Assembly (NCBI RefSeq): GCF_001187505.1
Contig: NZ_CP012150.1
Span: 3,472,001-3,536,000 of the forward strand
DNA length: 64,000 nucleotides
Direction: 5' to 3'
From: Mycolicibacterium goodii
Lineage (GTDB): Bacteria; Actinomycetota; Actinomycetes; Mycobacteriales; Mycobacteriaceae
In this document: positions 1-64,000 of the stretch, one piece after another
Layout: every line of letters starts with the position of its first letter
Numbering within the stretch: position 1 is the stretch's first letter
Notes under the pieces: model-generated
What the model was told of the DNA's origin: nothing
What the model saw: the letters and a program-made list of their open reading frames with translations, nothing else
The model's database searches: none
Position numbers and translations under genes: made by a program

Positions 1-1070
1 TTCTTCGGCGGCACGAAGTACAGGTTGCACTCGAAGATGTGCTTGTCGACGTCCGTCGGCCAGTAGTTATAGGTCAGGTACCAGCCCGGAACCCACAGCA
101 GCAGAGTGAAGTTCGGGAAGAACTCGAAGCTGTCCTGACCCCACGTGGGCTGGCGGGCCGGGTTGACCGCGGGCGGCAGTTCGTCGGGCAGGATGCCCGC
201 GATGTCGGGCCGGTCCCACGGGCCGAACAGGCCGCTGTGCAGAATCCGCTCGATGGGCTTGACCATGTTCAGGTCCTTCGGCGGGCTCATGCCGCCCCAG
301 GACGAGATCATCGAGTGGTCGCCCTTGATGTCGTAGTGCAGCGCCTCGAAGCCGATCTTGGCGAGCTTGGCGGCCTCCTCCGGCGTCGCCTGCTTCATGT
401 GCAGGATCGGCGCGTGGTAGAACTCGGTGAACGCGTCGATGAAAAGCTTCCAGTTGGAGTTGATCTCGGCGCGGTAGCTGTACACCTCGGTCATTTCGTG
501 GAACGGGTAACCCTTGAGGCCGCGGCCGAACTCGCCGAGGTACTCCTCCAGCGGGACGGCGTCGTCGTCGAAGTTGACGAAGATGAAGCCTTCCCACACC
601 TCGCACCGCACGGGCTTGAGCGGGTAGTCGGCCTTGTCGACGTCGAAGAACTCGTCTTCTTGCTGGATGAAGGTCAGGTCACCGTTGAGCGCGTAGCGCC
701 ACGCGTGGTACTTGCAGGTGAACTGCCTGCAGGCGCCGGAGACCTCCTCGCCGGGATAGTCGTTCCACACCAACTTGTTGCCGCGGTGCCTGCAGAGGTT
801 GTAGAACGCCCGGATGGTGCCGTCTTTGTCCTTGACGACGATGATCGACGTGCCGGTGCCGACCGAGGGCATCTCGCGGGTGAAGTAGCTCCCGGTCTTC
901 GGCAGCCGCTCCACCCGACCCACATGCAGCCAGGTTTTGCGGAAGATGGCCTGCTGCTCCAGCTTCCACTGCTGCGGGTCGATGGAGTCGGTGTAATCAA
1001 CAGGGGCGGTACCCAGTTCGGGCCAGTTCTCGGTCCAGCTGCCGACAGCTGGTTTCGGGAAATGCGCCAC
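1..1070 (-). CDS. Rieske non-heme iron oxygenase, alpha subunit (3' end outside window)
   Basis: Aromatic-ring-hydroxylating dioxygenase large-subunit family, which activates O2 at a mononuclear iron with electrons from a Rieske cluster. The N-terminal Rieske domain shows C93-x-H95 and C119-x2-H122; the catalytic domain shows NWKLFIDAFTEFYHAPILH, giving iron ligands near H219 and H224. About 357 residues are visible and the frame runs off the left edge, so the gene is partial. The start is GTG at 1070 because an in-frame TAG lies two codons upstream. It follows the carboxymuconolactone-decarboxylase-like gene by 35 bases and is probably cotranscribed. The substrate cannot be told from sequence. 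Confidence 0.92.
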   Translation of the reverse strand, partial: MAHFPKPAVGSWTENWPELGTAPVDYTDSIDPQQWKLEQQAIFRKTWLHVGRVERLPKTGSYFTREMPSVGTGTSIIVVKDKDGTIRAFYNLCRHRGNKLVWNDYPGEEVSGACRQFTCKYHAWRYALNGDLTFIQQEDEFFDVDKADYPLKPVRCEVWEGFIFVNFDDDAVPLEEYLGEFGRGLKGYPFHEMTEVYSYRAEINSNWKLFIDAFTEFYHAPILHMKQATPEEAAKLAKIGFEALHYDIKGDHSMISSWGGMSPPKDLNMVKPIERILHSGLFGPWDRPDIAGILPDELPPAVNPARQPTWGQDSFEFFPNFTLLLWVPGWYLTYNYWPTDVDKHIFECNLYFVPPK

Positions 1071-1105
1071 TTTCTACCTACTTTCTCTGTCGAGCCGTTC
1101 AAAGC

Positions 1106-1696
1106 TCAGTGGCCGGCTTCCGGTTCGATGCCAAAGGTGTTGTAGGCCATGGCCATGAGGCCGTAGCCGCCGACGGTGAACACCAGGTCCATGCGCTGGC
1201 GGTCGTCGAGTCTCCCGCCGAGCGCGGCCCACGTCGCATCCGAGATCGTGGACTGCTCGTCGAGTTCGTCGACGGCGTCGAGGACGACCTGGTCGAACGG
1301 ATCGGCCGCCACACCGCGGCTGATGCCGTCGATATCGTCGTCGGTGAGGCCCTCGGCCTTGCCGATGAACGCGTGGTGCGCCCACTCGTACGCGCAGTTG
1401 CGCCTGCGCGCGATCCGCAGGATCGCGAGTTCACGCATGCGAGGCTCGAGCGTGGAGCGGAACAACAGGTGGTTACTGAACCGCAGGAATGCTTTCGTCA
1501 GCCCCGGATGCCGGGCCAGTGTGGACAGCGCGGTGCCCGCACCCTCGGGATTCAGCCGTTCTTCGGGGAGCATCACCGACAGCGCCCGCCGCACCTCGTC
1601 GTCCCACTCCTCGGCGGGTAAAGGGGTCAGGCGCACGTCCGGCACTCCTCCCGGTGTCCACGGCGCGGCGCGCCTGCTCTCACTGGTGAGAATCAT
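1106..1696 (-). CDS. carboxymuconolactone decarboxylase / AhpD-like protein
   Basis: A 196-residue protein of the carboxymuconolactone decarboxylase (AhpD-like) superfamily. The active-site-type segment RRNCAYEWAHHAFIG places C101 six residues before H107, which resembles the gamma-carboxymuconolactone decarboxylase pattern more than the CxxC of AhpD peroxidase-type members. I chose the ATG at 1696, which lies inside an inverted repeat that looks like an operator; no good ribosome site precedes it, so the message may be leaderless. The GTG in GGVPDVRL is an alternative start. It heads a minus-strand unit with the Rieske oxygenase and diverges from the amidohydrolase operon. Confidence 0.85.
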   Translation of the reverse strand: MILTSESRRAAPWTPGGVPDVRLTPLPAEEWDDEVRRALSVMLPEERLNPEGAGTALSTLARHPGLTKAFLRFSNHLLFRSTLEPRMRELAILRIARRRNCAYEWAHHAFIGKAEGLTDDDIDGISRGVAADPFDQVVLDAVDELDEQSTISDATWAALGGRLDDRQRMDLVFTVGGYGLMAMAYNTFGIEPEAGH

Positions 1697-1703
1697 GTTC
1701 TCA
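1687..1703. promoter_or_regulatory. regulon operator site 1 (perfect half-sites)
   Basis: TGAGAATCATGTTCTCA has two perfect 6-base arms, TGAGAA and TTCTCA, around 5 bases. It covers the ATG of the carboxymuconolactone-decarboxylase-like gene. The same motif recurs at about thirteen other places in the window, so it is probably the binding site of a dimeric repressor. Binding is inferred. Confidence 0.72.
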
Positions 1704-1797
1704 TTTCCGACTAACAGGTTTTCATCTTTTCCTCCGATGGTCAATGGCAACCCGGCATGTTCCGTCGTGACCAGGCTGAATCTGCTCGTCAGCGACA

Positions 1798-1814
1798 TCA
1801 GACATTGATTCTCG
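1798..1814. promoter_or_regulatory. regulon operator site 2 (degenerate left arm)
   Basis: TCAGACATTGATTCTCG matches the shared motif at 9 of 12 arm positions. It lies 64 bases before the amidohydrolase start and would control the plus-strand six-gene operon that diverges from operator 1. Confidence 0.5.
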
Positions 1815-1877
1815 CGTGTGGAGAAGATAGTTTCCTTGATCAGAGAACCGGGCAGCACACGGGAACGGAACACCACC

Positions 1878-3173
1878 ATGAACAAAGACGACATGATCTT
1901 GATCAGCGTGGACGACCACATCATCGAGCCGCCGGACATGTTCAGCAACCATCTGCCCGCCAAGTACCGCGACGAGGCGCCGCGCCTCGTGCACAACCCG
2001 GACGGGTCGGACACCTGGCAGTTCCGCGACACCGTGATCCCCAACGTCGCACTCAACGCCGTCGCGGGCAGGCCCAAGGAGGAATACGGCCTGGAACCCC
2101 AAGGCCTCGACGAGATCCGCAAGGGCTGCTACGACCCGAACGAGCGGGTCAAGGACATGAATGCCGGCGGCGTGCTGGCGACCATGAACTTCCCGTCGTT
2201 CCCCGGCTTCGCCGCGCGTCTGTTCGCCACCGACGACGAGGAGTTCTCACTGGCCCTGGTGCGGGCCTACAACGACTGGCACATCGACGAGTGGTGCGCC
2301 TCGAATCCGGGACGGTTCATCCCCATGGCGATCCCGGCGATCTGGAATCCCGAACTCGCCGCGGCAGAGGTGCGCAGGGTGGCGGACAAGGGCGTGCATT
2401 CACTGACGTTCACCGAGAACCCCGCGACCTTGGGCTATCCGTCGTTCCACGATCTGGAGTACTGGCGGCCGTTGTGGCAGGCCCTCGTCGACACCGAGAC
2501 CGTGATGAACGTGCACATCGGGTCGTCGGGCAAGCTCGCCATCACCGCTGCCGACGCGCCGATGGACGTGATGATCACGCTGCAGCCCATGAACATCGTG
2601 CAGGCCGCGGCGGACCTGCTGTGGTCGGCTCCGATCAAGGAGTTCCCGACGGTGAAGATCGCCCTGTCCGAGGGCGGCACCGGATGGATCCCCTACTTCC
2701 TGGACCGCGTTGACCGCACGTACGAGATGCACTCGACCTGGACGCACCAGAACTTCGGCGGCAAGCTGCCCAGCGAGGTGTTCCGCGAGCACTTCATGAC
2801 GTGCTTCATCTCCGACCCGGTCGGCGTGAAGAACCGCCACATGATCGGTATCGACAACATCTGCTGGGAGATGGACTACCCGCACAGCGACTCCATGTGG
2901 CCGGGAGCCCCCGAGGAGCTGTGGGCCGTCTTCGACACCTACGACGTGCCCGACGACGAAATCGACAAGATCACCCACGAGAACGCCATGCGGCTCTACC
3001 ACTTCGACCCGTTCGCCCACGTCCCCAGGGACCAGGCGACCGTCGGCGCGTTGCGCAAAGCCGCACAGGGCCATGACGTCTCGATCCGGGCACTGAGCAA
3101 GAAGGACAAAACCGGCGCCAGCTTCACCGACTTCCAGGCGAACGCCAAGGCCGTCTCCGGCGCACGGGACTGA
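1878..3173 (+). CDS. amidohydrolase family protein (COG2159 type)
   Basis: A 431-residue metal-dependent amidohydrolase of the ACMSD/COG2159 kind, a TIM-barrel family that includes decarboxylases and hydrolases. The N-terminal metal-binding signature is SVDDHIIEP (D12, H14) and the C-terminal aspartate sits in MDYPHSDSMWP. The ATG at 1878 was preferred over a frame extending 20 codons upstream because homologous sequence begins at MNKDDMILISVDDH; the ribosome site is weak. It is first in a plus-strand operon with acyl-CoA dehydrogenase, SDR, CoA transferase, thiolase and a second acyl-CoA dehydrogenase. Such proteins recur four times in this window, next to beta-oxidation genes. The exact reaction is unknown. 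Confidence 0.85.
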   Translation: MNKDDMILISVDDHIIEPPDMFSNHLPAKYRDEAPRLVHNPDGSDTWQFRDTVIPNVALNAVAGRPKEEYGLEPQGLDEIRKGCYDPNERVKDMNAGGVLATMNFPSFPGFAARLFATDDEEFSLALVRAYNDWHIDEWCASNPGRFIPMAIPAIWNPELAAAEVRRVADKGVHSLTFTENPATLGYPSFHDLEYWRPLWQALVDTETVMNVHIGSSGKLAITAADAPMDVMITLQPMNIVQAAADLLWSAPIKEFPTVKIALSEGGTGWIPYFLDRVDRTYEMHSTWTHQNFGGKLPSEVFREHFMTCFISDPVGVKNRHMIGIDNICWEMDYPHSDSMWPGAPEELWAVFDTYDVPDDEIDKITHENAMRLYHFDPFAHVPRDQATVGALRKAAQGHDVSIRALSKKDKTGASFTDFQANAKAVSGARD

Positions 3174-3202
3174 ACCCACGACAGAACCAGGAGCACCAAT
3201 AC

Positions 3203-4393
3203 GTGTCGGGCGGAATGAACTTCGAGCTCACCGAGGATCAGCAACTGATCCGCAGCTCCGTCGCGGAACTGGCGGCCAAGTTCGACGACCACTACTGGAT
3301 GACCAGAGACCAGGCCCACGAATTCCCACAGGAGTTCTACGACGCCATCGCGGGCGGCGGCTGGCTCGGGATGACCATTCCCGAGCAGTACGGCGGGCAC
3401 GGGCTGGGCATCACCGAGGCCACCATCTTGGCCGAAGAGGTGGCGCGCTCGGGCGGCGGCATGAACGCCGCGAGCGCGATCCACATGTCGATCTTCGGCA
3501 TGCAGCCCGTGGTGGTGTTCGGGTCCGAGCAGATGAAGGCCGAAACCCTGCCGCGGATCGTCAGTGGTGATCTGCACGTGTGCTTCGGCGTCACCGAACC
3601 CGGAGCCGGGCTCGACACGACGCGCATCACCACGTTCGCCCGCCGTGACGGCGACCATTACCTGGTCAACGGCCGCAAGGTGTGGATCTCCAAAGCCCTT
3701 GAGTCCGAGAAGATCCTGCTGCTCGCCCGGACCGAGAGCCGACAGGACGTCGAGCAGCGCGGTGGCAAGCCCACCGAAGGACTGTCGCTGTTCCTCACCG
3801 ATCTGGACCGCGACCACGTCGACATCCGGCCCATCAACAAGATGGGCCGCAACGCCGTGAGCTCCAACGAGCTGTTCATCGACGACCTTCCGGTCCCCGT
3901 CGAGCACCGGATCGGTGAGGAGGGCAAGGGATTCGGCTACATCCTGCACGGGCTCAACCCCGAGCGCATGCTGATCGCGGCCGAGGCGCTCGGCATCGGC
4001 CGGGTCGCGCTCGACCGCGCGGTGAAGTACGCCAACGAGCGCGTCGTGTTCGACCGGCCGATCGGCATGAACCAGGGAATCCAGTTCCCGCTTGCCGATT
4101 CGCTCGCGCGCCTCGATGCGGCCGAACTCGTCCTGCGCAAGGCCACCTGGCTCTACGACAACGGCAAACCGTGCGGCCGTGAGGCCAACATGGCCAAATA
4201 CCTGTGCGCCGACGCGGGATTCGCCGCGGCCGACCGTGCCCTGCAGACCCACGGCGGGATGGGCTATTCCGAGGAGTACAACATCTCCCGGTTCTTCCGG
4301 GAGTCCCGCCTGATGAAGATCGCGCCGGTGAGCCAGGAGATGATCCTGAACTTCCTCGGCGCCAACGTGCTGGGCCTGCCCAAGAGCTACTGA
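3203..4393 (+). CDS. acyl-CoA dehydrogenase (FadE type)
   Basis: FAD-dependent acyl-CoA dehydrogenase of 396 residues, full length for the family, which introduces the alpha,beta double bond into an acyl-CoA. Visible signatures are the central VTEPGAGLDTTRITT segment, the YANERVVFDRPIG motif and the C-terminal QTHGGMGYSEEYNISRFFRE. The start is GTG 3203, 10 bases after AGGAG; ATG 3215 is an alternative. It follows the amidohydrolase by 29 bases and precedes an SDR by 16, so it is cotranscribed. Substrate specificity is not readable. Confidence 0.92.
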   Translation: MSGGMNFELTEDQQLIRSSVAELAAKFDDHYWMTRDQAHEFPQEFYDAIAGGGWLGMTIPEQYGGHGLGITEATILAEEVARSGGGMNAASAIHMSIFGMQPVVVFGSEQMKAETLPRIVSGDLHVCFGVTEPGAGLDTTRITTFARRDGDHYLVNGRKVWISKALESEKILLLARTESRQDVEQRGGKPTEGLSLFLTDLDRDHVDIRPINKMGRNAVSSNELFIDDLPVPVEHRIGEEGKGFGYILHGLNPERMLIAAEALGIGRVALDRAVKYANERVVFDRPIGMNQGIQFPLADSLARLDAAELVLRKATWLYDNGKPCGREANMAKYLCADAGFAAADRALQTHGGMGYSEEYNISRFFRESRLMKIAPVSQEMILNFLGANVLGLPKSY

Positions 4394-4409
4394 GGAGTTT
4401 TGCGCTTCG

Positions 4410-5168
4410 ATGAGAACCTATTTCGACCTCACCGGACGTTCGGCGCTGGTGACCGGGGCCGGTGGCGGCATCGGCGCCGCGGTATCGGAGGCACTCGCCG
4501 CGGCGGGCGCCTCGGTGCTGGTCACCGACATCAGCGGCGACGCGGCCGATGCGGTGGCGCAGCGGATCAACACCTCGGGCGGTAAGGCCGAGGGCGCCGC
4601 GCTCGACGTCAGTGACTCCGAAGCCGCGGTGGCCGCGGCCGAACGTGCCGCCGCGCTGGGGCAGGGCACGCTGCACATCGTGGTGAACAACGCCGGGGTC
4701 ACCTCGCCCGCCATGTTCCCCAAGCTCACCGACGAGACGTTCCGGTTGACCTTCGACATCCACGTCATGGGCACATTCCACGTCACCCAGTCCGCGCTGC
4801 CGCACCTGGCCACCGACGGCACGGGCCGCGTCATCAACGTCACCTCGTCGGCCGGCATCACCGGCACGCTGGGCCAGGTCAACTACTCGGCGGCCAAGGC
4901 AGGCATCATCGGGTTCACCAAGTCGCTGGCGCGGGAACTCGCGCCCAAGAACATCATGGTCAACGCGTTGGCGCCGCTGGCCGCGACACCGATGACCGAG
5001 ACCATCCGGACCAACGAGAAGTTCGCGGCCAACATGATGAACCGCATCCCGCTCAAACGCTGGGCGGACGCCGATGAGGTGGCAGGGGCGTTCGTGTTCC
5101 TGGCGTCGGATGCCGCGTCGTACATCACCGGCCAGGTACTGCCGGTCGACGGCGGCATGGTTATGTGA
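4410..5168 (+). CDS. short-chain dehydrogenase/reductase (FabG-like)
   Basis: A 252-residue classical SDR, NAD(P)-dependent. The cofactor loop is TGAGGGIG near residue 14, followed by NNAG, a catalytic serine in NVTSSAGITG, and YSAAK with the catalytic Tyr and Lys; it ends with the usual ITGQVLPVDGG. It probably acts as a 3-hydroxyacyl-CoA dehydrogenase or related alcohol dehydrogenase, given its place between acyl-CoA dehydrogenase and CoA transferase/thiolase genes. Its stop overlaps the next start (GTGA), pointing to translational coupling. Confidence 0.9.
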   Translation: MRTYFDLTGRSALVTGAGGGIGAAVSEALAAAGASVLVTDISGDAADAVAQRINTSGGKAEGAALDVSDSEAAVAAAERAAALGQGTLHIVVNNAGVTSPAMFPKLTDETFRLTFDIHVMGTFHVTQSALPHLATDGTGRVINVTSSAGITGTLGQVNYSAAKAGIIGFTKSLARELAPKNIMVNALAPLAATPMTETIRTNEKFAANMMNRIPLKRWADADEVAGAFVFLASDAASYITGQVLPVDGGMVM

Positions 5169-6409
5169 CGGGTATGCCGAAGGACAATCCGAAAGCCTCG
5201 GGGCCACTTGCCGGGATCACGGTCGTCGCGCTCGAGCAGGCGGTGTCGGCGCCCATGTGCACCCGCGTGCTCGCCGATTTCGGCGCCCGCGTGATCAAGG
5301 TGGAGAACCCGAACGGCGGGGACTTCGCGCGCGATTACGACGACGTGGTCCTCGGGCCGGGGGGGCTTGCCGCGCACTTTGTCTGGGCCAACCGCGGCAA
5401 GGAGTCCATCGCGCTGGACCTCAAGACACCCGGCGGGATCGACGTGCTGCACCGGCTGCTGGACCGGGCCGACGCGCTGGTGTCCAACCTGGCCCCCGGC
5501 GCGACGGCCCGCATGGGTCTGGCGCCGGCGGACCTGGCCGAGCGGCATCCGCAGGTCATCCCGGTCGAGATCGACGGGTACGGCAGCGGGGGACCGCTGT
5601 CGCACAAGCGGGCCTACGACCTGCTGGTGCAGGCCGAATCGGGTGCGTGCGCGGTCACCGGGCATCCGGGCCTGCCCGCCAAGCCCGGGCCACCCGTCGC
5701 CGACATCTCCACGGGCCTCTACGCCGCGCTGTCGGTCATGGCGCTGTTCATCGGGCGGCTGCGGCAGCCCGGCGGGGCGGCACCGTCGGTCGCGGTCAGC
5801 CTGTTCGACACCATGATCGACATCATGGGATACCCGCTGACCTACACCCAGCACTCGGGCGTCGACCAGGAGCCGCTGGGCATGAGCTCGCCCGCGGTGG
5901 CACCGTACGGCGCGTTCGACACGCGTGACGGTCAGACCGTCGTGCTCGGCACGACCAACGACCGGGAGTGGCAGCGGCTCGCCCGCGAGATCATCGGGCG
6001 CCCCGACCTCGCCGACGATCCGCGGTTCGCCGGCAACTCCGACCGCTGCGCGCACCGCGAGGTGCTCGACGACGCCATCCGAACCTGGTGTGCGCAACAC
6101 GATCTCGCCACGATCCAGCAGATCGCCGACGAGGCAGGCATCGGCAACTCGCGGTTCAACCGGCCCAGCGAGGTGCTCGCGCACCAGCATCTCAAGGACC
6201 GCGACCGCTGGCGGCAGGTCGCCACCCCCAAAGGCGAGATCGCCGCACTGCTGCCGCCGCCGGTGATCTCGGGTTACGAGATGCCGATGGGTGCGGTGCC
6301 CGGCCTTGGCGAGCACACTGATCACATTCTGCGCGACATCGGTCTGTCCGCCGAGGACATCGCGGCACTGCGTGAGCAGGGTGCGATCGGCCCGACGAGC
6401 CAGATCTGA
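5165..6409 (+). CDS. CaiB/BaiF family class III CoA transferase
   Basis: A 414-residue class III CoA transferase or CoA-dependent racemase-like enzyme that moves CoA between carboxylic acids. Typical features are GITVVALEQAVSAPMCTRVLADFGARVIKVE at the N terminus and ANRGKESIALDLKTP; the usual catalytic Asp region follows around VADISTGLYA. The start is GTG 5165 in a 4-base overlap with the SDR stop; ATG 5174 is an alternative. It probably activates an intermediate of the pathway encoded by this operon. Confidence 0.9.
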   Translation: MTGMPKDNPKASGPLAGITVVALEQAVSAPMCTRVLADFGARVIKVENPNGGDFARDYDDVVLGPGGLAAHFVWANRGKESIALDLKTPGGIDVLHRLLDRADALVSNLAPGATARMGLAPADLAERHPQVIPVEIDGYGSGGPLSHKRAYDLLVQAESGACAVTGHPGLPAKPGPPVADISTGLYAALSVMALFIGRLRQPGGAAPSVAVSLFDTMIDIMGYPLTYTQHSGVDQEPLGMSSPAVAPYGAFDTRDGQTVVLGTTNDREWQRLAREIIGRPDLADDPRFAGNSDRCAHREVLDDAIRTWCAQHDLATIQQIADEAGIGNSRFNRPSEVLAHQHLKDRDRWRQVATPKGEIAALLPPPVISGYEMPMGAVPGLGEHTDHILRDIGLSAEDIAALREQGAIGPTSQI

Positions 6410-6454
6410 CAGAACCGAACACCAGACGAGATCGAACGAGATCGGAGCAGTCCC

Positions 6455-7603
6455 ATGCGTGAAGCCGTCATCGTCGAAGCCGTGCGCACCCCCGTCGGTA
6501 AGCGCAACGGTGGCCTGTCCGGCATGCATGCCGCCGATCTGTCGGGCCTGGTGCTCAACGCGCTCGTGGAGAAGGCGAACATCAGCCCCGACATTGTCGA
6601 CGACGTCATCTGGGGCTGCGTCTCGCAGGTCGGCGACCAGTCCAGCAACATCGGCCGGTTCGCGGTGCTGGCCGCCGGGTGGCCCGAGCACATTCCGGGA
6701 ACCACGGTCAACCGGGCCTGCGGATCCAGCCAGCAGGCGCTCGATTTCGCGGTGCAGGCCGTGATGTCCGGTCAGCAGGACGTCGTGGTCGCAGGCGGCG
6801 TCGAGGTGATGAGCCGGGTACCGCTCGGTGCCGCCCGCGCCACCGGAATGCCGTACGGGCCCGCAGTGCTCGATCGGTACCGCGACTTCTCGTTCAACCA
6901 GGGCATCTCGGCCGAGATGATCGCGCAGAAGTGGGGCTTCTCCCGCAGCCGGCTCGACGAGTACTCGGTGGCGTCGCACGAACGCGCCGCGGCCGCCCAG
7001 GACAGCGGCGCGTTCGAGACCCAGATGATCACGGTGTTCCCCGACGACGGTGATCCGGTCGTCGCGGACGAGGGGGTGCGCCGCGGGACCACGGTCGACA
7101 AGCTCGCCAACCTCAAACCGGCGTTCAAAGCCGACGGCGTGATCCACGCGGGCAACTCCTCGCAGATCTCCGACGGTGCCGCCGCACTTCTCGTGATGAC
7201 CGCGGAAAACGCTGTCACTATGGGTCTTTCACCCATCGTGCGGTACCGGGCGGGCGCCGTCGCGGGCGCCGACCCGGTGCTGATGCTCACCGCACCTATC
7301 CCGGCCACCGAGAAGGTCCTGCGCAAGGCCGGAATCCGGCTCGACGAGATCGGCGTCTTCGAGGTCAACGAGGCGTTCGCGCCCGTGCCGTTGGCCTGGC
7401 AGGCCGAGACCGGTGCCGATCCGGCCAAGCTCAACCCGCTGGGCGGCGCGATCGCCCTGGGCCACCCGCTCGGCGCCTCCGGTGCGGTGCTGATGACCCG
7501 CATGATCAACCACATGCGCGACAACGGGATTCAGTACGGACTGCAGACCATGTGTGAGGGCGGCGGCACCGCCAACGCCACCATCGTGGAACTTCTCGCC
7601 TAG
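6455..7603 (+). CDS. acetyl-CoA acyltransferase (thiolase, FadA type)
   Basis: A 382-residue thiolase with a complete active site: nucleophile C89 in NRACGSSQQA, the histidine in GHPLGASG and the C-terminal cysteine in MCEGGGTANA. It should perform the last, thiolytic step of beta-oxidation. A GGAG stands seven bases before the ATG. It is the fifth gene of the operon, 45 bases after the CoA transferase and 13 before a second acyl-CoA dehydrogenase. Unlike the two thiolase-like proteins elsewhere in the window, it keeps all catalytic residues. Confidence 0.93.
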   Translation: MREAVIVEAVRTPVGKRNGGLSGMHAADLSGLVLNALVEKANISPDIVDDVIWGCVSQVGDQSSNIGRFAVLAAGWPEHIPGTTVNRACGSSQQALDFAVQAVMSGQQDVVVAGGVEVMSRVPLGAARATGMPYGPAVLDRYRDFSFNQGISAEMIAQKWGFSRSRLDEYSVASHERAAAAQDSGAFETQMITVFPDDGDPVVADEGVRRGTTVDKLANLKPAFKADGVIHAGNSSQISDGAAALLVMTAENAVTMGLSPIVRYRAGAVAGADPVLMLTAPIPATEKVLRKAGIRLDEIGVFEVNEAFAPVPLAWQAETGADPAKLNPLGGAIALGHPLGASGAVLMTRMINHMRDNGIQYGLQTMCEGGGTANATIVELLA

Positions 7604-7616
7604 AAGGGGCAGGCGC

Positions 7617-8777
7617 ATGCAGCGGAATCTGTTCACCGAGGACCACGAGGCATTCCGCGCGCTGGCGCGGGATTTCATCGAGAAGGAGGTGGTCGGCGCC
7701 TATTCCGAATGGGAGAAGGCGGGCCGCATGCCGCGCGACGTGTTCAAGCAGATGGGCGAACTCGGCATGCTCGGTATGGCGATCCCCGAAGAGTACGGCG
7801 GCGCAGGCATTCCCGACTACCGCTACAACGTCGTGCTGCAGGAGGAAGCGGCCAGGGCCATGGTGACCCTGTCGACGGTGCGCACGCAGCTCGAGGTGAT
7901 CCTGCCGTACTTCCTGCACTACGCCGACGAAGAACAGCGTCGGCGGTGGTTCCCCGGTCTGGCGGACGGCACGCTGCTCACCGCGATCGCGATGACCGAG
8001 CCGGGCACCGGATCGGATCTCGCCGGGGTGCGCACCACCGCGGTGCGCGCCACTGATTCGCAGGGCGACCACTACATCCTCAACGGCGCAAAGACGTTCA
8101 TCACCGGCGGTATCCAGGCCGATCTGGTCGTCGTGGTGGCCCGCACGTCGACCGATCCGCAGAACCGCCGCAAGGGCCTGACGCTGCTGGTGGTCGAGGA
8201 CGGCATGGCGGGCTTCACCCGCGGCCGCGAGCTGGAGAAGATGGGCTGCAAGGTGCAGGACACCGCGGAGCTGTCGTTCGTCGACGTGCGGGTGCCGGTG
8301 GCCAACGTGCTGGGGGAGGAGGGCGAGGCCTTCAGCTACCTCGGCCACAACCTCGCCCAGGAGCGCCTCACGGTCGCGGTCGGCTCGGTGGCGCAGGCCC
8401 GCTCGGCGATCGACGCCGCGATCGATTACACGAAGAACCGCAAGATATTCGGAGCGTCCGTCGCATCTTTTCAAAACACCAAGTTCGAGCTGGCGGCCTG
8501 CTCGGCGGAGGTCGAGGCCGCGCAGGCCATGCTCGACCGCGCGGTGGCGTTGCACATCGACGGTGAGCTCTCGGGGGCCGACGCGGCGCGCGTGAAACTG
8601 TTCTGCACGGAGATGCAGGCGCGGGTGGTCGATCGTTGCCTGCAGCTCTTCGGCGGGTATGGCTACATGATGGAGTACCCCATCGCCCGGCTGTACACCG
8701 ATGCCCGTGTCGCGCGCATCTATGCCGGTACCAGCGAGGTCATGAAGGTCATCATCGCCAAGTCGCTGGGGCTGTAG
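7617..8777 (+). CDS. acyl-CoA dehydrogenase (FadE type)
   Basis: A 386-residue FAD-dependent acyl-CoA dehydrogenase. It has MTEPGTGSDLAGVRTTAVR in the middle domain, YTKNRKIFGASVASFQNTKF in the flavin-binding C-terminal domain and the ending LFGGYGYMMEYPIARLYTDARVARIYAGTSEVMK. The ATG at 7617 is preceded by AAGGGGC. It is last in the plus-strand operon that starts at 1878. It differs from the 3203 enzyme, so the two probably act on different intermediates. Confidence 0.93.
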   Translation: MQRNLFTEDHEAFRALARDFIEKEVVGAYSEWEKAGRMPRDVFKQMGELGMLGMAIPEEYGGAGIPDYRYNVVLQEEAARAMVTLSTVRTQLEVILPYFLHYADEEQRRRWFPGLADGTLLTAIAMTEPGTGSDLAGVRTTAVRATDSQGDHYILNGAKTFITGGIQADLVVVVARTSTDPQNRRKGLTLLVVEDGMAGFTRGRELEKMGCKVQDTAELSFVDVRVPVANVLGEEGEAFSYLGHNLAQERLTVAVGSVAQARSAIDAAIDYTKNRKIFGASVASFQNTKFELAACSAEVEAAQAMLDRAVALHIDGELSGADAARVKLFCTEMQARVVDRCLQLFGGYGYMMEYPIARLYTDARVARIYAGTSEVMKVIIAKSLGL

Positions 8778-8830
8778 CCCGGGGCTGTGCGTTATGTGAC
8801 ACAGAGCGGAAATTAGTCCCTCTGAGACCC

Positions 8831-8877
8831 TTGTCACACGCCCCGAACCAACCTACTGTGTGTTCACTAGGTTGGTT
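8831..8877 (+). promoter_or_regulatory. promoter and TetR autoregulatory operator
   Basis: TTGTCA at 8831 and TACTGT at 8854, 17 bases apart, form a good promoter. A perfect 10-base inverted repeat, AACCAACCTA (8846-8855) and TAGGTTGGTT (8868-8877), 12 bases apart, covers the -10 box. It lies just before the TetR gene, so autoregulation is the obvious inference. Confidence 0.65.
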
Positions 8878-8893
8878 TGGACAAAGGAGTTCG

Positions 8894-9529
8894 GTGACGC
8901 CACCCCAGGGGCAGGCCGAGGCTGCAAGGCCCTACGAGACCTTGCTCGCCAAGGGCGAAGATCGCAGGCAGCGCATCCTTTCGGTCGCCGAGAGGCTGCT
9001 CGCCCGCAACGGTTGGCGCAACACCTCACTCGCCCAGATCGCCAAGGAGGCCGGGGTCACCTCGGCCGGTCTGCTGCATCATTTCGAGTCCAAGGAGCAT
9101 CTGCTCAACGCGGTGCTCGACGCCAGGGATCTCGACGACGACGCACACGCCGACCGGTCCGGCGACCTTGCCGACGAGATCAAGCGGGTGGCCGAGCGGT
9201 TCGTCCGGGCACCCGAGTTGGTCGGCACGTTCACCGTGCTGCTGGTGGAGAACATCCAGCCCGATGCACCGCTGCACGATCGTTTGCTGAAACGTCAGCA
9301 GGATGCCCACGACATCGTCGCGGACATCATTCGCCGCGGCCAGCTCAGTGGCCGCTACCGCCCGGACTTCGACCCGGCCACCAAGGCCGTGGAGATACTC
9401 GCCTTCGTCAACGGAATGGAGACCTCATGGTTACTCGATCCCTCACTGCCGCTGCAGGACGTGTTCAAGGGATACGCCGAGATGTTGGCCCGCGAGATCG
9501 AGCTGCCGTCCAGTCGACGCGGAGAGTGA
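8894..9529 (+). CDS. TetR family transcriptional regulator
   Basis: A 211-residue TetR-type repressor. The N-terminal helix-turn-helix covers about residues 24-70 (ILSVAERLLARNGW, then SLAQIAKEAGVTSAGLLHHF), followed by a ligand-binding helical domain. The start is GTG 8894 with AAGGAG six bases upstream; longer in-frame extensions have no such site. The strong inverted repeat upstream is its likely operator. It is followed 14 bases later by a hypothetical gene, probably cotranscribed. It may control itself, the following gene and perhaps the facing P450. Confidence 0.92.
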   Translation: MTPPQGQAEAARPYETLLAKGEDRRQRILSVAERLLARNGWRNTSLAQIAKEAGVTSAGLLHHFESKEHLLNAVLDARDLDDDAHADRSGDLADEIKRVAERFVRAPELVGTFTVLLVENIQPDAPLHDRLLKRQQDAHDIVADIIRRGQLSGRYRPDFDPATKAVEILAFVNGMETSWLLDPSLPLQDVFKGYAEMLAREIELPSSRRGE

Positions 9530-9543
9530 AAGTGGAGGACGAC

Positions 9544-10047
9544 ATGAGGTATCGACTCGACGTGGTCGCCCCGTGTGTGGTCGACGCCGTGCGGTACGCA
9601 GGCGGCTGGCTCGTCGACCGCGTCATGGCCGGCTGGGACGTCACGGTGCTGATCGACGGTGACGAGGACCTGCGGCCGCTGGACATCCTCGGCGTCGACA
9701 CCATCGACCTGGAGAGCGTGCTGGTGTCCTGGCAGGACCGGCCGCATCCGCAGACCGTGGCGGTGGCGGCCGATCTGTTCAACAGCGACAAGCGTGTTCG
9801 TTTCGGCGTGCTCGGCGCCTTGGAGCAGGGGCTCACCGAGGTCACCCTGTGGGGCGAGGAGTGTCCCGCCGATCTCAGTGTGTGCCCCGCCCGCCACGAA
9901 CTGTCCGCTGCCGCACGCGCATTCAAGGCCCAGGCGCTCGCCGCGGCGCACCATCCCGACGCCACGTCCGTCGGCGCCACCGAGACGTTCCGCACCGGCA
10001 CCATGATCAGCCGCTCGGTGCCCGCCGATCTCATCTTCGCCAGCTGA
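9544..10047 (+). CDS. conserved hypothetical protein after TetR
   Basis: A 167-residue soluble protein that I do not recognise. The N terminus (MRYRLDVVAPCVVDAVRYAGGWLVDRVMAGWDVTVLID) looks like an alpha/beta fold; there is no signal peptide or membrane helix. ATG 9544 follows GGAGG by 5 bases and lies 14 bases after the TetR stop, so the two genes form an operon. Several cysteines (WGEECPADLSVCPA) sit mid-protein. A regulatory or accessory role with the TetR protein is only a guess from position. Confidence 0.75.
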   Translation: MRYRLDVVAPCVVDAVRYAGGWLVDRVMAGWDVTVLIDGDEDLRPLDILGVDTIDLESVLVSWQDRPHPQTVAVAADLFNSDKRVRFGVLGALEQGLTEVTLWGEECPADLSVCPARHELSAAARAFKAQALAAAHHPDATSVGATETFRTGTMISRSVPADLIFAS

Positions 10048-10084
10048 TCCTCATTTCGGCGGAGAGACGGGACGGGGAGGAGGG

Positions 10085-11275
10085 TCAGCGCACGAATGTG
10101 GGCATGGCTGCCCAGCCGCGCACCGCGGCGGTCTCCGACGGCCTGGCGTTGTCCCAGTCGACCTCCCACTCGCGGTAGCGCTTGAGGATCTCCTCGAGCG
10201 CTACCCGAAGCTCGAGTCGGGCCAGTGCGTTGCCCATGCAGAAGTGCGTACCCGCGCCAAAGGTCATGTGCGAGAACTGTTCCCGATGGATGTCGAACAC
10301 GTCGCCATCCGGCGGGAAACGCCGGTGGTCACGGTTGGCGGCCCCGACGAGCATGAGCATCGCCGATCCGGCAGGCACGGTCTGCCCGTAGTACTCGACG
10401 TCGCGCGTGACGTAGCGGGCGATCTGCAGGGCCGGCGGCTCCCAGCGCAGCAGCTCCTCGATGGCCTGCGGAATCAGGGCCGGGTTCGTCACGAGGTCGC
10501 GGCGCTGGTCCGGGTGGTCGGCCAGGGTCTTGCCCGCCCACCCCAGTGCGCGCGTCGTGGTCTCCGAACCCGCGGTGGCGATGACGGTCAGATACAGCAG
10601 CAGTTCGTCGCGGCGCAGCCTGCGGACCGTACCCGTCTCGTCCTCGAACTCCGCGTTGAGCAGGTCGGTCATGATGTCGTCGGACGGATTCTCGGCGCGC
10701 CAGTCGATGAACTCCGCGAACACCTCACCGGTGGCCAGTGCGTCGACGGTCTGGCCCTGCAGCGTCTGTTCGCCGTGGTCGGTGATCGCGCGCTGACGGT
10801 CCTCGGGGATGCCCAGCAGCATGCCGATGACGCGCATGGGCATCTGCTCGCCGAGGTCGTTGACGAAGTCGAACCTGTCCGACCCGCCCACCGCGTCGAG
10901 GCAGCGCGTGGTGAACTCCCGGATCTGGGGTTCCAGGGCGAGCACCTTGCGGGGCGTGAACATCCGCGACAGCAGGTTGCGGTGGATGTTGTGGATCGGC
11001 GGATCCTCGAAAATCAGTGTGCCGGGCGGGATCTCCATGCCGCTCTTGATGAGCTCGAGCAACGCGCCGCGGCCCGAGATGAACGTCTCGTGGTCGATCA
11101 CGGCCTTGTTGACGTCGTGGTACCGGCTCAGTGCGTAGAAGTCGTGCTGTTCGTTGTGATACAGCGGCGCCTCTTCGCGGATCCGCGCGAAAACCTCGTG
11201 CGGTTCCATGTTGAGCTGGATGTTGTACGGGTCGTAGTACAGGTCTGGTGCGGCACTGGTGGTGGGCTGAGTCAT
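10085..11275 (-). CDS. cytochrome P450
   Basis: A 396-residue bacterial class I P450. The heme-binding loop FGAGTHFCMG puts the cysteine ligand at C346; the I-helix oxygen-activation motif is AGSETTTR and EELLR is the ExxR. ATG 11275 follows GGAG by 7 bases; the longer frame to 11335 lacks a ribosome site. No ferredoxin gene is adjacent, so it must borrow electrons from elsewhere. It resembles the P450 at 18489-19730 around the N terminus (APLYHxExDFYALSR). It converges on the TetR/hypothetical pair; only 37 bases separate the ends. Confidence 0.95.
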   Translation of the reverse strand: MTQPTTSAAPDLYYDPYNIQLNMEPHEVFARIREEAPLYHNEQHDFYALSRYHDVNKAVIDHETFISGRGALLELIKSGMEIPPGTLIFEDPPIHNIHRNLLSRMFTPRKVLALEPQIREFTTRCLDAVGGSDRFDFVNDLGEQMPMRVIGMLLGIPEDRQRAITDHGEQTLQGQTVDALATGEVFAEFIDWRAENPSDDIMTDLLNAEFEDETGTVRRLRRDELLLYLTVIATAGSETTTRALGWAGKTLADHPDQRRDLVTNPALIPQAIEELLRWEPPALQIARYVTRDVEYYGQTVPAGSAMLMLVGAANRDHRRFPPDGDVFDIHREQFSHMTFGAGTHFCMGNALARLELRVALEEILKRYREWEVDWDNARPSETAAVRGWAAMPTFVR

Positions 11276-11356
11276 CGGGACTCCGTCGTCGAAGGGCGGG
11301 CGACGCGGATCGAGGACGCAGCGCCGCAGCCGCAAGCTGACATAGTCGTTTTATGA

Positions 11357-11384
11357 GTTTACACTCGGCGGGAAAGTTGTAAAC
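11357..11384. promoter_or_regulatory. inverted repeat upstream of P450
   Basis: GTTTACA and TGTAAAC form perfect 7-base arms 14 bases apart, about 80 bases upstream of the P450 start and directly after the stop of the quinone oxidoreductase gene. It could be a regulator site for the P450 promoter; it has no U-tract, so a terminator is less likely. Confidence 0.4.
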
Positions 11385-11386
11385 CG

Positions 11387-12352
11387 TCAGCCGACGTCCA
11401 GGACCACCTTGCCCACGGCCCGGCCCTCGGCGACATGGCGCAACGCGGCCGCGGCCTCGGCGAGGGGATAGACCGCGCCGATGTGCGGCGTCACGGCGCC
11501 CGAGGCCAACATCTGGGTGAGCTCGGATTCGTTGCGGGCGAACTCCTCCGGCGCGACGTCGCGGAACTGGAAGCCGACGATCTGCGCGCCCTTCACCAGC
11601 ACGAGGTTCAGCGGTATCCGGGGGATGACGCCGGAGGCGAACCCGATGGTGACGAACCGTCCGCCGCGCCGCAGTGTGCGCAGGGCGGGTTCGGACAGTT
11701 CACCGCCGACCGGGTCGATGACCGCGTGCGCGCCGTGGGGGACGGCGTCGCGCAGCGCCGCGCGCAGCGGCCCGGCTTTGTGGTCGACGAGGTGATGGGC
11801 ACCGTATCGCGCTGCGGCATCGAGCTTTTCCGGTGACGACGCCACCGCGGTGACCCGGGCGCCGACGGCCACCGCGAGTTGCACCGCGGCAAGCCCGACG
11901 CCGCCTCCTGCGCCGAGCACCACGACGTCGTCGCCCGGACAGATCCGCGCCGTCGAACGCAGGGCGTGAAACGCGGTGCGGTGCGCGACGCCGGATGCGG
12001 CCGCGACACGGTCGTCGTGGCGGTCGACGGCGGGCCGCAACGTGGCGGTGTCGACGCACACCTGTTCGGCGAACGCGCCGTACATGCCGGTGCCGACCAC
12101 GCGGTCCCCGATGGCAAAACCCGTTACACCGTCGGCGATTTCGGTCACGACACCGGCGAACTCGCTGCCGGGGACGAACGGCGCAGGCACGTTCACCTGA
12201 TACTTGTCGGCCACCAGCAGCACATCGGGGAAGTTCACCGCGGCCGCCCCGACGCGCACCCGCACCTGACCGGTCCCGAGTGCGGGCGGCGGCACATCCT
12301 CGATACGGACAACCTCGGGCGGTCCGTACCGCGGGCAAACGGCGGCGCGCAC
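11387..12352 (-). CDS. NADPH:quinone oxidoreductase-like, MDR family
   Basis: A 321-residue zinc-free medium-chain dehydrogenase/reductase. The N-terminal GroES-like domain has VNFPDVLLVADKYQ and VPGSEFAGVVTEI; the Rossmann motif is GAGGGVGLAAVQLA near residue 148. It probably reduces an enone or quinone with NADPH. The start is GTG 12352, one base after the stop of the upstream kinase-like gene, so it is the last gene of the operon TetR, acyl-CoA dehydrogenase, kinase, oxidoreductase. Confidence 0.9.
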   Translation of the reverse strand: MRAAVCPRYGPPEVVRIEDVPPPALGTGQVRVRVGAAAVNFPDVLLVADKYQVNVPAPFVPGSEFAGVVTEIADGVTGFAIGDRVVGTGMYGAFAEQVCVDTATLRPAVDRHDDRVAAASGVAHRTAFHALRSTARICPGDDVVVLGAGGGVGLAAVQLAVAVGARVTAVASSPEKLDAAARYGAHHLVDHKAGPLRAALRDAVPHGAHAVIDPVGGELSEPALRTLRRGGRFVTIGFASGVIPRIPLNLVLVKGAQIVGFQFRDVAPEEFARNESELTQMLASGAVTPHIGAVYPLAEAAAALRHVAEGRAVGKVVLDVG

Positions 12353-12353
12353 G

Positions 12354-13382
12354 TCAGCCCCGGTAGTCGGTGGATTCGGCGAGTTCGGCCGCCGAGGCCA
12401 TCAGGCTCGTCACCACCGGGCCGAACGCGAGCAATTTCTGGTCGTCACCGGCACGCTGGAAGCCCTGCTCCAGCACGATCGCGAGCTTCCACCTGGCCAG
12501 CACCAGGTAGTAGTCCAGATCGTCGACCTGACGTCCCGACACCTCGGCGTAGTGCGCGACCACGTCGTCGCGTGCGGGCATGCCACGCATGTCGACATAA
12601 TCCATTCCACCGTGTGCACCCTCGGCGCTCGGCCAACTCTGCACCATCCACGCCAGATCGAGCTTTGGGTCCCCGACCGTGCCCATCTCCCAGTCGACGA
12701 TCGCCGCCAGCGTCGCGGGGGCGCCGTGGCGGTACATCACATTGGCGAACTGGTAGTCGCCGTGCATGACACCGGGGATGTAGTCGAGCGGCCTGTGCGC
12801 GCGCAGCCAGTCGGTCGCGACGTCCAACCCGGGCAGGTCGCGTCGCCTGATCCGTTGCAGGAAGCCGATCCAGCGGTCGACCTGCCGCTCGTGGAAACCG
12901 TCGGGTCGGCCCAGGTCCGCCAGTCCGCGTTCGCGCCAGTCGACCTTGGAGAGCAGCGCAATGCCCTCGGCCAGTTGGTAACTCAGGCCCGCCCGAGCGC
13001 CGAGGTCGCTGTTGAACGGTTCGGGCCACACGCCGTGCCGATCCATGGGGGACCAGCCGTCGACGTGGCCCATCAGGTAGAACGCCCGGCCCAGCACGCC
13101 GGGGTCGTCGCACATGCCGACGGCCTCGGTGTGGGGCACATCGGTGCCGTCGAGCGCGGAGATGATGCGCCACTCGCGCAGGATGCCCTTGTCGCGGTCG
13201 GGCGGTGCGCCCGGCGGCGGCATGCGCAGCACGCATCGCGCCTCGCCGCGGCGCAATTCGTAGATGACGTTCTGCGTGCCTCCGGACAGGAAATGCGCGG
13301 TCAGCGGTTCGCCCTTGCCCGGGAGCGCCGCGTCGTCCATCCAGTCGGCCAGGCGCGTGGTGTCGATCTGCGGTGTGCTCAC
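12354..13382 (-). CDS. aminoglycoside phosphotransferase-like kinase (APH family)
   Basis: A 342-residue protein of the APH/ACAD10-ACAD11 kinase-like family. The catalytic loop is HGDYQFANVMY (H207, D209, N214) and the metal-binding aspartate is D230 in DWEMGTVGDPKLDLAW. In animals this domain is fused to acyl-CoA dehydrogenases (ACAD10/11) that metabolise 4-hydroxyacyl-CoAs through a phosphorylated intermediate. Here it overlaps the acyl-CoA dehydrogenase gene by 4 bases (GTGA), so the bacterial pair probably does the same kind of reaction. That role is inferred from family and neighbour. Confidence 0.87.
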   Translation of the reverse strand: MSTPQIDTTRLADWMDDAALPGKGEPLTAHFLSGGTQNVIYELRRGEARCVLRMPPPGAPPDRDKGILREWRIISALDGTDVPHTEAVGMCDDPGVLGRAFYLMGHVDGWSPMDRHGVWPEPFNSDLGARAGLSYQLAEGIALLSKVDWRERGLADLGRPDGFHERQVDRWIGFLQRIRRRDLPGLDVATDWLRAHRPLDYIPGVMHGDYQFANVMYRHGAPATLAAIVDWEMGTVGDPKLDLAWMVQSWPSAEGAHGGMDYVDMRGMPARDDVVAHYAEVSGRQVDDLDYYLVLARWKLAIVLEQGFQRAGDDQKLLAFGPVVTSLMASAAELAESTDYRG

Positions 13383-14686
13383 AGGTTGCCCACCTCGTTC
13401 TCCAGGTAGTCGGCCAGTTTGGCGCGGGCGGCCTCACGCTTGCGGGGGATCCACTCGGTGGGCCAGGTGTCCTCGGTGGCCTGGTAATCGCGCAGCAGTT
13501 GCTTGGCGACGGTGGTCTTGTGCACCTCGGTGGGGCCGTCGGCCAGGCCCATGACGGCCGCACCGGTGACCATGCCGAGGAACGGCATCTCGTTGGTGAC
13601 CCCGAGCGCGCCGTGCACCTGCATTGCGCGCCAAGCGATGTCGTGCAGCACGGTGGGCATGACCACCTTGACCGCGGCGATGTCCTTGCGGACCTTCTTG
13701 TAGTCGTTGTATTTGTCGATCTCCCATGCGGTGTAGAGCACCATCAGACGGAACTGCAGCAACTGCGCATACGAGTCGGCGATGTAGCCCTGCACGAACT
13801 GCTTGTCGGACAACCTGCTTCCCTGAGTCTTGCGGCTCAACGCGCGCTCGCACATCATGTCGAGCGCCTTGCGTGCGAGCCCGATCGTGCGCATCGCGTG
13901 GTGGATCCGCCCGCCGCCGAGTCGCGTCTGCGCGATGACGAACGCCTGTCCCTCACCACCGAGCAGCGCGTCGTTGGGCACGCGCACGTTGTCGTAGTGG
14001 ATCAGGGCGTGCTGACCCGCGTTGTCGCGTTCGCCGTACAGGCCGATGTTGCGGACGATCTCGACGCCCGGGGTGTCGGTGGGCACCAGGAACATCGACA
14101 TGCCCTGGTAGGCGTTGACATCGGGGTTGGTCACGACCATGACGATGAGGAACGACGAGGTGGCAGCGTTGGAGGAGAAGAACTTCCAGCCGTTGATGAC
14201 CCAGCTCGACCCATCCGCGTCCTTTTCCGCGCGGGTGGTGAACAGCGTCGGGTCCGCGCCCGCATGCGGTTCGGTCATCGAGTAGCACGAGAACAACTCA
14301 CCGTCGAGCAACGGGCGCAGGTAGCGCTTTTTCTGCTCGTCGGTGCCGTAGTGCGCGATGATCTCGGCGTTGCCGGTGTCGGGGGCCTGGCAACCGAACA
14401 CGATGGGAGCCCACTGTGACCGGCCGAGAATCTCGTTGAGCAGCGCCAGTTTGAGCTGCCCGTAACCCTGACCGCCGAGGTCAGGGCCCAGATGGGTGGC
14501 CCACAGGCCTTTTCGGCGGACCTCTGCTTTCAGCGGGTCGATCGCTTCGCGCCGCTTGCCCTCCAGTGGGACGAACTGCTGGTGTGGCCACACCAGGTCG
14601 AGCGGTTCGACCTTCTCCCGGACGAACTCGTCGGCCCAGTCGAGGACCTCCTGATATTCGGGGTCGGTCTCGAAATCCCACGCCAT
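13379..14686 (-). CDS. acyl-CoA dehydrogenase (ACAD10/11-like)
   Basis: A 435-residue acyl-CoA dehydrogenase, longer than usual for FadE and of the ACAD10/11-like type (GPDLGGQGYGQLKLALLNEILGR, TEPHAGADPTLFTTRA, GALGVTNEMPF). AGAAGGAGG precedes the ATG. It sits between a TetR gene and the APH-like kinase, with which it overlaps. With the kinase it may process 4-hydroxyacyl-CoA. No member of the shared operator family was found upstream, so it belongs to a separately controlled unit. Confidence 0.9.
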   Translation of the reverse strand: MAWDFETDPEYQEVLDWADEFVREKVEPLDLVWPHQQFVPLEGKRREAIDPLKAEVRRKGLWATHLGPDLGGQGYGQLKLALLNEILGRSQWAPIVFGCQAPDTGNAEIIAHYGTDEQKKRYLRPLLDGELFSCYSMTEPHAGADPTLFTTRAEKDADGSSWVINGWKFFSSNAATSSFLIVMVVTNPDVNAYQGMSMFLVPTDTPGVEIVRNIGLYGERDNAGQHALIHYDNVRVPNDALLGGEGQAFVIAQTRLGGGRIHHAMRTIGLARKALDMMCERALSRKTQGSRLSDKQFVQGYIADSYAQLLQFRLMVLYTAWEIDKYNDYKKVRKDIAAVKVVMPTVLHDIAWRAMQVHGALGVTNEMPFLGMVTGAAVMGLADGPTEVHKTTVAKQLLRDYQATEDTWPTEWIPRKREAARAKLADYLENEVGNL

Positions 14687-14702
14687 CGTGCCTCCTTCTC
14701 GG

Positions 14703-15368
14703 TCAGGGGTCGGTCCGGTCGAATCCGGTGACCAGCGCGGCGACGTCGCGCGTCACGACATCGGCGAACGAGCGTTCGCCGTAACCTCCAGCGGCCCAGT
14801 GCCGTACGCCTGCGCTGACGAGGACCTGTGCCAGCCGCGACAGGTGTGCGACGTCGACGTGGGCCGCGAGCTTGCCGTCGGCCTGTGCCCTGGCGAACAG
14901 TTCGCCGAACATGTCGGCGTCGCTGCCATCTGGATCGACCGGGCCGGCGGTGCCGGCGAGGATCCGGTGTTCGTGCCGGTAGCCCTCCAGGACGGTCTCG
15001 ACGATCAACTCGGGTGGGTTGCGCGCCATCGACCGCTCGAGACTGCGCAGCGCCTCGGCGATGACGTCCACCACCTCATAGTCGGCCTTGAGCAGTGATC
15101 GCACGCGGTTCTGGGCGGATCGGGTGGACAGCAGTCCCACCTCGAACAGCACGTCCTCCTTGGCAGGGAAATAGAAGTAGAACAGCGCACGGGACACTCC
15201 CGCGGCGCGGCAGATGTCGGCGACGGTGGTTCTGGCGTAGCCGTTGGTGCGCCACAACGCCATCGCGGCCTGAACCAGTGCGCGCTTGGTCTGGTGTGAC
15301 CGCGCGCGTTGATACGACGCGCGTCGTTGACCACCGTCAGTGGGTGCTGCCGCGTCCGATGTCGGCAT
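14703..15368 (-). CDS. TetR family transcriptional regulator
   Basis: A 221-residue TetR regulator. The DNA-binding domain covers about residues 28-72 (ALVQAAMALWRTNGYARTTVADICRAAGVSRALFYFYF). It heads a minus-strand operon with an acyl-CoA dehydrogenase, kinase and oxidoreductase, 16 bases before the dehydrogenase start. Its promoter region is shared with the divergent P450 gene and contains a 9-base inverted repeat at 15446-15468 and a member of the shared operator family at 15521. It is one of three TetR genes here that could be the regulator of the large regulon, but nothing in the sequence proves it. Confidence 0.9.
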   Translation of the reverse strand: MPTSDAAAPTDGGQRRASYQRARSHQTKRALVQAAMALWRTNGYARTTVADICRAAGVSRALFYFYFPAKEDVLFEVGLLSTRSAQNRVRSLLKADYEVVDVIAEALRSLERSMARNPPELIVETVLEGYRHEHRILAGTAGPVDPDGSDADMFGELFARAQADGKLAAHVDVAHLSRLAQVLVSAGVRHWAAGGYGERSFADVVTRDVAALVTGFDRTDP

Positions 15369-15445
15369 GAGCGGACTTTAACAGCGGATTTTGGTCTTGG
15401 GAACCATGAGTGCTGGTCGACGGATGTCGAACTAACTCGCATGCC

Positions 15446-15468
15446 GCGACACCAGGACGTGGTGTCGC
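15446..15468. promoter_or_regulatory. inverted repeat in TetR/P450 intergenic region
   Basis: GCGACACCA and TGGTGTCGC are perfect 9-base arms around GGACG. The spacing and position, 78 bases upstream of the TetR start, suit an autoregulatory TetR operator. A short hairpin is the alternative. Confidence 0.5.
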
Positions 15469-15520
15469 AGGCCCCGGCGTTGACGCGTTGCGCGTGCTAT
15501 GGAAATCTAATGTTCAAAGA

Positions 15521-15537
15521 TGAGAGTCCCATTCTCA
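15521..15537. promoter_or_regulatory. regulon operator site 3
   Basis: TGAGAGTCCCATTCTCA matches the shared motif at 11 of 12 arm positions and lies 23 bases before the P450 start. It would control the P450, ferredoxin, DUF1330 and luciferase-like genes. Confidence 0.68.
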
Positions 15538-15560
15538 TTCGGGCCTGAACGGGAGCACTG

Positions 15561-16841
15561 ATGGCGATCGACCCCACCGGAATCGATTTCTTCCGCGATG
15601 AGCGTTTGGTCGACGACCCGTACCCGTTCTTCGAGGCGCTGCGCAACAAGTGCCCGGTCAGCCGCGAGGACCACCACGACGTGACGATGGTGACCGGTTG
15701 GGAGGAAGCGGTCCAGGTCTACAACGACGAGCAGACGTTCTCGTCGTGCATCTCGGTCACCGGCCCGTTCCCGGGGTTCCCGGTGTCGCTCGAGGGCCGC
15801 AGCCCCGAAGAGGTCACCGCGCTGATCGACAAGCACCGCGACGAACTGCCGTTCAGCGATCAGTTGCCGACCCTCGATCCGCCCACCCACACCAATCACC
15901 GCTCGCTGCTCATGCGGCTGATCACGCCCAAGCGCCTCAAGGAGAACGAGGACGCGATGTGGCGGCTCGCCGACGAGGTGCTCGACGGCTTTCTCGCACC
16001 CGGCCGCGGCGAGTTCATCAAGGGCTTCGCGGGACCGTTCACGCTGCTGGTGATCGCCGACCTGCTCGGCATCCCCGACGAGGACCGCCAATCGTTCGTC
16101 AACGGCATCAAGCAGCACTCCGGCGGCGGTGTCGGCAGCACCAATACCGAGTCACTGGCGCACAGCCCGCTGGAGTTCCTGTACGGCCAGTTCGCCGACT
16201 ACGCCACCGACCGCCGCGCCAATCCGCGCGACGACGTGCTGACCGGCCTGGCCACCGCGACGTTCCCCGACGGCACCCTGCCCGATGTCGGTGACGTCGC
16301 CCGCGTGGCCACCAACGTGTTCTCGGCCGGCCAGGAGACCACGGTCCGCCTGCTGGGCACCGCGCTGAAGATCCTCGGTGAGCGGCCCGAGATCCAGCAG
16401 CGGCTGCGCGACGACCGCAGCCTGATACCGAATTTCATCGAAGAGGCGCTGCGGATCGAGAGCCCCGTCAAGGGCGACTTCCGGCTGTCGCGGTGCCCGG
16501 TGACCATCGGTGACACCGAACTGAGCGCGGGCACCACGGTGATGGTGCTCAACGGTGCGGCCAACCGCGACCCGCGGCGGTTCGAAGATCCCGACACCTT
16601 CGACCCCGCCCGCAAGAACGCCCGCCAGCATCTGGCATTCGGTCGCGGCATCCACAGTTGCCCGGGCGCACCGCTGGCACGTGCCGAGACCCGCGTCGGA
16701 CTGGAACGTCTGCTCGATCGCACCACCGACATCCGGATCGCCGAGGCCGAACACGGCCCGGCGGGCAACCGCCGCTACGACTACATCCCGACGTTCATCC
16801 TGCGCGGGCTCACCGAGCTGCACCTGGAGTTCGACACCTGA
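15561..16841 (+). CDS. cytochrome P450
   Basis: A 426-residue class I P450. The heme loop FGRGIHSCPG gives C367, the I-helix shows SAGQETT, and EEALR is the ExxR. GGGAG precedes the ATG. It overlaps the ferredoxin gene by one base (TGATG), so the redox partner is made together with it. It is a close paralogue of the P450 at 51057-52364: both share LLTPKRLKENEDxMWRLADE-like text and the ending GPAGNRRYxYxPTxILRGLTE. Substrate unknown; it belongs to the shared-operator regulon. Confidence 0.96.
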   Translation: MAIDPTGIDFFRDERLVDDPYPFFEALRNKCPVSREDHHDVTMVTGWEEAVQVYNDEQTFSSCISVTGPFPGFPVSLEGRSPEEVTALIDKHRDELPFSDQLPTLDPPTHTNHRSLLMRLITPKRLKENEDAMWRLADEVLDGFLAPGRGEFIKGFAGPFTLLVIADLLGIPDEDRQSFVNGIKQHSGGGVGSTNTESLAHSPLEFLYGQFADYATDRRANPRDDVLTGLATATFPDGTLPDVGDVARVATNVFSAGQETTVRLLGTALKILGERPEIQQRLRDDRSLIPNFIEEALRIESPVKGDFRLSRCPVTIGDTELSAGTTVMVLNGAANRDPRRFEDPDTFDPARKNARQHLAFGRGIHSCPGAPLARAETRVGLERLLDRTTDIRIAEAEHGPAGNRRYDYIPTFILRGLTELHLEFDT

Positions 16842-17035
16842 TGCGGGTCAGGGTCGACGAGGACCGCTGTGCCGGCCACGGCATGTGCCTGACACTGTGC
16901 CCCGAGGTCTTCGAGATGTCAGACGACGGCTGGGCGGTGGCCGATCCGGGTGAGCTGCCCGCCGGACTCGAAGGCGCCGCCCATCAGGCGATCCAGAACT
17001 GCCCGGAACGAGCGATCATCGAGATCACCGATTAG
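16841..17035 (+). CDS. [3Fe-4S] ferredoxin
   Basis: A 64-residue P450-type ferredoxin. Cluster residues are C10 and C16 in CAGHGMC, with a histidine at the position that in 4Fe-4S proteins is cysteine, and C54 in NCPERAI. A further cysteine, C20, follows in LTLCPEVF. It starts on the last base of the preceding P450 stop and is its obvious electron donor. Confidence 0.93.
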   Translation: MRVRVDEDRCAGHGMCLTLCPEVFEMSDDGWAVADPGELPAGLEGAAHQAIQNCPERAIIEITD

Positions 17036-17050
17036 AGAAAGAGATTCGCA

Positions 17051-17344
17051 ATGCCGGCAAAGGGCTATGTGATCATCACCGAGGACATCAAGAACCCGGA
17101 AGGCATGGCCGAGTACGCCAAGGCCGCCGGCCCCACCATGGCGGGTGCGACCATCCTCGCCGTCGACCAGAAGGCCGAGGTGGTCGAGGGCACCTGGCAC
17201 GGTACCCAGACCGTCGTGCTGGAGTTCCCGTCCGTCGAGGCGGCGCGTGAATGGTACTTCTCCGACGCCTATCAGAACGCCGCCAAGATCCGGCAGAGTG
17301 CCGCCGAGTGCAACGGGGTCATCGTCACGGGCTTCCCGTCCTGA
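17051..17344 (+). CDS. DUF1330 family protein
   Basis: A 97-residue single-domain protein of the DUF1330 (ferredoxin-fold, dimeric alpha-beta barrel) family: GYVIITEDIKNPEGMAEYAKAA, then LEFPSVEAAREWYFSDAYQ. Such proteins often sit in catabolic clusters but their reaction is not established. It follows the ferredoxin by 15 bases, preceded by a purine-rich AGAAAGAG. Cytoplasmic; no signal. Confidence 0.88.
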   Translation: MPAKGYVIITEDIKNPEGMAEYAKAAGPTMAGATILAVDQKAEVVEGTWHGTQTVVLEFPSVEAAREWYFSDAYQNAAKIRQSAAECNGVIVTGFPS

Positions 17345-17347
17345 TCG

Positions 17348-18271
17348 GTGTATCCGGCTGTGCGCTACAGCATCACGCATCCGATGCACACCCACCCCTA
17401 CCACCCGGACCTGGTGAGCGGGTCCGGTGTGGCGGCGGTGGCGGCCGCGGCCGAGGCCGCGGGTTTCTCCGGGTTCGGTTTCACCGACCACCCGGCGCCG
17501 TCGCAGCGTTGGCTCGACGCAGGCGGGCACGACGCGGTCGACCCGTTCGTGGCGATGGCGTACGCGGCCGCGCAGACCACCGCGCTGCGGTTGGTGCCCA
17601 ACATCGTGGTGTTGCCGTACCGGAACCCGTTCGTGGTGGCCAAATCCGGTGCGACGCTCGACCTGCTCTCCGGTGGGCGGTTCACCCTCGCCGTCGGGGT
17701 GGGCTACCTCAAACGTGAGTTCGCCGCGCTCGGTGTGGAGTTCGACGAGCGCACCGAATTGTTCGACGAGGCCCTCGACGTCATCCGCGGGATCTGGGCA
17801 GGTGACGACTTCAACTACCAGGGAAAGCATTTCAGCGCCAGGGGCATCACGGCGCATCCGCGGCCGGTGAACCCGCCGCCGATCTGGATCGGCGGCAACA
17901 CCGCGGCGGCCAGGGTGCGCGTGGCCAGGCACGGCGATGGATGGTGCCCGTTCGCGGCGCCGCCCGGACTTGCGCGGACCGCGGGAACCGCCGCGATCGA
18001 CTCGATCGACCGGCTCGCGGCCGGAATCGAGGACCTATGCGCCAGAGTCGCTGCCGCCGAACGTGATCCGGCGGGAATCGACATCGTGTTCAACAACTTC
18101 GAGGGCGGCAACCCCGGGGACGACGATTTCGACGCCGATGCCTATCTGGCGGGTGTCGAGAAACTCCGTGCGCTCGGCGTGACGTGGCTGCACGTGACGA
18201 TCCCGGGTGACAGCCTCGCCCATGCGCTGGAAACCATCGAAAGGTTCGGCGAAACGGTGATCGCCGGTTGA
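17348..18271 (+). CDS. LLM class F420-dependent oxidoreductase
   Basis: A 307-residue luciferase-like TIM-barrel protein. Mycobacterial members mostly use coenzyme F420. Signatures are AAEAAGFSGFGFTDHPAPS, SGGRFTLAVGVGYLKREFAALGV and PPPIWIGGNT. GTG 17348, three bases after the preceding stop, was taken as start; GTG 17360 is equally possible. It is last in the P450 unit and probably oxidises or reduces an intermediate; the F420 cofactor is inferred from the family. Confidence 0.88.
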   Translation: MYPAVRYSITHPMHTHPYHPDLVSGSGVAAVAAAAEAAGFSGFGFTDHPAPSQRWLDAGGHDAVDPFVAMAYAAAQTTALRLVPNIVVLPYRNPFVVAKSGATLDLLSGGRFTLAVGVGYLKREFAALGVEFDERTELFDEALDVIRGIWAGDDFNYQGKHFSARGITAHPRPVNPPPIWIGGNTAAARVRVARHGDGWCPFAAPPGLARTAGTAAIDSIDRLAAGIEDLCARVAAAERDPAGIDIVFNNFEGGNPGDDDFDADAYLAGVEKLRALGVTWLHVTIPGDSLAHALETIERFGETVIAG

Positions 18272-18291
18272 TCCGGCGCACACCGCGGCGG

Positions 18292-18492
18292 CTACACTTC
18301 GTCGATCGAGATGGCCTGCCGCGGGCACTGCCGCACGGCCTCCCGGACGCGTTCCTCGATCTGTGGGGTCACCTCGTCGCAGAGTACGTGCAGGTAGTCC
18401 TGCTCGTCGAGGTCGAACACCTCGGGGATGACACCCATGCAGACGCCGTTGCTCTCACACAATCCGAAATCCACGTGAATCTTCTTCGTCAT
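18292..18492 (-). CDS. [3Fe-4S] ferredoxin
   Basis: A 66-residue ferredoxin. C12 and C18 in CESNGVC and C56 in CPRQA are the three cluster cysteines; asparagine replaces the fourth ligand position. Its ATG overlaps the P450 stop by 4 bases (ATGA), so it is the dedicated partner of the 18489-19730 P450. Confidence 0.93.
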   Translation of the reverse strand: MTKKIHVDFGLCESNGVCMGVIPEVFDLDEQDYLHVLCDEVTPQIEERVREAVRQCPRQAISIDEV

Positions 18493-19730
18493 CGGCGCAA
18501 CACCCGCACCGGCACATGGGAGTAACCCGCGACGTTCTGCATGTGCACGCGCTGTAGGCCGTCCCACCTGACCTCGTAACGCGGCATGAAGTCGAGCAGT
18601 TTCTCCAAGGCGATCGTGCTCTCCAGGCGGGCGAGCGCGGCGCCGAGGCAGCTGTGGATGCCGTAGCCGAGGCCCAGGTTCTGCGCCTCGGTGCGGTCGC
18701 GGTCGATGTCGAAGACATCCGGATCGGTCCACGCCCGCTCGTCGCGGTTGGCCGAGGCCTTGAGCAGGAACACCGGTTTTCCCGCCGGTATGGTGCCGCT
18801 GGGCACCTGCGCTTCCTTGAGCGTGTAGCGCACGTTGTACTGCACCGGCCCCTCGTAGCGCAGGAGTTCCTCGACGGCCGCGCCCACCTTGCTGCGGTCG
18901 TCGAGCAGTTTGCGCCACTGCTCGCCGAACTTCGCGAACGTCACCGTGGCGGTACCGATCAGCTTGGTGACGGTCTCGGCGCCCGCACCACCCAGAAGCG
19001 TTGCGAAACCGGTGATCTCGACGTCATCGAGGCGGCGCAACCGGCCGTTCTCACCGGGGATCTCCGCGGCGATCAACCGGCTGATCATGTCGTCCTGTGG
19101 GTTCTCGCGGCGCTTCTGCACCAGCGAGTAGTAGTACATCGCGGTGTCGATGTTGGCCTTCATGCCCGCCTCGGAGTAGGCCACCTGGCCGGGTTCGCGC
19201 GACAGGCTGGTGTCGATCCAGTGCCGCACCTGCTGGCGGTATTCGGGTTCGACGCCGGCCATCCGGGTGATCACCTCGACCGGGAACGGGGCCGAGAAGT
19301 CCTGCACGACGTCGAACTCGTCGGAGCCGATCTGGCCGAGGTAGTACTCGACCTGTTCGACGATGGTGTCGCGTTGCGACTGGATCGCACGTGGTGTGAA
19401 CGCCTTGTTGAGCAAGCTGCGCATGTGGCGGTGCTCGGGTGGATCCATGAAGATGATCGACTTCTGCGGCGGTTCGTCGCCCTTCACCATCGCCAGATCG
19501 CAGCCCCGCGACGATGAGAACGCCTCGTGGTCCTTCAGCGCGGCCGCGACATCCTCATGACGCGACAGCGCGTAGAAATCCTGTTCGGCGTCGTGGTACA
19601 GCGGTGCCTCGTCACGCATCTGCCGGTAGATGTCGAACGGGTTCTCGAAGTACTGCTCGGAGAAGGGATCGAATCTCAAGGCAGGCCCGGCCTCAGAGGT
19701 GAACTCGGGCTTCGTCTCGGGCTTGGTCAT
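18489..19730 (-). CDS. cytochrome P450
   Basis: A 413-residue class I P450 with heme loop LGYGIHSCLG (C361), I-helix GGAGAETVTK, where the usual second threonine is replaced by valine, and EELLR. GAAGGAGGAG precedes the ATG. It forms a two-gene unit with the ferredoxin at 18292. The promoter region carries a different inverted repeat (19796-19812), so it may be controlled separately from the large regulon. Confidence 0.95.
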   Translation of the reverse strand: MTKPETKPEFTSEAGPALRFDPFSEQYFENPFDIYRQMRDEAPLYHDAEQDFYALSRHEDVAAALKDHEAFSSSRGCDLAMVKGDEPPQKSIIFMDPPEHRHMRSLLNKAFTPRAIQSQRDTIVEQVEYYLGQIGSDEFDVVQDFSAPFPVEVITRMAGVEPEYRQQVRHWIDTSLSREPGQVAYSEAGMKANIDTAMYYYSLVQKRRENPQDDMISRLIAAEIPGENGRLRRLDDVEITGFATLLGGAGAETVTKLIGTATVTFAKFGEQWRKLLDDRSKVGAAVEELLRYEGPVQYNVRYTLKEAQVPSGTIPAGKPVFLLKASANRDERAWTDPDVFDIDRDRTEAQNLGLGYGIHSCLGAALARLESTIALEKLLDFMPRYEVRWDGLQRVHMQNVAGYSHVPVRVLRR

Positions 19731-19795
19731 ATGCTCCTCCTTCGCGGCGGGCTGCTGCCGGAAGTGCGCTGCGAGGCGTTACGTGAACCGGATGA

Positions 19796-19812
19796 ACTGT
19801 AACGCTAACAGT
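19796..19812. promoter_or_regulatory. inverted repeat upstream of P450-ferredoxin unit
   Basis: ACTGT and ACAGT are 7 bases apart, in the 146-base gap between the P450 start and the dehydrogenase stop. On the minus strand TTACTGTTAGCGTTACAG also reads as a direct repeat of TTAC(T/A)G. Possible operator or promoter element; short arms keep confidence low. Confidence 0.35.
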
Positions 19813-19876
19813 AATGCGCGCGGGAGTGGTTGAAAAGCGTGAAATGCAATGTCCGGGCGGCCGAAACGGGCCGGGA

Positions 19877-20674
19877 TCAGCTCCGGCGCAGCGCCGCGTC
19901 AACCGCGTTGTCGAGGATCCCGAGGTCAGCGCCGAGCTCGGCCACGGTCTTGCGGACCACCGCGACGTCCTTGCCGAGAAACTCACCGACCCTGGCCTTG
20001 AACTTCTCCGCCGATCCGGTCGCCGCGACACCACTCAACGCGCGGCCGGCGGCGCTGCCGTGGGTGAGCGCGGTCAGCATTGTCGACTCCTCGACTCCGA
20101 GTTCCCGGGCCAGACGCACACCCTCGGCCACGATGCCGATCTGCGCCGCGAACAACGTGTTGTTGATCAGCTTGACGCGCTGGCCCGCGCCGACCGGTCC
20201 TACGTGCAGAACCGGCTCGGCGTAGGCACGCAGCGCGGCGCCCGCGCGCTCGAGCGCGTCGGCATCCCCGCCGGCGAACACCGTCACCGATCCGGCCGCG
20301 ACGTCGTGCGGCCCGCCGCTGACCGGTGCGTCGATCACCGCGATGCGGCGGTGCGCGGCTCGAGCGGCGATGTCCTCGGCCGTGCGCGGACTTCCGGTCG
20401 TGTGCAGGACGAGCACGGCGCCCGGCGCCATGGCGTCGAGCAGGTCGTCCGTGCAGATCCCGCGCACCTGCTCATCGGTGAACACGCACACGATCACGAT
20501 GTCGGCCTCGCGCACCGCGTCGGCCGCGGTGGCCACGGGCGTCGCGCCCAATGCGCCCACCACAGCACGCTTCTCGTCGATGCGGCCCAGCGCACGGACG
20601 TCGTGGCCCGCCCCGGTGAGCCGCTGCACCATCGGGGCGCCCATGCGTCCGGCGCCGATGAAACCGATGCGCAT
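19877..20674 (-). CDS. NAD(P)-dependent beta-hydroxyacid dehydrogenase-like protein
   Basis: A 265-residue protein of the 3-hydroxyisobutyrate dehydrogenase family. The N-terminal Rossmann motif is GFIGAGRMGAPM; DAPVSGG and GAGQRVKLINNTLFAAQIG supply the substrate and catalytic lysine regions (K in VKLINN). ATG 20674 overlaps the stop of the upstream paralogue by one base. It is last in the minus-strand operon coming from the NuoF-like gene. It probably oxidises a hydroxyacid or hydroxyacyl intermediate. Confidence 0.9.
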   Translation of the reverse strand: MRIGFIGAGRMGAPMVQRLTGAGHDVRALGRIDEKRAVVGALGATPVATAADAVREADIVIVCVFTDEQVRGICTDDLLDAMAPGAVLVLHTTGSPRTAEDIAARAAHRRIAVIDAPVSGGPHDVAAGSVTVFAGGDADALERAGAALRAYAEPVLHVGPVGAGQRVKLINNTLFAAQIGIVAEGVRLARELGVEESTMLTALTHGSAAGRALSGVAATGSAEKFKARVGEFLGKDVAVVRKTVAELGADLGILDNAVDAALRRS

Positions 20675-21492
20675 CAGCGGGGGACGTCCATGAGGCGCAG
20701 GGCCTCGTCGGCCGCGTCGAAAACCGCGCCATGGGGAGCCGACGCGGCGTCGGCCAGGCTCGCGGCGTGCCTGCAGTCCTTCTGCAGCAGCGCACCGGCG
20801 ATCGGGGCGAGATTGTCGAGCGTGCCGCCGAACATCGCGATGCTGCCCAGCGCCTTGCTGTTGGCCGATCCGCGGGTGATCACCTCGCACAGCGCACTGC
20901 GCGGCACACCGAGTGCCTCACCGAGTTCCAGCGCGCTCATCGCGGCGCCCAGGTTCGCGCTGAACAGCAGGTTGTTGAGGATCTTCGCGACCTGACCGCT
21001 GCCGACATCGCCGAGATGCACGATCGGGTCGGCGTATGTCGCGAACACCGGGCGCACCCTCTCCACGATCTGCTCGTCGCCGCCGACCATCACCAGCAGC
21101 GTGCCGGCGCTGGCGGCGGGCTCACCGCCGCTGACCGGGGCGTCGATGAGCGAGATTCCTTTGTCGGCAACCTGTTCGGCGAGTTCGGTGCAGGTGTCCG
21201 GGTGCACGGTCGAGTGGATCGCGATGATCCCGCCGGGCGCCAGACCGGCCAGCACACCCGTCTGACCGTCGAGGACCTCCCTGACGTCGTCGTCGCCGAC
21301 CACGCACAGGCACACCAGATCGCTGGCCGCGGCCAGTTCGGCCGGTGTGCCCGCCACCTTGGCAGCGGTGTCGGCGAACGGTTCGAGCGACGCCGGGCGG
21401 CGCGCCCACAGCGTGGTCTCGAATCCGCCTTCGACGATCCGGCGGGCCATCGGCGCGCCCTGGCTGCCCAGCCCGATGAAACCGACTCGCAT
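20674..21492 (-). CDS. NAD(P)-dependent beta-hydroxyacid dehydrogenase-like protein
   Basis: A 272-residue paralogue of the next gene downstream: GFIGLGSQGAPM at the N terminus, DAPVSGGEPAASAG, and VAKILNNLLFSANLG with the catalytic lysine. It starts at ATG 21492 in a one-base overlap with the hydrolase stop and ends in the same way on the next gene. Two adjacent, diverged copies suggest consecutive or heteromeric oxidation steps, though this is inference. Confidence 0.9.
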   Translation of the reverse strand: MRVGFIGLGSQGAPMARRIVEGGFETTLWARRPASLEPFADTAAKVAGTPAELAAASDLVCLCVVGDDDVREVLDGQTGVLAGLAPGGIIAIHSTVHPDTCTELAEQVADKGISLIDAPVSGGEPAASAGTLLVMVGGDEQIVERVRPVFATYADPIVHLGDVGSGQVAKILNNLLFSANLGAAMSALELGEALGVPRSALCEVITRGSANSKALGSIAMFGGTLDNLAPIAGALLQKDCRHAASLADAASAPHGAVFDAADEALRLMDVPR

Positions 21493-22406
21493 CAACCTGC
21501 CTCCACTTCCACGTCGGTGCCGGTACGAGCGGCTCGAATGTCCAGGCACGCACCGGCGAATTGCAGGACCCGCTGGTGGTATTCGGCCGCGGTGAAGCCG
21601 ACGCTGAGGTTGTGGCCGGCCTCGGGCAGCACGTCGACGTCCACGCGCGGTGCGGTGCTGAACATCGCGCCGATCGCCGCCAACGCCTCGGCGTCGGCCT
21701 CCCACACGTTCTCGTGGTCACCCGCGATGAACTGCGCGGGCACCCTCACCTGCGCGGCGAGTCGCGGGAAGTCCTGTGCCGACCAGGTTCTGACGACGTC
21801 ACCCTCGTACGCGGCGCCGCCGGAGGACAATCCGCTGCCGACCACGTCGGGCGGATACAACCGCGCGGGTTCCCACAGCAACTCCCGCAGACCGCGGGGT
21901 CGGTGGTCGATCGACGCGTGCGTGAGTATGTCGCGGGCCGCGGTCCGATACCGGCGCCCGGTGCCTGCCAGTGAGATGCCCACGACCCGCGCGCCGGCGC
22001 CTGTGGCGGAGTCCGCGGTCGCCATCCGCACCGCGAGTTCGCAGCCCATCGAATGACCAAGCACGAACAGGTCCTGGGTACCGACGATGTGTTCGAGCGC
22101 GCCGAACACCAGCGAGAGGCGCTGCTCGGGACGCGCCATCGCCTCGGGGTACGGTGCCGACGCGCCGTAGCCGGGTCGGTCCAGCGCGACGACGGTGAAC
22201 CCGGCGGCGACGCCCGCGTGCAGGAGCGAAAGCTCCTGATGGCCAGGGCAATCGAAATACGCCGAGGTGGTCGCGCCGCCGTGCAGCGCCACGACCACCG
22301 CGCGCGGTTCGGTGGCCTCGGCGACCAGGGCCGACATCGGCACGCCGTCGGCGAGGACGACGCGGGGGTGCGGCACGGACCTGTCGGGTTTGTTCGGACC
22401 TGCCAT
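21492..22406 (-). CDS. alpha/beta hydrolase
   Basis: A 304-residue alpha/beta-hydrolase with a complete triad: the serine in the nucleophile elbow GHSMG, an aspartate in GDHENV and a histidine in EAGHNLS. The oxyanion region is ALHGGATTSAYFD and LDRPGYG follows. It lies between the fused DUF35-thiolase gene (2-base gap) and two dehydrogenases (1-base overlap). It could hydrolyse an ester, lactone or thioester intermediate. Confidence 0.9.
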   Translation of the reverse strand: MAGPNKPDRSVPHPRVVLADGVPMSALVAEATEPRAVVVALHGGATTSAYFDCPGHQELSLLHAGVAAGFTVVALDRPGYGASAPYPEAMARPEQRLSLVFGALEHIVGTQDLFVLGHSMGCELAVRMATADSATGAGARVVGISLAGTGRRYRTAARDILTHASIDHRPRGLRELLWEPARLYPPDVVGSGLSSGGAAYEGDVVRTWSAQDFPRLAAQVRVPAQFIAGDHENVWEADAEALAAIGAMFSTAPRVDVDVLPEAGHNLSVGFTAAEYHQRVLQFAGACLDIRAARTGTDVEVEAG

Positions 22407-22408
22407 GG

Positions 22409-24064
22409 CTAATCGTCCCTACGCAGCAACAGGACGCCGCTGGGGGTCAGGCCGCCACTGCTGGCGACCGCCACCCGCGCATCCTCGACCTGGCGTTCAC
22501 CGGCCTCACCTCGTAGCTGCGTGACGGCCTCGTGGATGAGGCCCATGCCGTGCGTGCGGCCGTGGGAGAGCTGCCCGCCATGGGTGTTGAGCGGGATGAC
22601 ACCGTCGCGGGCGATGTTCTTGCCCCCGTCGAGGAAGTCCCTGGCCTCGCCGATACCGCAGAATCCGAGTCCTTCAAGCCAGGACAGGCAGTTGAACGTG
22701 AAACCGTCGTACAGCTCGGCGACGTCGACATCGCTGGGCCGCAACGTGGTTCGCGACCACATGTGCGCGCTCTGGCCGAGCACCTGCGGTTCGTGGGTGA
22801 GCGTGGTCTGATCCCAGTCGAGCCGCTCGATGATCTGGGTTCCCACTGCCTCGAACCGGATGGGCGGCTTGGGCAGGTCGCGTGCGGCGTCGATCGCCGA
22901 GACGATCACCGCTACCGCGCCGTCGCACGGCACGTCGCAGTCGTAGAGCCCGAACGGCGTGGTGATGGTGCGTGCCGACAGGTAGTCCTGCATGGTCAGC
23001 GGATCGCGGTAGATCGCCGTGGGGTTCAGCGCGGCGTTGGCCCGCTGGTTCAGCGCGATCCAGCCCAGCGTCTCGCGTGTGGTGCCGTACCGGTCGAAGT
23101 GGCGTCCGGCGTTCTGCGCCAACGTGTGTGCGGCCGACGTGGCGCCGAACGGCTGCTGCCAGCTGTTGGTGCGGGCGCTCATCGGCGGTGCCAGCTTGCC
23201 CTCCTTGACCAGCTGGCCGAACGTGGCCTCCCACAACGTGCGGAAGCACAGCACGTGGCGTGCCAGGCCGGCCGAGATCGCCATCATCGCCGCGATCACC
23301 GATCCGCCGGGACCGAATGTGTCCATGCCGCCGTTGATCCAGGTCGGGCGCAACCCGAGCGCGCCCTCGAGCGCGGCGACGCCTCCCTCGCCCATGCCTG
23401 CGAGGTCGAGGCCCGGATAGGTGGACAATCCGTCGATGTCGTCGAACGTCAGGCCTGCGTCGGCGACTGCCCGCTCGGCGGCCTCGATCGTCAGCGACAG
23501 CGGTGGCACCATGAGCCGTCGGCCGATCCTGGACATGCCGATGCCGGTGATCGCCGAATGGTCCTCGAATTTGTCCTTGGTCAGCATCGGCCGGACGTAC
23601 TTGCCGATGTCCTGCGGCGCGATGTCGTCGACCGGGGCCGGGACGGGCGTGGTGTCCGCCGACGGGGTGAACACCGGCAGCCACACATCCTCGATGTGCT
23701 GGAACCTGACCTCGACCGGTTGTCGGAGTTCCAGCGACCGCGGATCGCAGTCGACGATGTTGGTGGTCAGCCGGACCCGGGGGTCCTCGACGATCGCGAC
23801 CTCGGCGACGACGTAGGGGGGCGGCAGATCGGGGAAGCCGAACCGCTCGTTGATCGTGAAGCCGGCGAGGGTCGCGCGCCCGGACACGTCGCGCGCGCCC
23901 AGATCGTGACTGCGGCAGTAGCGGCAGATGGGCTGCGGGGGATGGATCAGCGCGTTGCAGGACCGACATTCCTGGATGCGCAGCACGCCGTCACGGCCCG
24001 CGGTCCAGAAGTACTCGTTCAGCGCGGTGACCATCGGTAGGGGACGCCCGGGGATCTGTGACAC
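22409..24064 (-). CDS. DUF35 (zinc ribbon/OB) protein fused to lipid-transfer-type thiolase
   Basis: A 551-residue fusion. Residues 1-140 are a DUF35 acyl-CoA-binding module with a zinc ribbon (C33, C36, C47, C50) and an OB fold. Residues about 165-551 are a thiolase-like (SCP2/Ltp) domain. The histidine of a true thiolase's GHP motif is absent (NTHGGQLSHGRTHGMG) and no nucleophilic cysteine motif is visible. In steroid side-chain degradation, Ltp2 and the DUF35 part of ChsH2 form a retro-aldolase from separate chains; here the two are one polypeptide. GTG start 24064. An aldolase role is inferred. Confidence 0.9.
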   Translation of the reverse strand: MSQIPGRPLPMVTALNEYFWTAGRDGVLRIQECRSCNALIHPPQPICRYCRSHDLGARDVSGRATLAGFTINERFGFPDLPPPYVVAEVAIVEDPRVRLTTNIVDCDPRSLELRQPVEVRFQHIEDVWLPVFTPSADTTPVPAPVDDIAPQDIGKYVRPMLTKDKFEDHSAITGIGMSRIGRRLMVPPLSLTIEAAERAVADAGLTFDDIDGLSTYPGLDLAGMGEGGVAALEGALGLRPTWINGGMDTFGPGGSVIAAMMAISAGLARHVLCFRTLWEATFGQLVKEGKLAPPMSARTNSWQQPFGATSAAHTLAQNAGRHFDRYGTTRETLGWIALNQRANAALNPTAIYRDPLTMQDYLSARTITTPFGLYDCDVPCDGAVAVIVSAIDAARDLPKPPIRFEAVGTQIIERLDWDQTTLTHEPQVLGQSAHMWSRTTLRPSDVDVAELYDGFTFNCLSWLEGLGFCGIGEARDFLDGGKNIARDGVIPLNTHGGQLSHGRTHGMGLIHEAVTQLRGEAGERQVEDARVAVASSGGLTPSGVLLLRRDD

Positions 24065-24086
24065 GTCGGCTCCGGTGGTAAGCGGA

Positions 24087-24341
24087 TTACTCTCTTCGGA
24101 GAATCACGTTATCAGTTGGCGGTCCGGTTGCGGATGTTGTCTGCCTCGTGCGCAACTCGATGATCGCGTGCACCGGACAGTCGAGCAGGGCGCGTTTGAC
24201 CGCGGGTTCATCGGCCTCGGCAACGTTGCCGTCACCGTGCAGCGACGCGTAACCCCAGTCGTCGAGCGGGAAGTACTCGGGCGCGTGCCTGGCGCACAGC
24301 CCGAACCCGTCGCACATCGTGCGGTCCAGCTTGACCCTCAT
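24087..24341 (-). CDS. [3Fe-4S] ferredoxin with C-terminal extension
   Basis: An 84-residue ferredoxin: C10 and C16 in CDGFGLC and C55 in CPVHAI. The C-terminal tail (residues 62-84) is longer than in the other ferredoxins here, and its last codons carry operator 4. It starts in a 4-base overlap (ATGA) with the NuoF-like gene, so the two should be made together. It probably shuttles electrons between that flavoprotein and oxygenases. Confidence 0.9.
   Translation of the reverse strand: MRVKLDRTMCDGFGLCARHAPEYFPLDDWGYASLHGDGNVAEADEPAVKRALLDCPVHAIIELRTRQTTSATGPPTDNVILRRE
24098..24114. promoter_or_regulatory. regulon operator site 4, inside ferredoxin 3' end
   Basis: On the minus strand TGATAACGTGATTCTCC matches the shared motif at 10 of 12 arm positions; it is almost identical to the site at 60160. 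It lies within the last codons of the ferredoxin gene and 34 bases upstream of the DUF35-thiolase start, implying an internal promoter for that gene and the three after it. Confidence 0.6.
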
Positions 24342-25633
24342 ACCGCCACCACCGTTCGCAGTTGCTCCACCTCGTATGGCCGCACCGCGGTGAACGGCAC
24401 GAAACGGCATGTCCGGCAGTTGTTCTCGAGGTGGCGCTGCACCAGATCGCCGAACGCCGACAGCAGGCTCGCCGCCACATTGCAGGCACCGTCGAGGGTC
24501 GCGCAGGCGCCGCGCCCGCGCAGGACCACCGACCACCGTTCGAGCCTCGCCACGTCGTCGGCCGTCGCGGTCCCGTCGCGCAGTGCGGATGCCACCGCGG
24601 CCATGGCCGCGGTCCCGTTGAAACACGAACCGCACTGCCCGGCGTTCTCGCGGTCGAAGTAGGACAACACCGACGCGGCGACCGCGACCGGACAGTCATC
24701 GGTGAGCACGCTGACCGCACCACAGCCCAGGCCGCTGCCCAGTCCGCGGATGGTCTCGTGATCCATTGTGGCGCCAACGATCTCGCGGCCCAGCAGACCG
24801 GCGAAATATCCACCCATGAGCGCACCGCTGACGGCATCGGGCGAAACGCCGTGCAGCGTCAGCACATCGGCGAACGCCACGCCGTGCGGCAGCTCGTAGA
24901 GCGCAGGGGGCCTGCCTGCGCCGGTGATGGTGGCCAGGAACGTGCCCGGCGAGCCTTCGGTGCCCAGTTCGCGGAAGGCGTCCGCACCGTCGCGGTGCAG
25001 GTACGCCAGATGTGCCAGGGTTTCGACGTTGCTGACCAGGGTCGGGTGTCCGCTGACCCCCTCCTCGAAGGGGCGTGGCGGTTTGTCGGTGGGTTTGGCC
25101 GGACCACCGTCGACCACGCGCACGGCCGCGGTCTCCTCACCCGCCACGTAACCCGGTGTGACGGTGACCAGTTCGACCACGGCGCCGCCGGGGCGGTCGT
25201 CGGTCTCGGCGAGGGCGCGCTCGATGCTGTGGGCCGACCGGGGGTCCGAGGTGTACAGCACGGCGCGATCCGCGTTCACGACGAGGGCCGCGAGCCGCAG
25301 CCCGTCGAGGACCGCGTGCGGACGGTTACGCAGCAGCCACCGGTCCTTGATCGACGCGGGCTCGCCCTCTTCACCGTTGGCGATCACCACGGCGCCGCCG
25401 GCCTCGCGGCCGTTGTCGCGCACGGTGCGCAGCTTCACCGAGAGCGGGAACGCCGCACCACCGCGGCCGAGCAATCCGCTCGCCTCGACGGTGTCGAGCA
25501 ACTGCTGCGGATCGTCGAGGGCACGGTAGCCTCCGGCGCCGAGATACCCGGTCACCGTTTCGGGTTCGCTGCGCAGCAGGCGTGGTGTGATGCCCGGCCA
25601 CGCCGCGACGGTCAGATCGGCTGTCATGGTCAT
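24338..25633 (-). CDS. NuoF-like NADH-dependent iron-sulfur flavoprotein
   Basis: A 431-residue homologue of the complex I 51-kDa subunit. FMN/NADH-binding signatures are GLLGRGGAAFP (residues 53-63) and ANGEEGEP (85-92); an SLBB-like segment follows, then the 4Fe-4S region. There ENAGQCGSC aligns with the usual ESCGxCxxC, so the first ligand cysteine is Ala331, while C334, C337 and C377 remain. C406 and C409 are extra. It overlaps the ferredoxin gene by 4 bases and no other Nuo genes are present. An NADH:ferredoxin reductase role for the P450s is a reasonable inference. Start ATG 25633. Confidence 0.85.
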   Translation of the reverse strand: MTMTADLTVAAWPGITPRLLRSEPETVTGYLGAGGYRALDDPQQLLDTVEASGLLGRGGAAFPLSVKLRTVRDNGREAGGAVVIANGEEGEPASIKDRWLLRNRPHAVLDGLRLAALVVNADRAVLYTSDPRSAHSIERALAETDDRPGGAVVELVTVTPGYVAGEETAAVRVVDGGPAKPTDKPPRPFEEGVSGHPTLVSNVETLAHLAYLHRDGADAFRELGTEGSPGTFLATITGAGRPPALYELPHGVAFADVLTLHGVSPDAVSGALMGGYFAGLLGREIVGATMDHETIRGLGSGLGCGAVSVLTDDCPVAVAASVLSYFDRENAGQCGSCFNGTAAMAAVASALRDGTATADDVARLERWSVVLRGRGACATLDGACNVAASLLSAFGDLVQRHLENNCRTCRFVPFTAVRPYEVEQLRTVVAV

Positions 25634-25642
25634 ATCCCGTCC

Positions 25643-25659
25643 CCGGTTAGTCTTACCGG
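25643..25659 (+). promoter_or_regulatory. palindrome and leaderless promoter between divergent genes
   Basis: CCGGTTAGTCTTACCGG is palindromic except for one pair, and covers the short divergent gap. Its TAGTCT (25648) lies 7 bases before the ATG at 25661, the usual -10 geometry of a leaderless mycobacterial transcript. It could also bind a regulator acting on both genes. Confidence 0.45.
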
Positions 25660-25660
25660 C

Positions 25661-26137
25661 ATGAGAACTGCGGTGGTGCGTGTCGGTGTGGACCCCAGCG
25701 GTGAACTCGGGCCACAGCAGTTAGCCGACGGCATGGCCGCGCTCGCAGGACTGCTCGCGGGCATCGGCGCCGAGGTGATCGCCAACGCCCAACTGGCGGA
25801 GTTGCCCGCGCACCGGCGCGAAGTCGAGGTGCTGATCGCCGGGAGCGACGCACAGCAGCTGCAGGAGTCGGTTCTGCAGTTGTGCGCCAAGGCCTTCGGC
25901 ACAACCCCGACCGCGGGCGTGGTGACGTTCGTCAGCCGCGGCACCGACGACGACGCGCACGGCGTCCTCGCGGGCTTCGGCGTCACCGGTGAGATCGAGC
26001 GGGCGGTGCACGACCAGGGGTGGGACATCGTGACGGTGACCCTGCGCAAGGCCGACCTGCAGCGGGTGCCGGAGAGCCGCATCCACACCGCGCTGGAGGC
26101 CTCGCTCAACTGCGAGGTGCACATCCGCACCGTGTGA
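25661..26137 (+). CDS. hypothetical protein, divergent from NuoF-like gene
   Basis: A 158-residue soluble protein that I do not recognise; no signal peptide or membrane helix. It begins MRTAVVRVGVDPSGELGPQQLADGM, and the middle (EVEVLIAGSDAQQLQESVLQLCAKAFG) suggests an alpha/beta fold. ATG 25661 has no ribosome site but a well-placed -10 box, so it is probably leaderless. It converges with the hydrolase at 26140, 2 bases away. It is the only plus-strand gene between 18.3 and 30 kb. Confidence 0.72.
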   Translation: MRTAVVRVGVDPSGELGPQQLADGMAALAGLLAGIGAEVIANAQLAELPAHRREVEVLIAGSDAQQLQESVLQLCAKAFGTTPTAGVVTFVSRGTDDDAHGVLAGFGVTGEIERAVHDQGWDIVTVTLRKADLQRVPESRIHTALEASLNCEVHIRTV

Positions 26138-26139
26138 GC

Positions 26140-27051
26140 TCACTTGAGGAACTCCAGGATGGCGGGCGCGGCCTGCACCCAGGTATCGAACAGGCAGAAC
26201 TTCTTGCCTCCGCTCCTGGCGAACTTCTCACCGGCCCGCTCCCAGGCGTCCTCGGGCCACGGCGGATCGATCAGCGTGGATCCCTTGATCAGGCAGTTGA
26301 CCTCAAGGGAGGTGCGTTTGGGGTGATCCCAGTCGTTCTCCCCGCCCCGGATGATCAGGGTGGGCACCTTGATGTTGTCGAACATCTCGTCGGGCACACC
26401 GGGAATGGTCTGGCCCGGCTTGGAGACGAACGCATTGAGCCAGCGCAACATCACCTTGAGGAACTCCTCGGCGTCGAGGTCGAGCAACCGCTGCCGGTTG
26501 GCCGGGTTCTGCTCGATCCGCTCGCGCCACTCCGGAACCTGCAGCAGCCCTTCGATACCGAGGCCGCGGACGGCGAGGATGCTCGGCGTGATGTAGTGGC
26601 CGCCCAGCACGAACGAGCCGTACACACCGCCGACGATGTTCCAGACCACGAGCCTGGTGACGATCTCGGGGTGCAGCATGGCCGTGAGCATCGAATCCCT
26701 TGCCCCGCCCGAGCCGCCGGCGATGACGCACGGTCCCACACCGAGTTTCGAGATCAACGCGTACAGTGTCTCGGCGCGCATGTGGGATTCGCTCTGCCCG
26801 TAGAACTGCACATCGGAGCGCCCGCAGTTCGGCCGGTCCCACAGCAGCACGCGGTATCCGCCCTCGACCAGTTCCTCGGCCAGCGGGCGCAGGCCCGGGA
26901 TGTCCTTGCTGAATCGTCCGCCGGGTGTCAGCGCGATGACATCGCCGTGCTCGCCGAGGATCTCGTAGACGACGTTGCCGCCGTTGATCTCGACGGTCTC
27001 CTCGCCCCGGTTGAGGGTGGGGCCCGTCTTCTCGCCTGTGGCAGTGCTCAT
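26140..27051 (-). CDS. alpha/beta hydrolase, atypical triad
   Basis: A 303-residue alpha/beta-hydrolase-fold protein. The nucleophile elbow is GGSGGARDS and the acidic region is RGGENDWDHP. A histidine in the usual place near the C terminus is not visible; the nearest candidate is the His of DWDHP, so the protein may use an altered triad or be a non-hydrolytic member. LLWDRPNCGRSD is the conserved loop after strand 4. ATG 27051 overlaps the Rieske gene by 4 bases. It is last in the amidohydrolase operon. Confidence 0.83.
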   Translation of the reverse strand: MSTATGEKTGPTLNRGEETVEINGGNVVYEILGEHGDVIALTPGGRFSKDIPGLRPLAEELVEGGYRVLLWDRPNCGRSDVQFYGQSESHMRAETLYALISKLGVGPCVIAGGSGGARDSMLTAMLHPEIVTRLVVWNIVGGVYGSFVLGGHYITPSILAVRGLGIEGLLQVPEWRERIEQNPANRQRLLDLDAEEFLKVMLRWLNAFVSKPGQTIPGVPDEMFDNIKVPTLIIRGGENDWDHPKRTSLEVNCLIKGSTLIDPPWPEDAWERAGEKFARSGGKKFCLFDTWVQAAPAILEFLK

Positions 27052-27437
27052 GCCGTCACCAACACCTCGTCATCGACGACCCGCACCGGATAGGTGCGGA
27101 TACTCCACTCCGGCTTGACCGCGGTGGTGCCGGTCGCCAGTTCGAAACCCCACTGATGCCAGGGGCAGTAGATGTACTCCATATCGCGCACCATGACCGC
27201 GTCGCCGGGCGCGGTCTCGTCGACCACGGTGCGTCCACGCGCCCGGCCGGAACACAGCGGGCCGCCCTCGTGCGGGCAGTAGTTCGCGATCGCGTAGAAC
27301 GTGCCGTTGACGTTGTAGACACCGACTCCGTGGCGGCCGATCGGCACCAGTTTGTGTGTGCCGGGCGGGATCTCGCAGACCTTGGCGACGACGTGCTCAC
27401 GCCCCTGCGCGAGCCGGGGACGCTTCTCGGGCTTCAT
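27048..27437 (-). CDS. Rieske [2Fe-2S] ferredoxin-like protein
   Basis: A 129-residue single-domain Rieske protein: C54-x-H56 in CPHEGG and C91-x2-H94 in CPWHQW. The 30-residue spacer with ARGRT between the two is typical of Rieske ferredoxins and small oxygenase components. ATG 27437 has GGGGAA six bases upstream; a GTG at 27476, overlapping the amidohydrolase stop by 4 bases, is the alternative and adds 13 residues. It probably carries electrons to an oxygenase, perhaps the Rieske oxygenase at the left edge. Confidence 0.9.
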   Translation of the reverse strand: MKPEKRPRLAQGREHVVAKVCEIPPGTHKLVPIGRHGVGVYNVNGTFYAIANYCPHEGGPLCSGRARGRTVVDETAPGDAVMVRDMEYIYCPWHQWGFELATGTTAVKPEWSIRTYPVRVVDDEVLVTA

Positions 27438-27472
27438 CGATTCCCCGGTCGCTTCGCTCCTGCCCTCCGAAC

Positions 27473-28618
27473 TCACCAGGACACCCGAACCTGTCCCTCG
27501 AGCACCGGCACGGTGTCGGGGAGTTTGTAGGTCTCGATCCCGTTGCGGAACATGATCGCCTCGCGGGCATGTTCGGGCAGATGCTTGACGAGCCAACGGG
27601 GGTCGTCGAAGGTCCAGTGCGGGTAGTCCGAGGAGAACAGCAGGATCTTCTCGCATTCCATCCACTCCAGCGCCCGTGACAGTTCGGTTTTGTCCTCGGG
27701 GTAGTCCAGCGGCTGGGTGGTGAACTTGATGTGGTCCTTGACGTAGTCGCTGGGTTTGCGCTTGATGTCCAGCCAGGATTTGCGGCGCTGGTAGATCGCG
27801 TCCATGCGCCACATCAGCGGCAGGATCCAGGTGAACGCGTGCTCGACGAACACGATGCGCAGCGTCGGGAACCGGTCGAACACGCCGTCGAAGATCAGGC
27901 TCATCACCTGGTTGGCCGCCAGCAGCGAGTAGGTGACCATGAAATCGTGGTTGTAGCTGGGAATTCCGACCGGCGGCAGCGGCAGGGTCTCGTACTCGCC
28001 GCGGGACAGGTGGCAGCTCACCACGATGTCGTGTTTGGTCGCGGCGGCCCAGATCGGGTCGTATTTCGGGTCACCCCAGGACGGCCGCGGCTCGGCCTTG
28101 ATGAGGATCTGCGCCATGTAGGGATGCCCGGCCCACTTCTCGATCTCGGCAACGGCCGACTGTGGTTCCTCGATCGCCGCGCAGATCGATCCGCGCCACC
28201 GCTGGTGCCAGTTGTTGTGGCTGTCGAGCCAGTGATCGGCCAGCCACTCGTTGACCGCGGTGCAGTATGCCGCGGTCGCCTCGCCCAGCCGGTGCTCGGA
28301 GTGGGTGGGCTCCAGGATCGCGATGTCCGACCCGGCTTCCATGATCAGCTGGCGTAGCGCCATATCGGGATCACTGCAGGCGAATTCGCCGTCGGGCGGG
28401 AAAGCGTCGACGCGCATCGCGTAGGCATGTGCGTAATCGGGCGCGTCGTAGTAGATCTGTTCGCCGACCCGGTGGCTCATGAAGTACTTGCTGCGCCACG
28501 GTTCCGGGATGTACTCGACGAGTTCCCCGCGCCGCGGCATCGGGTGAACGTCGGAATCGACACACCGGACCGCGATGCGTTCGGTGGCGGGCACCCGTGG
28601 TCTGGTCGTGACGGTCAT
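27473..28618 (-). CDS. amidohydrolase family protein (COG2159 type)
   Basis: A 381-residue amidohydrolase-2 family TIM barrel. Metal-binding D-x-H is in CVDSDVHPMP, further histidines in VSCHLSRGEY and FVEHAFTWILP, and the terminal aspartate in LFSSDYPHWTFDD. ATG 28618 follows GGGAGG; an upstream ATG at 28642 overlapping the previous stop (ATGA) would add 8 residues. It is adjacent to a second amidohydrolase with which it shares overall design, so the two may be partners or act in sequence. Confidence 0.87.
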   Translation of the reverse strand: MTVTTRPRVPATERIAVRCVDSDVHPMPRRGELVEYIPEPWRSKYFMSHRVGEQIYYDAPDYAHAYAMRVDAFPPDGEFACSDPDMALRQLIMEAGSDIAILEPTHSEHRLGEATAAYCTAVNEWLADHWLDSHNNWHQRWRGSICAAIEEPQSAVAEIEKWAGHPYMAQILIKAEPRPSWGDPKYDPIWAAATKHDIVVSCHLSRGEYETLPLPPVGIPSYNHDFMVTYSLLAANQVMSLIFDGVFDRFPTLRIVFVEHAFTWILPLMWRMDAIYQRRKSWLDIKRKPSDYVKDHIKFTTQPLDYPEDKTELSRALEWMECEKILLFSSDYPHWTFDDPRWLVKHLPEHAREAIMFRNGIETYKLPDTVPVLEGQVRVSW

Positions 28619-28638
28619 GTTGCCTCCCTCGGCTGCCT

Positions 28639-29817
28639 TCATTGCGGCGCAACGGCGGTCGACGTGAGCGCGCTCTGGAGCCCGTAGAGCTCGGCGGCGT
28701 TGCGCCACAGTAGTTTGTCGCGCTGTTCGGGTGTGTAGGCCGACGGCGCCTCCGGTTCGTTGAGTTGCCAGTGCGGGTAGCTCGACCCGAACATCACCAT
28801 GTCCTCCTTGCCCGTGAAACCGTGCCATTCACCGGCGAATTCGACGTCGCCGGGCCCATCGAGCAGGCCCTCCACGAAGTACACGTGCCCGGGCAGGTAG
28901 TCACTCGGCATCTTCGGTGCCCACGGCGTCTGCTCAAGGTGCGGACGACCGAAGCAGTCCATGCGCCAGATGAACGGCGTCAACAGGTCGGCGGCGCCGT
29001 CCGCCCAGACGAACTTCAGCGCGGGCATCCGTTCGAACACGCCCTCGGCGATCATGTTCATCAGGTGGTACAGATAGTTCAGCGCCATGAACCCGAGGTA
29101 CTGCTCGTAGGTCCTGGTCTTGCCGGAAGGGGTCGGCGCGAACTGCACGCCCGCCCCGCCCTCGATGTGCACGGCCACCGGTAGGCCGGCGTCGGCCGCG
29201 GCTTCCCACAGCGGCCAGTACTGCGGCTTGCCGTAGAGTTCCCGCGACTGCAGCGGCACTCCGATCTGCACGACGCGCGGATGGTCGCGGTAGCGCTCGA
29301 GTTCCCGTAGCGCACCGGCGATGTCGTCGGGGTTGACCCGGATGGTGCCACGGAAGCGCTCACCGTAGGAGTCGTGGTCGAGCCAGCGCGTCACCATCAT
29401 CTCGTTGTGCGCATTGGCCAGCGCCGTGCCGAGGTGACGGTCGGGCATGATGCCGCGCGTCATGGGGTGCAGGATCGCGATGTCGACGCCGCGCTCGGCG
29501 AACAGGTGCTGCGCGACGATGTCCGGATCGGATCCCGGGTACTGCCGGTCGGGGCCCTTCGTGTTCTTGGCGTACTCGCCGCCCGGTGCGCCGTACCAGT
29601 TCATCTCGTAGTCGGGAAAACCCCGGCTGGCGAACGGCTCTCGCAGGAAGTTCTGACGCAGGTCCTTGTTCGACCCGAAGAAGATGTGCACGCTTGCGTC
29701 GACGACGGGCGTCGTCGTCCGTTCGGGTCCAGCGCTGTCTGGGTGGTGCAGGGGCAAACTGTCCTCCGATGCTTTGTCCGTTCGCCGCGGCGTGCCGCGC
29801 TGCGGTGTGCACACCAC
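28639..29817 (-). CDS. amidohydrolase family protein (COG2159 type)
   Basis: A 392-residue amidohydrolase-2 family protein, first gene of a minus-strand operon (two amidohydrolases, Rieske protein, hydrolase). Features are VVDASVHIFFGSN near residue 38, ILHPMTRGIMP, VAVHIEGGAGVQF, FVWADGAADLLTPFIWRMD and MFGSSYPHWQLNEPE; the last usually reads GSDYPH, so the terminal aspartate is replaced by serine. The first metal motif is DASVH instead of DxDxH. Tandem GTG codons at 29817/29814 serve as start, which is uncertain. Confidence 0.83.
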   Translation of the reverse strand: MVCTPQRGTPRRTDKASEDSLPLHHPDSAGPERTTTPVVDASVHIFFGSNKDLRQNFLREPFASRGFPDYEMNWYGAPGGEYAKNTKGPDRQYPGSDPDIVAQHLFAERGVDIAILHPMTRGIMPDRHLGTALANAHNEMMVTRWLDHDSYGERFRGTIRVNPDDIAGALRELERYRDHPRVVQIGVPLQSRELYGKPQYWPLWEAAADAGLPVAVHIEGGAGVQFAPTPSGKTRTYEQYLGFMALNYLYHLMNMIAEGVFERMPALKFVWADGAADLLTPFIWRMDCFGRPHLEQTPWAPKMPSDYLPGHVYFVEGLLDGPGDVEFAGEWHGFTGKEDMVMFGSSYPHWQLNEPEAPSAYTPEQRDKLLWRNAAELYGLQSALTSTAVAPQ

Positions 29818-29856
29818 ACCGGACCCTTGTCAGTTTAGATCGATATTCTTCAATAG

Positions 29857-29873
29857 CAAGAACATTGTTCTCG
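29857..29873. promoter_or_regulatory. regulon operator site 5
   Basis: CAAGAACATTGTTCTCG keeps AGAA and TTCT and matches the shared motif at 9 of 12 arm positions; AGAACATTGTTCT inside it is a perfect 13-base palindrome but for the central base. It lies 40 bases upstream of the amidohydrolase start. Confidence 0.55.
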
Positions 29874-29979
29874 GTCCAGTTCACCGCTTCACCGCAGGTG
29901 GGCGGTCCTGCTGGTCGGTTGCCCAGCGGGCATCGCGGGAGAACCCGTTGGGGCAGGATGAGAATGAACGCTCATCTGA

Positions 29980-29996
29980 TGAGAATGCTATTCTCA
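29980..29996. promoter_or_regulatory. regulon operator site 6 (perfect palindrome)
   Basis: TGAGAATGCTATTCTCA is a perfect palindrome apart from its central base, and extends to ATGAG/CTCAT arms at 29979-29997. TATTCT inside it, preceded by TGC, looks like an extended -10 box, so a bound repressor would block the promoter of the fadE18/fadE17-like pair. A partial copy, ATGAG...CTCAT, stands at 29958-29975. Confidence 0.78.
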
Positions 29997-30028
29997 TCGC
30001 GACGCGACAGCGCATCAGGAGGCGGCGG

Positions 30029-31033
30029 GTGCTACTCGAATTCGATGCCGATCAACGGCTATGGCAGGAGACCGTGCGCGATGCGGTGACCAAACAATGT
30101 CCGGCGACGCTGGTCCGTGAGGTTGCCGAGCAGGGGGTCGACCCGACGCCGCTGTGGCAGAGCTACATCGAGCAGGGCTGGACCGAGCTCACCGACCCGC
30201 AGAACGCCGTCGAACTCGCGATCGTGCTCGAAGAGCTCGGCCGGGCCACCGACCTGACGCCCTATCTGGCGACGATGACGCAGTTCGCGCCGCTGGCCGG
30301 CGAGCGCTTCGACACCTCGAAGGCGGGCACCGCCGTGTACGGCGGGGTGTCCGCGCACCGCGACGCCACCGGGTGGGTGTTGCGCGGGACGACGCGCCAC
30401 GTGCTCGACGGCGACCGGGCCGAGACGCTGGCCGTCGTCACCGACGCGGGCGTGTTCCTCATCGACGCGTCCAAGGCCGACATCCGGCGCTGCCAGGTCT
30501 TCGATCCGGTGTTGCACATCGCCGACGTGACGTTCGACGACGTCGCGGTCCCGGATACCGACCGCGTGCCATCCGACGCCGAGAAGGCGCGGCATCTGGC
30601 ACTCACCGGGCTCGCGGTTCACATGGTCGGTGCCTGCCGGCGGGTCCTCGACCTCGTTCTCGAACATGTCAAGCAGCGGCACCAGTTCGGTGTGCCGATC
30701 GGGTCGTTGCAGGCCGTGCAGCACAAGGCCGTCGACATGCACGTCGCGATCGAACGGGCCCGTGCGTTGGCGTACTTCGCGGCGCTCACCATCGCCGAGG
30801 ACGATCCGCGCAGGCGCCTCGCATCGGCGATGGCCAAGGCCTCGGCAGGGGAGTGCCAGGCCGTGGTGTTCCGCCACGGTCTGCAGTTGTTCGGCGCCAT
30901 GGGCTTCACCTGGGAGAACGACGTGCAATTCGCGTTGAAGCGCGCCAAGGCCGGTGAACTGCTGCTGGGCGGCGCCGCCGAGCACCGCGCGCTGATCGCC
31001 GCCGAGTACCGCACGAGCTACCGGGGACTGTGA
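30029..31033 (+). CDS. acyl-CoA dehydrogenase, short subunit (FadE18-like)
   Basis: A 334-residue acyl-CoA dehydrogenase-like protein, shorter than the usual 380-400. The flavin-domain signature is VKQRHQFGVPIGSLQAVQHKAVD; the ending LFGAMGFTWENDVQFALKRAK is typical. GTG 30029 is preceded by AGGAGG at a spacing of 6. It overlaps the next acyl-CoA dehydrogenase by 4 bases (GTGA). Steroid-type FadE enzymes of actinobacteria are alpha2-beta2 heterotetramers encoded by such pairs; the mce3-linked fadE18/fadE17 of M. tuberculosis is the likely comparison. Confidence 0.87.
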   Translation: MLLEFDADQRLWQETVRDAVTKQCPATLVREVAEQGVDPTPLWQSYIEQGWTELTDPQNAVELAIVLEELGRATDLTPYLATMTQFAPLAGERFDTSKAGTAVYGGVSAHRDATGWVLRGTTRHVLDGDRAETLAVVTDAGVFLIDASKADIRRCQVFDPVLHIADVTFDDVAVPDTDRVPSDAEKARHLALTGLAVHMVGACRRVLDLVLEHVKQRHQFGVPIGSLQAVQHKAVDMHVAIERARALAYFAALTIAEDDPRRRLASAMAKASAGECQAVVFRHGLQLFGAMGFTWENDVQFALKRAKAGELLLGGAAEHRALIAAEYRTSYRGL

Positions 31034-32211
31034 ACATGCAGCTGACCTACGACGCCGACGTCGAGACGTTCCGCGCCGAGTTCGCGGCCTTCCTCGACGC
31101 GAACCTGCCCGCCGAGGCCGACACGCTCGAGCGGCCCCGGTCGGTCTCGCACATGCCGCAGTGGGCCCGCGACTGGCAGCGCCTGCTGTTCGACAACGGC
31201 TGGCTGCTGCCCGCCCAGCCGCCGGAGTTCGGCGGCCGCAACGCCACCGTCGTACAGCAGTTCGTGCATCTCGACGAACTGTGCCGGCGCCGGATCTATC
31301 ACAGCTTCAACCCGCAGGGCGTCAACATCGTCGCGGCCTCACTGCTGACGTTCGGCACCGAGGAACAGAAGCACCGCTGGGCCGTTCCGGTGCTGCGCGG
31401 CGAGAAGACCGCATCGCTTGGCATGAGTGAGCCGAGCGCGGGTTCCGACCTCGCGTCACTGCGCACCCGCGCGGTGCGCGACGGTGATCAGTTCGTCGTC
31501 AACGGCCAGAAGGTGTGGACCTCGGGTGCCCACGACGCCGACTGGCTGCTGACGTTCGTGCGCACCGATCCGGATGCACCCAAGCACAAGGGCATCAGCG
31601 TGCTGATCATCCCCACCGACACCCCGGGGGTGGTGTGCCGGCCGTTCGCCGACATGACCGGACAACAGAACCTCGACTTCAACGAGGTGTTCTTCACCGA
31701 TGCCCGGGTGCCCGCCGAGAACCTCGTCGGCCCGCTCAACGGGGGCTGGAAGGTGGCCAACGGCTCACTGGGCCACGAGCGCACCATGATGTGGCTGGGC
31801 TTCGCCGACCGCATCGACAACATGCTCGCCGACTTCCACCCCCGCACCGATCTCGAACGCGACCAGTACGCCACGACGATCATGGACTACCAGGCGCTGC
31901 GGGCACTCGGTTCGGCCGCGCTGGCCAGGGCCGCGCGCGGTGAGCAGGACACCGCCTCGGTGTCGGTGCTCAAACTGCTGGGGTCCGAGGCCGAGCGCAA
32001 CGCGTTCGAAAATGCCCTCGCCGCAGCGGGTCCCGACGGCCTGATCCATCCGTCGACCAGCGGGCCCTACGAGCACATGAACCTCGACCACTACTTCGCG
32101 AGCTGGTTCGAGCGCTACGCCAGAAGTTTCGGCGGCACCATTGCCGGCGGCACGTCCGAGATCCAGCGCAACATCATCGCCACCCAGGTCCTCGGCCTGC
32201 CCCGCGGCTGA
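31030..32211 (+). CDS. acyl-CoA dehydrogenase, long subunit (FadE17-like)
   Basis: A 393-residue acyl-CoA dehydrogenase, partner of the preceding gene. MSEPSAGSDLASLRTRAVR, KVWTSGAHDADWLLTFVRT and FGGTIAGGTSEIQRNIIATQVLGLPRG are typical family text; the last is the C-terminal GGTSEIQRN motif. GTG 31030 gives a 4-base overlap with the preceding stop; ATG 31036 is an alternative. The pair probably dehydrogenates a bulky, ring-bearing or branched acyl-CoA, by analogy with steroid FadE heterotetramers. Confidence 0.92.
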   Translation: MNMQLTYDADVETFRAEFAAFLDANLPAEADTLERPRSVSHMPQWARDWQRLLFDNGWLLPAQPPEFGGRNATVVQQFVHLDELCRRRIYHSFNPQGVNIVAASLLTFGTEEQKHRWAVPVLRGEKTASLGMSEPSAGSDLASLRTRAVRDGDQFVVNGQKVWTSGAHDADWLLTFVRTDPDAPKHKGISVLIIPTDTPGVVCRPFADMTGQQNLDFNEVFFTDARVPAENLVGPLNGGWKVANGSLGHERTMMWLGFADRIDNMLADFHPRTDLERDQYATTIMDYQALRALGSAALARAARGEQDTASVSVLKLLGSEAERNAFENALAAAGPDGLIHPSTSGPYEHMNLDHYFASWFERYARSFGGTIAGGTSEIQRNIIATQVLGLPRG

Positions 32212-32230
32212 GTTCCCGGCCGAGGAGGGA

Positions 32231-32584
32231 TCAGTACTTGCTGCAGGAGTTGGCGATCGAGGAGATGGTGCCGAAGTACTGCTGCGCCATCGGGTTGGTC
32301 TGCAGCTGGTTCACCGTCTGCTGACGTTCGGCCGGTGGTGCGGCCAGGAAGTTGCGCAGCATTCCCTGAGCCACCGGCGAGGAGTTCACCTGGTACGCCA
32401 GATCCGGCTGCTGCGCGTTGAGCGCGGCGATCACCTGCTCATAGCTGCAGGTCGTGTTGACGACCGCGGTGAAGTCGGGCTGTGCGGACGCGACGCCGGC
32501 CGACAGCGGCAGGGCAGCCGCGAACCCGACGGCTGCGATCGCCAGTTTTGTGCGCGACAACGTGATCACGTGCGCCACCCCCAT
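32231..32584 (-). CDS. hemophore-related secreted protein
   Basis: A 117-residue secreted protein. A signal peptide (AIAAVGFAAALPLSAGVASA, cleavage before QPDF) is followed by a small helical domain with two cysteines, CSYEQVIAALNAQQPDLAYQV and IANSCSKY, the pattern of mycobacterial hemophore/heme-binding proteins. The segment FLAAPPAERQQTVNQLQ is typical. It stands alone and converges on the fadE pair. Heme binding is inferred from the family and may not hold for this copy. Confidence 0.82.
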   Translation of the reverse strand: MGVAHVITLSRTKLAIAAVGFAAALPLSAGVASAQPDFTAVVNTTCSYEQVIAALNAQQPDLAYQVNSSPVAQGMLRNFLAAPPAERQQTVNQLQTNPMAQQYFGTISSIANSCSKY

Positions 32585-32718
32585 TCCGTCCGCCGCGAGG
32601 CGGTGAGTCTGCTCAGCCGTATTGCTGAGGTATCCGAACCGACCTTTGATCGAGATTAACAGGCTCGGGCGACGCGCAACGGTGCCGAGTTTGCCCGTCG
32701 GCCTGCCTGCAGCGCCGA

Positions 32719-34080
32719 TCAGTCGATGACCGCGCGTTCCTTGCGCTCGGTGATCGGACGGGCCAGCTCCTGCTCATTGCAGATGCGCTGCAGTTTCTCC
32801 AGCGTCTCGTCCAGCCCGGGACCCAGCGGCCTGCTCGGTGCGAACGTGGCGGGAAGGTTGCGCATGCCCTGGATGACACCGATGGTGTCGTAGTGCACGG
32901 TGCCCTCGGGATCGCACACGTAGTCGGGCATGCGGTCCAGCACCGCGGTGAGCATCGACTTGAACACCGTGCGCGCCACGTTGGAGCCCACGCACCGGTG
33001 CACGCCGATGCCGAAGCTGAAATGGCGGTTTCCCTTGCGGTCGAGGATCACCTCGTTGGGCTTGTCGAACACCGACGGGTCGCGGTTGGCCATCGCCCAC
33101 GACAGCCACAGCCGCTCGTACCGGTTGAACTTGTATCCGGCCACCTCGGCGTCCTCGGAGAATGTGCGTCCGTCGCCGGGTGCCGGGGTGAAGAACCGCA
33201 GGAACTCCTCGGTGGCGGGGTTCAGCAGCGTGTCGCGCTCGCGGCTGAGCCGCTCACGGTCGGCGGGGTGCTCGCCGAGCCACTCGAGCGCGTGCGCCGT
33301 CAGCGCCGTCGTGGTGTCGAAACCGCCGCCGATGATCAATCCGAGGTTGCCCAGGATCTCCATGTCCGGTGCGGGCTCGCCGTCGATGCGCAGTTGCAGC
33401 AGGGCGTTGACCAGGCCCGGCCGCGGGTTCTGCCGGATCTCCATCATGTTGTTGATGAGGTCGATGCCCATCTCGCGGTGCTGCTCGTTGATCTTCTCGC
33501 GTTCGGGGGCGTGCTCAGGGGTGTACACCGAGGCGTGGGTCGGCTCGCTGTAGACGTTCCACTTCTTGAGTTCGATGCCCATCATCGCGAGCGTGAACAC
33601 CGCGGGCACCACATTGGCCAGGTGTTCGACGAAGTCGATGCGACCCGATTCGATGTGCTCGTCGATCGCGGCGCGGGTGATCTCGTCGACGAACGGTTCC
33701 CACCGTTTGATCGCCGCCGGCGACAGGTAGGGGTTGAGCGCACCGCGGTAGGCGCTGTGCTCGGGTTCGTCCATCTCCAGGATGCCGCCGCGGACGACGG
33801 TGGCGCGGCTCGCCTTCGGGATCGTGATGCCCTGGAACGGTGTCTCACCGCTGATGTCGTGGTGATTGGACACCGCGGGGCAGCGGGCGAGTTCGAAGAC
33901 CTCGTTGCTGCCCGCGGCCACCCAGTGACCGTTGTAGGTCTCGGTCCATGCCACAGGACACCGGGTGTGCATCTCCTCGGTGATCTTCTCGAACTGCAGC
34001 CGGTATTCCGGCGTGTGCCGATCGAAGTGGTACGTGATCTTCTCGCGGTCGTCGTCGGTCGTGACATCATCGGTGCTCAC
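32719..34080 (-). CDS. cytochrome P450
   Basis: A 453-residue P450, the longest in the window. The heme loop FGIGVHRCVG gives C363; the I-helix reads GGGFDTTT, with phenylalanine and aspartate before the two threonines; the ExxR site is EEFLR. Start GTG 34080, AAGGGAG upstream. It is last in the operon SDR, SDR, ferredoxin, P450 that starts under operator 7 at 36090, so it belongs to the shared regulon. Its partner ferredoxin lies 70 bases upstream. Confidence 0.95.
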   Translation of the reverse strand: MSTDDVTTDDDREKITYHFDRHTPEYRLQFEKITEEMHTRCPVAWTETYNGHWVAAGSNEVFELARCPAVSNHHDISGETPFQGITIPKASRATVVRGGILEMDEPEHSAYRGALNPYLSPAAIKRWEPFVDEITRAAIDEHIESGRIDFVEHLANVVPAVFTLAMMGIELKKWNVYSEPTHASVYTPEHAPEREKINEQHREMGIDLINNMMEIRQNPRPGLVNALLQLRIDGEPAPDMEILGNLGLIIGGGFDTTTALTAHALEWLGEHPADRERLSRERDTLLNPATEEFLRFFTPAPGDGRTFSEDAEVAGYKFNRYERLWLSWAMANRDPSVFDKPNEVILDRKGNRHFSFGIGVHRCVGSNVARTVFKSMLTAVLDRMPDYVCDPEGTVHYDTIGVIQGMRNLPATFAPSRPLGPGLDETLEKLQRICNEQELARPITERKERAVID

Positions 34081-34150
34081 GGCTTGTCTCCCTTGGCTTT
34101 TGGTCTAGGTCAGACGGCGATCTGGAATGCCCGGTGCCGGTCGGCGGATG

Positions 34151-34342
34151 TCATTCGATGACGATGGCCTGCTCGGGACAGGAGTGCGCGGCCTCGGCGA
34201 CGGCGGCCTCCTGATCCGGCGGCACGATCGGCGAAACCGGTGACGCGTGACCGTCGACGTCGTCGAGCTGGAACGAGTCGGGTGCGATCATCGAGCACAG
34301 GGTGTGACCCTGGCAGCGCTGCCCGTCAACTGACACCTTCAC
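34151..34342 (-). CDS. [3Fe-4S] ferredoxin
   Basis: A 63-residue ferredoxin with C10 and C16 in CQGHTLC and C55 in CPEQAI, and a histidine in the fourth ligand position. GTG 34342 follows GGAAGGAG by 10 bases. It lies between a mycofactocin-type SDR and a P450 and is the likely electron donor for the latter. Confidence 0.93.
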   Translation of the reverse strand: MKVSVDGQRCQGHTLCSMIAPDSFQLDDVDGHASPVSPIVPPDQEAAVAEAAHSCPEQAIVIE

Positions 34343-34402
34343 TGTTGCGCACTCCTTCCTGGCCGGTGAGTTCCCCCGAATACCGTTGTGGGACTGGGGA
34401 TA

Positions 34403-35275
34403 TCACACGTGGTAGTCGTACCACTTGAGATAGCCGCCTGCGTCGACACGCAGCTGCATGCCGGTGACGAAGCGGGACTCGTCGGAGGCCAGCCACAGCA
34501 CGGCGTTGCTGATGTCGGCCGGTTCCACCCACGGCACCTTCATGGCCTGCTGCACGTAGAACACCGGCTCGGCGTCGGCGCGGGTGGGATGTTCCAGATC
34601 CGGTCGGAACGAGCGGTACATCGGCTCGCTCTGCAGCATGTCGGTGTTGCAGTTGGTCGGATGGATCACGTTGGCCCGGATGCCCAGTGGCGTCAGCTCG
34701 GTCGCGAGGTAATGCACGTACTCGGCGATCATGCGCTTGGACACCATGTAGCCCATGCCGCCCGGATCGGCACCCGGATTGGGCTTGTTGTGCGCGTCCA
34801 TCAGGGCCGCGGCCGACGCGGTCGCGACGATCGACGCGCCCTCGCCGAGATGGGGAAGCGCGGCCTGGATCGCGTTGATGGTGCCGACCAGGTTGGTGTT
34901 GATGCCGTCGGTCCAGGCCTGCAGCGGCGGATTGCCTTTCATCGCGGCGATACCGGCCTGCGCGACGACGATGTCGAGCCTGCCGAGTTCGCTGACACCG
35001 CGCTCAAGGGCATCCCTGAGTTGCGCGGCGTCGCGCACATCGGCCTGTGCGGTCACGACGCGGCGCCCGGCCTTCTCGACGAACCGCGCGGTCTCCTCGA
35101 GATCCTCCGGCGTCGCCAGCGAGTAGCCGATCGAATCGATGTTCCGGCACAGGTCGACGGCGATGATGTCGGCGCCTTCTTCGGCCAGCCGAACGGCGTG
35201 GCTGCGGCCCTGACCGCGCGCGGCACCGGTGATGAACGCGACCTTCCCGGCTACCCGGCCTTCTGCGCTTCCCAT
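34403..35275 (-). CDS. mycofactocin-coupled SDR family oxidoreductase
   Basis: A 290-residue SDR with the glycine motif TGAARGQG (residues 17-24), serine 154, Y176 and K180. The insertion DLCRNIDSIGYSLATPEDLEETARFVEKAGRR, found after the second strand, is the hallmark of the mycofactocin-coupled SDR subfamily, whose members hold NAD tightly and pass electrons to the redox peptide mycofactocin. It probably oxidises a secondary alcohol made by the P450 of the same operon. AAAGGACC precedes the ATG. No mycofactocin biosynthesis genes lie in the window. Confidence 0.9.
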   Translation of the reverse strand: MGSAEGRVAGKVAFITGAARGQGRSHAVRLAEEGADIIAVDLCRNIDSIGYSLATPEDLEETARFVEKAGRRVVTAQADVRDAAQLRDALERGVSELGRLDIVVAQAGIAAMKGNPPLQAWTDGINTNLVGTINAIQAALPHLGEGASIVATASAAALMDAHNKPNPGADPGGMGYMVSKRMIAEYVHYLATELTPLGIRANVIHPTNCNTDMLQSEPMYRSFRPDLEHPTRADAEPVFYVQQAMKVPWVEPADISNAVLWLASDESRFVTGMQLRVDAGGYLKWYDYHV

Positions 35276-35322
35276 CCTGGTCCTTTCAGATGTGTGCCGA
35301 AAATCGTTGTGCTGGAGAACTT

Positions 35323-36024
35323 TCAGGTGTTGCGGCCACCGTTGACGCCGAGGATCTGGCCGGTGATGTAGCCGGCCTCCTCGGAGATCAGGAAGGCGCA
35401 GGCCGCCGCGATGTCCTCGGGGCGGCCCATCCGGCGCACCGGGGTCTGGGCGATCTGCGCCTCGGTGTCGCCGAGGAAGCCCTTGTCTTCGGCCTTGCGC
35501 AGCATCGGGGTGTCGATGAACCCAGGCGGCACGGCATTGACCGTGATGCCGCTGGGGCCGTACTCCAGCGCGAGGCTCTTGGTCAGGCCGTTCACCGCCG
35601 ATTTGGCCGCGACGTAGGGCGCCATGTAGGGCTGGCCCGAGTGCGTGCTGGACGACGAGATGTTGACGATCCGGCCCCAGCCCGCCTCGATCATGTCGGG
35701 CAGCACGGCCTGGACGCAGTGGAAGACGCCGTTGAGGTTGACATCGATCACCTGCTGCCACTTCTCGAACGAGATGTCGGTGAAGCGCCGGAAGCAGTCC
35801 AATCCCGCCGCGTTGACCAGAACCGAGATCGGACCGAGCCGGGCGCGCACCGCGTTCATCGCCGCGTCGACCGCGGCGCGGTCGGTGACGTCGGCGACGT
35901 GCGAGAACTCGTCGTCCGACGCCTGCAGGTCCAGGGAGGCGACGTTGAGACCGTCGGCTCGCAACCGGGCCACGATCGCCGCTCCGATGCCGGAGCCGCC
36001 TCCGGTGACCACCGCGTTCTTCAC
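35323..36024 (-). CDS. short-chain dehydrogenase/reductase
   Basis: A 233-residue classical SDR: TGGGSGIG at residues 8-15, NAAG, NISSSSTHSG with the catalytic serine, YVAAK and the terminal ITGQILGVNGG. GTG 36024 follows GGAGG. It is the first gene of the minus-strand operon whose promoter carries operator 7, and precedes the mycofactocin-type SDR by 47 bases. Likely a 3-hydroxyacyl-CoA or alcohol dehydrogenase. Confidence 0.92.
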   Translation of the reverse strand: MKNAVVTGGGSGIGAAIVARLRADGLNVASLDLQASDDEFSHVADVTDRAAVDAAMNAVRARLGPISVLVNAAGLDCFRRFTDISFEKWQQVIDVNLNGVFHCVQAVLPDMIEAGWGRIVNISSSSTHSGQPYMAPYVAAKSAVNGLTKSLALEYGPSGITVNAVPPGFIDTPMLRKAEDKGFLGDTEAQIAQTPVRRMGRPEDIAAACAFLISEEAGYITGQILGVNGGRNT

Positions 36025-36089
36025 GACAAACCTCCGGGTTCAGTGCCGGACCCGGCTTCCTCAGCGTTCAAGAATCATCCTTCCGAATA

Positions 36090-36106
36090 TGAGAACCGTA
36101 CTCTCG
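36090..36106. promoter_or_regulatory. regulon operator site 7
   Basis: TGAGAACCGTACTCTCG matches the shared motif at 10 of 12 arm positions and lies 66 bases upstream of the SDR start in the 263-base divergent region. Confidence 0.58.
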
Positions 36107-36244
36107 TGCGCGCGGAGTTCGCAAGCTCCCGACCGCCGGTGGATATCGGCTGTTCGGGGATGTCTGCCGGGTCGCAAAGGCCATGACTAGCCGATCTGCG
36201 TTCTGCTTGAGTTCTCATGATGCGAATGTATGATTCGCCGAGGA

Positions 36245-36261
36245 TGAGAATGAAATTTCCA
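36245..36261. promoter_or_regulatory. regulon operator site 8
   Basis: TGAGAATGAAATTTCCA has one perfect arm and 10 of 12 matches. It is about 27 bases upstream of the aldehyde dehydrogenase start, and because the CoA transferase and yrbE/mce genes follow on the same strand it may control the importer too. A related repeat, GCGAAT-5-ATTCGC, lies just upstream near 36218. Confidence 0.58.
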
Positions 36262-36287
36262 TCACACCGCGCACGTCGCCGAGGAGG

Positions 36288-37769
36288 ATGATGCAGGAAA
36301 CGTCGACGATCACCGCAGAACAGCGTGCTGACCGGAAACTGTTGATCGGCGGAGAGCTGCGTGAGACGCCGCGGACGTTTCCTTCCGTCAACCCCGCCAC
36401 CACCGAGGTGCTGGGCCACGCCCCCGACGCCACGGTGGCCGACGCCGAGGCCGCCATCGCCGCGGCGCGCAAGGCGTTCGACACCACGGACTGGTCCACC
36501 GACACCGGGCTGCGGGTGCGCTGCCTCGAGCAGCTCCATCAGGCCCTGCGCGAGCACCGCGACGAACTGGCCGCGTTGACCACGGCCGAGGTCGGTGCCA
36601 CCGCCGCGCTGTGCGCCGGCGCGCAACTCGATCAGCCGATCGATATCGTCCGCTACTACGCCGACCTGCTCAAGACCTACCCGCTCACCGAAGACCTCGG
36701 CAACATCGAAAGCCGCGGCATGCAGCATCACCGGTGGGTCGAAAAGGAGGCCGCAGGCGTCGTCGCCGCGATCATCGCCTACAACTACCCGAACCAACTG
36801 GCGCTGGCCAAGCTCGCGCCCGCGCTGGCCGCGGGCTGCACGGTCGTGCTCAAGGCGGCCCCGGACACACCCCTGATCACCCTCGCGCTCGGTGAGTTGA
36901 TCGCCGAGCACACCGACATCCCGGCCGGTGTGGTCAACGTGATCTCGGGTGCCGATCCGGAGGTCGGCGCCGTGCTCACCACGAGTCCCGACGTCGACAT
37001 GGTGACCTTCACCGGTTCCACCCCGACCGGGCGGCGCATCATGGCCGCCGCGAGCGACACCCTCAAGAAGGTGTTCCTCGAGCTCGGCGGCAAGTCCGCG
37101 GCGATCATCCTCGACGACGCCGACTTCAACACCGCCGCATTGTTCTCGGCGTTCTCGATGGTGACGCACGCCGGCCAGGGCTGCGCGCTGACCTCGCGGC
37201 TGCTGGTGCCCGCGGCGCACAAGGATGAGATCGTCGAACTGGTCAAGAACAATTTCGGCCTGGTGCGCCTGGGGAATCCAGCGGATCCGTCGGTGTACAT
37301 GGGTCCGCTGATCAGCGAGAGACAACGCGACAAGGTCGACGGCATGGTCAGGCGCGCCGTCGCGGCCGGGGCGACGCTGGTGACCGGCGGCGAGAAGGTC
37401 GATCCCGGTTACTTCTACACGCCGACGCTGCTCGCCGATGTCGATCCCGACAGCGAGATCGCGCAGGAGGAGGTCTTCGGACCCGTCCTCGCCGTCATCT
37501 CCTACACCGATGACGACGACGCCGTTCGCATCGCCAACAACTCCATCTACGGGTTGTCGGGCGCGGTGTTCGGCGGCGAGCAGCGGGCACTGGCCCTCGC
37601 CCGCCGGATCCGCACCGGCACGTTCTCGATCAACGGCGGCAACTACTTCAGCCCCGACAGCCCGTTCGGCGGTTACAAGCAGTCGGGCATCGGCCGCGAG
37701 ATGGGCACCGCGGGACTCGAGGAATTCCTGGAGTCGAAGACGTTCGCCACCGTGGTGGCCCAGCAATGA
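36288..37769 (+). CDS. aldehyde dehydrogenase family protein
   Basis: A 493-residue NAD(P)-dependent aldehyde dehydrogenase, full length. The catalytic glutamate is in LELGGKSA (about residue 265) and the nucleophilic cysteine in GQGCALTSRL (about 298); IAYNYPNQLALAKLAPALAAG and the terminal GGYKQSGIGREMG are typical. Two ATG codons stand in tandem; GAGGAGG touches the first, so the second (36291) has the better spacing. It probably oxidises an aldehyde, for example one released by the aldolase-like proteins. Confidence 0.93.
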   Translation: MMQETSTITAEQRADRKLLIGGELRETPRTFPSVNPATTEVLGHAPDATVADAEAAIAAARKAFDTTDWSTDTGLRVRCLEQLHQALREHRDELAALTTAEVGATAALCAGAQLDQPIDIVRYYADLLKTYPLTEDLGNIESRGMQHHRWVEKEAAGVVAAIIAYNYPNQLALAKLAPALAAGCTVVLKAAPDTPLITLALGELIAEHTDIPAGVVNVISGADPEVGAVLTTSPDVDMVTFTGSTPTGRRIMAAASDTLKKVFLELGGKSAAIILDDADFNTAALFSAFSMVTHAGQGCALTSRLLVPAAHKDEIVELVKNNFGLVRLGNPADPSVYMGPLISERQRDKVDGMVRRAVAAGATLVTGGEKVDPGYFYTPTLLADVDPDSEIAQEEVFGPVLAVISYTDDDDAVRIANNSIYGLSGAVFGGEQRALALARRIRTGTFSINGGNYFSPDSPFGGYKQSGIGREMGTAGLEEFLESKTFATVVAQQ

Positions 37770-37794
37770 GCGCGAACAGGAAAGGGCAGCACCG

Positions 37795-39003
37795 ATGAGC
37801 GGGCCACTGGAAGGTATTCGGGTCCTCGAGGTCGCCATGTACGGGTTCGTCCCGTCGGCGGGCGCGGTGCTGGGGGAGTGGGGCGCCGACGTCATCAAGG
37901 TCGAGCACGCCGTCACCGGCGATCCGCAGCGCGGTCTGCGCCAGACGGGGCAGTTGCGGGTCGACGGCGATCCGAACCCGAACATCGAACACGCCAACCG
38001 CGGCAAGCGCAGCATCGGACTGGACATGTCGGTGCCCGAGGGGCGAGAGATATTGATGGAGTTGGCGAAACGCGCCGACGTGTTCCTGACCAGCTTCCTG
38101 CCCGGGCACCGCCAGAAATTCGGGATCGACGTCGGCGACATCCGCGCGGTCAACCCGAAGATCATCTACGCACGCGGCAGCGCGCTCGGGCCGCGCGGCG
38201 AGGAGTCGGTCAAGGGCGGCTACGACATGACGGCGTTCTGGTGCCGCGCCGGTACCGCGGCGACCATCACGCCGCCCGGCATCGAGGGCATGATCGGTCC
38301 GCCGGGCCCCGCCTACGGCGACACCATCTCAGGCACCAACCTCGCAGGCGGAATCGCCGCGGCGCTGTTCAAGCGGGAGCGCACGGGCGAACCCTCGGTC
38401 GTGGACGTGTCGCTGCTGGGCAGCGGCCTGTGGGCGATGGGGCACACGATCGCCCTGACCAGTCATCTCAACCAGTTGATGGTGCAGCCGCCGCCGGGTG
38501 TGCACGGGTCGCCGATCAACCCGCTGGTCGGGCTCTACGCGACCGCCGACGGCCGTTACATCTCGTTCGTGATGATGCAACCCACCAAGTTCTGGGCCGA
38601 CGTGTGCCGTCACATGGATCTCGAGGACTACATCGACGATCCGCGGTTCGCGACCGCCGAGTCCATCGCGGAGAACACCGCGGCCGCGGTCGAGATCCTC
38701 ACCGAGGCCATGAGGAAACGCACCCTGCCGGAATGGAGCGAACGGTTCGCGACGCTCGCCGGTCCGTGGGCGCCCGTGCAGGACACCTTGCAGGCCGCAC
38801 AGGACAACCAGATCCGGGCCAACGGGTATCTCGTGCAGGCCGGTGAACTCGAACTCGTCGCCAACCCGGTGCAGTTCGACGTCGCGGCGCCGCAACCGGG
38901 ACCCGCTCCAGGTTTCGCCGAACAGACCGACGACATCCTCGCCGAACTCGGCCTCGACTGGGACCGCATCATCGAGCTCAAGACCGCCGGCGCCGTCACC
39001 TAG
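37795..39003 (+). CDS. CaiB/BaiF family class III CoA transferase
   Basis: A 402-residue class III CoA transferase. The N terminus GIRVLEVAMYGFVPSAGAVLGEWGADVIKVEH and HANRGKRSIGLDMSVPEGRE are typical; the region GPPGPAYGDTISGTNLAGG holds the usual catalytic aspartate. It follows the aldehyde dehydrogenase by 25 bases and precedes the yrbE/mce operon by 291. It probably activates the acid from the aldehyde dehydrogenase or from the imported lipid. Confidence 0.92.
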   Translation: MSGPLEGIRVLEVAMYGFVPSAGAVLGEWGADVIKVEHAVTGDPQRGLRQTGQLRVDGDPNPNIEHANRGKRSIGLDMSVPEGREILMELAKRADVFLTSFLPGHRQKFGIDVGDIRAVNPKIIYARGSALGPRGEESVKGGYDMTAFWCRAGTAATITPPGIEGMIGPPGPAYGDTISGTNLAGGIAAALFKRERTGEPSVVDVSLLGSGLWAMGHTIALTSHLNQLMVQPPPGVHGSPINPLVGLYATADGRYISFVMMQPTKFWADVCRHMDLEDYIDDPRFATAESIAENTAAAVEILTEAMRKRTLPEWSERFATLAGPWAPVQDTLQAAQDNQIRANGYLVQAGELELVANPVQFDVAAPQPGPAPGFAEQTDDILAELGLDWDRIIELKTAGAVT

Positions 39004-39294
39004 ATCCGATGCACGACACGTTCGGAACCGCCCTGTCCTGCCGGGATGCCAAGGGCGCGCAAACATCAACCATCGGAGTGGGTTCTGCCGAATTCGCCCT
39101 CGCGGCACTCACCGCTTCCGATACGATCGGCGCCTTGGTTGCGGACGAGCTCACGGGCCCGTCAGACGGTCACTTCCGTTGCAGATCAGCGCAATCGGCG
39201 TGCGCCAGGAGATCGTCCCAACGGCGTACACGCACGGAATCGACGAATTGACTGACGCGTCAACACCGAACCGACCTGGAGGGACCACAAGCGA
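39004..39294. other. intergenic region upstream of the mce operon
   Basis: 291 bases between the CoA transferase stop and yrbEA. I see no supported gene; an 80-codon frame at 39009-39251 is low-complexity and lacks family features. No full copy of the shared TGAGAA/TTCTCA motif was found. TGACGCGTCA at 39253-39262 is a perfect 10-base palindrome within TTGAC-6-GTCAA (39248-39263) and could be a regulatory or promoter element. Confidence 0.5.
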
Positions 39295-40092
39295 ATGGCC
39301 AATAGGTGGTCGCCCGGTGTGAAACTGGGCCGCAACCTGTCCGGGCCGATGCAGGCCGTCGGGGCGTTGTTCTCGATGTCGCTCGACGCGATCCTGTTCG
39401 CGTTCCGCCGCCCGTTCCAGGGGCGCGAATTCCTCGAACAGTGCTGGTTCATCGCGCGGGTCTCCATGGCGCCGACGCTGCTGGTGGCCATCCCGTTCAC
39501 GGTGCTGGTGAGCTTCACGCTGAACATCCTGCTGCGCGAACTCGGGGCGGCCGATCTCTCCGGTGCGGGCGCGGCGTTCGGCGCGGTGACGCAGCTCGGC
39601 CCGATGGTGACGGTGCTGATCGTCGCGGGCGCAGGCGCCACCGCGATGTGCGCCGACCTGGGCTCACGCACCATCCGCGAGGAGATCGACGCGATGGAAG
39701 TGTTGGGAATCAACCCCATTCAGCGTCTGGTGACCCCGCGCATCCTCGCCTCCGGCCTGGTGGCACTGCTGCTCAACAGCCTCGTGGTGATCATCGGCAT
39801 CCTCGGCGGCTACGTGTTCTCGGTGTTCATCCAGGACGTGAACCCGGGCGCGTTCGCCGCGGGCATCACGCTGTTGACCGGCGTGCCCGAGGTGATCATC
39901 TCCTGCGTCAAGGCCGCGTTGTTCGGGCTCATCGCGGGCCTGGTGGCGTGCTATCGCGGGCTGACCATCGTCGGCGGCGGCGCCAAGGCCGTCGGCAACG
40001 CCGTCAACGAGACCGTGGTGTACGCCTTCATGGCGCTGTTCGTGATCAACGTGGTGGTGACCGCCATCGGCATCCGGATGACGTCGGGTTAG
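39295..40092 (+). CDS. yrbEA: YrbEA, MlaE-type permease of the Mce importer
   Basis: A 265-residue integral membrane protein of the MlaE/YrbE family, one of the two permease subunits of an Mce lipid-import ABC system. Signatures are GAGATAMCADLGSRTIREEIDAMEVLGINPIQRLVTPR (the EExDA coupling motif), then several membrane helices to VVYAFMALFVINVVVTAIGIR. GGAGGG is 11 bases before the ATG. It is the first gene of an eight-gene operon. The ATPase, MceG, is not in the window and is normally encoded elsewhere. Confidence 0.96.
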   Translation: MANRWSPGVKLGRNLSGPMQAVGALFSMSLDAILFAFRRPFQGREFLEQCWFIARVSMAPTLLVAIPFTVLVSFTLNILLRELGAADLSGAGAAFGAVTQLGPMVTVLIVAGAGATAMCADLGSRTIREEIDAMEVLGINPIQRLVTPRILASGLVALLLNSLVVIIGILGGYVFSVFIQDVNPGAFAAGITLLTGVPEVIISCVKAALFGLIAGLVACYRGLTIVGGGAKAVGNAVNETVVYAFMALFVINVVVTAIGIRMTSG

Positions 40093-40100
40093 GCGCGCCG

Positions 40101-40958
40101 ATGGGAACCATGACCATCCTGCGGTCGACCTATCCGCGGCTCACCCGGCAGTTCAACAAGCCGGTCTCGACGTTGAGCCGGGTCGGCGACCACACGCTGT
40201 TCTACCTCCGCGCGATCGCGGGCACCCCGCACGCCGCGCTGCACTACCGCAAGGAGCTCGTCCGGCTGATCGCCGAGATCTCCATGGGCGCAGGCACACT
40301 CGCGATGATCGGCGGAACCGTCGTCATCGTCGGCTTCCTGACGCTGGCCACCGGCGGCGTGCTGGCGATCCAGGGATATTCGTCGCTGGGCAACATCGGT
40401 ATCGAGGCGCTCACCGGATTCCTCTCGGCGTTCATCAACGTACGCATCGCCGCCCCGGTGGTCGCGGGCATCGGCCTGGCCGCCACATTCGGCGCCGGTG
40501 TGACCGCCCAGCTCGGCGCCATGCGCATCAACGAGGAGATCGACGCGCTCGAGTCGATGGCGATCCGTCCGGTCGAATACCTCGTGAGCACTCGCATCGT
40601 GGCCGGGATGGTCGCCATCACGCCGCTGTACGCGATCGCGGTGATCCTTTCGTTCCTGGCGTCCCAGTTCACCACCGTGGTGCTGCTCGGCCAGTCCGGC
40701 GGGCTCTACAACCACTACTTCGACACGTTCCTCAACCCGATCGACCTGTTGTGGTCGTTCCTGCAGGCGATTCTGATGGCCATCACGATCCTGCTGATCC
40801 ACACCTATTTCGGATATTTCGCGTCCGGCGGCCCGTCCGGTGTCGGCGTGGCGGTCGGCAACGCCGTGCGCACCTCGCTGATCGTCGTCGTCTCCGTGAC
40901 GCTGCTGGTGTCGCTCGCGGTGTACGGGTCCAACGGAAACTTCAACTTGTCGGGGTAG
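40101..40958 (+). CDS. yrbEB: YrbEB, MlaE-type permease of the Mce importer
   Basis: A 285-residue second permease. It has the matching motif TAQLGAMRINEEIDALESMAIRPVEYLVSTR and about five to six membrane helices (for example ISMGAGTLAMIGGTVVIVGFLTLATGG and LIVVVSVTLLVSLAVYG). ATG 40101 lies 8 bases after the yrbEA stop. It is expected to form a heterodimeric channel with YrbEA. Confidence 0.96.
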   Translation: MGTMTILRSTYPRLTRQFNKPVSTLSRVGDHTLFYLRAIAGTPHAALHYRKELVRLIAEISMGAGTLAMIGGTVVIVGFLTLATGGVLAIQGYSSLGNIGIEALTGFLSAFINVRIAAPVVAGIGLAATFGAGVTAQLGAMRINEEIDALESMAIRPVEYLVSTRIVAGMVAITPLYAIAVILSFLASQFTTVVLLGQSGGLYNHYFDTFLNPIDLLWSFLQAILMAITILLIHTYFGYFASGGPSGVGVAVGNAVRTSLIVVVSVTLLVSLAVYGSNGNFNLSG

Positions 40959-40967
40959 GAGCAGGAG

Positions 40968-42242
40968 TTGACACGAAACATCGGCCCCGGCCCGGCCCAC
41001 CGGTCCGAGACGGACAGCTCGGCGGCGCCCGTGGCGGCCCGTCCCGGGCGCAGCTTCGGCGCGGGCGGCCACGCCCGGCCCATCGCCGGTCTCGCCACCG
41101 TCGTCGTGGTCGGCCTGATCATCGCGCTGGCGGTGACGCTGTTCCGCGGCGACTTCACGAAAACCGAACCGGTGACGGTGATCTCGGACCGTGCCGGCCT
41201 GGTGATGAACCCCGACGCCAAGGTCAAGGTGCGTGGTGTCCAGGTGGGCACCGTCGGCTCGATCGAAACGCTGCCCGACGGACGGGCCGCGCTGCACCTC
41301 AAGATGGACCCCGCCCAACTGCGCCTGATTCCCGGCAATGTGACGGCCGACATCGCGTCCTCCACGGTGTTCGGTGCGAAGTTCGTCGATCTCGTCCCGC
41401 CCGAGAAACCCGAGGGGACCATGCGGCCCGGCCAGGTCCTGCAGGGCGAACACGTCACCGTCGAGGTCAACACCGTCTTCCAGCAACTCACGCGCGTGCT
41501 CGACAAGATCGACCCCGCCAAGCTCAACGAGACGCTCGGCGCGATCTCGTCGGCCTTCGGCGGCCGCGGGGAGAAGATGGGCCAGACGGTCAGCGACTTC
41601 CGGGCCCTGCTGGCCGAACTCGAACCCAGCCTGCCCAATCTCAGCCGTGACATCGAATCGATGGCGGTGGTGTCGGGCGCCTACGGCGACGCCGCGCCGG
41701 ACCTGCTCAAAACCATCCAGAACACCAACCGCATCAGCGACAGCATCGTCGACGAACAGCAGAACCTCGACGCGTTTCTGGTCAGCTCGATCGGCCTGGC
41801 CGACATCGGCAACGAGGTCATCGGCGGTAACCGCGAGGCGCTGCGCACCACACTGGACCTGCTGGTGCCCACCACCGATCTGCTCAACGAGTACGCGCCG
41901 GGCCTCAACTGCGCGCTCGAAGGCATGGTGTACGTCAACAACCAACCGCCACAGATGGATCCGGGTGTCCTGGTGAACGTCGCCTTCACGCTCGGCATCG
42001 AGCGCTATCGTTACCCACAGAACCTGCCCAAGGTGGCGGCCAAGGGGGGACCGCAGTGCATGGGGCTGCCCTACATCGGTTTCGGCAACCGCTCCAAGTA
42101 CCTGGTCACCGACACCAACGCCAACCCGTGGCAGTACGGCAACCAGGGCATCCTGCTGAACTCCGACGGTCTCAAGCAGCTGCTGTTCGGGCCGCTGGAC
42201 GGTCCGCCACGTAACACCGCACAGATCGGAATGCCCGGATGA
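40968..42242 (+). CDS. mceA: MceA, mammalian-cell-entry family protein
   Basis: A 424-residue Mce protein: an N-terminal membrane anchor (ATVVVVGLIIALAVTLF), an MCE domain from about residue 60 (VISDRAGLVMNPDAKVKVRGVQVGTVGSI), a long helical region and a C-terminal domain. The start is TTG 40968 with AGGAGCAGGAG upstream, which is unusual but fits the spacing. It should form a heterohexameric ring with MceB-F that passes lipid through the periplasm. Its end overlaps mceB by 4 bases. Confidence 0.95.
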   Translation: MTRNIGPGPAHRSETDSSAAPVAARPGRSFGAGGHARPIAGLATVVVVGLIIALAVTLFRGDFTKTEPVTVISDRAGLVMNPDAKVKVRGVQVGTVGSIETLPDGRAALHLKMDPAQLRLIPGNVTADIASSTVFGAKFVDLVPPEKPEGTMRPGQVLQGEHVTVEVNTVFQQLTRVLDKIDPAKLNETLGAISSAFGGRGEKMGQTVSDFRALLAELEPSLPNLSRDIESMAVVSGAYGDAAPDLLKTIQNTNRISDSIVDEQQNLDAFLVSSIGLADIGNEVIGGNREALRTTLDLLVPTTDLLNEYAPGLNCALEGMVYVNNQPPQMDPGVLVNVAFTLGIERYRYPQNLPKVAAKGGPQCMGLPYIGFGNRSKYLVTDTNANPWQYGNQGILLNSDGLKQLLFGPLDGPPRNTAQIGMPG

Positions 42243-43264
42243 GGCGCGTCTCAGGAACTCTCGTCAAGTTCGGGGTGTTCGCCGTTGTCATGGCGGTGCT
42301 CACCGCGTTCCTGTTCATGACGTTCTCCGAATACCGCGGCGGCGCCTATGCGGGCTACTCCGCGGTGTTCGACGACGCGTCGCGACTGGAGTCCGGAGAC
42401 TCCGTCCGGGTCGCAGGCGTGCGGGTGGGCACCGTGAAAAGCGTGTCGCTGCAACCGGACCGGACCGTCCTGGTCGAGTTCGACACCGAACGCAACATTG
42501 CGCTCACCACCGGCACCAAGGCGGCGGTGCGCTACCTGAACCTCGTCGGGGACCGATACCTGGAACTCATCGACAGCCCGGGGTCGACACGCCTGCTGCC
42601 GTCAGGGTCCCGGATCCCGAAGGAGCGCACGTCGGGGGCGCTGGACCTGGACCTGCTGCTCGGCGGGCTGAAGCCGGTGATCCAGGGTCTGAACCCGCAG
42701 GACGTCAACGCGCTGACGTCCTCGCTCATCCAGATCTTCCAGGGCCAGGGCGACACGCTCAGCTCGCTGATGAGCAAGACGTCGTCGTTCTCGAACACGT
42801 TGGCCGACAACGGCCAGGTGATCCAGCAGCTGATCGACAACCTCAACACCGTCGTGGCGACGCTGAACAAGGACGGAAGCAAGTTCTCGGCCACGGTCGA
42901 TCGTCTGGAGCAGTTGATCGGCGGGTTGTCACAGGATCGGGACCCGATCGGCACGGCGGTGACACAACTCGACAACGGCACGGCGTCCATCGCGAGCCTG
43001 CTCACCCAGGCCCGGCCGCCGCTGGCCGCGACGGTTGATCAGCTCAACCGGATGGCGCCGCTGCTCGACGATCACAAGGCCACCCTCGACGCCGGCTTGC
43101 AGAGGGCGCCGACCAACTACCGCAAGCTGGCTCGCCTCGGCTCCTACGGCAGCTGGATCATGTACTACATCTGCGGACTGTCGTTCCGCGTCACCGACCT
43201 GCAGGGCAGAACTGCGGTCTTTCCCATGCTCAAGCAAGAAGGCGGGAGGTGCGCGGAGCCCTGA
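42239..43264 (+). CDS. mceB: MceB
   Basis: A 341-residue Mce protein with an N-terminal anchor (FGVFAVVMAVLTAFLFMTF), an MCE domain (YSAVFDDASRLESGDSVRVAGVRVGTVKSV) and a helical region rich in leucine, glutamine and asparagine. ATGA overlap with mceA. There is little C-terminal extension. Confidence 0.95.
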   Translation: MRRVSGTLVKFGVFAVVMAVLTAFLFMTFSEYRGGAYAGYSAVFDDASRLESGDSVRVAGVRVGTVKSVSLQPDRTVLVEFDTERNIALTTGTKAAVRYLNLVGDRYLELIDSPGSTRLLPSGSRIPKERTSGALDLDLLLGGLKPVIQGLNPQDVNALTSSLIQIFQGQGDTLSSLMSKTSSFSNTLADNGQVIQQLIDNLNTVVATLNKDGSKFSATVDRLEQLIGGLSQDRDPIGTAVTQLDNGTASIASLLTQARPPLAATVDQLNRMAPLLDDHKATLDAGLQRAPTNYRKLARLGSYGSWIMYYICGLSFRVTDLQGRTAVFPMLKQEGGRCAEP

Positions 43265-44346
43265 TGCTCAAGTACCGCGAATCGAACCTGGTGAAGGCCG
43301 GCCTGATCGGCACGGTGCTGATGATCCTCGTCGTCGCCGTCGGCCTGCAGCCCGAACGGCTGATGCAGTGGGCGTCCTCGGTGCGCCACCAGGCGCTGTT
43401 CACCGAGGCCGGTGGGATCGCCGTCGGCAACGACGTCACGCTCTCCGGCATCAAGATCGGCTCGGTGACCGACGTGAGCCTGCACGACGGCGATGCGTTG
43501 GTCTCCTTCACCACCGAGGGCAGATACCCGCTCGGATCACTGACCACGGCCCACATCCGCACCGGTTCGTTGCTCGGGGAGCGGGTACTGACATTGGAGT
43601 CCGACGGCACCGGAACACTGCGCACCACCGATGTGATCCCGACGTCGCGGACGTCCTCGCCCTATTCGCTCACCGATGCGGTCAGTGAATTGACCACGAA
43701 CACCGCCGGAACCGACACGACGGCACTCAACCAGTCGCTGGACACCCTGTCGGCCACCATCGATCAACTCGCGCCACAGCTCGGCCCGACCTTCGACGGA
43801 CTCAGCAGGCTGTCGCAATCGATCAACGGCCGCAACGAGAGTCTGGCGAGCCTGCTCAAGAGTGCAGGTGAGGTCACCGGCGTGCTCTCCCAGCGCAGCC
43901 AGCAGTTGAACACGTTGATCCTCAACGCCAACGACCTGCTCGGCGTGCTCAACGAGCGTCGAGAGGCCATCGTCGATCTGTTGGCCAACACATCGGCTGT
44001 GGCCGAACAGCTTCGGGGCCTGGTGGCCGACAACGAGGCCGAGTTGGCACCCACACTGGAACGACTGAACCGCGTGACCGAGGTGCTGCAGAAGAACCGC
44101 GACAACATCACCAAGATGCTTCCCGACATGAAGAAGTTCATGCTGGCGCAAGGCGAGACGCTGGCCAACGGGCCCTACTACAACGCCTATGTGCCCAATC
44201 TGCAGCCTGCGCAGCTGTTGCAGCCGTTCCTGGATTACGCGTTCGGATTCCGCCGCGGCCAGAACGCCGGTCAGCCACCGGACAATGCCGGTCCGCGCGC
44301 CGAATTCCCGCTGCCATACAACGGGATTCCGGGAGGTTCGCGCTGA
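43264..44346 (+). CDS. mceC: MceC
   Basis: A 360-residue Mce protein: anchor (AGLIGTVLMILVVAVGL), MCE domain (FTEAGGIAVGNDVTLSGIKIGSV) and long helical segment. ATG 43264 shares a base with the mceB stop and has GGAG upstream; GTG 43249 is an alternative adding five residues. It lacks the long proline-rich tail of MceD-F. Confidence 0.93.
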   Translation: MLKYRESNLVKAGLIGTVLMILVVAVGLQPERLMQWASSVRHQALFTEAGGIAVGNDVTLSGIKIGSVTDVSLHDGDALVSFTTEGRYPLGSLTTAHIRTGSLLGERVLTLESDGTGTLRTTDVIPTSRTSSPYSLTDAVSELTTNTAGTDTTALNQSLDTLSATIDQLAPQLGPTFDGLSRLSQSINGRNESLASLLKSAGEVTGVLSQRSQQLNTLILNANDLLGVLNERREAIVDLLANTSAVAEQLRGLVADNEAELAPTLERLNRVTEVLQKNRDNITKMLPDMKKFMLAQGETLANGPYYNAYVPNLQPAQLLQPFLDYAFGFRRGQNAGQPPDNAGPRAEFPLPYNGIPGGSR

Positions 44347-45830
44347 TGAGCCGCAGCGGAATGGCCAAGGGACTCGCGATCGCGCTGGTGGTGCTGCTGG
44401 TCGCGGGCGCCGCGGTGTTGGTACGTCAGGTGTTCTTCGCGCCGAGGACGATCTCGGCGCTGTTCACCTCGGCCACCGGTATCTACCCTGGCGACGACGT
44501 CCGGGTGTCCGGTGTCAAGGTCGGCACCATCGAGTCGATAACCCCGGAGGGCACCCAGACGCGGCTGACCCTCAAGGTCGACCGCGGTGTGCCGATACCC
44601 GCGGATGCCAAGGCCGTCATCGTCGCCCAGAATCTCGTCGCCGCGCGATACGTGCAACTGGCACCGGCCTACCGGTCGCAGGGCCCGACCCTGCCCGACG
44701 ACGCGGTGATCGGTCTGGATCACACCGCGGTACCCGTGGAGTGGGACGAAGTCAAGGCGCAACTGACCCGGTTGGCCTCCGAACTCGGCCCGCAGAGCGG
44801 GGTCGACGGCACGTCGACGTCGCGGTTCATCGAGACCACCGCCAACGCCATGGCGGGCAATGGTGAGAAGCTGCGCAACACCATCTCTCAGTTGTCCGGT
44901 GTTGCACGCATTCTCGCCGAGGGAAGTGGCAACATCGTCGACATCATCAAGAACCTGCAGACCTTCGTCACCGCACTGCGCGACAGCAATGAGCAGGTGG
45001 TGGCGTTCCAGAACCGTCTGGCGACGCTCACCGGCGTCGTCGACGGGAGCCGGTCCGATCTCGATGCGGCGCTGAAGAATCTGTCGGTCGCGGTGGGCGA
45101 GGTGCAGCGCTTCGTCGCGGGCACCCGCAACCAGACCTCCGAGCAGGTTCAGCGCCTCGCCGACGTCACCTCGAATCTGGTCGACAACCGCATGCAGCTG
45201 GAGAACATCCTGCACATCGCCCCCAACGCCTTCATCAACGGCTACAACATCTACAACCCCGATACCGGAAGTGCGGTGGGACAGTTCGTGTTCAACAACA
45301 TGAGCAATCCGCTGGACTTCATCTGCGGTGCGATCGGGGCGATCGAGAACACCACGGCCCCCGAGACGGCCAAGCTGTGCGCGCAGTATGCGGGTCCGGC
45401 TCTGCGCCTGCTGAACTTCAACAACCTGCCGTTCCCGATCTCGCCGTATCTCATGCCGTCGGCGAACCCGGAGAACCTCATCTACTCCGAGCCGGAGCTG
45501 GCTCCCGGCGGTGCCGGTGGGTCACCGCAGCCGCCGGAGACACCACCGGCGATCTCGGCCTACAACCCGGGACCGCCTGCGCCACCGCCGTTCACGGGCA
45601 GGCCGCCGGGTACTGAGCCCCCCGGTGCGGCGCAGTTGCTCCCAGGTGCACCGCCCATCGTGCCGCCCAGCGTGCCGTCGTCGGTGCGCGACATGCTCGC
45701 CCCGGCGGGCCCGCCGCCGGGACCGGTGCCGCAAACCGGTCCGGCGCCCGGGCCTGCACCGGGCCCTTCACCGGGGCCGTTACCGGCCGAAGCGCCCCTT
45801 GAGCCCGCAGAAGGGACACCACCGGCATGA
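44346..45830 (+). CDS. mceD: MceD
   Basis: A 494-residue Mce protein: anchor (GLAIALVVLLVAGAAVLV), MCE domain (FTSATGIYPGDDVRVSGVKVGTIESI), helical region, then a proline-rich tail from about residue 385 to the end (PPETPPAISAYNPGPPAPPP and similar). The tail probably spans or binds cell-wall layers. It overlaps mceC by one base and mceE by four. Confidence 0.95.
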   Translation: MSRSGMAKGLAIALVVLLVAGAAVLVRQVFFAPRTISALFTSATGIYPGDDVRVSGVKVGTIESITPEGTQTRLTLKVDRGVPIPADAKAVIVAQNLVAARYVQLAPAYRSQGPTLPDDAVIGLDHTAVPVEWDEVKAQLTRLASELGPQSGVDGTSTSRFIETTANAMAGNGEKLRNTISQLSGVARILAEGSGNIVDIIKNLQTFVTALRDSNEQVVAFQNRLATLTGVVDGSRSDLDAALKNLSVAVGEVQRFVAGTRNQTSEQVQRLADVTSNLVDNRMQLENILHIAPNAFINGYNIYNPDTGSAVGQFVFNNMSNPLDFICGAIGAIENTTAPETAKLCAQYAGPALRLLNFNNLPFPISPYLMPSANPENLIYSEPELAPGGAGGSPQPPETPPAISAYNPGPPAPPPFTGRPPGTEPPGAAQLLPGAPPIVPPSVPSSVRDMLAPAGPPPGPVPQTGPAPGPAPGPSPGPLPAEAPLEPAEGTPPA

Positions 45831-47212
45831 GGAACCGCAAGCGGATCCGGCTCGCCGTCGCGACCGGCAGCTGCGTCGCGCTGACCGCGAGCGGCTGCGC
45901 CTTCCAGGGCGTCAACTCGTTGCCACTGCCCGGCGCCGAGGGACGCGGTGCCGACTCGGTGGTGTACCACGTCGAGATCGCCAATGTGGCGACACTCGAA
46001 CCGAACTCACCGGTGATGATGAACGACGTCGTCGTCGGCAGCGTACGCAAACTGGCGGTCGAAAATTGGCATGCCGACGTCGAGTTCTCGGTGAAACCCG
46101 ACGTGGTGGTGCCGGCCAACGCCGTCGCCACCATCGGGCAGACCAGCTTGCTGGGCTCGATGCATCTGGCGCTGAATCCGCCGATCGGCCGTGAGCCGGA
46201 AGGCCGCCTTGAGCCGGGTGGGACGATCCCGCTGAACAGCGCGTCGACCTACCCGACCACCGAGCAGACGTTGTCATCGCTGGCCGCTGTGGTCAACGGT
46301 GGCGGGCTCGGCCAGATCGGCGAGGTCATCCACAACTTCAGCCTCGCACTCGACGGCCGGGAAGCCGATTTCCGCGACCTGCTCACCCGGCTCGACAACT
46401 TCGTGGGCATGCTCGACGCGCAGCGCGACAACATCGTGTCGTCGATCCAGTCGCTGAACCGGCTGGCCGCGACGTTCGCCGGACAGAGCCATGAGATCAC
46501 GCGTGCACTCGACAAGATCCCTCCCGCCATGGATGTGCTGATCCAACAGCGCCCGCGGTTCACCACGGCACTGCAGAAGCTGGGCGCGTTCAGCAGCACC
46601 GCCCATCAGTTGGTCAACGAATCGCAGGACGATCTGGTCCGCAATCTGCGCAACCTGGAACCGGCGATCAAGGCGCTCGCCGACGTCGGCCCCGAGCTGG
46701 CGAGTGCCCTCGAATTCGCCGGCCATTTCCCGTTCACCCAGAGCTTCTTGGACCGCGCGATCCGGGGTGACTACTGGAACCTGTTCGCGACGGTCGACTT
46801 CACCATCCCGCGGCTCAAGCGCACCATGATGCTCGGCACCCGATGGGAACAGGAAGGCGCACAAGTGGTTCCGGCGCCCGGCGATCCGCCGTACCTCAAC
46901 TACACCTACGATCCGCTCAAGACCGGGATCACCCCGCCGCCCCCTGACGCGATCCCGCCCGCACCGCAGGCACCGGTCGATCAGACCGCGCCGCCACTGC
47001 CGCAGGCACCTCAGCCCCCGTCGCCGGCTTTTGCCGGTCCGGTGCTGCCGGTGACGCCCCCGGTGCCGTTGACCATGCCCGGAGTTCCGGCGCCGGTGAC
47101 GACGCCGGGCGATCCGTCCCAGATCTTCGCCGGGCCGTACGCGCAACCGCCGGGTGCGCCGACGGCGCCGCCCGCGGCACCGACCGAACCGACGACAGGG
47201 GGTGGCGGCTAG
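45827..47212 (+). CDS. mceE: MceE, lipoprotein subunit
   Basis: A 461-residue Mce protein with a lipoprotein signal: positively charged N terminus, hydrophobic stretch and lipobox LTASGC (C24 as lipidated residue), as is usual for MceE (LprK-type). The MCE domain follows (YHVEIANVATLEPNSPVMMNDVVVGSV); the C-terminal third is proline-rich. ATGA overlap with mceD. It is expected to be anchored to the outer face of the membrane by lipid. Confidence 0.96.
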   Translation: MRNRKRIRLAVATGSCVALTASGCAFQGVNSLPLPGAEGRGADSVVYHVEIANVATLEPNSPVMMNDVVVGSVRKLAVENWHADVEFSVKPDVVVPANAVATIGQTSLLGSMHLALNPPIGREPEGRLEPGGTIPLNSASTYPTTEQTLSSLAAVVNGGGLGQIGEVIHNFSLALDGREADFRDLLTRLDNFVGMLDAQRDNIVSSIQSLNRLAATFAGQSHEITRALDKIPPAMDVLIQQRPRFTTALQKLGAFSSTAHQLVNESQDDLVRNLRNLEPAIKALADVGPELASALEFAGHFPFTQSFLDRAIRGDYWNLFATVDFTIPRLKRTMMLGTRWEQEGAQVVPAPGDPPYLNYTYDPLKTGITPPPPDAIPPAPQAPVDQTAPPLPQAPQPPSPAFAGPVLPVTPPVPLTMPGVPAPVTTPGDPSQIFAGPYAQPPGAPTAPPAAPTEPTTGGGG

Positions 47213-48943
47213 ATGCTCACCCGATTCGTACGCACCCAGCTGATCATCTTCACGATCGCATCGATCGTGGGTGTGGCGGTGATGCTGTTCGCCTACATGC
47301 AGGTCCCAACCTTGGTGGGGCTCGGCCGTATCACCGTGAAGCTGGAATTGCCTGCGACAGGCGGGCTGTACCAGTTCGGCAACGTCACCTATCGCGGATC
47401 CCAGATCGGCAAGGTCACCGATGTGCGGCTGACCGGGACGGGCGCGGAGGCCACCTTGTCGCTGGACCGGTCACCCAAGGTTCCCGCCGATCTGCAGGCG
47501 CAGGTGCGCAGCATGTCGGCGGTGGGGGAGCAGTACGTAGAGCTGTTGCCGCGCACGGACTCCGGGCCCTACCTGGAGAACGGTTCGGTGATCCCCAAGT
47601 CGCAGACCAGCATTCCGCAAGCGGTCGGGCCGATGCTCGATCAGCTCAGCGCGCTGGTGGACACGATCCCCAAGGACAAGTTGAGCCAGCTGCTCGACGA
47701 GTCGTACAACGCGTTCAACGGCACCGGATTCGACTTCGGTTCGCTGCTGGATTCGGCGTCGACGATCACCGAGGACGCCAACGGGGTGTCCGATCAGACC
47801 CGCACCTTGATCGAGGACTCCGGACCGTTCCTCGACGCGCAGGCCCAGACCGCGGATTCGATCCGCACCTGGGCGGCGAGTCTGGCGGGCATCACGCAGA
47901 CGGTGGCCGACGACGATGCGCAGATCCGTACCGTCCTGCGGGACGGTCCCGGTTTCGAGCAGGAGACGTCGCGCCTGCTGGAGGGGCTCAAGCCCACACT
48001 TCCGGTGCTGTTGGCCAACCTGACCACCATCGGGCAGATCGCGGTGACCTACAACCCCTCGATCGAGCAGTTGCTGGTGTTGTTGCCGCCGTATGTCGCA
48101 CAGATCCAGACATATGCGCCGACGAACAACCCCACCGGTCTGCCCAACGGTGATTTCTCGCTGGGGCTCGGGGATCCGCCCGCCTGCACGGTGGGCTTCC
48201 TGCCGCCGTCGGCATGGCGGTCGCCTGCGGACACCTCCGATGCCGATACCCCGGACAACATCTACTGCAAGCTGCCGCAGGACTCCCCGATCGGGGTGCG
48301 CGGTGCCCGCAACTATCCGTGTATGGGACATCCCGGTAAACGGGCACCCACCGTCGAGTTGTGCAACGATCCCAATGGCTATCAACCTTTGGCCCAGCGC
48401 CAGCACACACTGGGTCCTTACCCGTTGGATCCCAACTTGATCGCGCAGGGAATCGCGCCGGATTCGCGGGTTCGCCCGGACGACAACATCTTCGGTCCGC
48501 TGCAGGGCACGCCGCTGCCACCCGGTGTGACAGCGCCGCCTGCAGGGCCGCCGCCGGCCCCGCAGCCGCCGCCGAACTTCGCAGGCACCGGACCGGGGCC
48601 GTTGCTGCCGGGCCAGCCGATCTTTCTCGACCCGCCGGTACCGGGGCAGCCGCCCGCACCCGTACGCAATCCCGAGGCGGTCCCGTTGCCGCCCGCACAA
48701 CTGCCGCAGGTGACCGAAGTGCCCGTGCCGCACGGCGTTACGCCACCGCCGCCGGCCACCGACGGGGGTGCCCCGGTGGCTGCGCCCAGTGCGTTCAACG
48801 GTGCGAAGCCGTCCGGGCCTGCGGTGACGGTCGCCAAATACAATCCGCGCAACGGTGAGTACATGGGTGCCGATGGCAAACTATATCGCCAGGCGAACCT
48901 GGTGGGCGGCGCCAAGTCATGGCAGGACCTGATGCCGAGCTGA
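47213..48943 (+). CDS. mceF: MceF
   Basis: A 576-residue Mce protein, the longest of the six. Anchor (TQLIIFTIASIVGVAVMLFAYMQ), MCE domain (LPATGGLYQFGNVTYRGSQIGKVTDV), helical region, then a long proline-rich tail from about residue 435 and a terminal AKYNPRNGEYMGADGKLYRQANLVG segment. ATG 47213 directly follows the mceE stop. Last gene of the importer operon. Confidence 0.96.
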   Translation: MLTRFVRTQLIIFTIASIVGVAVMLFAYMQVPTLVGLGRITVKLELPATGGLYQFGNVTYRGSQIGKVTDVRLTGTGAEATLSLDRSPKVPADLQAQVRSMSAVGEQYVELLPRTDSGPYLENGSVIPKSQTSIPQAVGPMLDQLSALVDTIPKDKLSQLLDESYNAFNGTGFDFGSLLDSASTITEDANGVSDQTRTLIEDSGPFLDAQAQTADSIRTWAASLAGITQTVADDDAQIRTVLRDGPGFEQETSRLLEGLKPTLPVLLANLTTIGQIAVTYNPSIEQLLVLLPPYVAQIQTYAPTNNPTGLPNGDFSLGLGDPPACTVGFLPPSAWRSPADTSDADTPDNIYCKLPQDSPIGVRGARNYPCMGHPGKRAPTVELCNDPNGYQPLAQRQHTLGPYPLDPNLIAQGIAPDSRVRPDDNIFGPLQGTPLPPGVTAPPAGPPPAPQPPPNFAGTGPGPLLPGQPIFLDPPVPGQPPAPVRNPEAVPLPPAQLPQVTEVPVPHGVTPPPPATDGGAPVAAPSAFNGAKPSGPAVTVAKYNPRNGEYMGADGKLYRQANLVGGAKSWQDLMPS

Positions 48944-48970
48944 ACGTGCGTGTTTTCGAGAGGTTTTCGT

Positions 48971-49480
48971 TCAGATCTTCTTCATGTAGAACGGCATCCT
49001 GATCGCCGGCCACTGATTGCGGCCACAGGATCCGCTCGGTCCCAAGGTCTGTTCTTCACCGGTGTACTCGTCGGAGCCGAGGTCGAGATGCGCGTCCGGT
49101 CCCACCGGGTAGATCTTGTAGATCTGCAGCCCCTCGATGGGGGTGCCGTCGGCACAGTACCGCCACTGCGGCAGAACGCGTTTGACGTACCACAGGCCGC
49201 TTGTCGTGTAGATCGGCGCCGACCATCCTTGATCGCTGCTGACCGTGCCCGCACAGTTCGTCGGCGACGTGCACTGGGTGCTGACGGTCCACGTGTCACG
49301 TGTCGATGGTTGCTTCTCGTAGCGCTCGTTGATCTTGGCCCATTCGCCGTTGGACGATGTGGCGAAGGTGCCGTTGATACCCCATTGCTCATCGGCCGAC
49401 GCGGTCGGTGCGCAGCCGAGTCCGACCACGGTCGCCGAAGCCAAGATCGCTGCTCTTGCAATCACTTTCCTCGTCGACAC
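48971..49480 (-). CDS. secreted protein of unknown function downstream of mce
   Basis: A 169-residue exported protein: signal peptide VIARAAILASATVVGLGCAPTASA, cleavage before DEQWGI. The mature part has four cysteines (CTSPTNC, YCADG, SGSCGRN) that could form two disulfides. GTG 49480 follows GAGGAG by 5; the frame extends further upstream but into the operator. It converges on mceF and is controlled by operator 9. Function not recognised; a cell-wall role alongside the importer is a guess from position. Confidence 0.82.
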   Translation of the reverse strand: MSTRKVIARAAILASATVVGLGCAPTASADEQWGINGTFATSSNGEWAKINERYEKQPSTRDTWTVSTQCTSPTNCAGTVSSDQGWSAPIYTTSGLWYVKRVLPQWRYCADGTPIEGLQIYKIYPVGPDAHLDLGSDEYTGEEQTLGPSGSCGRNQWPAIRMPFYMKKI

Positions 49481-49498
49481 GGCCGCTCCTCGACTGAT

Positions 49499-49515
49499 CG
49501 GTAGTGGCATTCTCA
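49499..49515. promoter_or_regulatory. regulon operator site 9
   Basis: CGGTAGTGGCATTCTCA has a perfect right arm. The degenerate left side CGGTA-TGGCA is shared, but for one base, with the site at 55684, which supports it as real. It lies 18 bases upstream of the secreted protein start at 49480. A mirror-image copy begins at 49520 (GGAGAATAACAGTGTCG) for the divergent gene. Confidence 0.55.
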
Positions 49516-49626
49516 ACGAGGAGAATAACAGTGTCGACCAGGCCGGTCACGGGCCTGGCGCGGATTCGCCGAGTTCGCCGTCGGCACTTGAGCAATCTTC
49601 TCGGAAATGGAGAATTCCGTTACCGG

Positions 49627-50031
49627 ATGTGGCAGAGTGGCAGCGTGCGAGTGACGGTGATCGCGGCCGCGGCAACGGTACTGGCCGGCCTCTTCCCGGC
49701 GCCGCAGGCCAACGCGGGCCCGCAGACCTGTAACGACGCGTTCTGTGTGCCGGGTATCAATCCACATGCCGTTCTCGGGGCGCCGTGCAGCAACACCACG
49801 TACTACGTGTTCGGTGTCGACGCCCGCAACAACTGGGGTCGCCTGGTGTTCTGCGGTTCGCCGCGCCGCTACGAGCCAAGGTGGTTCCGGTCACCCCCGA
49901 TGGCCGGTATCCGTGACGAGAACAGTTCGTGTCTGGGACAGTTGTACATGGTCGCGCAAGCGCCCGATGGTCTGTTCCTGACCTGTGTGCCGATGAACGG
50001 TGAGACGCTCTGGCGACGCGGAGACGCGTGA
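49627..50031 (+). CDS. secreted cysteine-rich protein of unknown function
   Basis: A 134-residue exported protein: signal peptide (VTVIAAAATVLAGLFPAPQANA, cleavage before GPQTC), then a domain with six cysteines (CNDAFC, PCSNTTYY, FCGSPRR, SCLGQL, LTCVP) that could form three disulfides. ATG 49627 has GGAGAA 12 bases upstream; GTG 49645 is an alternative. It diverges from the 48971 gene, with a half-operator (49520) in its leader. Confidence 0.78.
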   Translation: MWQSGSVRVTVIAAAATVLAGLFPAPQANAGPQTCNDAFCVPGINPHAVLGAPCSNTTYYVFGVDARNNWGRLVFCGSPRRYEPRWFRSPPMAGIRDENSSCLGQLYMVAQAPDGLFLTCVPMNGETLWRRGDA

Positions 50032-50047
50032 GCCCCGGGCGGGGGTT

Positions 50048-50467
50048 CTACCAGTTCCTGATCGAGCACAGCGCGCCCTTGGGGCCGCTGTTGGTCTTCA
50101 CCACCACACCGTCGACCGCGAGTTCGCAGTGGAAACCCGGCGGTTCGAGGTTCGGGGCTTCGCCGCTCTGTACCAACACCATGGCCCAGAGGTCGGGATC
50201 GGCGAGCATCGCATCGAACACCCACGGCTTGTCGGGCGCGACATCCGCCTCGGCGCGCGGGCTGAAGATGTAGGGATTGTGGCTGTAATCGGAGAAGATC
50301 GCAGGTTCGGTGTCGCGATAGTAGATGTGCGCCCAGAACGGCGCATCCGCGGTCACGGTGTAGCGCACATGGTGTAGCACCGGGTCATCGGCCACAGCCG
50401 GTGCGGCCGTGGCCGATCCGCCGCCCAGCAGGCTCAGCGTGGTGACAATCGCCAGAGTCGACCGCAT
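50048..50467 (-). CDS. small secreted protein of unknown function
   Basis: A 139-residue exported protein: signal peptide STLAIVTTLSLLGGGSATAAPAVA, mature part beginning DDPVLHHVRYTVTADAPF and mostly beta-strand in character, with two cysteines (FHCELAVDG, ALCSIRNW). This resembles small mycobacterial secreted proteins with transport-accessory-like beta domains. It is the second gene of a two-gene unit, one base after the 50469 gene. Confidence 0.82.
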   Translation of the reverse strand: MRSTLAIVTTLSLLGGGSATAAPAVADDPVLHHVRYTVTADAPFWAHIYYRDTEPAIFSDYSHNPYIFSPRAEADVAPDKPWVFDAMLADPDLWAMVLVQSGEAPNLEPPGFHCELAVDGVVVKTNSGPKGALCSIRNW

Positions 50468-50468
50468 C

Positions 50469-50945
50469 TCACATCCTCGTCAGGGTGAACGGATAGGTGA
50501 GCGAACCGCCGGGAGCGCCATCGCAGCCGACGTCGAACGTGGAGACCATCTGGCCGGCGAGTGTCGTTGCGTCCCAGGTGTACACGTCATGGGTGGGGAT
50601 CGTGGGGCCGTAGTAGATGTCACCGCACCGCAGGCCGAACGGATCGTCGATGACCATGGTGTACCGATTGTCGACCAGGGACGCCTGCGTCTGGGTGTAC
50701 ACGGCCTTGGCGATCGGCTGGGGAATTGTCTGAACCGATACGCAGTCGATCCGGCCGCTGTCGTCGGCCTCGGCGCATGGTGTGATCATCGAGAAGATGT
50801 AGGTGTGAAAGTCCCGGCGGTCCGGCATCTGCAGGTTGTAGTTGCCGAGCGCCATCGCCGCGGCGGGAGGCGCGAAAAGCGTTGCGGCGGCGGTGAGCAC
50901 GGCGCCTGCCGCACCGACCACGGCGCACATCACGGGCGATCTCAC
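50469..50945 (-). CDS. small secreted protein of unknown function
   Basis: A 158-residue exported protein with a signal peptide (AVVGAAGAVLTAAATLFAPPAAA, before MALGNYNLQ). The mature domain has four cysteines (TPCAEA, DCVSVQ, RCGDIYYG, VGCDGAP). GTG 50945 follows GGAGG by 5 bases; an upstream ATG frame to 50969 lacks a ribosome site. It is cotranscribed with the 50048 gene. Relatives of such genes lie next to mce operons in mycobacteria, which is the only functional hint. Confidence 0.82.
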   Translation of the reverse strand: MRSPVMCAVVGAAGAVLTAAATLFAPPAAAMALGNYNLQMPDRRDFHTYIFSMITPCAEADDSGRIDCVSVQTIPQPIAKAVYTQTQASLVDNRYTMVIDDPFGLRCGDIYYGPTIPTHDVYTWDATTLAGQMVSTFDVGCDGAPGGSLTYPFTLTRM

Positions 50946-51056
50946 GGGCACCTCCACGGCTCGCGGCACTGCACGGCTGACTATAGAACGAGATCAGATC
51001 TCGCTGTGGCGAATCCGGAATCTCGCCTTTCGTCCGCGCAGAGGAACATTCTCGGG

Positions 51057-52364
51057 TCAGCGCACCGGATCGAACTTGATGTGGACCTCGGTGAGACCGC
51101 GCAGGATGTAGGTCGGCTCATAGGTGTATCGGCGGTTGCCTGCCGGACCGTGGTGCTCCTCGTCGATCGTGATGTCGGCCATGCGGTCGAGAATGCGTTC
51201 GAGGGACACCCGGCCTTCGACGCGTGCCAGCGGGCCGCCCGGGCAGCTGTGCACGCCGCGGCCGAAGGCGATGTGCTCGCGGACGTTCTTGCGGTCGAGG
51301 CTGAAGGTGTGCGGGTCCTCGAAACGGATGGGGTCGCGGTTCACCGCGCCGGGGCAGACCATGAGCGTGGTGCCCGCCGGTACGTCGACGCCGCCGAGTC
51401 GCGTGGTCTTCTTGGCAAGGCGGAACTGGCTTTTCACCGGGGCGTCCATCCGCAGCGCCTCCTCGACGAAGGTCGGGATGCGGCTGCGATCGTCGCGCAG
51501 CGCCTGCTGGATGTCGGGCCGGTCGCCCAGCACGCGCAGTGACGCCGACAGCAGTTTGGTGGTGGTCTCCTGGCCTGCCGCGAAGAGGAACGTCGCCGAG
51601 CGCACGACGTCGATCACCTCGGGCGTCGACCCGTCCGGGTACTTCGCGGTGGCGAGCGCGGTCAACACGTCGTCCCGCGGTTGCCTGCGCCGATCCTCCA
51701 GGTAACGGATGAACTTGTCGTCGAGCCACTCCAGCGGATTCATCGCGAGCCGATCACCGTCGAGTGACCCCACGATGGCGCCGGGACGCGGGGCGCCCAG
51801 CACGTGGCGGAACTCGTCGTGATCCTCCTCTGGAACGCCGAGCAGATCGGCGATCACCAACAGCGAGAACGGTTTTGCGTACTGCTTGAGGAATTCGCAG
51901 CTGCCGTCGTCGATGAAGTCGTCGAGGCACTCGTCGGCGAGCCGCCACATGAAGTCCTCGTTCTCCTTGAGGCGCTTCGGCGTCAGCAGCCGGTTCAGCA
52001 GCGACCGTGCGTTGGTGTGCTCGGGCGGATCCATGGTGACCATGTGCTCGAACATCGGCAGTTCCTTGCGGTGCCGCTCGATCTGCTCGGTGATGTCGTC
52101 GCCCTCGGGCGTGAACGGCAGCGGCGGGAACGGCCCGCCGACGGCGATGCACGACGAGAACGTGTCGGTGTCCTTGAGGACCGTGGTGGCCTCTTCGAAA
52201 CTCGTGACCGCGAGCACCCCGTAGTGCGGTTCCCGCACCACCGGACACTTGCTGCGCAGGTGGTCGAAGTAGGGGTGCGGATCAGGCACCAGTGACTGAT
52301 CGGTGAAGTAGTCGACGGTATCGAAGTCTGACATCGCGGAATCTGACATCGCGGAATCTGACAT
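51057..52364 (-). CDS. cytochrome P450
   Basis: A 435-residue class I P450 with heme loop FGRGVHSCPG (C374), I-helix AAGQETTT and ExxR in EEALR. It is a paralogue of the P450 at 15561-16841. Its N terminus is odd: MSDSAMSDSAMSDFD, encoded by a 15-base tandem repeat that duplicates the start codon, so three in-frame ATGs exist. No ferredoxin gene is adjacent. It diverges from a TetR gene whose candidate operator lies in the shared 202-base region. Confidence 0.94.
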   Translation of the reverse strand: MSDSAMSDSAMSDFDTVDYFTDQSLVPDPHPYFDHLRSKCPVVREPHYGVLAVTSFEEATTVLKDTDTFSSCIAVGGPFPPLPFTPEGDDITEQIERHRKELPMFEHMVTMDPPEHTNARSLLNRLLTPKRLKENEDFMWRLADECLDDFIDDGSCEFLKQYAKPFSLLVIADLLGVPEEDHDEFRHVLGAPRPGAIVGSLDGDRLAMNPLEWLDDKFIRYLEDRRRQPRDDVLTALATAKYPDGSTPEVIDVVRSATFLFAAGQETTTKLLSASLRVLGDRPDIQQALRDDRSRIPTFVEEALRMDAPVKSQFRLAKKTTRLGGVDVPAGTTLMVCPGAVNRDPIRFEDPHTFSLDRKNVREHIAFGRGVHSCPGGPLARVEGRVSLERILDRMADITIDEEHHGPAGNRRYTYEPTYILRGLTEVHIKFDPVR

Positions 52365-52440
52365 GGTGCGCTCCTGACGAATTCGATGTGCGCTGCGGTG
52401 GGTTCGCGGCGGGCCGCGCCGCGGGAACGGAAAATCCGTA

Positions 52441-52463
52441 AAGTGCTGAGCACTTGCTTAGCA
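52441..52463. promoter_or_regulatory. double palindrome between P450 and TetR
   Basis: AAGTGCTGAGCACTT is a perfect 15-base palindrome, followed at once by TGCTTAGCA. TGCTGAGCA (52444) and TGCTTAGCA (52455) form a direct repeat of palindromes 11 bases apart, one helical turn. A TetR operator for the divergent P450/TetR pair is likely. Confidence 0.6.
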
Positions 52464-52566
52464 TGGCGGTAGAGTCGTGGTCAAGATCACGCGTCGCCGC
52501 GACGTTAGGATTCGGTGGGCATCGCGGGCGACGTGACGTGCGGCTTTTCGGGAGAGGGGTGCGGAT

Positions 52567-53172
52567 ATGGCATCGGCGCGAAGGATCGGGGCGCCGGACG
52601 CGAAGAATCGCATCCTTCTGCTCGACGCCGCCGAACAGCTCATGATCGACGAGGGTTACGCGGCCGTCACCTCCCGGCGCGTCGCCGAGCGGGCCGGCCT
52701 CAAACCGCAACTTGTGCACTACTACTTCCGCACCATGGACGATTTGTTGCTCGCGGTGTTCCGCAGGCGCGCCGAGGAGGGGCTCGCGGCGCAGGCACAG
52801 GCGCTGAGTTCGGCGCAACCGCTGTGGGCGTTGTGGCGCTTCGGTATCGACCCGAGCGCGACCCGTCTGACGATGGAGATCATGGGAATGGCCAACCATC
52901 GCAAGGCGCTGCGAACCGAGATCGCCCGCTACGCCGAACGTTTCCGTGCGGAGCAGACCAAGGCGATGACCGCCGCGCTGGACCGCTACGGCGTCAACTC
53001 CGCCGACGTACCCCCGGTGGTGTGGACGTTCCTGGCGACGAGCGTGTCGCGGGTGATGGTGATGGAACAGGCCCTGGGCATGTCGGCCGGACATGCCGAG
53101 GTGCTCGAATTCTGTGAGAGCTGGCTGCGCCACATCGAGGGCGAACCGCTGCCGATCGAAGCCGCGGGCTGA
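52567..53172 (+). CDS. TetR family transcriptional regulator
   Basis: A 201-residue TetR regulator; the DNA-binding domain covers about residues 14-58 (ILLLDAAEQLMIDEGYAAVTSRRVAERAGLKPQLVHYYF). The ligand-binding part is helical (FLATSVSRVMVMEQALGM). GAGAGGGG precedes the ATG. It probably represses itself and the divergent P450 through the TGCTnAGCA repeat. It ends at a strong terminator. Confidence 0.92.
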   Translation: MASARRIGAPDAKNRILLLDAAEQLMIDEGYAAVTSRRVAERAGLKPQLVHYYFRTMDDLLLAVFRRRAEEGLAAQAQALSSAQPLWALWRFGIDPSATRLTMEIMGMANHRKALRTEIARYAERFRAEQTKAMTAALDRYGVNSADVPPVVWTFLATSVSRVMVMEQALGMSAGHAEVLEFCESWLRHIEGEPLPIEAAG

Positions 53173-53183
53173 CCTTCCCCTGC

Positions 53184-53241
53184 CGAGCAGACACAAAACT
53201 GCCCGAAAACCGCCGAAAACAGGCAGTTTTGCGTCTGCTCG
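53184..53241. terminator. bidirectional terminator hairpin
   Basis: CGAGCAGACACAAAACTGCC (53184-53203) pairs with GGCAGTTTTGCGTCTGCTCG (53222-53241) with a single mismatch, loop of 18 bases. It lies exactly between the convergent ends of the TetR gene and the thiolase-like gene. No U-tract is prominent, as is common in mycobacteria. Confidence 0.8.
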
Positions 53242-53254
53242 CGGGGAGAACACC

Positions 53255-54400
53255 TCAGAGGGACAGGATGGTGGCGGACGCGGTGCCGGGCGCGCCGTAC
53301 ACCTGCGCGAGCCCGACGCGGGGATTGCCGGGCACCTGGCGGTCGCCGGCCTCGCCGCGCAACTGCCGGACCAGCTCATGCATCTGACGTAGACCCGAAG
53401 CGCCGATCGGCTCGCCGTTGGCGATCAGGCCGCCGTCGGTGTTGACCGGGATCGAGCCGCCGATCTCGGTGGCGCCCTCGGCGATCAGCTTCTCCTGGTC
53501 GCCGTCGGCGCACAGGCCGGTCTCGGCCATGTGGATCACCTCGGCGCCGGCGTCGGTGTCCTGCAACTGCGCGATGTCGACGTCCTCGGGCCCGATGCCC
53601 GCGGCCTCGTAGGCCGCCCTGGCCGCGTACACCGTCGGCGCGACGTCGGACTCGGGCGGAGCCGAGGTGGCGTGCACCTCGTAGGCGCCGAAGGTCCTGG
53701 TGCGGATCTCGCTCGCGCGCACGTAAACCGGTCTGTCGGTGAACCTGTGCGCGATGTCGGCCCGGCACATGATCACAGCGGCCGCGCCTTCGTCGGGCGC
53801 GCAGAACATGTACTGCGTCAGCGGGTAGTTCAGTGTGGGCGAGGCGAGGATTTCCTCGACCGGGATCTCCTTGCGCCGGAAAGCATTCGGGTTGAGCGCA
53901 CCGTTGCGGAAGTTCTTGTTGGCCACCCGCGCCAGGGTCTTCTGGCTGATGTTGTGGTCGTGAATGTACCTGTTGGCCTTCATGCCGAAGAACTTCGTGG
54001 TGACGAACTGCCCGTTGCGGGCGTACCACTGCGGCAGCGCCAGCTTGGCCGGGTCGTCGGTGAACGCGCCGCGCGGGTGTTTGTCGAGGCCGACGGCGAC
54101 GCCGATGTCGTACTTGCCCAGCCGGATCGTATCGGCGGTCTGCTGGATCGCGCTGGCCGAGGTGGCGCACGCGTTGAACACGTTGGTGAACGTGATGCCG
54201 GTCAGGCCGACGAGACGGGTCACCGAGTCGGGGTTGGACACCTCGTAGCTGCCGCCGAAGCCGAACTGGATGTGCTTCCACTCGACCCCGGCGTCTCGCA
54301 GAGCCAGCCGGATCGCCTCGGCACCCATCTGCACCGCGGGCTTGTCGAAGCGGCCGAACGGGTGCAGTCCCACACCGATGATGGCGACGTCGTTGGTCAT
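53255..54400 (-). CDS. lipid-transfer-type thiolase-like protein (Ltp2-like)
   Basis: A 381-residue thiolase-fold protein of the SCP2/Ltp type. The usual GHPIGASG motif reads NGEPIGASG, with glutamate in place of the catalytic histidine, and the nucleophilic cysteine motif is changed (NVFNACATSASAIQQ retains a cysteine in the equivalent loop). The ending LRQMHELVRQLRGEAGDRQV is typical of Ltp aldolases. It precedes no other gene; its upstream partner is a DUF35 protein 13 bases away, the pair forming a probable retro-aldolase as Ltp2 does with ChsH2. Role inferred. Confidence 0.9.
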   Translation of the reverse strand: MTNDVAIIGVGLHPFGRFDKPAVQMGAEAIRLALRDAGVEWKHIQFGFGGSYEVSNPDSVTRLVGLTGITFTNVFNACATSASAIQQTADTIRLGKYDIGVAVGLDKHPRGAFTDDPAKLALPQWYARNGQFVTTKFFGMKANRYIHDHNISQKTLARVANKNFRNGALNPNAFRRKEIPVEEILASPTLNYPLTQYMFCAPDEGAAAVIMCRADIAHRFTDRPVYVRASEIRTRTFGAYEVHATSAPPESDVAPTVYAARAAYEAAGIGPEDVDIAQLQDTDAGAEVIHMAETGLCADGDQEKLIAEGATEIGGSIPVNTDGGLIANGEPIGASGLRQMHELVRQLRGEAGDRQVPGNPRVGLAQVYGAPGTASATILSL

Positions 54401-54413
54401 GGTGGATGCCTCC

Positions 54414-54845
54414 TCAGACCGGCTGGAACGCGAACGTGACGACCTCGTTGCCCTCGTCGTCAGTGGTGAACGGAATCATCGTGAGCTCGACCTGCTGGCC
54501 GAATTCCAGCATGGCCGGGTCGTTTTCGGTGAGGCGGCCCTCGACGCGGATGATCGGGCCGGTGTCGTCGGCGAGTTCCACCAGGCCGACGCCGAACGGA
54601 ACGAAGTCCGCACCGGTCGGACCCGCGTACGGGGCTCCCGGCGGGAAGCCCTGGGTGGTCCACGCGACGACGGTGCCGCGGCGGGGGAGCAGTACCTCCG
54701 AGGTGTCGGCACTGCTGCACCTGGGGCAGTGGTCCTGTGCCGGGAACACGTACGACCCGCAGTTGCCGCACCTGCTGCCGATCAACTGCGGGTTCTCATC
54801 GGGCCAGGTGGAGATCTCGGGAGCCAGAGCTTTCTGAGTCGACAC
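54414..54845 (-). CDS. DUF35 zinc-ribbon/OB-fold acyl-CoA-associated protein
   Basis: A 143-residue DUF35 protein: zinc ribbon C26-x2-C29 and C40-x2-C43, then an OB fold (RRGTVVAWTTQGFPPG, GVGLVELADDTGPIIRVEGRL). It partners the Ltp-type thiolase encoded just downstream; the same two modules are fused in the protein at 22409-24064. GTG start 54845, 16 bases after operator 10, with no clear ribosome site. Confidence 0.9.
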   Translation of the reverse strand: MSTQKALAPEISTWPDENPQLIGSRCGNCGSYVFPAQDHCPRCSSADTSEVLLPRRGTVVAWTTQGFPPGAPYAGPTGADFVPFGVGLVELADDTGPIIRVEGRLTENDPAMLEFGQQVELTMIPFTTDDEGNEVVTFAFQPV

Positions 54846-54860
54846 GGGCCTGACGATAAT

Positions 54861-54877
54861 CGGAAATGTGATTCTCG
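54861..54877. promoter_or_regulatory. regulon operator site 10
   Basis: CGGAAATGTGATTCTCG, with one good arm and 8 of 12 matches; on the minus strand CGAGAATCACATTTCCG resembles the 24098 and 60160 sites (GAGAATCACnTT). It is 16 bases upstream of the DUF35 gene. Confidence 0.48.
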
Positions 54878-54949
54878 TCTAGAGAGAACCGTCTGTCTGG
54901 GAATTTGGGTGAGCTAGCGCGGTGACAGGTAAGCCCACCCGCGGAAAGC

Positions 54950-55666
54950 TCACTTCTTCTTGTTCATCACCTTGTCGGCGGCCGCCCAGTGCTCGTCGGC
55001 GACCCAGAGGCGCGCGAACGCGGCCACGGCCTCGGTGGCCGCAACGCCGCCCATCACGCGTTTGATCTCGCCGGCCGGGCGCCCGGCGAGCGCCCGTGCG
55101 ATGGCCCGCCAGCCGTCGGCGAACTCGGCACGCGCCAGCACCTGATCGACGAGTCCGACGCGCTCGGCCTCGGTCGCGTCGAGCACGCGGCCGGTACCCG
55201 CGAGCAGCAGGGCCCGGCTGTGTCCGACCAGCTTCACCAGGCGCTCGGCCCCACCCCAGGCGGGCATGATCTCCAGTGCGACCTGGTTGAAGCCGATCTT
55301 GATGTCGTCGGCCGCGATCCGGATGTCGGCCGATACCGCCACCTCCGCGCCGCCGCCGAGGGCGTGCCCGTTGAGTGCGGCGATCACCGGGCCGGGAAAA
55401 CCGGCGATACGGTCGCAGATCGAGCGCATGCGCCACGCCATGGCCCCGGCCTCACGTTCGGTGCGCAGCGCCGCAAGTTCTTTGAGGTCGCCACCGGAGA
55501 CGAACGCGCGATCGCCCGCACCGGTGATGGCCAGCGCGCGTGCGCCGGCCGCCCCGTCGAGCGCCTTGTCGAGTTCGTCCATCGTGTCGAGCGAGATGGC
55601 GTTGCGGGCGTGCGGCCGGTCGATGGTGATGACGGCCAGTTCACCATCGCGTTCGAGGTCGACCAT
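54950..55666 (-). CDS. enoyl-CoA hydratase/isomerase family protein
   Basis: A 238-residue crotonase-fold protein: SLDTMDELDKALDG, oxyanion-hole text GDRAFVSGGDLKELAAL and ALNGHALGGGAEVAVSADIRIA. It hydrates or isomerises enoyl-CoA. ATG 55666 was chosen over a longer frame to 55735, because GGAGAA precedes it and the extra codons lie over operators 11 and 12. It diverges from an acyl-CoA ligase. Confidence 0.9.
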   Translation of the reverse strand: MVDLERDGELAVITIDRPHARNAISLDTMDELDKALDGAAGARALAITGAGDRAFVSGGDLKELAALRTEREAGAMAWRMRSICDRIAGFPGPVIAALNGHALGGGAEVAVSADIRIAADDIKIGFNQVALEIMPAWGGAERLVKLVGHSRALLLAGTGRVLDATEAERVGLVDQVLARAEFADGWRAIARALAGRPAGEIKRVMGGVAATEAVAAFARLWVADEHWAAADKVMNKKK

Positions 55667-55683
55667 CAATCGTTCTCCACAGT

Positions 55684-55700
55684 CGGTATTGGCATTCTCT
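55684..55700. promoter_or_regulatory. regulon operator site 11
   Basis: CGGTATTGGCATTCTCT, nearly the same as the 49499 site (CGGTAGTGGCATTCTCA). It faces the enoyl-CoA hydratase gene 18 bases away. One arm matches the consensus well, the other poorly; support comes from the duplication. Confidence 0.48.
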
Positions 55701-55705
55701 TCGGC

Positions 55706-55722
55706 TGAGAATAGCATCACCG
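55706..55722. promoter_or_regulatory. regulon operator site 12
   Basis: TGAGAATAGCATCACCG, a mirror image of site 11 with its perfect arm on the left. It ends two bases before the acyl-CoA ligase start. Sites 11 and 12 form a back-to-back pair in a divergent promoter. Confidence 0.5.
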
Positions 55723-55724
55723 AT

Positions 55725-57302
55725 GTGCGCGACATCCCCGTTGAGCTGACCGAACGCTATGTCGGGGAAGGGTGGTGGACCTCGCAGACACTGGGCCAGA
55801 TGCTGGCCGAAGGACTCGCGGCCAGCCCGGACGCCGGGTTCTGCGTCCACTCCGATGTGCGCCCCTACGCAGGCACCTTCGGCGCGGTCGAGACGCTCGC
55901 GCGCCGGCTCGCCGCGGGCCTGCACGCGCGCGGGGTGGGCCAGGGGGATGTGATCGCGTTCCAGTTGCCGAACTGGATGGAGGCCGCGGTCGCGTTCTGG
56001 GCCTCGTCCTTCCTCGGCGCGGTGACCGTACCGATCGTGCACTTCTACGGCCGCAAGGAACTCCGCCACATCCTGTCCACCGCGCAGCCCAAGGTGTTCC
56101 TGACCACAGAGCGCTTCGGGCGCATGAGTTTTCAGCCCGACCTGTGCGCGCGGGTGCCGATCGTGGGTCTGGTCGGTGAGTCGTCGTTCACCGATCTGCT
56201 CGCGGAGCGGCCGATGTCCGGGACGCTGGACGCCGACCCGGCCGGTCCCGCGCTGATCGCGTTCACCTCGGGTACGACCCGAGACCCCAAGGGCGTCATC
56301 CACAGTCATCAGACGCTGAGCTGTGAGACCCGTCAGCTCCTGGCGAACTACCCACCCGACCGCGGCCGCCAGCTGACCGCGACCCCGGTCGGGCATTTCA
56401 TCGGCATGGTGGGCGCGTTACTCATCCCGGTGCTGGAAGGATCGCCCATCGACCTGTGCGACGTGTGGGATCCCGCCAGGGTCCTGCGGCTGATGGAAAC
56501 CGACGGCCTGTCGATCGGTGGTGGCCCACCGTATTTCGTCACCAGCCTGCTGGATCATCCCGACTTCGACGAGCGGCACCTGGCCCGCATCACGACCGTC
56601 GGCCTCGGCGGGTCCACGGTGCCTGCGGCGGTCACGCGCCGTCTCGCCGACCTGGGTATCTTCGTGTTCCGCTCCTACGGCAGCACCGAGCATCCGTCGA
56701 TCACGGGATCATCGCCGACGGCGCCGGAGGATAAGAGGCTCTACACCGACGGCAATCCGCGTCCGGGTGTGGAGATCCGCCTCGGCCCCGATGGTGAGAT
56801 CTTCAGCCGCGGCCCGGACCTGTGCCTCGGGTACACCGACGATGCGTTGACCGCCAAGGCTTTTGACGCCGACGGTTGGTACCGCACCGGCGATGTGGGA
56901 TACCTCGACGACGACGGATACCTCACGATCACCGACCGCACGGCCGACCTGATCATCCGCGGCGGTGAGAACATCAGCGCGCTCGAGGTCGAGGAGGTGC
57001 TGCTCGGGATCCCCGAGGTGATCGAGGCCATCGTGGTGGCCGCCCCGGATGCGCGCCTGGGCGAGCGGGTCGCGGCGGTGCTGCGGACCCGCAGTGGTTC
57101 TGCCATACCGACGCTGCAGGACGTGCGGGCACACTTCGAGCGGGTCGGGGTGGCGCGCCAGAAGTGGCCGGAGGAACTGCACCACGTCCCGGACGGTCAG
57201 GACTTCCCGCGCACCGCGAGCGGGAAGGTGCAGAAATACCGCGTTCGCCAGGCCGTCCAGAATCCGGCGGCGGTGATGGACATTGCGACATCCGCAAATT
57301 GA
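55725..57302 (+). CDS. acyl-CoA ligase (FadD type, AMP-forming)
   Basis: A 525-residue ANL-superfamily adenylating enzyme. The P-loop is FTSGTTRDPKG, the A5-like motif RSYGSTEHPSITGS, then YRTGDVGYLDDDGYL, and the catalytic lysine region is RTASGKVQKYRVR. It activates a carboxylic acid to its CoA thioester. GTG 55725 is taken as start; there is no ribosome site, the operator ends just before it, and the transcript may be leaderless. Its stop codon overlaps operator 13. Confidence 0.9.
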   Translation: MRDIPVELTERYVGEGWWTSQTLGQMLAEGLAASPDAGFCVHSDVRPYAGTFGAVETLARRLAAGLHARGVGQGDVIAFQLPNWMEAAVAFWASSFLGAVTVPIVHFYGRKELRHILSTAQPKVFLTTERFGRMSFQPDLCARVPIVGLVGESSFTDLLAERPMSGTLDADPAGPALIAFTSGTTRDPKGVIHSHQTLSCETRQLLANYPPDRGRQLTATPVGHFIGMVGALLIPVLEGSPIDLCDVWDPARVLRLMETDGLSIGGGPPYFVTSLLDHPDFDERHLARITTVGLGGSTVPAAVTRRLADLGIFVFRSYGSTEHPSITGSSPTAPEDKRLYTDGNPRPGVEIRLGPDGEIFSRGPDLCLGYTDDALTAKAFDADGWYRTGDVGYLDDDGYLTITDRTADLIIRGGENISALEVEEVLLGIPEVIEAIVVAAPDARLGERVAAVLRTRSGSAIPTLQDVRAHFERVGVARQKWPEELHHVPDGQDFPRTASGKVQKYRVRQAVQNPAAVMDIATSAN

Positions 57303-57316
57303 GAATATGATTCTCG
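57300..57316. promoter_or_regulatory. regulon operator site 13
   Basis: TGAGAATATGATTCTCG matches the shared motif at 11 of 12 arm positions. It begins in the stop codon of the acyl-CoA ligase and lies 21 bases before the amidohydrolase start, so the amidohydrolase and second ligase have their own promoter. Confidence 0.7.
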
Positions 57317-57337
57317 CGATAGGAAAAGGAGTGTTCC

Positions 57338-58528
57338 ATGGGGCAACTGTCGCATCGAGTCGACATACCGTTTCCGCTGTTCGACGCGGACAACCACCTG
57401 TACGAGCCGCCGGAGGCGATGACCAAGTACCTGCCCAAGGAGTACCGGGACGTCGTCCAATACGTCGAGGTCAACGGTCGCACCAAGATCGCGATCAAGG
57501 GACAGATCAGCAACTACATTCCCAATCCGACGTTTTCGGTGGTCGCCAAACCGGGCGCGTGGGAGGAGTACTTCAAGTTCGGCAACCCCGACGGCAAGAG
57601 CAAGCGCGAGTTGTTCGGTGAGCCGATGCGGTCGATCCCGGCGTTCTTCGAGCCGGCACCTCGCCTTGAGCTGATGGACCAACTGGGCGTCGACCGCTCG
57701 CTGATGTTCCCGACGCTGGCGAGTCTCATCGAGGAGCGGTTGCGAGACGACCCGGTCGCCATCCACGTCATCATCCACTCGCTGAACCAGTGGCTCGACG
57801 AGGTCTGGGGCTTCAACTACCAGAACCGCATCTTCACCACCCCGGTGATCACGCTGCCGATCGTCGAGAAGGCGATCGAGGAGTTGGAGTGGGCGGTCAA
57901 GCGCGGCGCCCGTGCCATCCTGATCCGCCCGGCGCCGGTGCCCGGATTCCGCGGCCCCCGGTCGTTCGCGCTGCCCGAGTTCGACCCGTTCTGGGAGCGG
58001 GTCGTGGAGTACGACCTCTTCGTCGGCATGCACTCCTCCGACAGCGGCTACTCCCGCTACACCTCGGAATGGGACGGCGCCGCGCAGGAGATGCTGCCGT
58101 TCCAGACCAACGCGATGTCGATCCTCAACGAGTGGCGCCCGATTCAGGACGCGGTGGCGTCGTGGGTGATCCACGGCGCACTGTTCCGGCACCCGAAGCT
58201 GAAGGTGGGCATCGTCGAGGCCGGATCGAAGTGGATGTTCCCGCTGCTGGACTCCATGGCCGAGGTGTACAAGAAGACGCCGGAGAGCTTCCCGGCCAAC
58301 CCGGTCGAGGAGATCAAGAACCGCATCTACGTCAGCCCGTTCTACGAGGAGGGCATCGACGACCTGATCAACCTGATCGGCGTGGACCAGGTGCTCTACG
58401 GCTCCGACTGGCCGCATCCCGAGGGCCTGGCCGAGCCGACGCACTACGTGACCGCGCTCGAACACCTGTCCGTCGAGGATCAGGCCAAGATCATGGGCGG
58501 CAACCTGGGTCGTCTCGTGACGGTGTGA
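57338..58528 (+). CDS. amidohydrolase family protein (COG2159 type)
   Basis: A 396-residue amidohydrolase-2 family TIM barrel. DADNHLYEP at residues 17-25 is the metal motif; further histidines lie in GMHSSDSGYSR and the terminal motif is GSDWPHPEG. AAAGGAG precedes the ATG. It is cotranscribed with the acyl-CoA ligase that overlaps its stop by 4 bases (GTGA), which suggests it acts on an acid or acyl-CoA close to the start of the pathway. Confidence 0.89.
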   Translation: MGQLSHRVDIPFPLFDADNHLYEPPEAMTKYLPKEYRDVVQYVEVNGRTKIAIKGQISNYIPNPTFSVVAKPGAWEEYFKFGNPDGKSKRELFGEPMRSIPAFFEPAPRLELMDQLGVDRSLMFPTLASLIEERLRDDPVAIHVIIHSLNQWLDEVWGFNYQNRIFTTPVITLPIVEKAIEELEWAVKRGARAILIRPAPVPGFRGPRSFALPEFDPFWERVVEYDLFVGMHSSDSGYSRYTSEWDGAAQEMLPFQTNAMSILNEWRPIQDAVASWVIHGALFRHPKLKVGIVEAGSKWMFPLLDSMAEVYKKTPESFPANPVEEIKNRIYVSPFYEEGIDDLINLIGVDQVLYGSDWPHPEGLAEPTHYVTALEHLSVEDQAKIMGGNLGRLVTV

Positions 58529-60066
58529 CCCACCAAGTCACCTGGCAGACCATCCCCGAGATGGTCGGCAGCGCAGCGGATCGATTCGGCGACGCCGAAG
58601 CCGTCGTCGACTATGGCGACAATCCGGTCGGAGTCGACTATGGCGACAATCCGGTCGGAGTCGACGGTCCGCTGCGCCTCACTTTCATCGAACTCGCCGA
58701 CCGTGTGCGCCGCGCCGCGGGCGCTTTCACAGAGCACGGGATCGGGCGAGGGGACCGGGTCGCGATCTGGGCCCCCAACTCCGCCGAATGGGTGATCGCG
58801 GCATTCGGCGCACTCACCGCGGGCGGCGTGCTGGTGCCGGTCAACACCCGCTTCAGGGCCGAGGAAGCCGCCGACATCATCCGGCGCAGCGGAGCGAAAG
58901 TCGTTCTGCGTCAACAAGGATTCCTGGGGCAGGACTTCGAGGTGCCTGCCGAGGTGCCCGCGATCGAGATCAAATCGGACTTCCTGACCAGCGGTGAGCC
59001 GACCGAGGCAGGCGGCCTGCACGGTACCGACATCGCCGACATCATCTACACCTCGGGAACCACCGGACGCCCCAAGGGCGTCATGATGAACCATCTGCAG
59101 ACGTTGCGGCTGTACGCCGAATGGTGCGACCTCGCAGATCTGCGCGAGGGTGACCGCTACCTGATCGTCAACCCCTTCTTCCACACGTTCGGCTATAAAG
59201 CCGGCTGCATCGCGAGCCTCATCCGGGGCGCCACCATGCTGCCGGTCCCGGTGTTCGACATCGATGCCGTCGTCGATCTCGTTGCGGCGGAACGGGTCAC
59301 GATGTTGCCGGGACCGCCGACGCTGTACCACTCGCTGTTGGCGGTGCCGGACAAGAGCAAGCTGGCGACGCTGCGCGCCGGGGTGACCGGTGCGGCCGAC
59401 ATCCCCGTCGAACTCATCCGCCGCGTCCACGAGGAGTTGCCGTTCAAGACCGTGGCCACCGGCTACGGGCTGACCGAGGCGGGCACCGCCACGCTGTCGC
59501 GGCCGGGGGACTCCTTCACCGACATCGCCACCACCGTCGGCAAGGCGTGCGACGGGGTCGAGGTCCGCGTCGCCGACGACGGCGAGGTCCTGATTCGCGG
59601 CTACAGCGTCATGCAGGGCTACCTCGACGATCCGGCCGCCACCGCGGAGGCGATCGACGAGCACGGTTGGCTGCACACGGGTGACCTCGGCACGCTCGAC
59701 GACAACGGCCGGTTGCGCATCGTCGGCCGTAAGAAGGACATGTTCATCGTCGGCGGCTTCAACGCCTATCCGGCCGAGATCGAGGGGTTCCTCCTCGAAC
59801 ACCCCGACATCGCGCAGGTCGCGGTGATCGGTGTCGACGACGAACGCATGGGGCAGGTCGGCAAGGCCTTCGTGGTGCTGAAGGATCCACCGGATGGGAC
59901 CCGGCAGCGCGTCACGGCCGAAAATCTGATTGCCTGGAGCCGTGAGCGCATGGCCGGATATAAGGTGCCCCGGTATGTGGAGTTTCTCGACGAACTACCC
60001 CTCAATGCCACGGGCAAGGTTATGAAAGACCACCTGAAGGCGCGTGAGGCGCTCGGCGAACGCTGA
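58525..60066 (+). CDS. acyl-CoA ligase (FadD type, AMP-forming)
   Basis: A 513-residue ANL-superfamily ligase: YTSGTTGRPKG P-loop, GYGLTEAGTATLS, LHTGDLGTLDDNGRLRIVGRKKDMFIVGGFNAYPAEIE, and the lysine in LPLNATGKVMKDHL. The N terminus contains a perfect 27-base tandem duplication (58606-58659) encoding VDYGDNPVG twice. GTG 58525 overlaps the amidohydrolase stop. Substrate unknown; it is distinct from the ligase at 55725. Confidence 0.93.
   Translation: MTHQVTWQTIPEMVGSAADRFGDAEAVVDYGDNPVGVDYGDNPVGVDGPLRLTFIELADRVRRAAGAFTEHGIGRGDRVAIWAPNSAEWVIAAFGALTAGGVLVPVNTRFRAEEAADIIRRSGAKVVLRQQGFLGQDFEVPAEVPAIEIKSDFLTSGEPTEAGGLHGTDIADIIYTSGTTGRPKGVMMNHLQTLRLYAEWCDLADLREGDRYLIVNPFFHTFGYKAGCIASLIRGATMLPVPVFDIDAVVDLVAAERVTMLPGPPTLYHSLLAVPDKSKLATLRAGVTGAADIPVELIRRVHEELPFKTVATGYGLTEAGTATLSRPGDSFTDIATTVGKACDGVEVRVADDGEVLIRGYSVMQGYLDDPAATAEAIDEHGWLHTGDLGTLDDNGRLRIVGRKKDMFIVGGFNAYPAEIEGFLLEHPDIAQVAVIGVDDERMGQVGKAFVVLKDPPDGTRQRVTAENLIAWSRERMAGYKVPRYVEFLDELPLNATGKVMKDHLKAREALGER
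58606..58659 (+). repeat. 27-base tandem duplication in acyl-CoA ligase
   Basis: Two identical 27-base units (58606-58632 and 58633-58659), each encoding VDYGDNPVG, followed by a partial third. The frame is kept. It looks like a recent slippage or duplication within a surface loop near residues 28-45. Confidence 0.9.
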
Positions 60067-60159
60067 GCATACGCACAGCACGTAAATACCATTTCCGCAG
60101 TAAAAACGGCATATCGAAGCCGTTGGCTACTGATGTAGGGTCGGTGCGCTGTCAAAAAC

Positions 60160-60176
60160 TGATAACGTGATTCTCA
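60160..60176. promoter_or_regulatory. regulon operator site 14
   Basis: TGATAACGTGATTCTCA matches the shared motif at 11 of 12 arm positions and is nearly identical to site 4. It lies 34 bases upstream of the first Mce-associated gene, in a 143-base intergenic region. Confidence 0.68.
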
Positions 60177-60209
60177 TTGAGCAGGCTGCTGAACGGACAG
60201 GAGGTCCAC

Positions 60210-61142
60210 ATGCCGTCCCGCAAGCCTACGTCGCCGGTGATCAACAACTCCCACGGCGCCGATCAGGACGCTGAGCACGACGAAGCCGGCCACAACGGCG
60301 AGACCCCGGTGGGCGAACTCTCGGCCGGCGAAGCCCTGGCGCTGGCCGAACAGGCCGAGGCCGAGGCCGCCGAGGCCGAGGCGATCGCCGCGGCGGCCCG
60401 CGCCCGCGCACGGGCCCTGCGCCTGCGGCGACAGGCCGAGGAAGCCGCCAAGCCCGGTGTCGAGGCCGCTGTCGAAACCGAGTCCGACGAGCCCGACACC
60501 CCAGAACCCGACGCCCCAAGTCCCGACGCGACCGCCGACGTCGAAGACGCCGACAAGGTTGAGGCCACCGGCGAAGAGGCGGGCGAAGAGGCCGGCGAAA
60601 AGGCGGAAACGAGGACCGAACCGAAGGCCGGGACGAACAAGCGTGGGTCACCGGGCACGCGGGTGTGGAAGTGGATCGCCGCGGGTGTCTCGGTTCTGGT
60701 CACCGTGGGTCTGCTCGCGGTGAGCGGCGTGATGATGTACCACCACAAGCAGCTCCAGAATGATCAGCGACGGGCCGCGGAGTTCGCCGCCGCCGCCCGC
60801 CAGGGCGTCGTAACCCTGATGTCCCTCGATCACACCCACGCCAAGGAAGACGTCCAGCGGATCGTCGACATCTCGACCGGCGACTTCAAGACCGACTTCG
60901 AGGCGACCGCCGACGACTTCGCCAAGGTGGCAGAGCAGGCCAAGGTCACGACCCAGGCCCAGGTGAACGCCACCGCGGTGAACTCCATGACCGAGGATTC
61001 CGCGGTCGTGCTGGTCGCGGCGACCTCCACCATCACGAATGCCGCTGGGGCCAACCAGGATCCACGCAACTGGCGGTTGAGCGTGACCGTCAAGCGAGAC
61101 GGAGACCAGATCAAGCTGGCGAAAGTCGAGTTCGTACCGTGA
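60210..61142 (+). CDS. Mce-associated membrane protein (Mam/Mas type)
   Basis: A 310-residue protein. An acidic, alanine/glutamate-rich N-terminal half (residues 1-165, with a coiled-coil-like run around 42-85) precedes one membrane helix (WIAAGVSVLVTVGLLAVSGVMMY) and an external domain typical of Mce-associated proteins (FKTDFEATADDFAKVAEQAKVTTQAQV...AVVLVAATSTITN). ATG 60210 has AGGAGG upstream; the TTG at 60177 lies in the operator. These proteins stabilise Mce complexes. It overlaps the next gene by 4 bases. Confidence 0.9.
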   Translation: MPSRKPTSPVINNSHGADQDAEHDEAGHNGETPVGELSAGEALALAEQAEAEAAEAEAIAAAARARARALRLRRQAEEAAKPGVEAAVETESDEPDTPEPDAPSPDATADVEDADKVEATGEEAGEEAGEKAETRTEPKAGTNKRGSPGTRVWKWIAAGVSVLVTVGLLAVSGVMMYHHKQLQNDQRRAAEFAAAARQGVVTLMSLDHTHAKEDVQRIVDISTGDFKTDFEATADDFAKVAEQAKVTTQAQVNATAVNSMTEDSAVVLVAATSTITNAAGANQDPRNWRLSVTVKRDGDQIKLAKVEFVP

Positions 61143-61693
61143 GCACAGAAAACGAGACCACGGAAAGCCCCGAGAGCGAGGCCCCGCGTCGCGGCATGCT
61201 GCACGCGGTGCGCGCCAAGGCCGTGCCGATCCTGCTCGGAGTGGCGCTTGTCGCGTCGGCCGCGTTGGCGACGGTCGTCTACCTTGAGCAGTACCGCGTC
61301 GACCAGGAGACCGATCCGGCCGCCGCCCAGGTCGCGCTCAAGGCCGCCACCGACGGCACGGTCGCGCTGTTGTCCTACGCGCCGGAGAGCCTCGACCAGG
61401 ACTTCGCAACGGCCAAGACGCACCTGACGGGCGACTTCCTGTCGTACTACACCGACTTCACCAGCAAGGTCGTGGCGCCGGCCGCCCAGCAGAAAAAGGT
61501 GAAGACCAAGGCGACCGTTGTCAACGGTGCGGTCTCGGAGATCAAGCCGGAATCCGCGGTGGTGCTGCTGTTCATCAACCAGGCCACCACGAGTCAGGAG
61601 GTCCCGGACGGATCGTTCGCGACGAGCAGCGTCAAGGTCGGCCTGACCAAGATCGACGGCAACTGGCTGATCTCGACCTTCGATCCGGTCTGA
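61139..61693 (+). CDS. Mce-associated membrane protein (Mam/Mas type)
   Basis: A 184-residue partner of the preceding gene: one membrane helix (VPILLGVALVASAALATVVYL) and the same kind of external domain (QDFATAKTHLTGDFLSYYTDFTSKVVAPAAQQKKVKTKATV). GTG 61139 overlaps the previous stop. Such genes usually follow the mce operon directly; here the pair lies about 11 kb from mceF but shares the operator family. Confidence 0.9.
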   Translation: MSTENETTESPESEAPRRGMLHAVRAKAVPILLGVALVASAALATVVYLEQYRVDQETDPAAAQVALKAATDGTVALLSYAPESLDQDFATAKTHLTGDFLSYYTDFTSKVVAPAAQQKKVKTKATVVNGAVSEIKPESAVVLLFINQATTSQEVPDGSFATSSVKVGLTKIDGNWLISTFDPV

Positions 61694-61707
61694 CCGACGC
61701 GGGCGGG

Positions 61708-61833
61708 TCAGTCCTGAGCATGTCGGTCGTAGGCCCAGCGCTCCAACCACGCCTGCAGATCGTGCAGTCCCCAGGCGGCGAGCGGCAGGCCGATCACCAT
61801 CAGCGCCACCAGCAGCATCAGGGGAGCGGTCAT
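61708..61833 (-). CDS. 41-residue membrane protein coupled to SARP-like gene
   Basis: A tiny protein, MTAPLMLLVALMVIGLPLAAW followed by GLHDLQAWLERWAYDRHAQD: one hydrophobic helix and an amphipathic tail. Its ATG overlaps the stop of the regulator gene by 4 bases (ATGA), the arrangement of translationally coupled genes, which is the main reason to call it real. Function unknown. Confidence 0.6.
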   Translation of the reverse strand: MTAPLMLLVALMVIGLPLAAWGLHDLQAWLERWAYDRHAQD

Positions 61834-62399
61834 TGCAGCCTCGGATCGGTCACCCGGTGCAGGATGTTCCGGCTGAACCCGTGTTGGGGCAGCTGCCTGC
61901 GATCCGAATCTGTCATGCCGGCGAGCACGTCGCGCTTCAGCTCGCGCAGATGCTCACGTTCGCTGGCGCACCACCTGTCGGGCCAGCCCTCGAGCAGGTC
62001 GCCGTTGTGCAACAGTGCCTTGAGAGCAGGATCGGCAACGCCTCCGCGTGCCGCGCGCAGATCGGCGAGCCGGATGATCTCGTGCCAGTCCACCCAGACG
62101 TGCGGAGCGAGGGAGATGTCCTGGGGTCGCACCGTCAGCAACGCATCCGCTCCCATCGGACGCAGCCGCCACAGTGCCGAGCGCAACGACGCAACGGCCC
62201 TGTTCGGCGGGCTGTCCGGCCACAACGTTCCGCACACCCAGTTGCGGTGCAGCGGCCTTCGCTTCAACGCCGCGAGTGCGATCAGCCGTCGACACGACGG
62301 CGGTAGTGCGAGCTGGTTCATATCACGGTATACGACGAACTCACCCAGCAAGTTCAGCGAAAACTGTCTAGCCACCCACTCATCGTGCCGCGGCGACAC
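61830..62399 (-). CDS. SARP/AfsR-like winged-helix regulator, short
   Basis: A 189-residue protein with the N-terminal region of SARP/BTAD regulators: FSLNLLGEFVVYRDMNQLALPPSCRRLIALAALKRRPLHRNWVCGTLWPDSPPNRAVASLRSALWRLR is an OmpR-type winged helix, and the following helices (WVDWHEIIRLADLRAA, LHNGDLLEGWPDRWCASEREHL) are the start of a bacterial transcriptional activation domain. It is much shorter than AfsR and ends within the first BTAD repeats. Starts GTG 62399 or GTG 62375. Target unknown. Confidence 0.8.
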   Translation of the reverse strand: MSPRHDEWVARQFSLNLLGEFVVYRDMNQLALPPSCRRLIALAALKRRPLHRNWVCGTLWPDSPPNRAVASLRSALWRLRPMGADALLTVRPQDISLAPHVWVDWHEIIRLADLRAARGGVADPALKALLHNGDLLEGWPDRWCASEREHLRELKRDVLAGMTDSDRRQLPQHGFSRNILHRVTDPRLQ

Positions 62400-62540
62400 G
62401 CCGATGACATGAGTAGTGCACTACTGCATTTGCTGAATTTTCGGGCCATCATGTGATGGCCGCACGTGCGCGATGCTGAATCGGCCCGCGCGGTGGGTGG
62501 GCGCGACGGCGCAAGCGATTTCCGAGGGGGAAGGGCTCAC

Positions 62541-63818
62541 GTGGACGGTGACGGTGGTGTGCAGGAAGTTCCGGTACGGGCTCACCGGCTGAGCCGGATG
62601 AGCGGACGTGATCCACACGAGCAGCATCGCGTGGCCTCGCCGCTGGAACTGCTGTTCGACCTGACGTTCGTGATCGCGTTCGGTGTCGCAGCCTCGCAGT
62701 TCGCGCACCTGATGGCCGAAGGGCACCTTCGCGCGGGGTTGATGGGCTTCGGTTTCGCGACGTTCGCGATCTGGTGGGCGTGGATGAACTTCACGTGGTT
62801 TGCGTCGGCCTACGACACCGACGACTGGGTGTACCGCGTGATGACCATGCTGCAGATGGTCGGCGTCCTCATCCTGGCGATCGGCCTGCCCGAGACGTTC
62901 GCGTCGATCGAACACGGCGGTCACGTCGACAACGCCGTGATGGTGGCCGGCTATGTGGTGATGCGCGTCGCGCTGGTGGGGCAGTGGCTGCGGGCGGCCG
63001 CGCAGGACCCGCAACACCGCACCGCCTGTGTGACATATGCCGTCGCGGTGGTGGTGGCCCAACTCGGGTGGATCACCCAGATCTTCGTGCAGACCTCGGT
63101 TCTGGCGTTCTTCGCGACCAGTGTGGTGCTGGTCGCCGTCGAGATGTGTGGACCGCTGCTGGCCGAGAAGCGCATGGGTGGCACACCGTGGCATGCCCAC
63201 CACATCGCCGAGCGGTACGGCCTGCTGGCGATCATCGCCCTCGGCGAAGGTGTCGTCGGCACCGTGGCCTCGCTGACGGCCGCGGTCGGTGACCAGGGTT
63301 GGTCGACCGACGCGGTGCTGCTCGCCGCGGCGGGCACCGGCCTGACGTTCGGGATGTGGTGGGTGTACTTCCTGGTGCCCGCGGCCGAACTGCTGCATGT
63401 GCACCGCGGGTTGTCGTTCCGGTACGGCTACTTCCACATCGTCGTGTTCGCCGCGATCGTCGCAACCGGGGCCGGGCTGCATCTGGCGGCCTACCACATC
63501 GAAGGGCACTCGCACCTCGATGCCGTGGACACGGTGCTCGCGGTCGCGATTCCGGTCGCGATCTATCTGGTCGGGATGTTCGTCATCTACTTCACCCTGG
63601 CCGGCGGCGTCGACACGTTCCACTTGTTGTTGCTCGTGCTCGCGGCCGCGGCGCCGGCCGGTTCGGTCGTGCTGGCGGCCCGGGGGATCGACATATCGCT
63701 GTGCCTGCTCGTCCTGACCGCCGCCCCGATGATCGTCGTCGCAGGCTACGAGGCCAGGGGACACCGGCATGTCCGCGCGCTCGTCGCGAAGCGCATCGGC
63801 GATCAGCGTCCCGGGTGA
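62541..63818 (+). CDS. low temperature requirement A (LtrA) family membrane protein
   Basis: A 425-residue polytopic membrane protein. The family signature near the N terminus is VASPLELLFDLTFVIAFGVAASQFAHL, and ERYGLLAIIALGEGVVGTVASL is the second conserved motif; about ten to twelve hydrophobic helices follow. GTG 62541 has GAGGGGGAAGGG upstream; a longer frame to 62466 is less likely. Function in bacteria is not established. Its end overlaps the convergent transporter gene by 16 bases. Confidence 0.87.
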   Translation: MDGDGGVQEVPVRAHRLSRMSGRDPHEQHRVASPLELLFDLTFVIAFGVAASQFAHLMAEGHLRAGLMGFGFATFAIWWAWMNFTWFASAYDTDDWVYRVMTMLQMVGVLILAIGLPETFASIEHGGHVDNAVMVAGYVVMRVALVGQWLRAAAQDPQHRTACVTYAVAVVVAQLGWITQIFVQTSVLAFFATSVVLVAVEMCGPLLAEKRMGGTPWHAHHIAERYGLLAIIALGEGVVGTVASLTAAVGDQGWSTDAVLLAAAGTGLTFGMWWVYFLVPAAELLHVHRGLSFRYGYFHIVVFAAIVATGAGLHLAAYHIEGHSHLDAVDTVLAVAIPVAIYLVGMFVIYFTLAGGVDTFHLLLLVLAAAAPAGSVVLAARGIDISLCLLVLTAAPMIVVAGYEARGHRHVRALVAKRIGDQRPG

Positions 63819-64000
63819 GCCTGGAAACCCTCCAGCACCATGCGCTCCTGTTCGGCGGCGATCAGCCTGCGCGTCTTGCGGCGGGTGATGAGGATGCCGA
63901 TGGTGGCCAGGATCCACACGGCGTACTGCACGGTCCAGGCGACCCGGAACGACTCGAACGAGTAGCTGCCGGCATGCGACAGGACCACGCCCATGGCCTG
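63803..64000 (-). CDS. C-terminal end of a membrane transporter (partial)
   Basis: The last 65 residues of a frame that continues past the right edge. It has one membrane helix (VQYAVWILATIGILITRRKTRR) followed by a charged cytoplasmic tail, as at the end of major facilitator transporters. Family assignment rests only on this helix and is tentative. Confidence 0.55.
   Translation of the reverse strand, partial: QAMGVVLSHAGSYSFESFRVAWTVQYAVWILATIGILITRRKTRRLIAAEQERMVLEGFQAHPGR

Follow-up and report, generated by a model that had tools for sequence, protein, structure and literature searches.

The stretch of the Mycolicibacterium goodii chromosome analysed here, 64,000 nucleotides in length and referred to below as the window, raises the question of what is controlled by an inverted repeat that recurs upstream of its catabolic genes, and of which protein reads it. 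A preliminary description of this DNA had listed fourteen copies of TGAGAA-N5-TTCTCA and regarded them as the operator of a single regulon, to be matched with one of three TetR proteins encoded in the window. We find that the inverted-repeat motif is real, the original observation being only partly confirmed, and that the interpretation placed on it is partly supported. GAGAAT-N3-ATTCTC is very probably the operator of a TetR repressor, g76, which would control its own gene and a catabolic regulon spread over approximately 275 kb.

Form and distribution of the inverted repeat

All fourteen coordinates carry the sequences claimed for them, the 17-mer being perfect at 1687 and 29980 and one mismatch away at 15521, 57300 and 60160, and all fourteen are intergenic by the gene calls of this analysis. 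The motif takes a sharper form as a 15-mer core, GAGAAT-N3-ATTCTC, which replaces the 17-mer as the unit because the outer T and A are variable. Seven perfect and four one-mismatch copies of this core are listed for the 7.1 Mb genome, and all eleven fall between 3.407 and 3.682 Mb, or 3.9% of the genome. With up to one mismatch, the 17-mer occurs at ten places in the genome, nine of them in 3.41-3.68 Mb. Allowing up to three mismatches gives 17 matches in the window against 8.9 (sd 3.4) expected from shuffles, a number equalled in 1 of 100 shuffles; genome-wide, three-mismatch matches number 800, against 172 for the reversed pattern. The signal thus resides in the strong matches, and weak ones are uninformative alone.

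The weight-matrix scan proposed in the preliminary description bears the motif out. The matrix was trained on the eleven core copies with zero or one mismatch, four of which lie inside the window, so that their own matrix scores are circular. Across 340 kb of DNA that is 88% coding, it returned 19 matches above 15 bits, 18 of them intergenic, and at all four thresholds applied its count exceeded that of every one of 300 column-permuted matrices. Furthermore, a matrix scan of 120 kb in the close relative G077, where sites were not chosen by pattern, returned 16 matches above 12 bits, of which 15 were intergenic at corresponding promoters.

As members of one motif the fourteen sites stand unequally: nine exceed 15 bits and five fall below (24098 and 49499, 11.0; 1798, 8.0; 55684, 7.5; 55706, 6.9 bits). 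Three of these five are halves of paired sites, and those at 1798 and 24098 gain no backing from the matrix or from G077. Two sites absent from the original list score 16.9 (17034) and 17.0 bits (49520). For most of the sites a start codon does lie no more than about 80 bases away, as the preliminary description held for nearly all, the exceptions being 29857 (164/174 bp) and 54861 (120 bp to the g139 start).

Sites and genes of the window

The predicted operators and the associated gene runs are as follows, in window coordinates.

1687..1703, no strand: operator at the divergent promoters of g85 (CMD family, minus strand) and g86 (amidohydrolase, plus strand); 29.4 bits, training site
1878..8777, plus: g86-g91, encoding amidohydrolase, acyl-CoA dehydrogenase, SDR, CaiB, thiolase and acyl-CoA dehydrogenase
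15521..15537, plus: operator 32 bp before the P450 gene g99, also upstream of the TetR gene g98 (minus strand); 25.6 bits, training site
17034..17050, plus: weak, doubtful operator-like site directly before g101; 16.9 bits, none above 12 bits in G077
24098..24114, minus: doubtful site upstream of thiolase-like g108; 11.0 bits, none above 12 bits in G077
29857..29873, no strand: second operator between g114 and g115, 123 bp from the main one; 15.2 bits, non-training
29980..29996, plus: operator 41 bp before the acyl-CoA dehydrogenase pair g115/g116; 31.7 bits, training site
36090..36106, minus: operator before g121 (SDR), then minus-strand g120-g118; 18.8 bits, non-training
36245..36261, plus: operator 38 bp before the aldehyde dehydrogenase/CaiB/YrbE-Mce run g122-g131; 20.5 bits, non-training
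36291..48943, plus: g122-g131, encoding aldehyde dehydrogenase, CaiB, YrbE-type permease, then ORFs read as Mce (g125-g131, a putative label from position and the preliminary description)
49499..49536, no strand: paired half-degenerate operators near g132/g133, inner halves ATTCTC-N6-GAGAAT; similar pair in G077
54861..54898, no strand: paired half-degenerate operators upstream of g139 (minus strand); first half 16.7 bits, non-training; gap-7 pair
55684..55722, no strand: paired half-degenerate operators between enoyl-CoA hydratase g140 (minus strand) and acyl-CoA ligase g141 (plus strand); contains CGGTATTGGCATTCTC
57300..57316, plus: operator 30 bp upstream of the amidohydrolase gene g142, which is followed by the acyl-CoA ligase gene g143; 28.9 bits, training site
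57338..60066, plus: g142-g143, encoding amidohydrolase and AMP-binding ligase
60160..60176, plus: operator before g144/g145; 19.7 bits, non-training

There is good support for the proposal that a single operator unites the genes of mce-type import, CoA activation and P450/Rieske/FadE oxidation with thiolase genes in one regulon, which extends past the window on both sides. An operator-type site is found before korAB (2-oxoglutarate:ferredoxin oxidoreductase) in four genomes, 223-281 bp from the start; at zero or one mismatch it is absent from G016.

Four relatives (G077, G034, G082 and G016) possess 45 places with zero or one mismatch, of which 35 precede orthologs of regulon genes and ten have no regulon ortholog behind them, or just a distant paralog; these sites were collected by pattern, so the identity of their arms is partly built in. 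The 1687 operator is present at the orthologous promoter in all four, those at 29980 and 57300 are kept in all four, and a site stands before each of their g99 orthologs (22.5 bits in G077). The second g114/g115 site recurs at the matching place in G077, G034 and G016, 29857 having its own 22-bp partner. Sites at the g121 promoter score 15.3 (G034), 22.6 (G016) and 13.9 bits (G077), and the 36245 operator, which also has a 22-bp partner, lies in a 21-base sequence identical in G034 and G077 (20.5 bits). Additionally, CGGTATTGGCATTCTC is identical at the g140/g141 promoter in G077, G034 and G082, and the g139 counterpart in G077 scores 12.1 bits. The g144 operator core is identical in G077 (19.7 bits), while g144 and g145 themselves have no Pfam match at E 1e-5; in G034 a similar site (L210, 20.8 bits) lies 2.8 kb past g142. 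Overall, counterparts above 12 bits were found in G077 for 1687, 15521, 29857, 29980, 36090, 36245, 54861, 57300 and 60160, and not for 1798, 17034 and 24098.

The regulator of the palindrome

The attribution of the motif to the window's three TetR proteins proved wrong or incomplete. Two of them are rejected as owners, the best upstream site being 0.5 bits for g92 (8894) and -2.2 bits for g137 (52567). Most probably, the regulator is not among the three; the TetR gene that fits, g76, sits at genome 3464674-3465402, 6.6 kb to the left of the window, and the best site lies in its promoter.

Genome 3465458-3465474: predicted own operator of g76, TGAGAATAATATTCTCA

The TetR_N domain of g76 (PF00440, 33.8 bits, 3465100-3465237) is above cut-off and the DNA-binding region is invariant across 20 aligned orthologs; its structure model is of low confidence, averaging a pLDDT of 71.6 and dropping near the DNA-binding helices. 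A perfect palindrome lies upstream in 80 of the 80 g76-ortholog loci kept from a public scan, with a reversed-pattern control of 0. Both palindrome arms of this promoter are invariant in 29 non-redundant loci and the flanks are unevenly variable, the inner side being well conserved, together with a short outer block at -156 to -150.

Motif and g76 ortholog are each present in 122 of 148 genomes: 120 genomes have both, 24 have neither and four are discordant. These genomes are interrelated, so a Fisher value for the co-occurrence is no true probability. The discordant cases comprise G056 and G089 (TetR only) and G044 and G070 (motif only, one copy each); G056, scored as motif-free, carries GAGAATAGCGTTCTC before its TetR. 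In G063 and G089, which retain the TetR, no upstream site exceeds 12 bits, and in G026 the upstream site reaches only 13.7 bits. The amidohydrolase gene g142 occurs in 117 of the 148 genomes, and by list comparison the TetR-bearing genomes lacking it are only G008 (70% complete), G026, G056, G063 and G089.

We consider it very unlikely that the operator belongs to a regulator other than a local TetR and that g76 simply counts among the targets of that regulator, which might be a global factor or the IclR-type protein g39. The divergent promoter of g39 has a site as well, and regulator and target are indistinguishable from co-occurrence alone. Nevertheless, relatives of g76 in other genera, even 57% paralogs, retain the upstream palindrome (g76 alone was followed there): it is found for five of five orthologs (74-76%) and three of three paralogs (56-58%), and was not seen upstream of a 34% homolog in another genus. 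Moreover, TetR dimers typically recognise inverted repeats of similar length. Ownership by the window's remaining TetR, g98 (14703), divergent from the P450 gene g99, is very improbable. The intergenic region that the two genes share does hold a 25.6-bit site, 266 bp upstream of g98 as called, and G077 has a site there too; standing 32 bp before g99, however, this site is better placed for that gene, and g98 has an ortholog in just 56 of 148 genomes against 122 of 148 for the motif. Equally hard to credit is a promoter element in the ATTCTC half, with the palindrome a product of divergent promoters: ATTCTC frequently falls about 25-45 bp ahead of a start codon, several centres resemble a -10 box and CGGT-N6-ATTCTC elements share just this half, yet both halves are kept even where a single gene is served (g142, korA), the TetR promoter has its own conserved TACAAT downstream of the palindrome and the listed copies with zero or one mismatch are all confined to one region.

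Known regulons, proposed mechanism and paired sites

The catabolic targets of KstR and KstR2 belong to the same enzyme classes as those found here, and the system around g76 resembles both in its divergent promoters and in having a TetR repressor with a palindromic site of its own. In the text of PMC3068626 the KstR2 motif is AnCAAGnnCTTGnT, with sites 22-82 bp before regulated starts and one unregulated start at 285 bp. The operator described here is GAGAAT-N3-ATTCTC and not AnCAAGnnCTTGnT. As the preliminary description had held, it is distinct from the KstR2 motif, of which 340 kb contain no exact copy, and unlike the KstR motif, for which the same 340 kb gave three loose matches, none at an operator. 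Identity of g76 with KstR is rejected: the protein reaches 20.0 bits on the KstR equivalog model, whose cut-off is 280, and a separate KstR above cut-off is present at 2262395 (340.8 bits). By sequence and fold, the closest solved relatives of g76 are FadR-type acyl-CoA regulators, although at about 20% identity and E near 1e-7 (sequence) and 4e-4 (fold). KstR2 is not among its six PDB sequence matches at E 1e-5 and, as 4w1u, takes rank 20 among general fold matches.

The main text of PMC6593523 describes, for Mycobacterium sp. VKM Ac-1817D, a motif X that is likewise a palindrome derived by computation and assigned to a TetR; its 14 operons, most of which are phytosterol-induced, include P450s, dehydrogenases and SDRs. 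Its owner, however, is the Rv0767c ortholog and not g76, and the string GAGAA is absent from that main text. On owner and promoter, the operator is set apart from motif X, the divergent pair of TetR and Rv0768-type aldehyde dehydrogenase having no such site in this genome (best 1.9 bits, upstream of the Rv0768-type gene at 2443612); Rv0767c orthology is judged from this gene pair. Neither motif nor regulon was found described in the passages of open-licence PMC text covered, and the triterpenoid, hopanoid and korA literature within that scope yielded nothing on the regulon.

KstR2-like repression by g76 is the likely mechanism. Dimers of g76 would occupy the palindrome in or close to the promoter, repressing rather than activating, and a pathway intermediate, probably an acyl-CoA thioester, would release them. 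The regulon would then span import, CoA activation, P450/Rieske oxidation, acyl-CoA dehydrogenation, thiolysis and korAB, whose site suggests a link between central carbon metabolism and oxygenase electron supply. Given that the regulator is found in 122 of the 148 genomes sampled, one repressor, without a name in the literature covered, appears to govern a major catabolic programme in most mycobacteria of the genus. The operator offers a handle: the releasing compound should point to the substrate on which the mce-type importer, the P450s and the Rieske oxygenases act, and a large co-regulated gene set is now open to direct testing.

It is tempting to speculate, tentatively, that this is a third large mycobacterial regulon for polycyclic-lipid catabolism beside KstR and KstR2, directed at a terpenoid-like substrate with a quaternary carbon. 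If so, a dedicated Mce importer would cooperate with an adenosylcobalamin mutase (nearest 2-hydroxyisobutyryl-CoA mutase), KstD-like flavoproteins, P450s and Rieske oxygenases. The repressor would also switch on korAB, with 2-oxoglutarate oxidation feeding reduced ferredoxin to the oxygenases, and it would occupy its sites as a pair of dimers separated by two helical turns.

Many sites have a degenerate second operator 21-22 bp away, a distance of two helical turns. In this genome 7 of 16 sites have their best secondary site at one of these two distances, as do 19 of 42 sites in relatives (orthologs of the sites here), compared with 51 of 1000 random intergenic points; because the register was first noticed in the present genome, the p-value obtained for it there is post hoc. 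At such promoters a second g76 dimer may bind the poorer copy beside the first, perhaps cooperatively. Paired half-sites occur at three places (55684 with 55706, 49499 with 49520, and 54861, whose partner follows at about 22 bp). Copies of CGGTATTGGCATTCTC are read as halves of paired operators because ATTCTC-N6/7-GAGAAY forms three pairs in 340 kb, where the remaining gaps between 0 and 13 are unrepresented; a second, independent regulator for CGGTATTGGCATTCTC is still conceivable. Two copies of CGGTATTGGCATTCTC before g25 have no clear partner, and in G034 a one-mismatch copy lies far from the cluster, at 964496.

The proposed operator and its clustering

The inverted repeat TGAGAA-N5-TTCTCA of the preliminary description was confirmed in the sequence, with two perfect copies and three carrying one mismatch; its five-base centre, however, gave way on alignment of the strong sites to a three-base one, GAGAAT-N3-ATTCTC (the core), outside which the T/A is variable. 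With three mismatches allowed, 17 matches occur in the window where 8.9 would be expected, and 1 of 100 shuffles reached that count, so the weak sites are not self-supporting. Across the whole genome (7,105,933 bases, with the window at 3472001-3536000), the seven perfect and four one-mismatch core copies listed all fall within 3.407-3.682 Mb, as do 9 of the 28 two-mismatch places listed. For the original 17-mer with 0-1 mismatch, nine of ten genome places lie in the cluster region, the tenth being 6403899.

A weight matrix built from these 11 core sites, which include 1687, 15521, 29980 and 57300, was scanned over 340 kb (3.38-3.72 Mb; 290 genes called with a simple codon model). Above 15 bits it returned 19 matches, 18 of them intergenic in DNA that is 88% coding; 300 column-permuted matrices gave a mean of 0.6 matches and a maximum of 9. 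Nine of the fourteen sites originally proposed exceed 15 bits, five of these from outside the training set (29857, 36090, 36245, 54861 and 60160), whereas the remaining five score 6.9 to 11.0. Proximity to start codons holds for most sites, centred 29-80 bp upstream, but not for others, among them 29857, 54861, 3464456 and the korA site, which lie farther away.

For 7 of 16 M. goodii sites and 19 of 42 in relatives, the best secondary site, a poorer copy, lies at 21 or 22 bp, a spacing found at 51 of 1000 random intergenic points; the p-values (2.7e-6 and 3e-15, respectively) are guides only, since this register was first noticed in the same data. Such two-turn pairing would explain the odd places 49499/49520, 54861 and 55684/55706, which are pairs with good inner and poor outer halves. 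The left member of an operator pair, CGGTATTGGCATTCTC, is identical upstream of g141 in M. goodii and three other genomes of the genus (G077, G034 and G082); upstream of g25 it is identical in M. goodii, G034 and G082, with one change in G077. Its copies with 0-1 mismatch lie inside the cluster in four of four cases in M. goodii and three of four in G034.

A probable TetR owner beyond the window

TetR domains occur at ten places in the 340 kb, and upstream DNA was scored for nine; the other, at 3439472, falls outside the gene calls and has no site above 9 bits nearby. The proposed owner of the operator is g76:

Genome 3464674-3465402: g76, TetR gene, 6.6 kb left of the window
Genome 3465458-3465474: proposed g76 operator TGAGAATAATATTCTCA, 35.1 bits, the top-scoring site

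Its position outside the window made g76 invisible to the preliminary description, which had suggested binding tests with the window's three TetR proteins (here g92, g98 and g137). Of these only g98 has a site (25.6 bits, in the intergenic region that it shares with g99); the other tested TetRs, g76 apart, score 1.3 bits or less. g98 occurs in 56 of 148 genus genomes versus 122 for the motif. KstR and KstR2 were excluded as owners on model and motif, in keeping with the earlier view that the operator does not match their motifs.

A public genome scan with g76 gave 388 relatives, the best from Mycolicibacterium wolinskyi; the best 80 of the 388 (85-94% identity) carry a perfect core upstream in every case, about 130 bp (129-142) from the aligned start. 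Among 29 non-redundant loci both palindrome arms are invariant; the outer flank mostly holds 0-0.8 bits, except for a conserved short block at -156 to -150, and the inner flank is well conserved, with TACAAT and an invariant ATG. This ATG, 66 bp upstream of the first-called start, is likely the true g76 start.

Of 148 genomes from the genus, 122 carry the perfect core, mostly in 4-8 copies, and the reversed-pattern control gave a single copy in one genome of 148. A g76 ortholog is likewise present in 122: 120 genomes have both, 24 neither, two the TetR only (G056 and G089), and the last two, G044 and G070, each a single motif copy without the TetR. Upstream of the TetR ortholog, G056 has a one-mismatch site, G026 a weak site only, and G089 and G063 none above 12 bits. 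In G063 and G089 (loci L193 and L192) the ortholog is kept at 86-88% identity with 0-1 motif copies, and no ortholog of the amidohydrolase gene g142 was found at the cut-off used; these genomes seem to have retained the regulator and lost the regulon. Order-wide, g76 is matched in 40 of 298 sampled genomes and 4 of 76 genera. The palindrome lies upstream of five orthologs (74-76%) and three paralogs (56-58%) in other genera of the family, and is absent upstream of a 34% homolog in another family. G016 and G073 (L197-L200) each carry two g76 copies, with GAGAATATCATTCTC upstream of one and GAGAAGATGCTTCTC or GAGAAGTTGCTTCTC upstream of the other; their DNA-binding regions are near-identical, with DGK to NGK and DRS to ERS changes, and the copies may perhaps represent a split in specificity.

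The candidate operators would be the target of a TetR repressor whose release is triggered by a product of the pathway. Their placement fits this reading: they stand at promoters close to starts, at divergent ones and ahead of the gene for the regulator itself. KstR2 offers a likeness, its sites lying 22-82 bp from the starts of regulated genes (PMC3068626). Among solved proteins, g76 comes closest to regulators of the FadR type, some of whose structures contain acyl-CoA ligands; by this comparison, which draws on a weak structure model, the effector may be a CoA thioester.

Content of the proposed regulon and its conservation

In four relatives (G077, G034, G082 and G016), 45 places with 0-1 mismatch were matched to M. 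goodii genes, and 35 precede orthologs of regulon genes. The promoters found, not every one in all four genomes, are g29/g30, g36/g37, g39/g40, g75, g76/g77, g84-g87, g99 (P450), g114/g115 (g115 an acyl-CoA dehydrogenase), g121/g122, g142 and g260. The other ten are not upstream of a regulon ortholog or precede a distant paralog only, such as G034 3873000, upstream of a g31-like gene of 63%. As these places were pattern-selected, a matrix scan of 120 kb of G077 was added: 15 of 16 matches above 12 bits are intergenic, at the same promoters as in M. goodii (g29/g30, g36/g37, g39/g40, g64, g75, g76/g77, g85/g86, g98/g99, two each at g114/g115 and g121/g122, g139, g142 and g144), and the single intragenic match is inside g25. 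Across genomes, arms at eight promoters are identical at 294 of 300 positions, partly built in by the choice of pattern, and flanks at 775 of 1400.

Products beside the sites include amidohydrolases, a P450, a Rieske oxygenase, acyl-CoA dehydrogenase pairs, CaiB transferases, thiolases, acyl-CoA ligases, an aldehyde dehydrogenase and a YrbE-type permease belonging to an mce run. Most scores against NCBIfam models fall below the curated cut-offs, so the exact functions are putative. A further site is remote:

Genome 3681507-3681523: perfect core site upstream of g260/g261, outside the window, 281 bp to the start

The next closest site is some 150 kb away. Counterparts of the g260/g261 site are conserved in G077, G034 and G082, where they stand 223-277 bp upstream. 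g260/g261 match 2-oxoacid:ferredoxin oxidoreductase families, and we take them to be KorAB. The two-turn pairing and this putative korAB link are the unusual parts of the regulon.

Relation to published systems and neighbouring genes

Our literature search found no published description of the operator or regulon. The available parts of PMC4881515, PMC7593942 and PMC6678751 make no mention of the operator; the first, an M. smegmatis cholesterol transcriptome, there reports several KstD genes and mce clusters. PMC4482099, as far as available, gives predicted TetR motifs as logos. The accessible portion of PMC6593523 assigns a computed motif X to the Rv0767c ortholog; the corresponding divergent gene pair in M. 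goodii has no such operator site, and on that portion motif X is set apart by its owner's promoter here rather than by its letters.

Several neighbouring features were recorded. g25-g28 (genome 3403142-3407160) and g37 include large and B12-binding subunits of a mutase whose closest PDB match is 2-hydroxyisobutyryl-CoA mutase. After these come genes for a luciferase-like monooxygenase and a CaiB protein, a MeaB-type chaperone is encoded close by, and two CGGTATTGGCATTCTC-type elements lie upstream of g25. g38 and g42 (genome 3415559-3423262) encode two FAD_binding_2 proteins, g42 being nearest to 3-oxosteroid 1-dehydrogenase 7p18. At genome 3443547-3444074, a second KstR-like frame (163 bits vs a KstR cut-off of 280) lies among poorly scoring gene calls. 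Finally, an imperfect inverted repeat, GCTGAGCA-CT-TGCTTAGC, at window 52445-52465, about 112 bp upstream of the TetR gene g137, is perhaps that gene's own operator.
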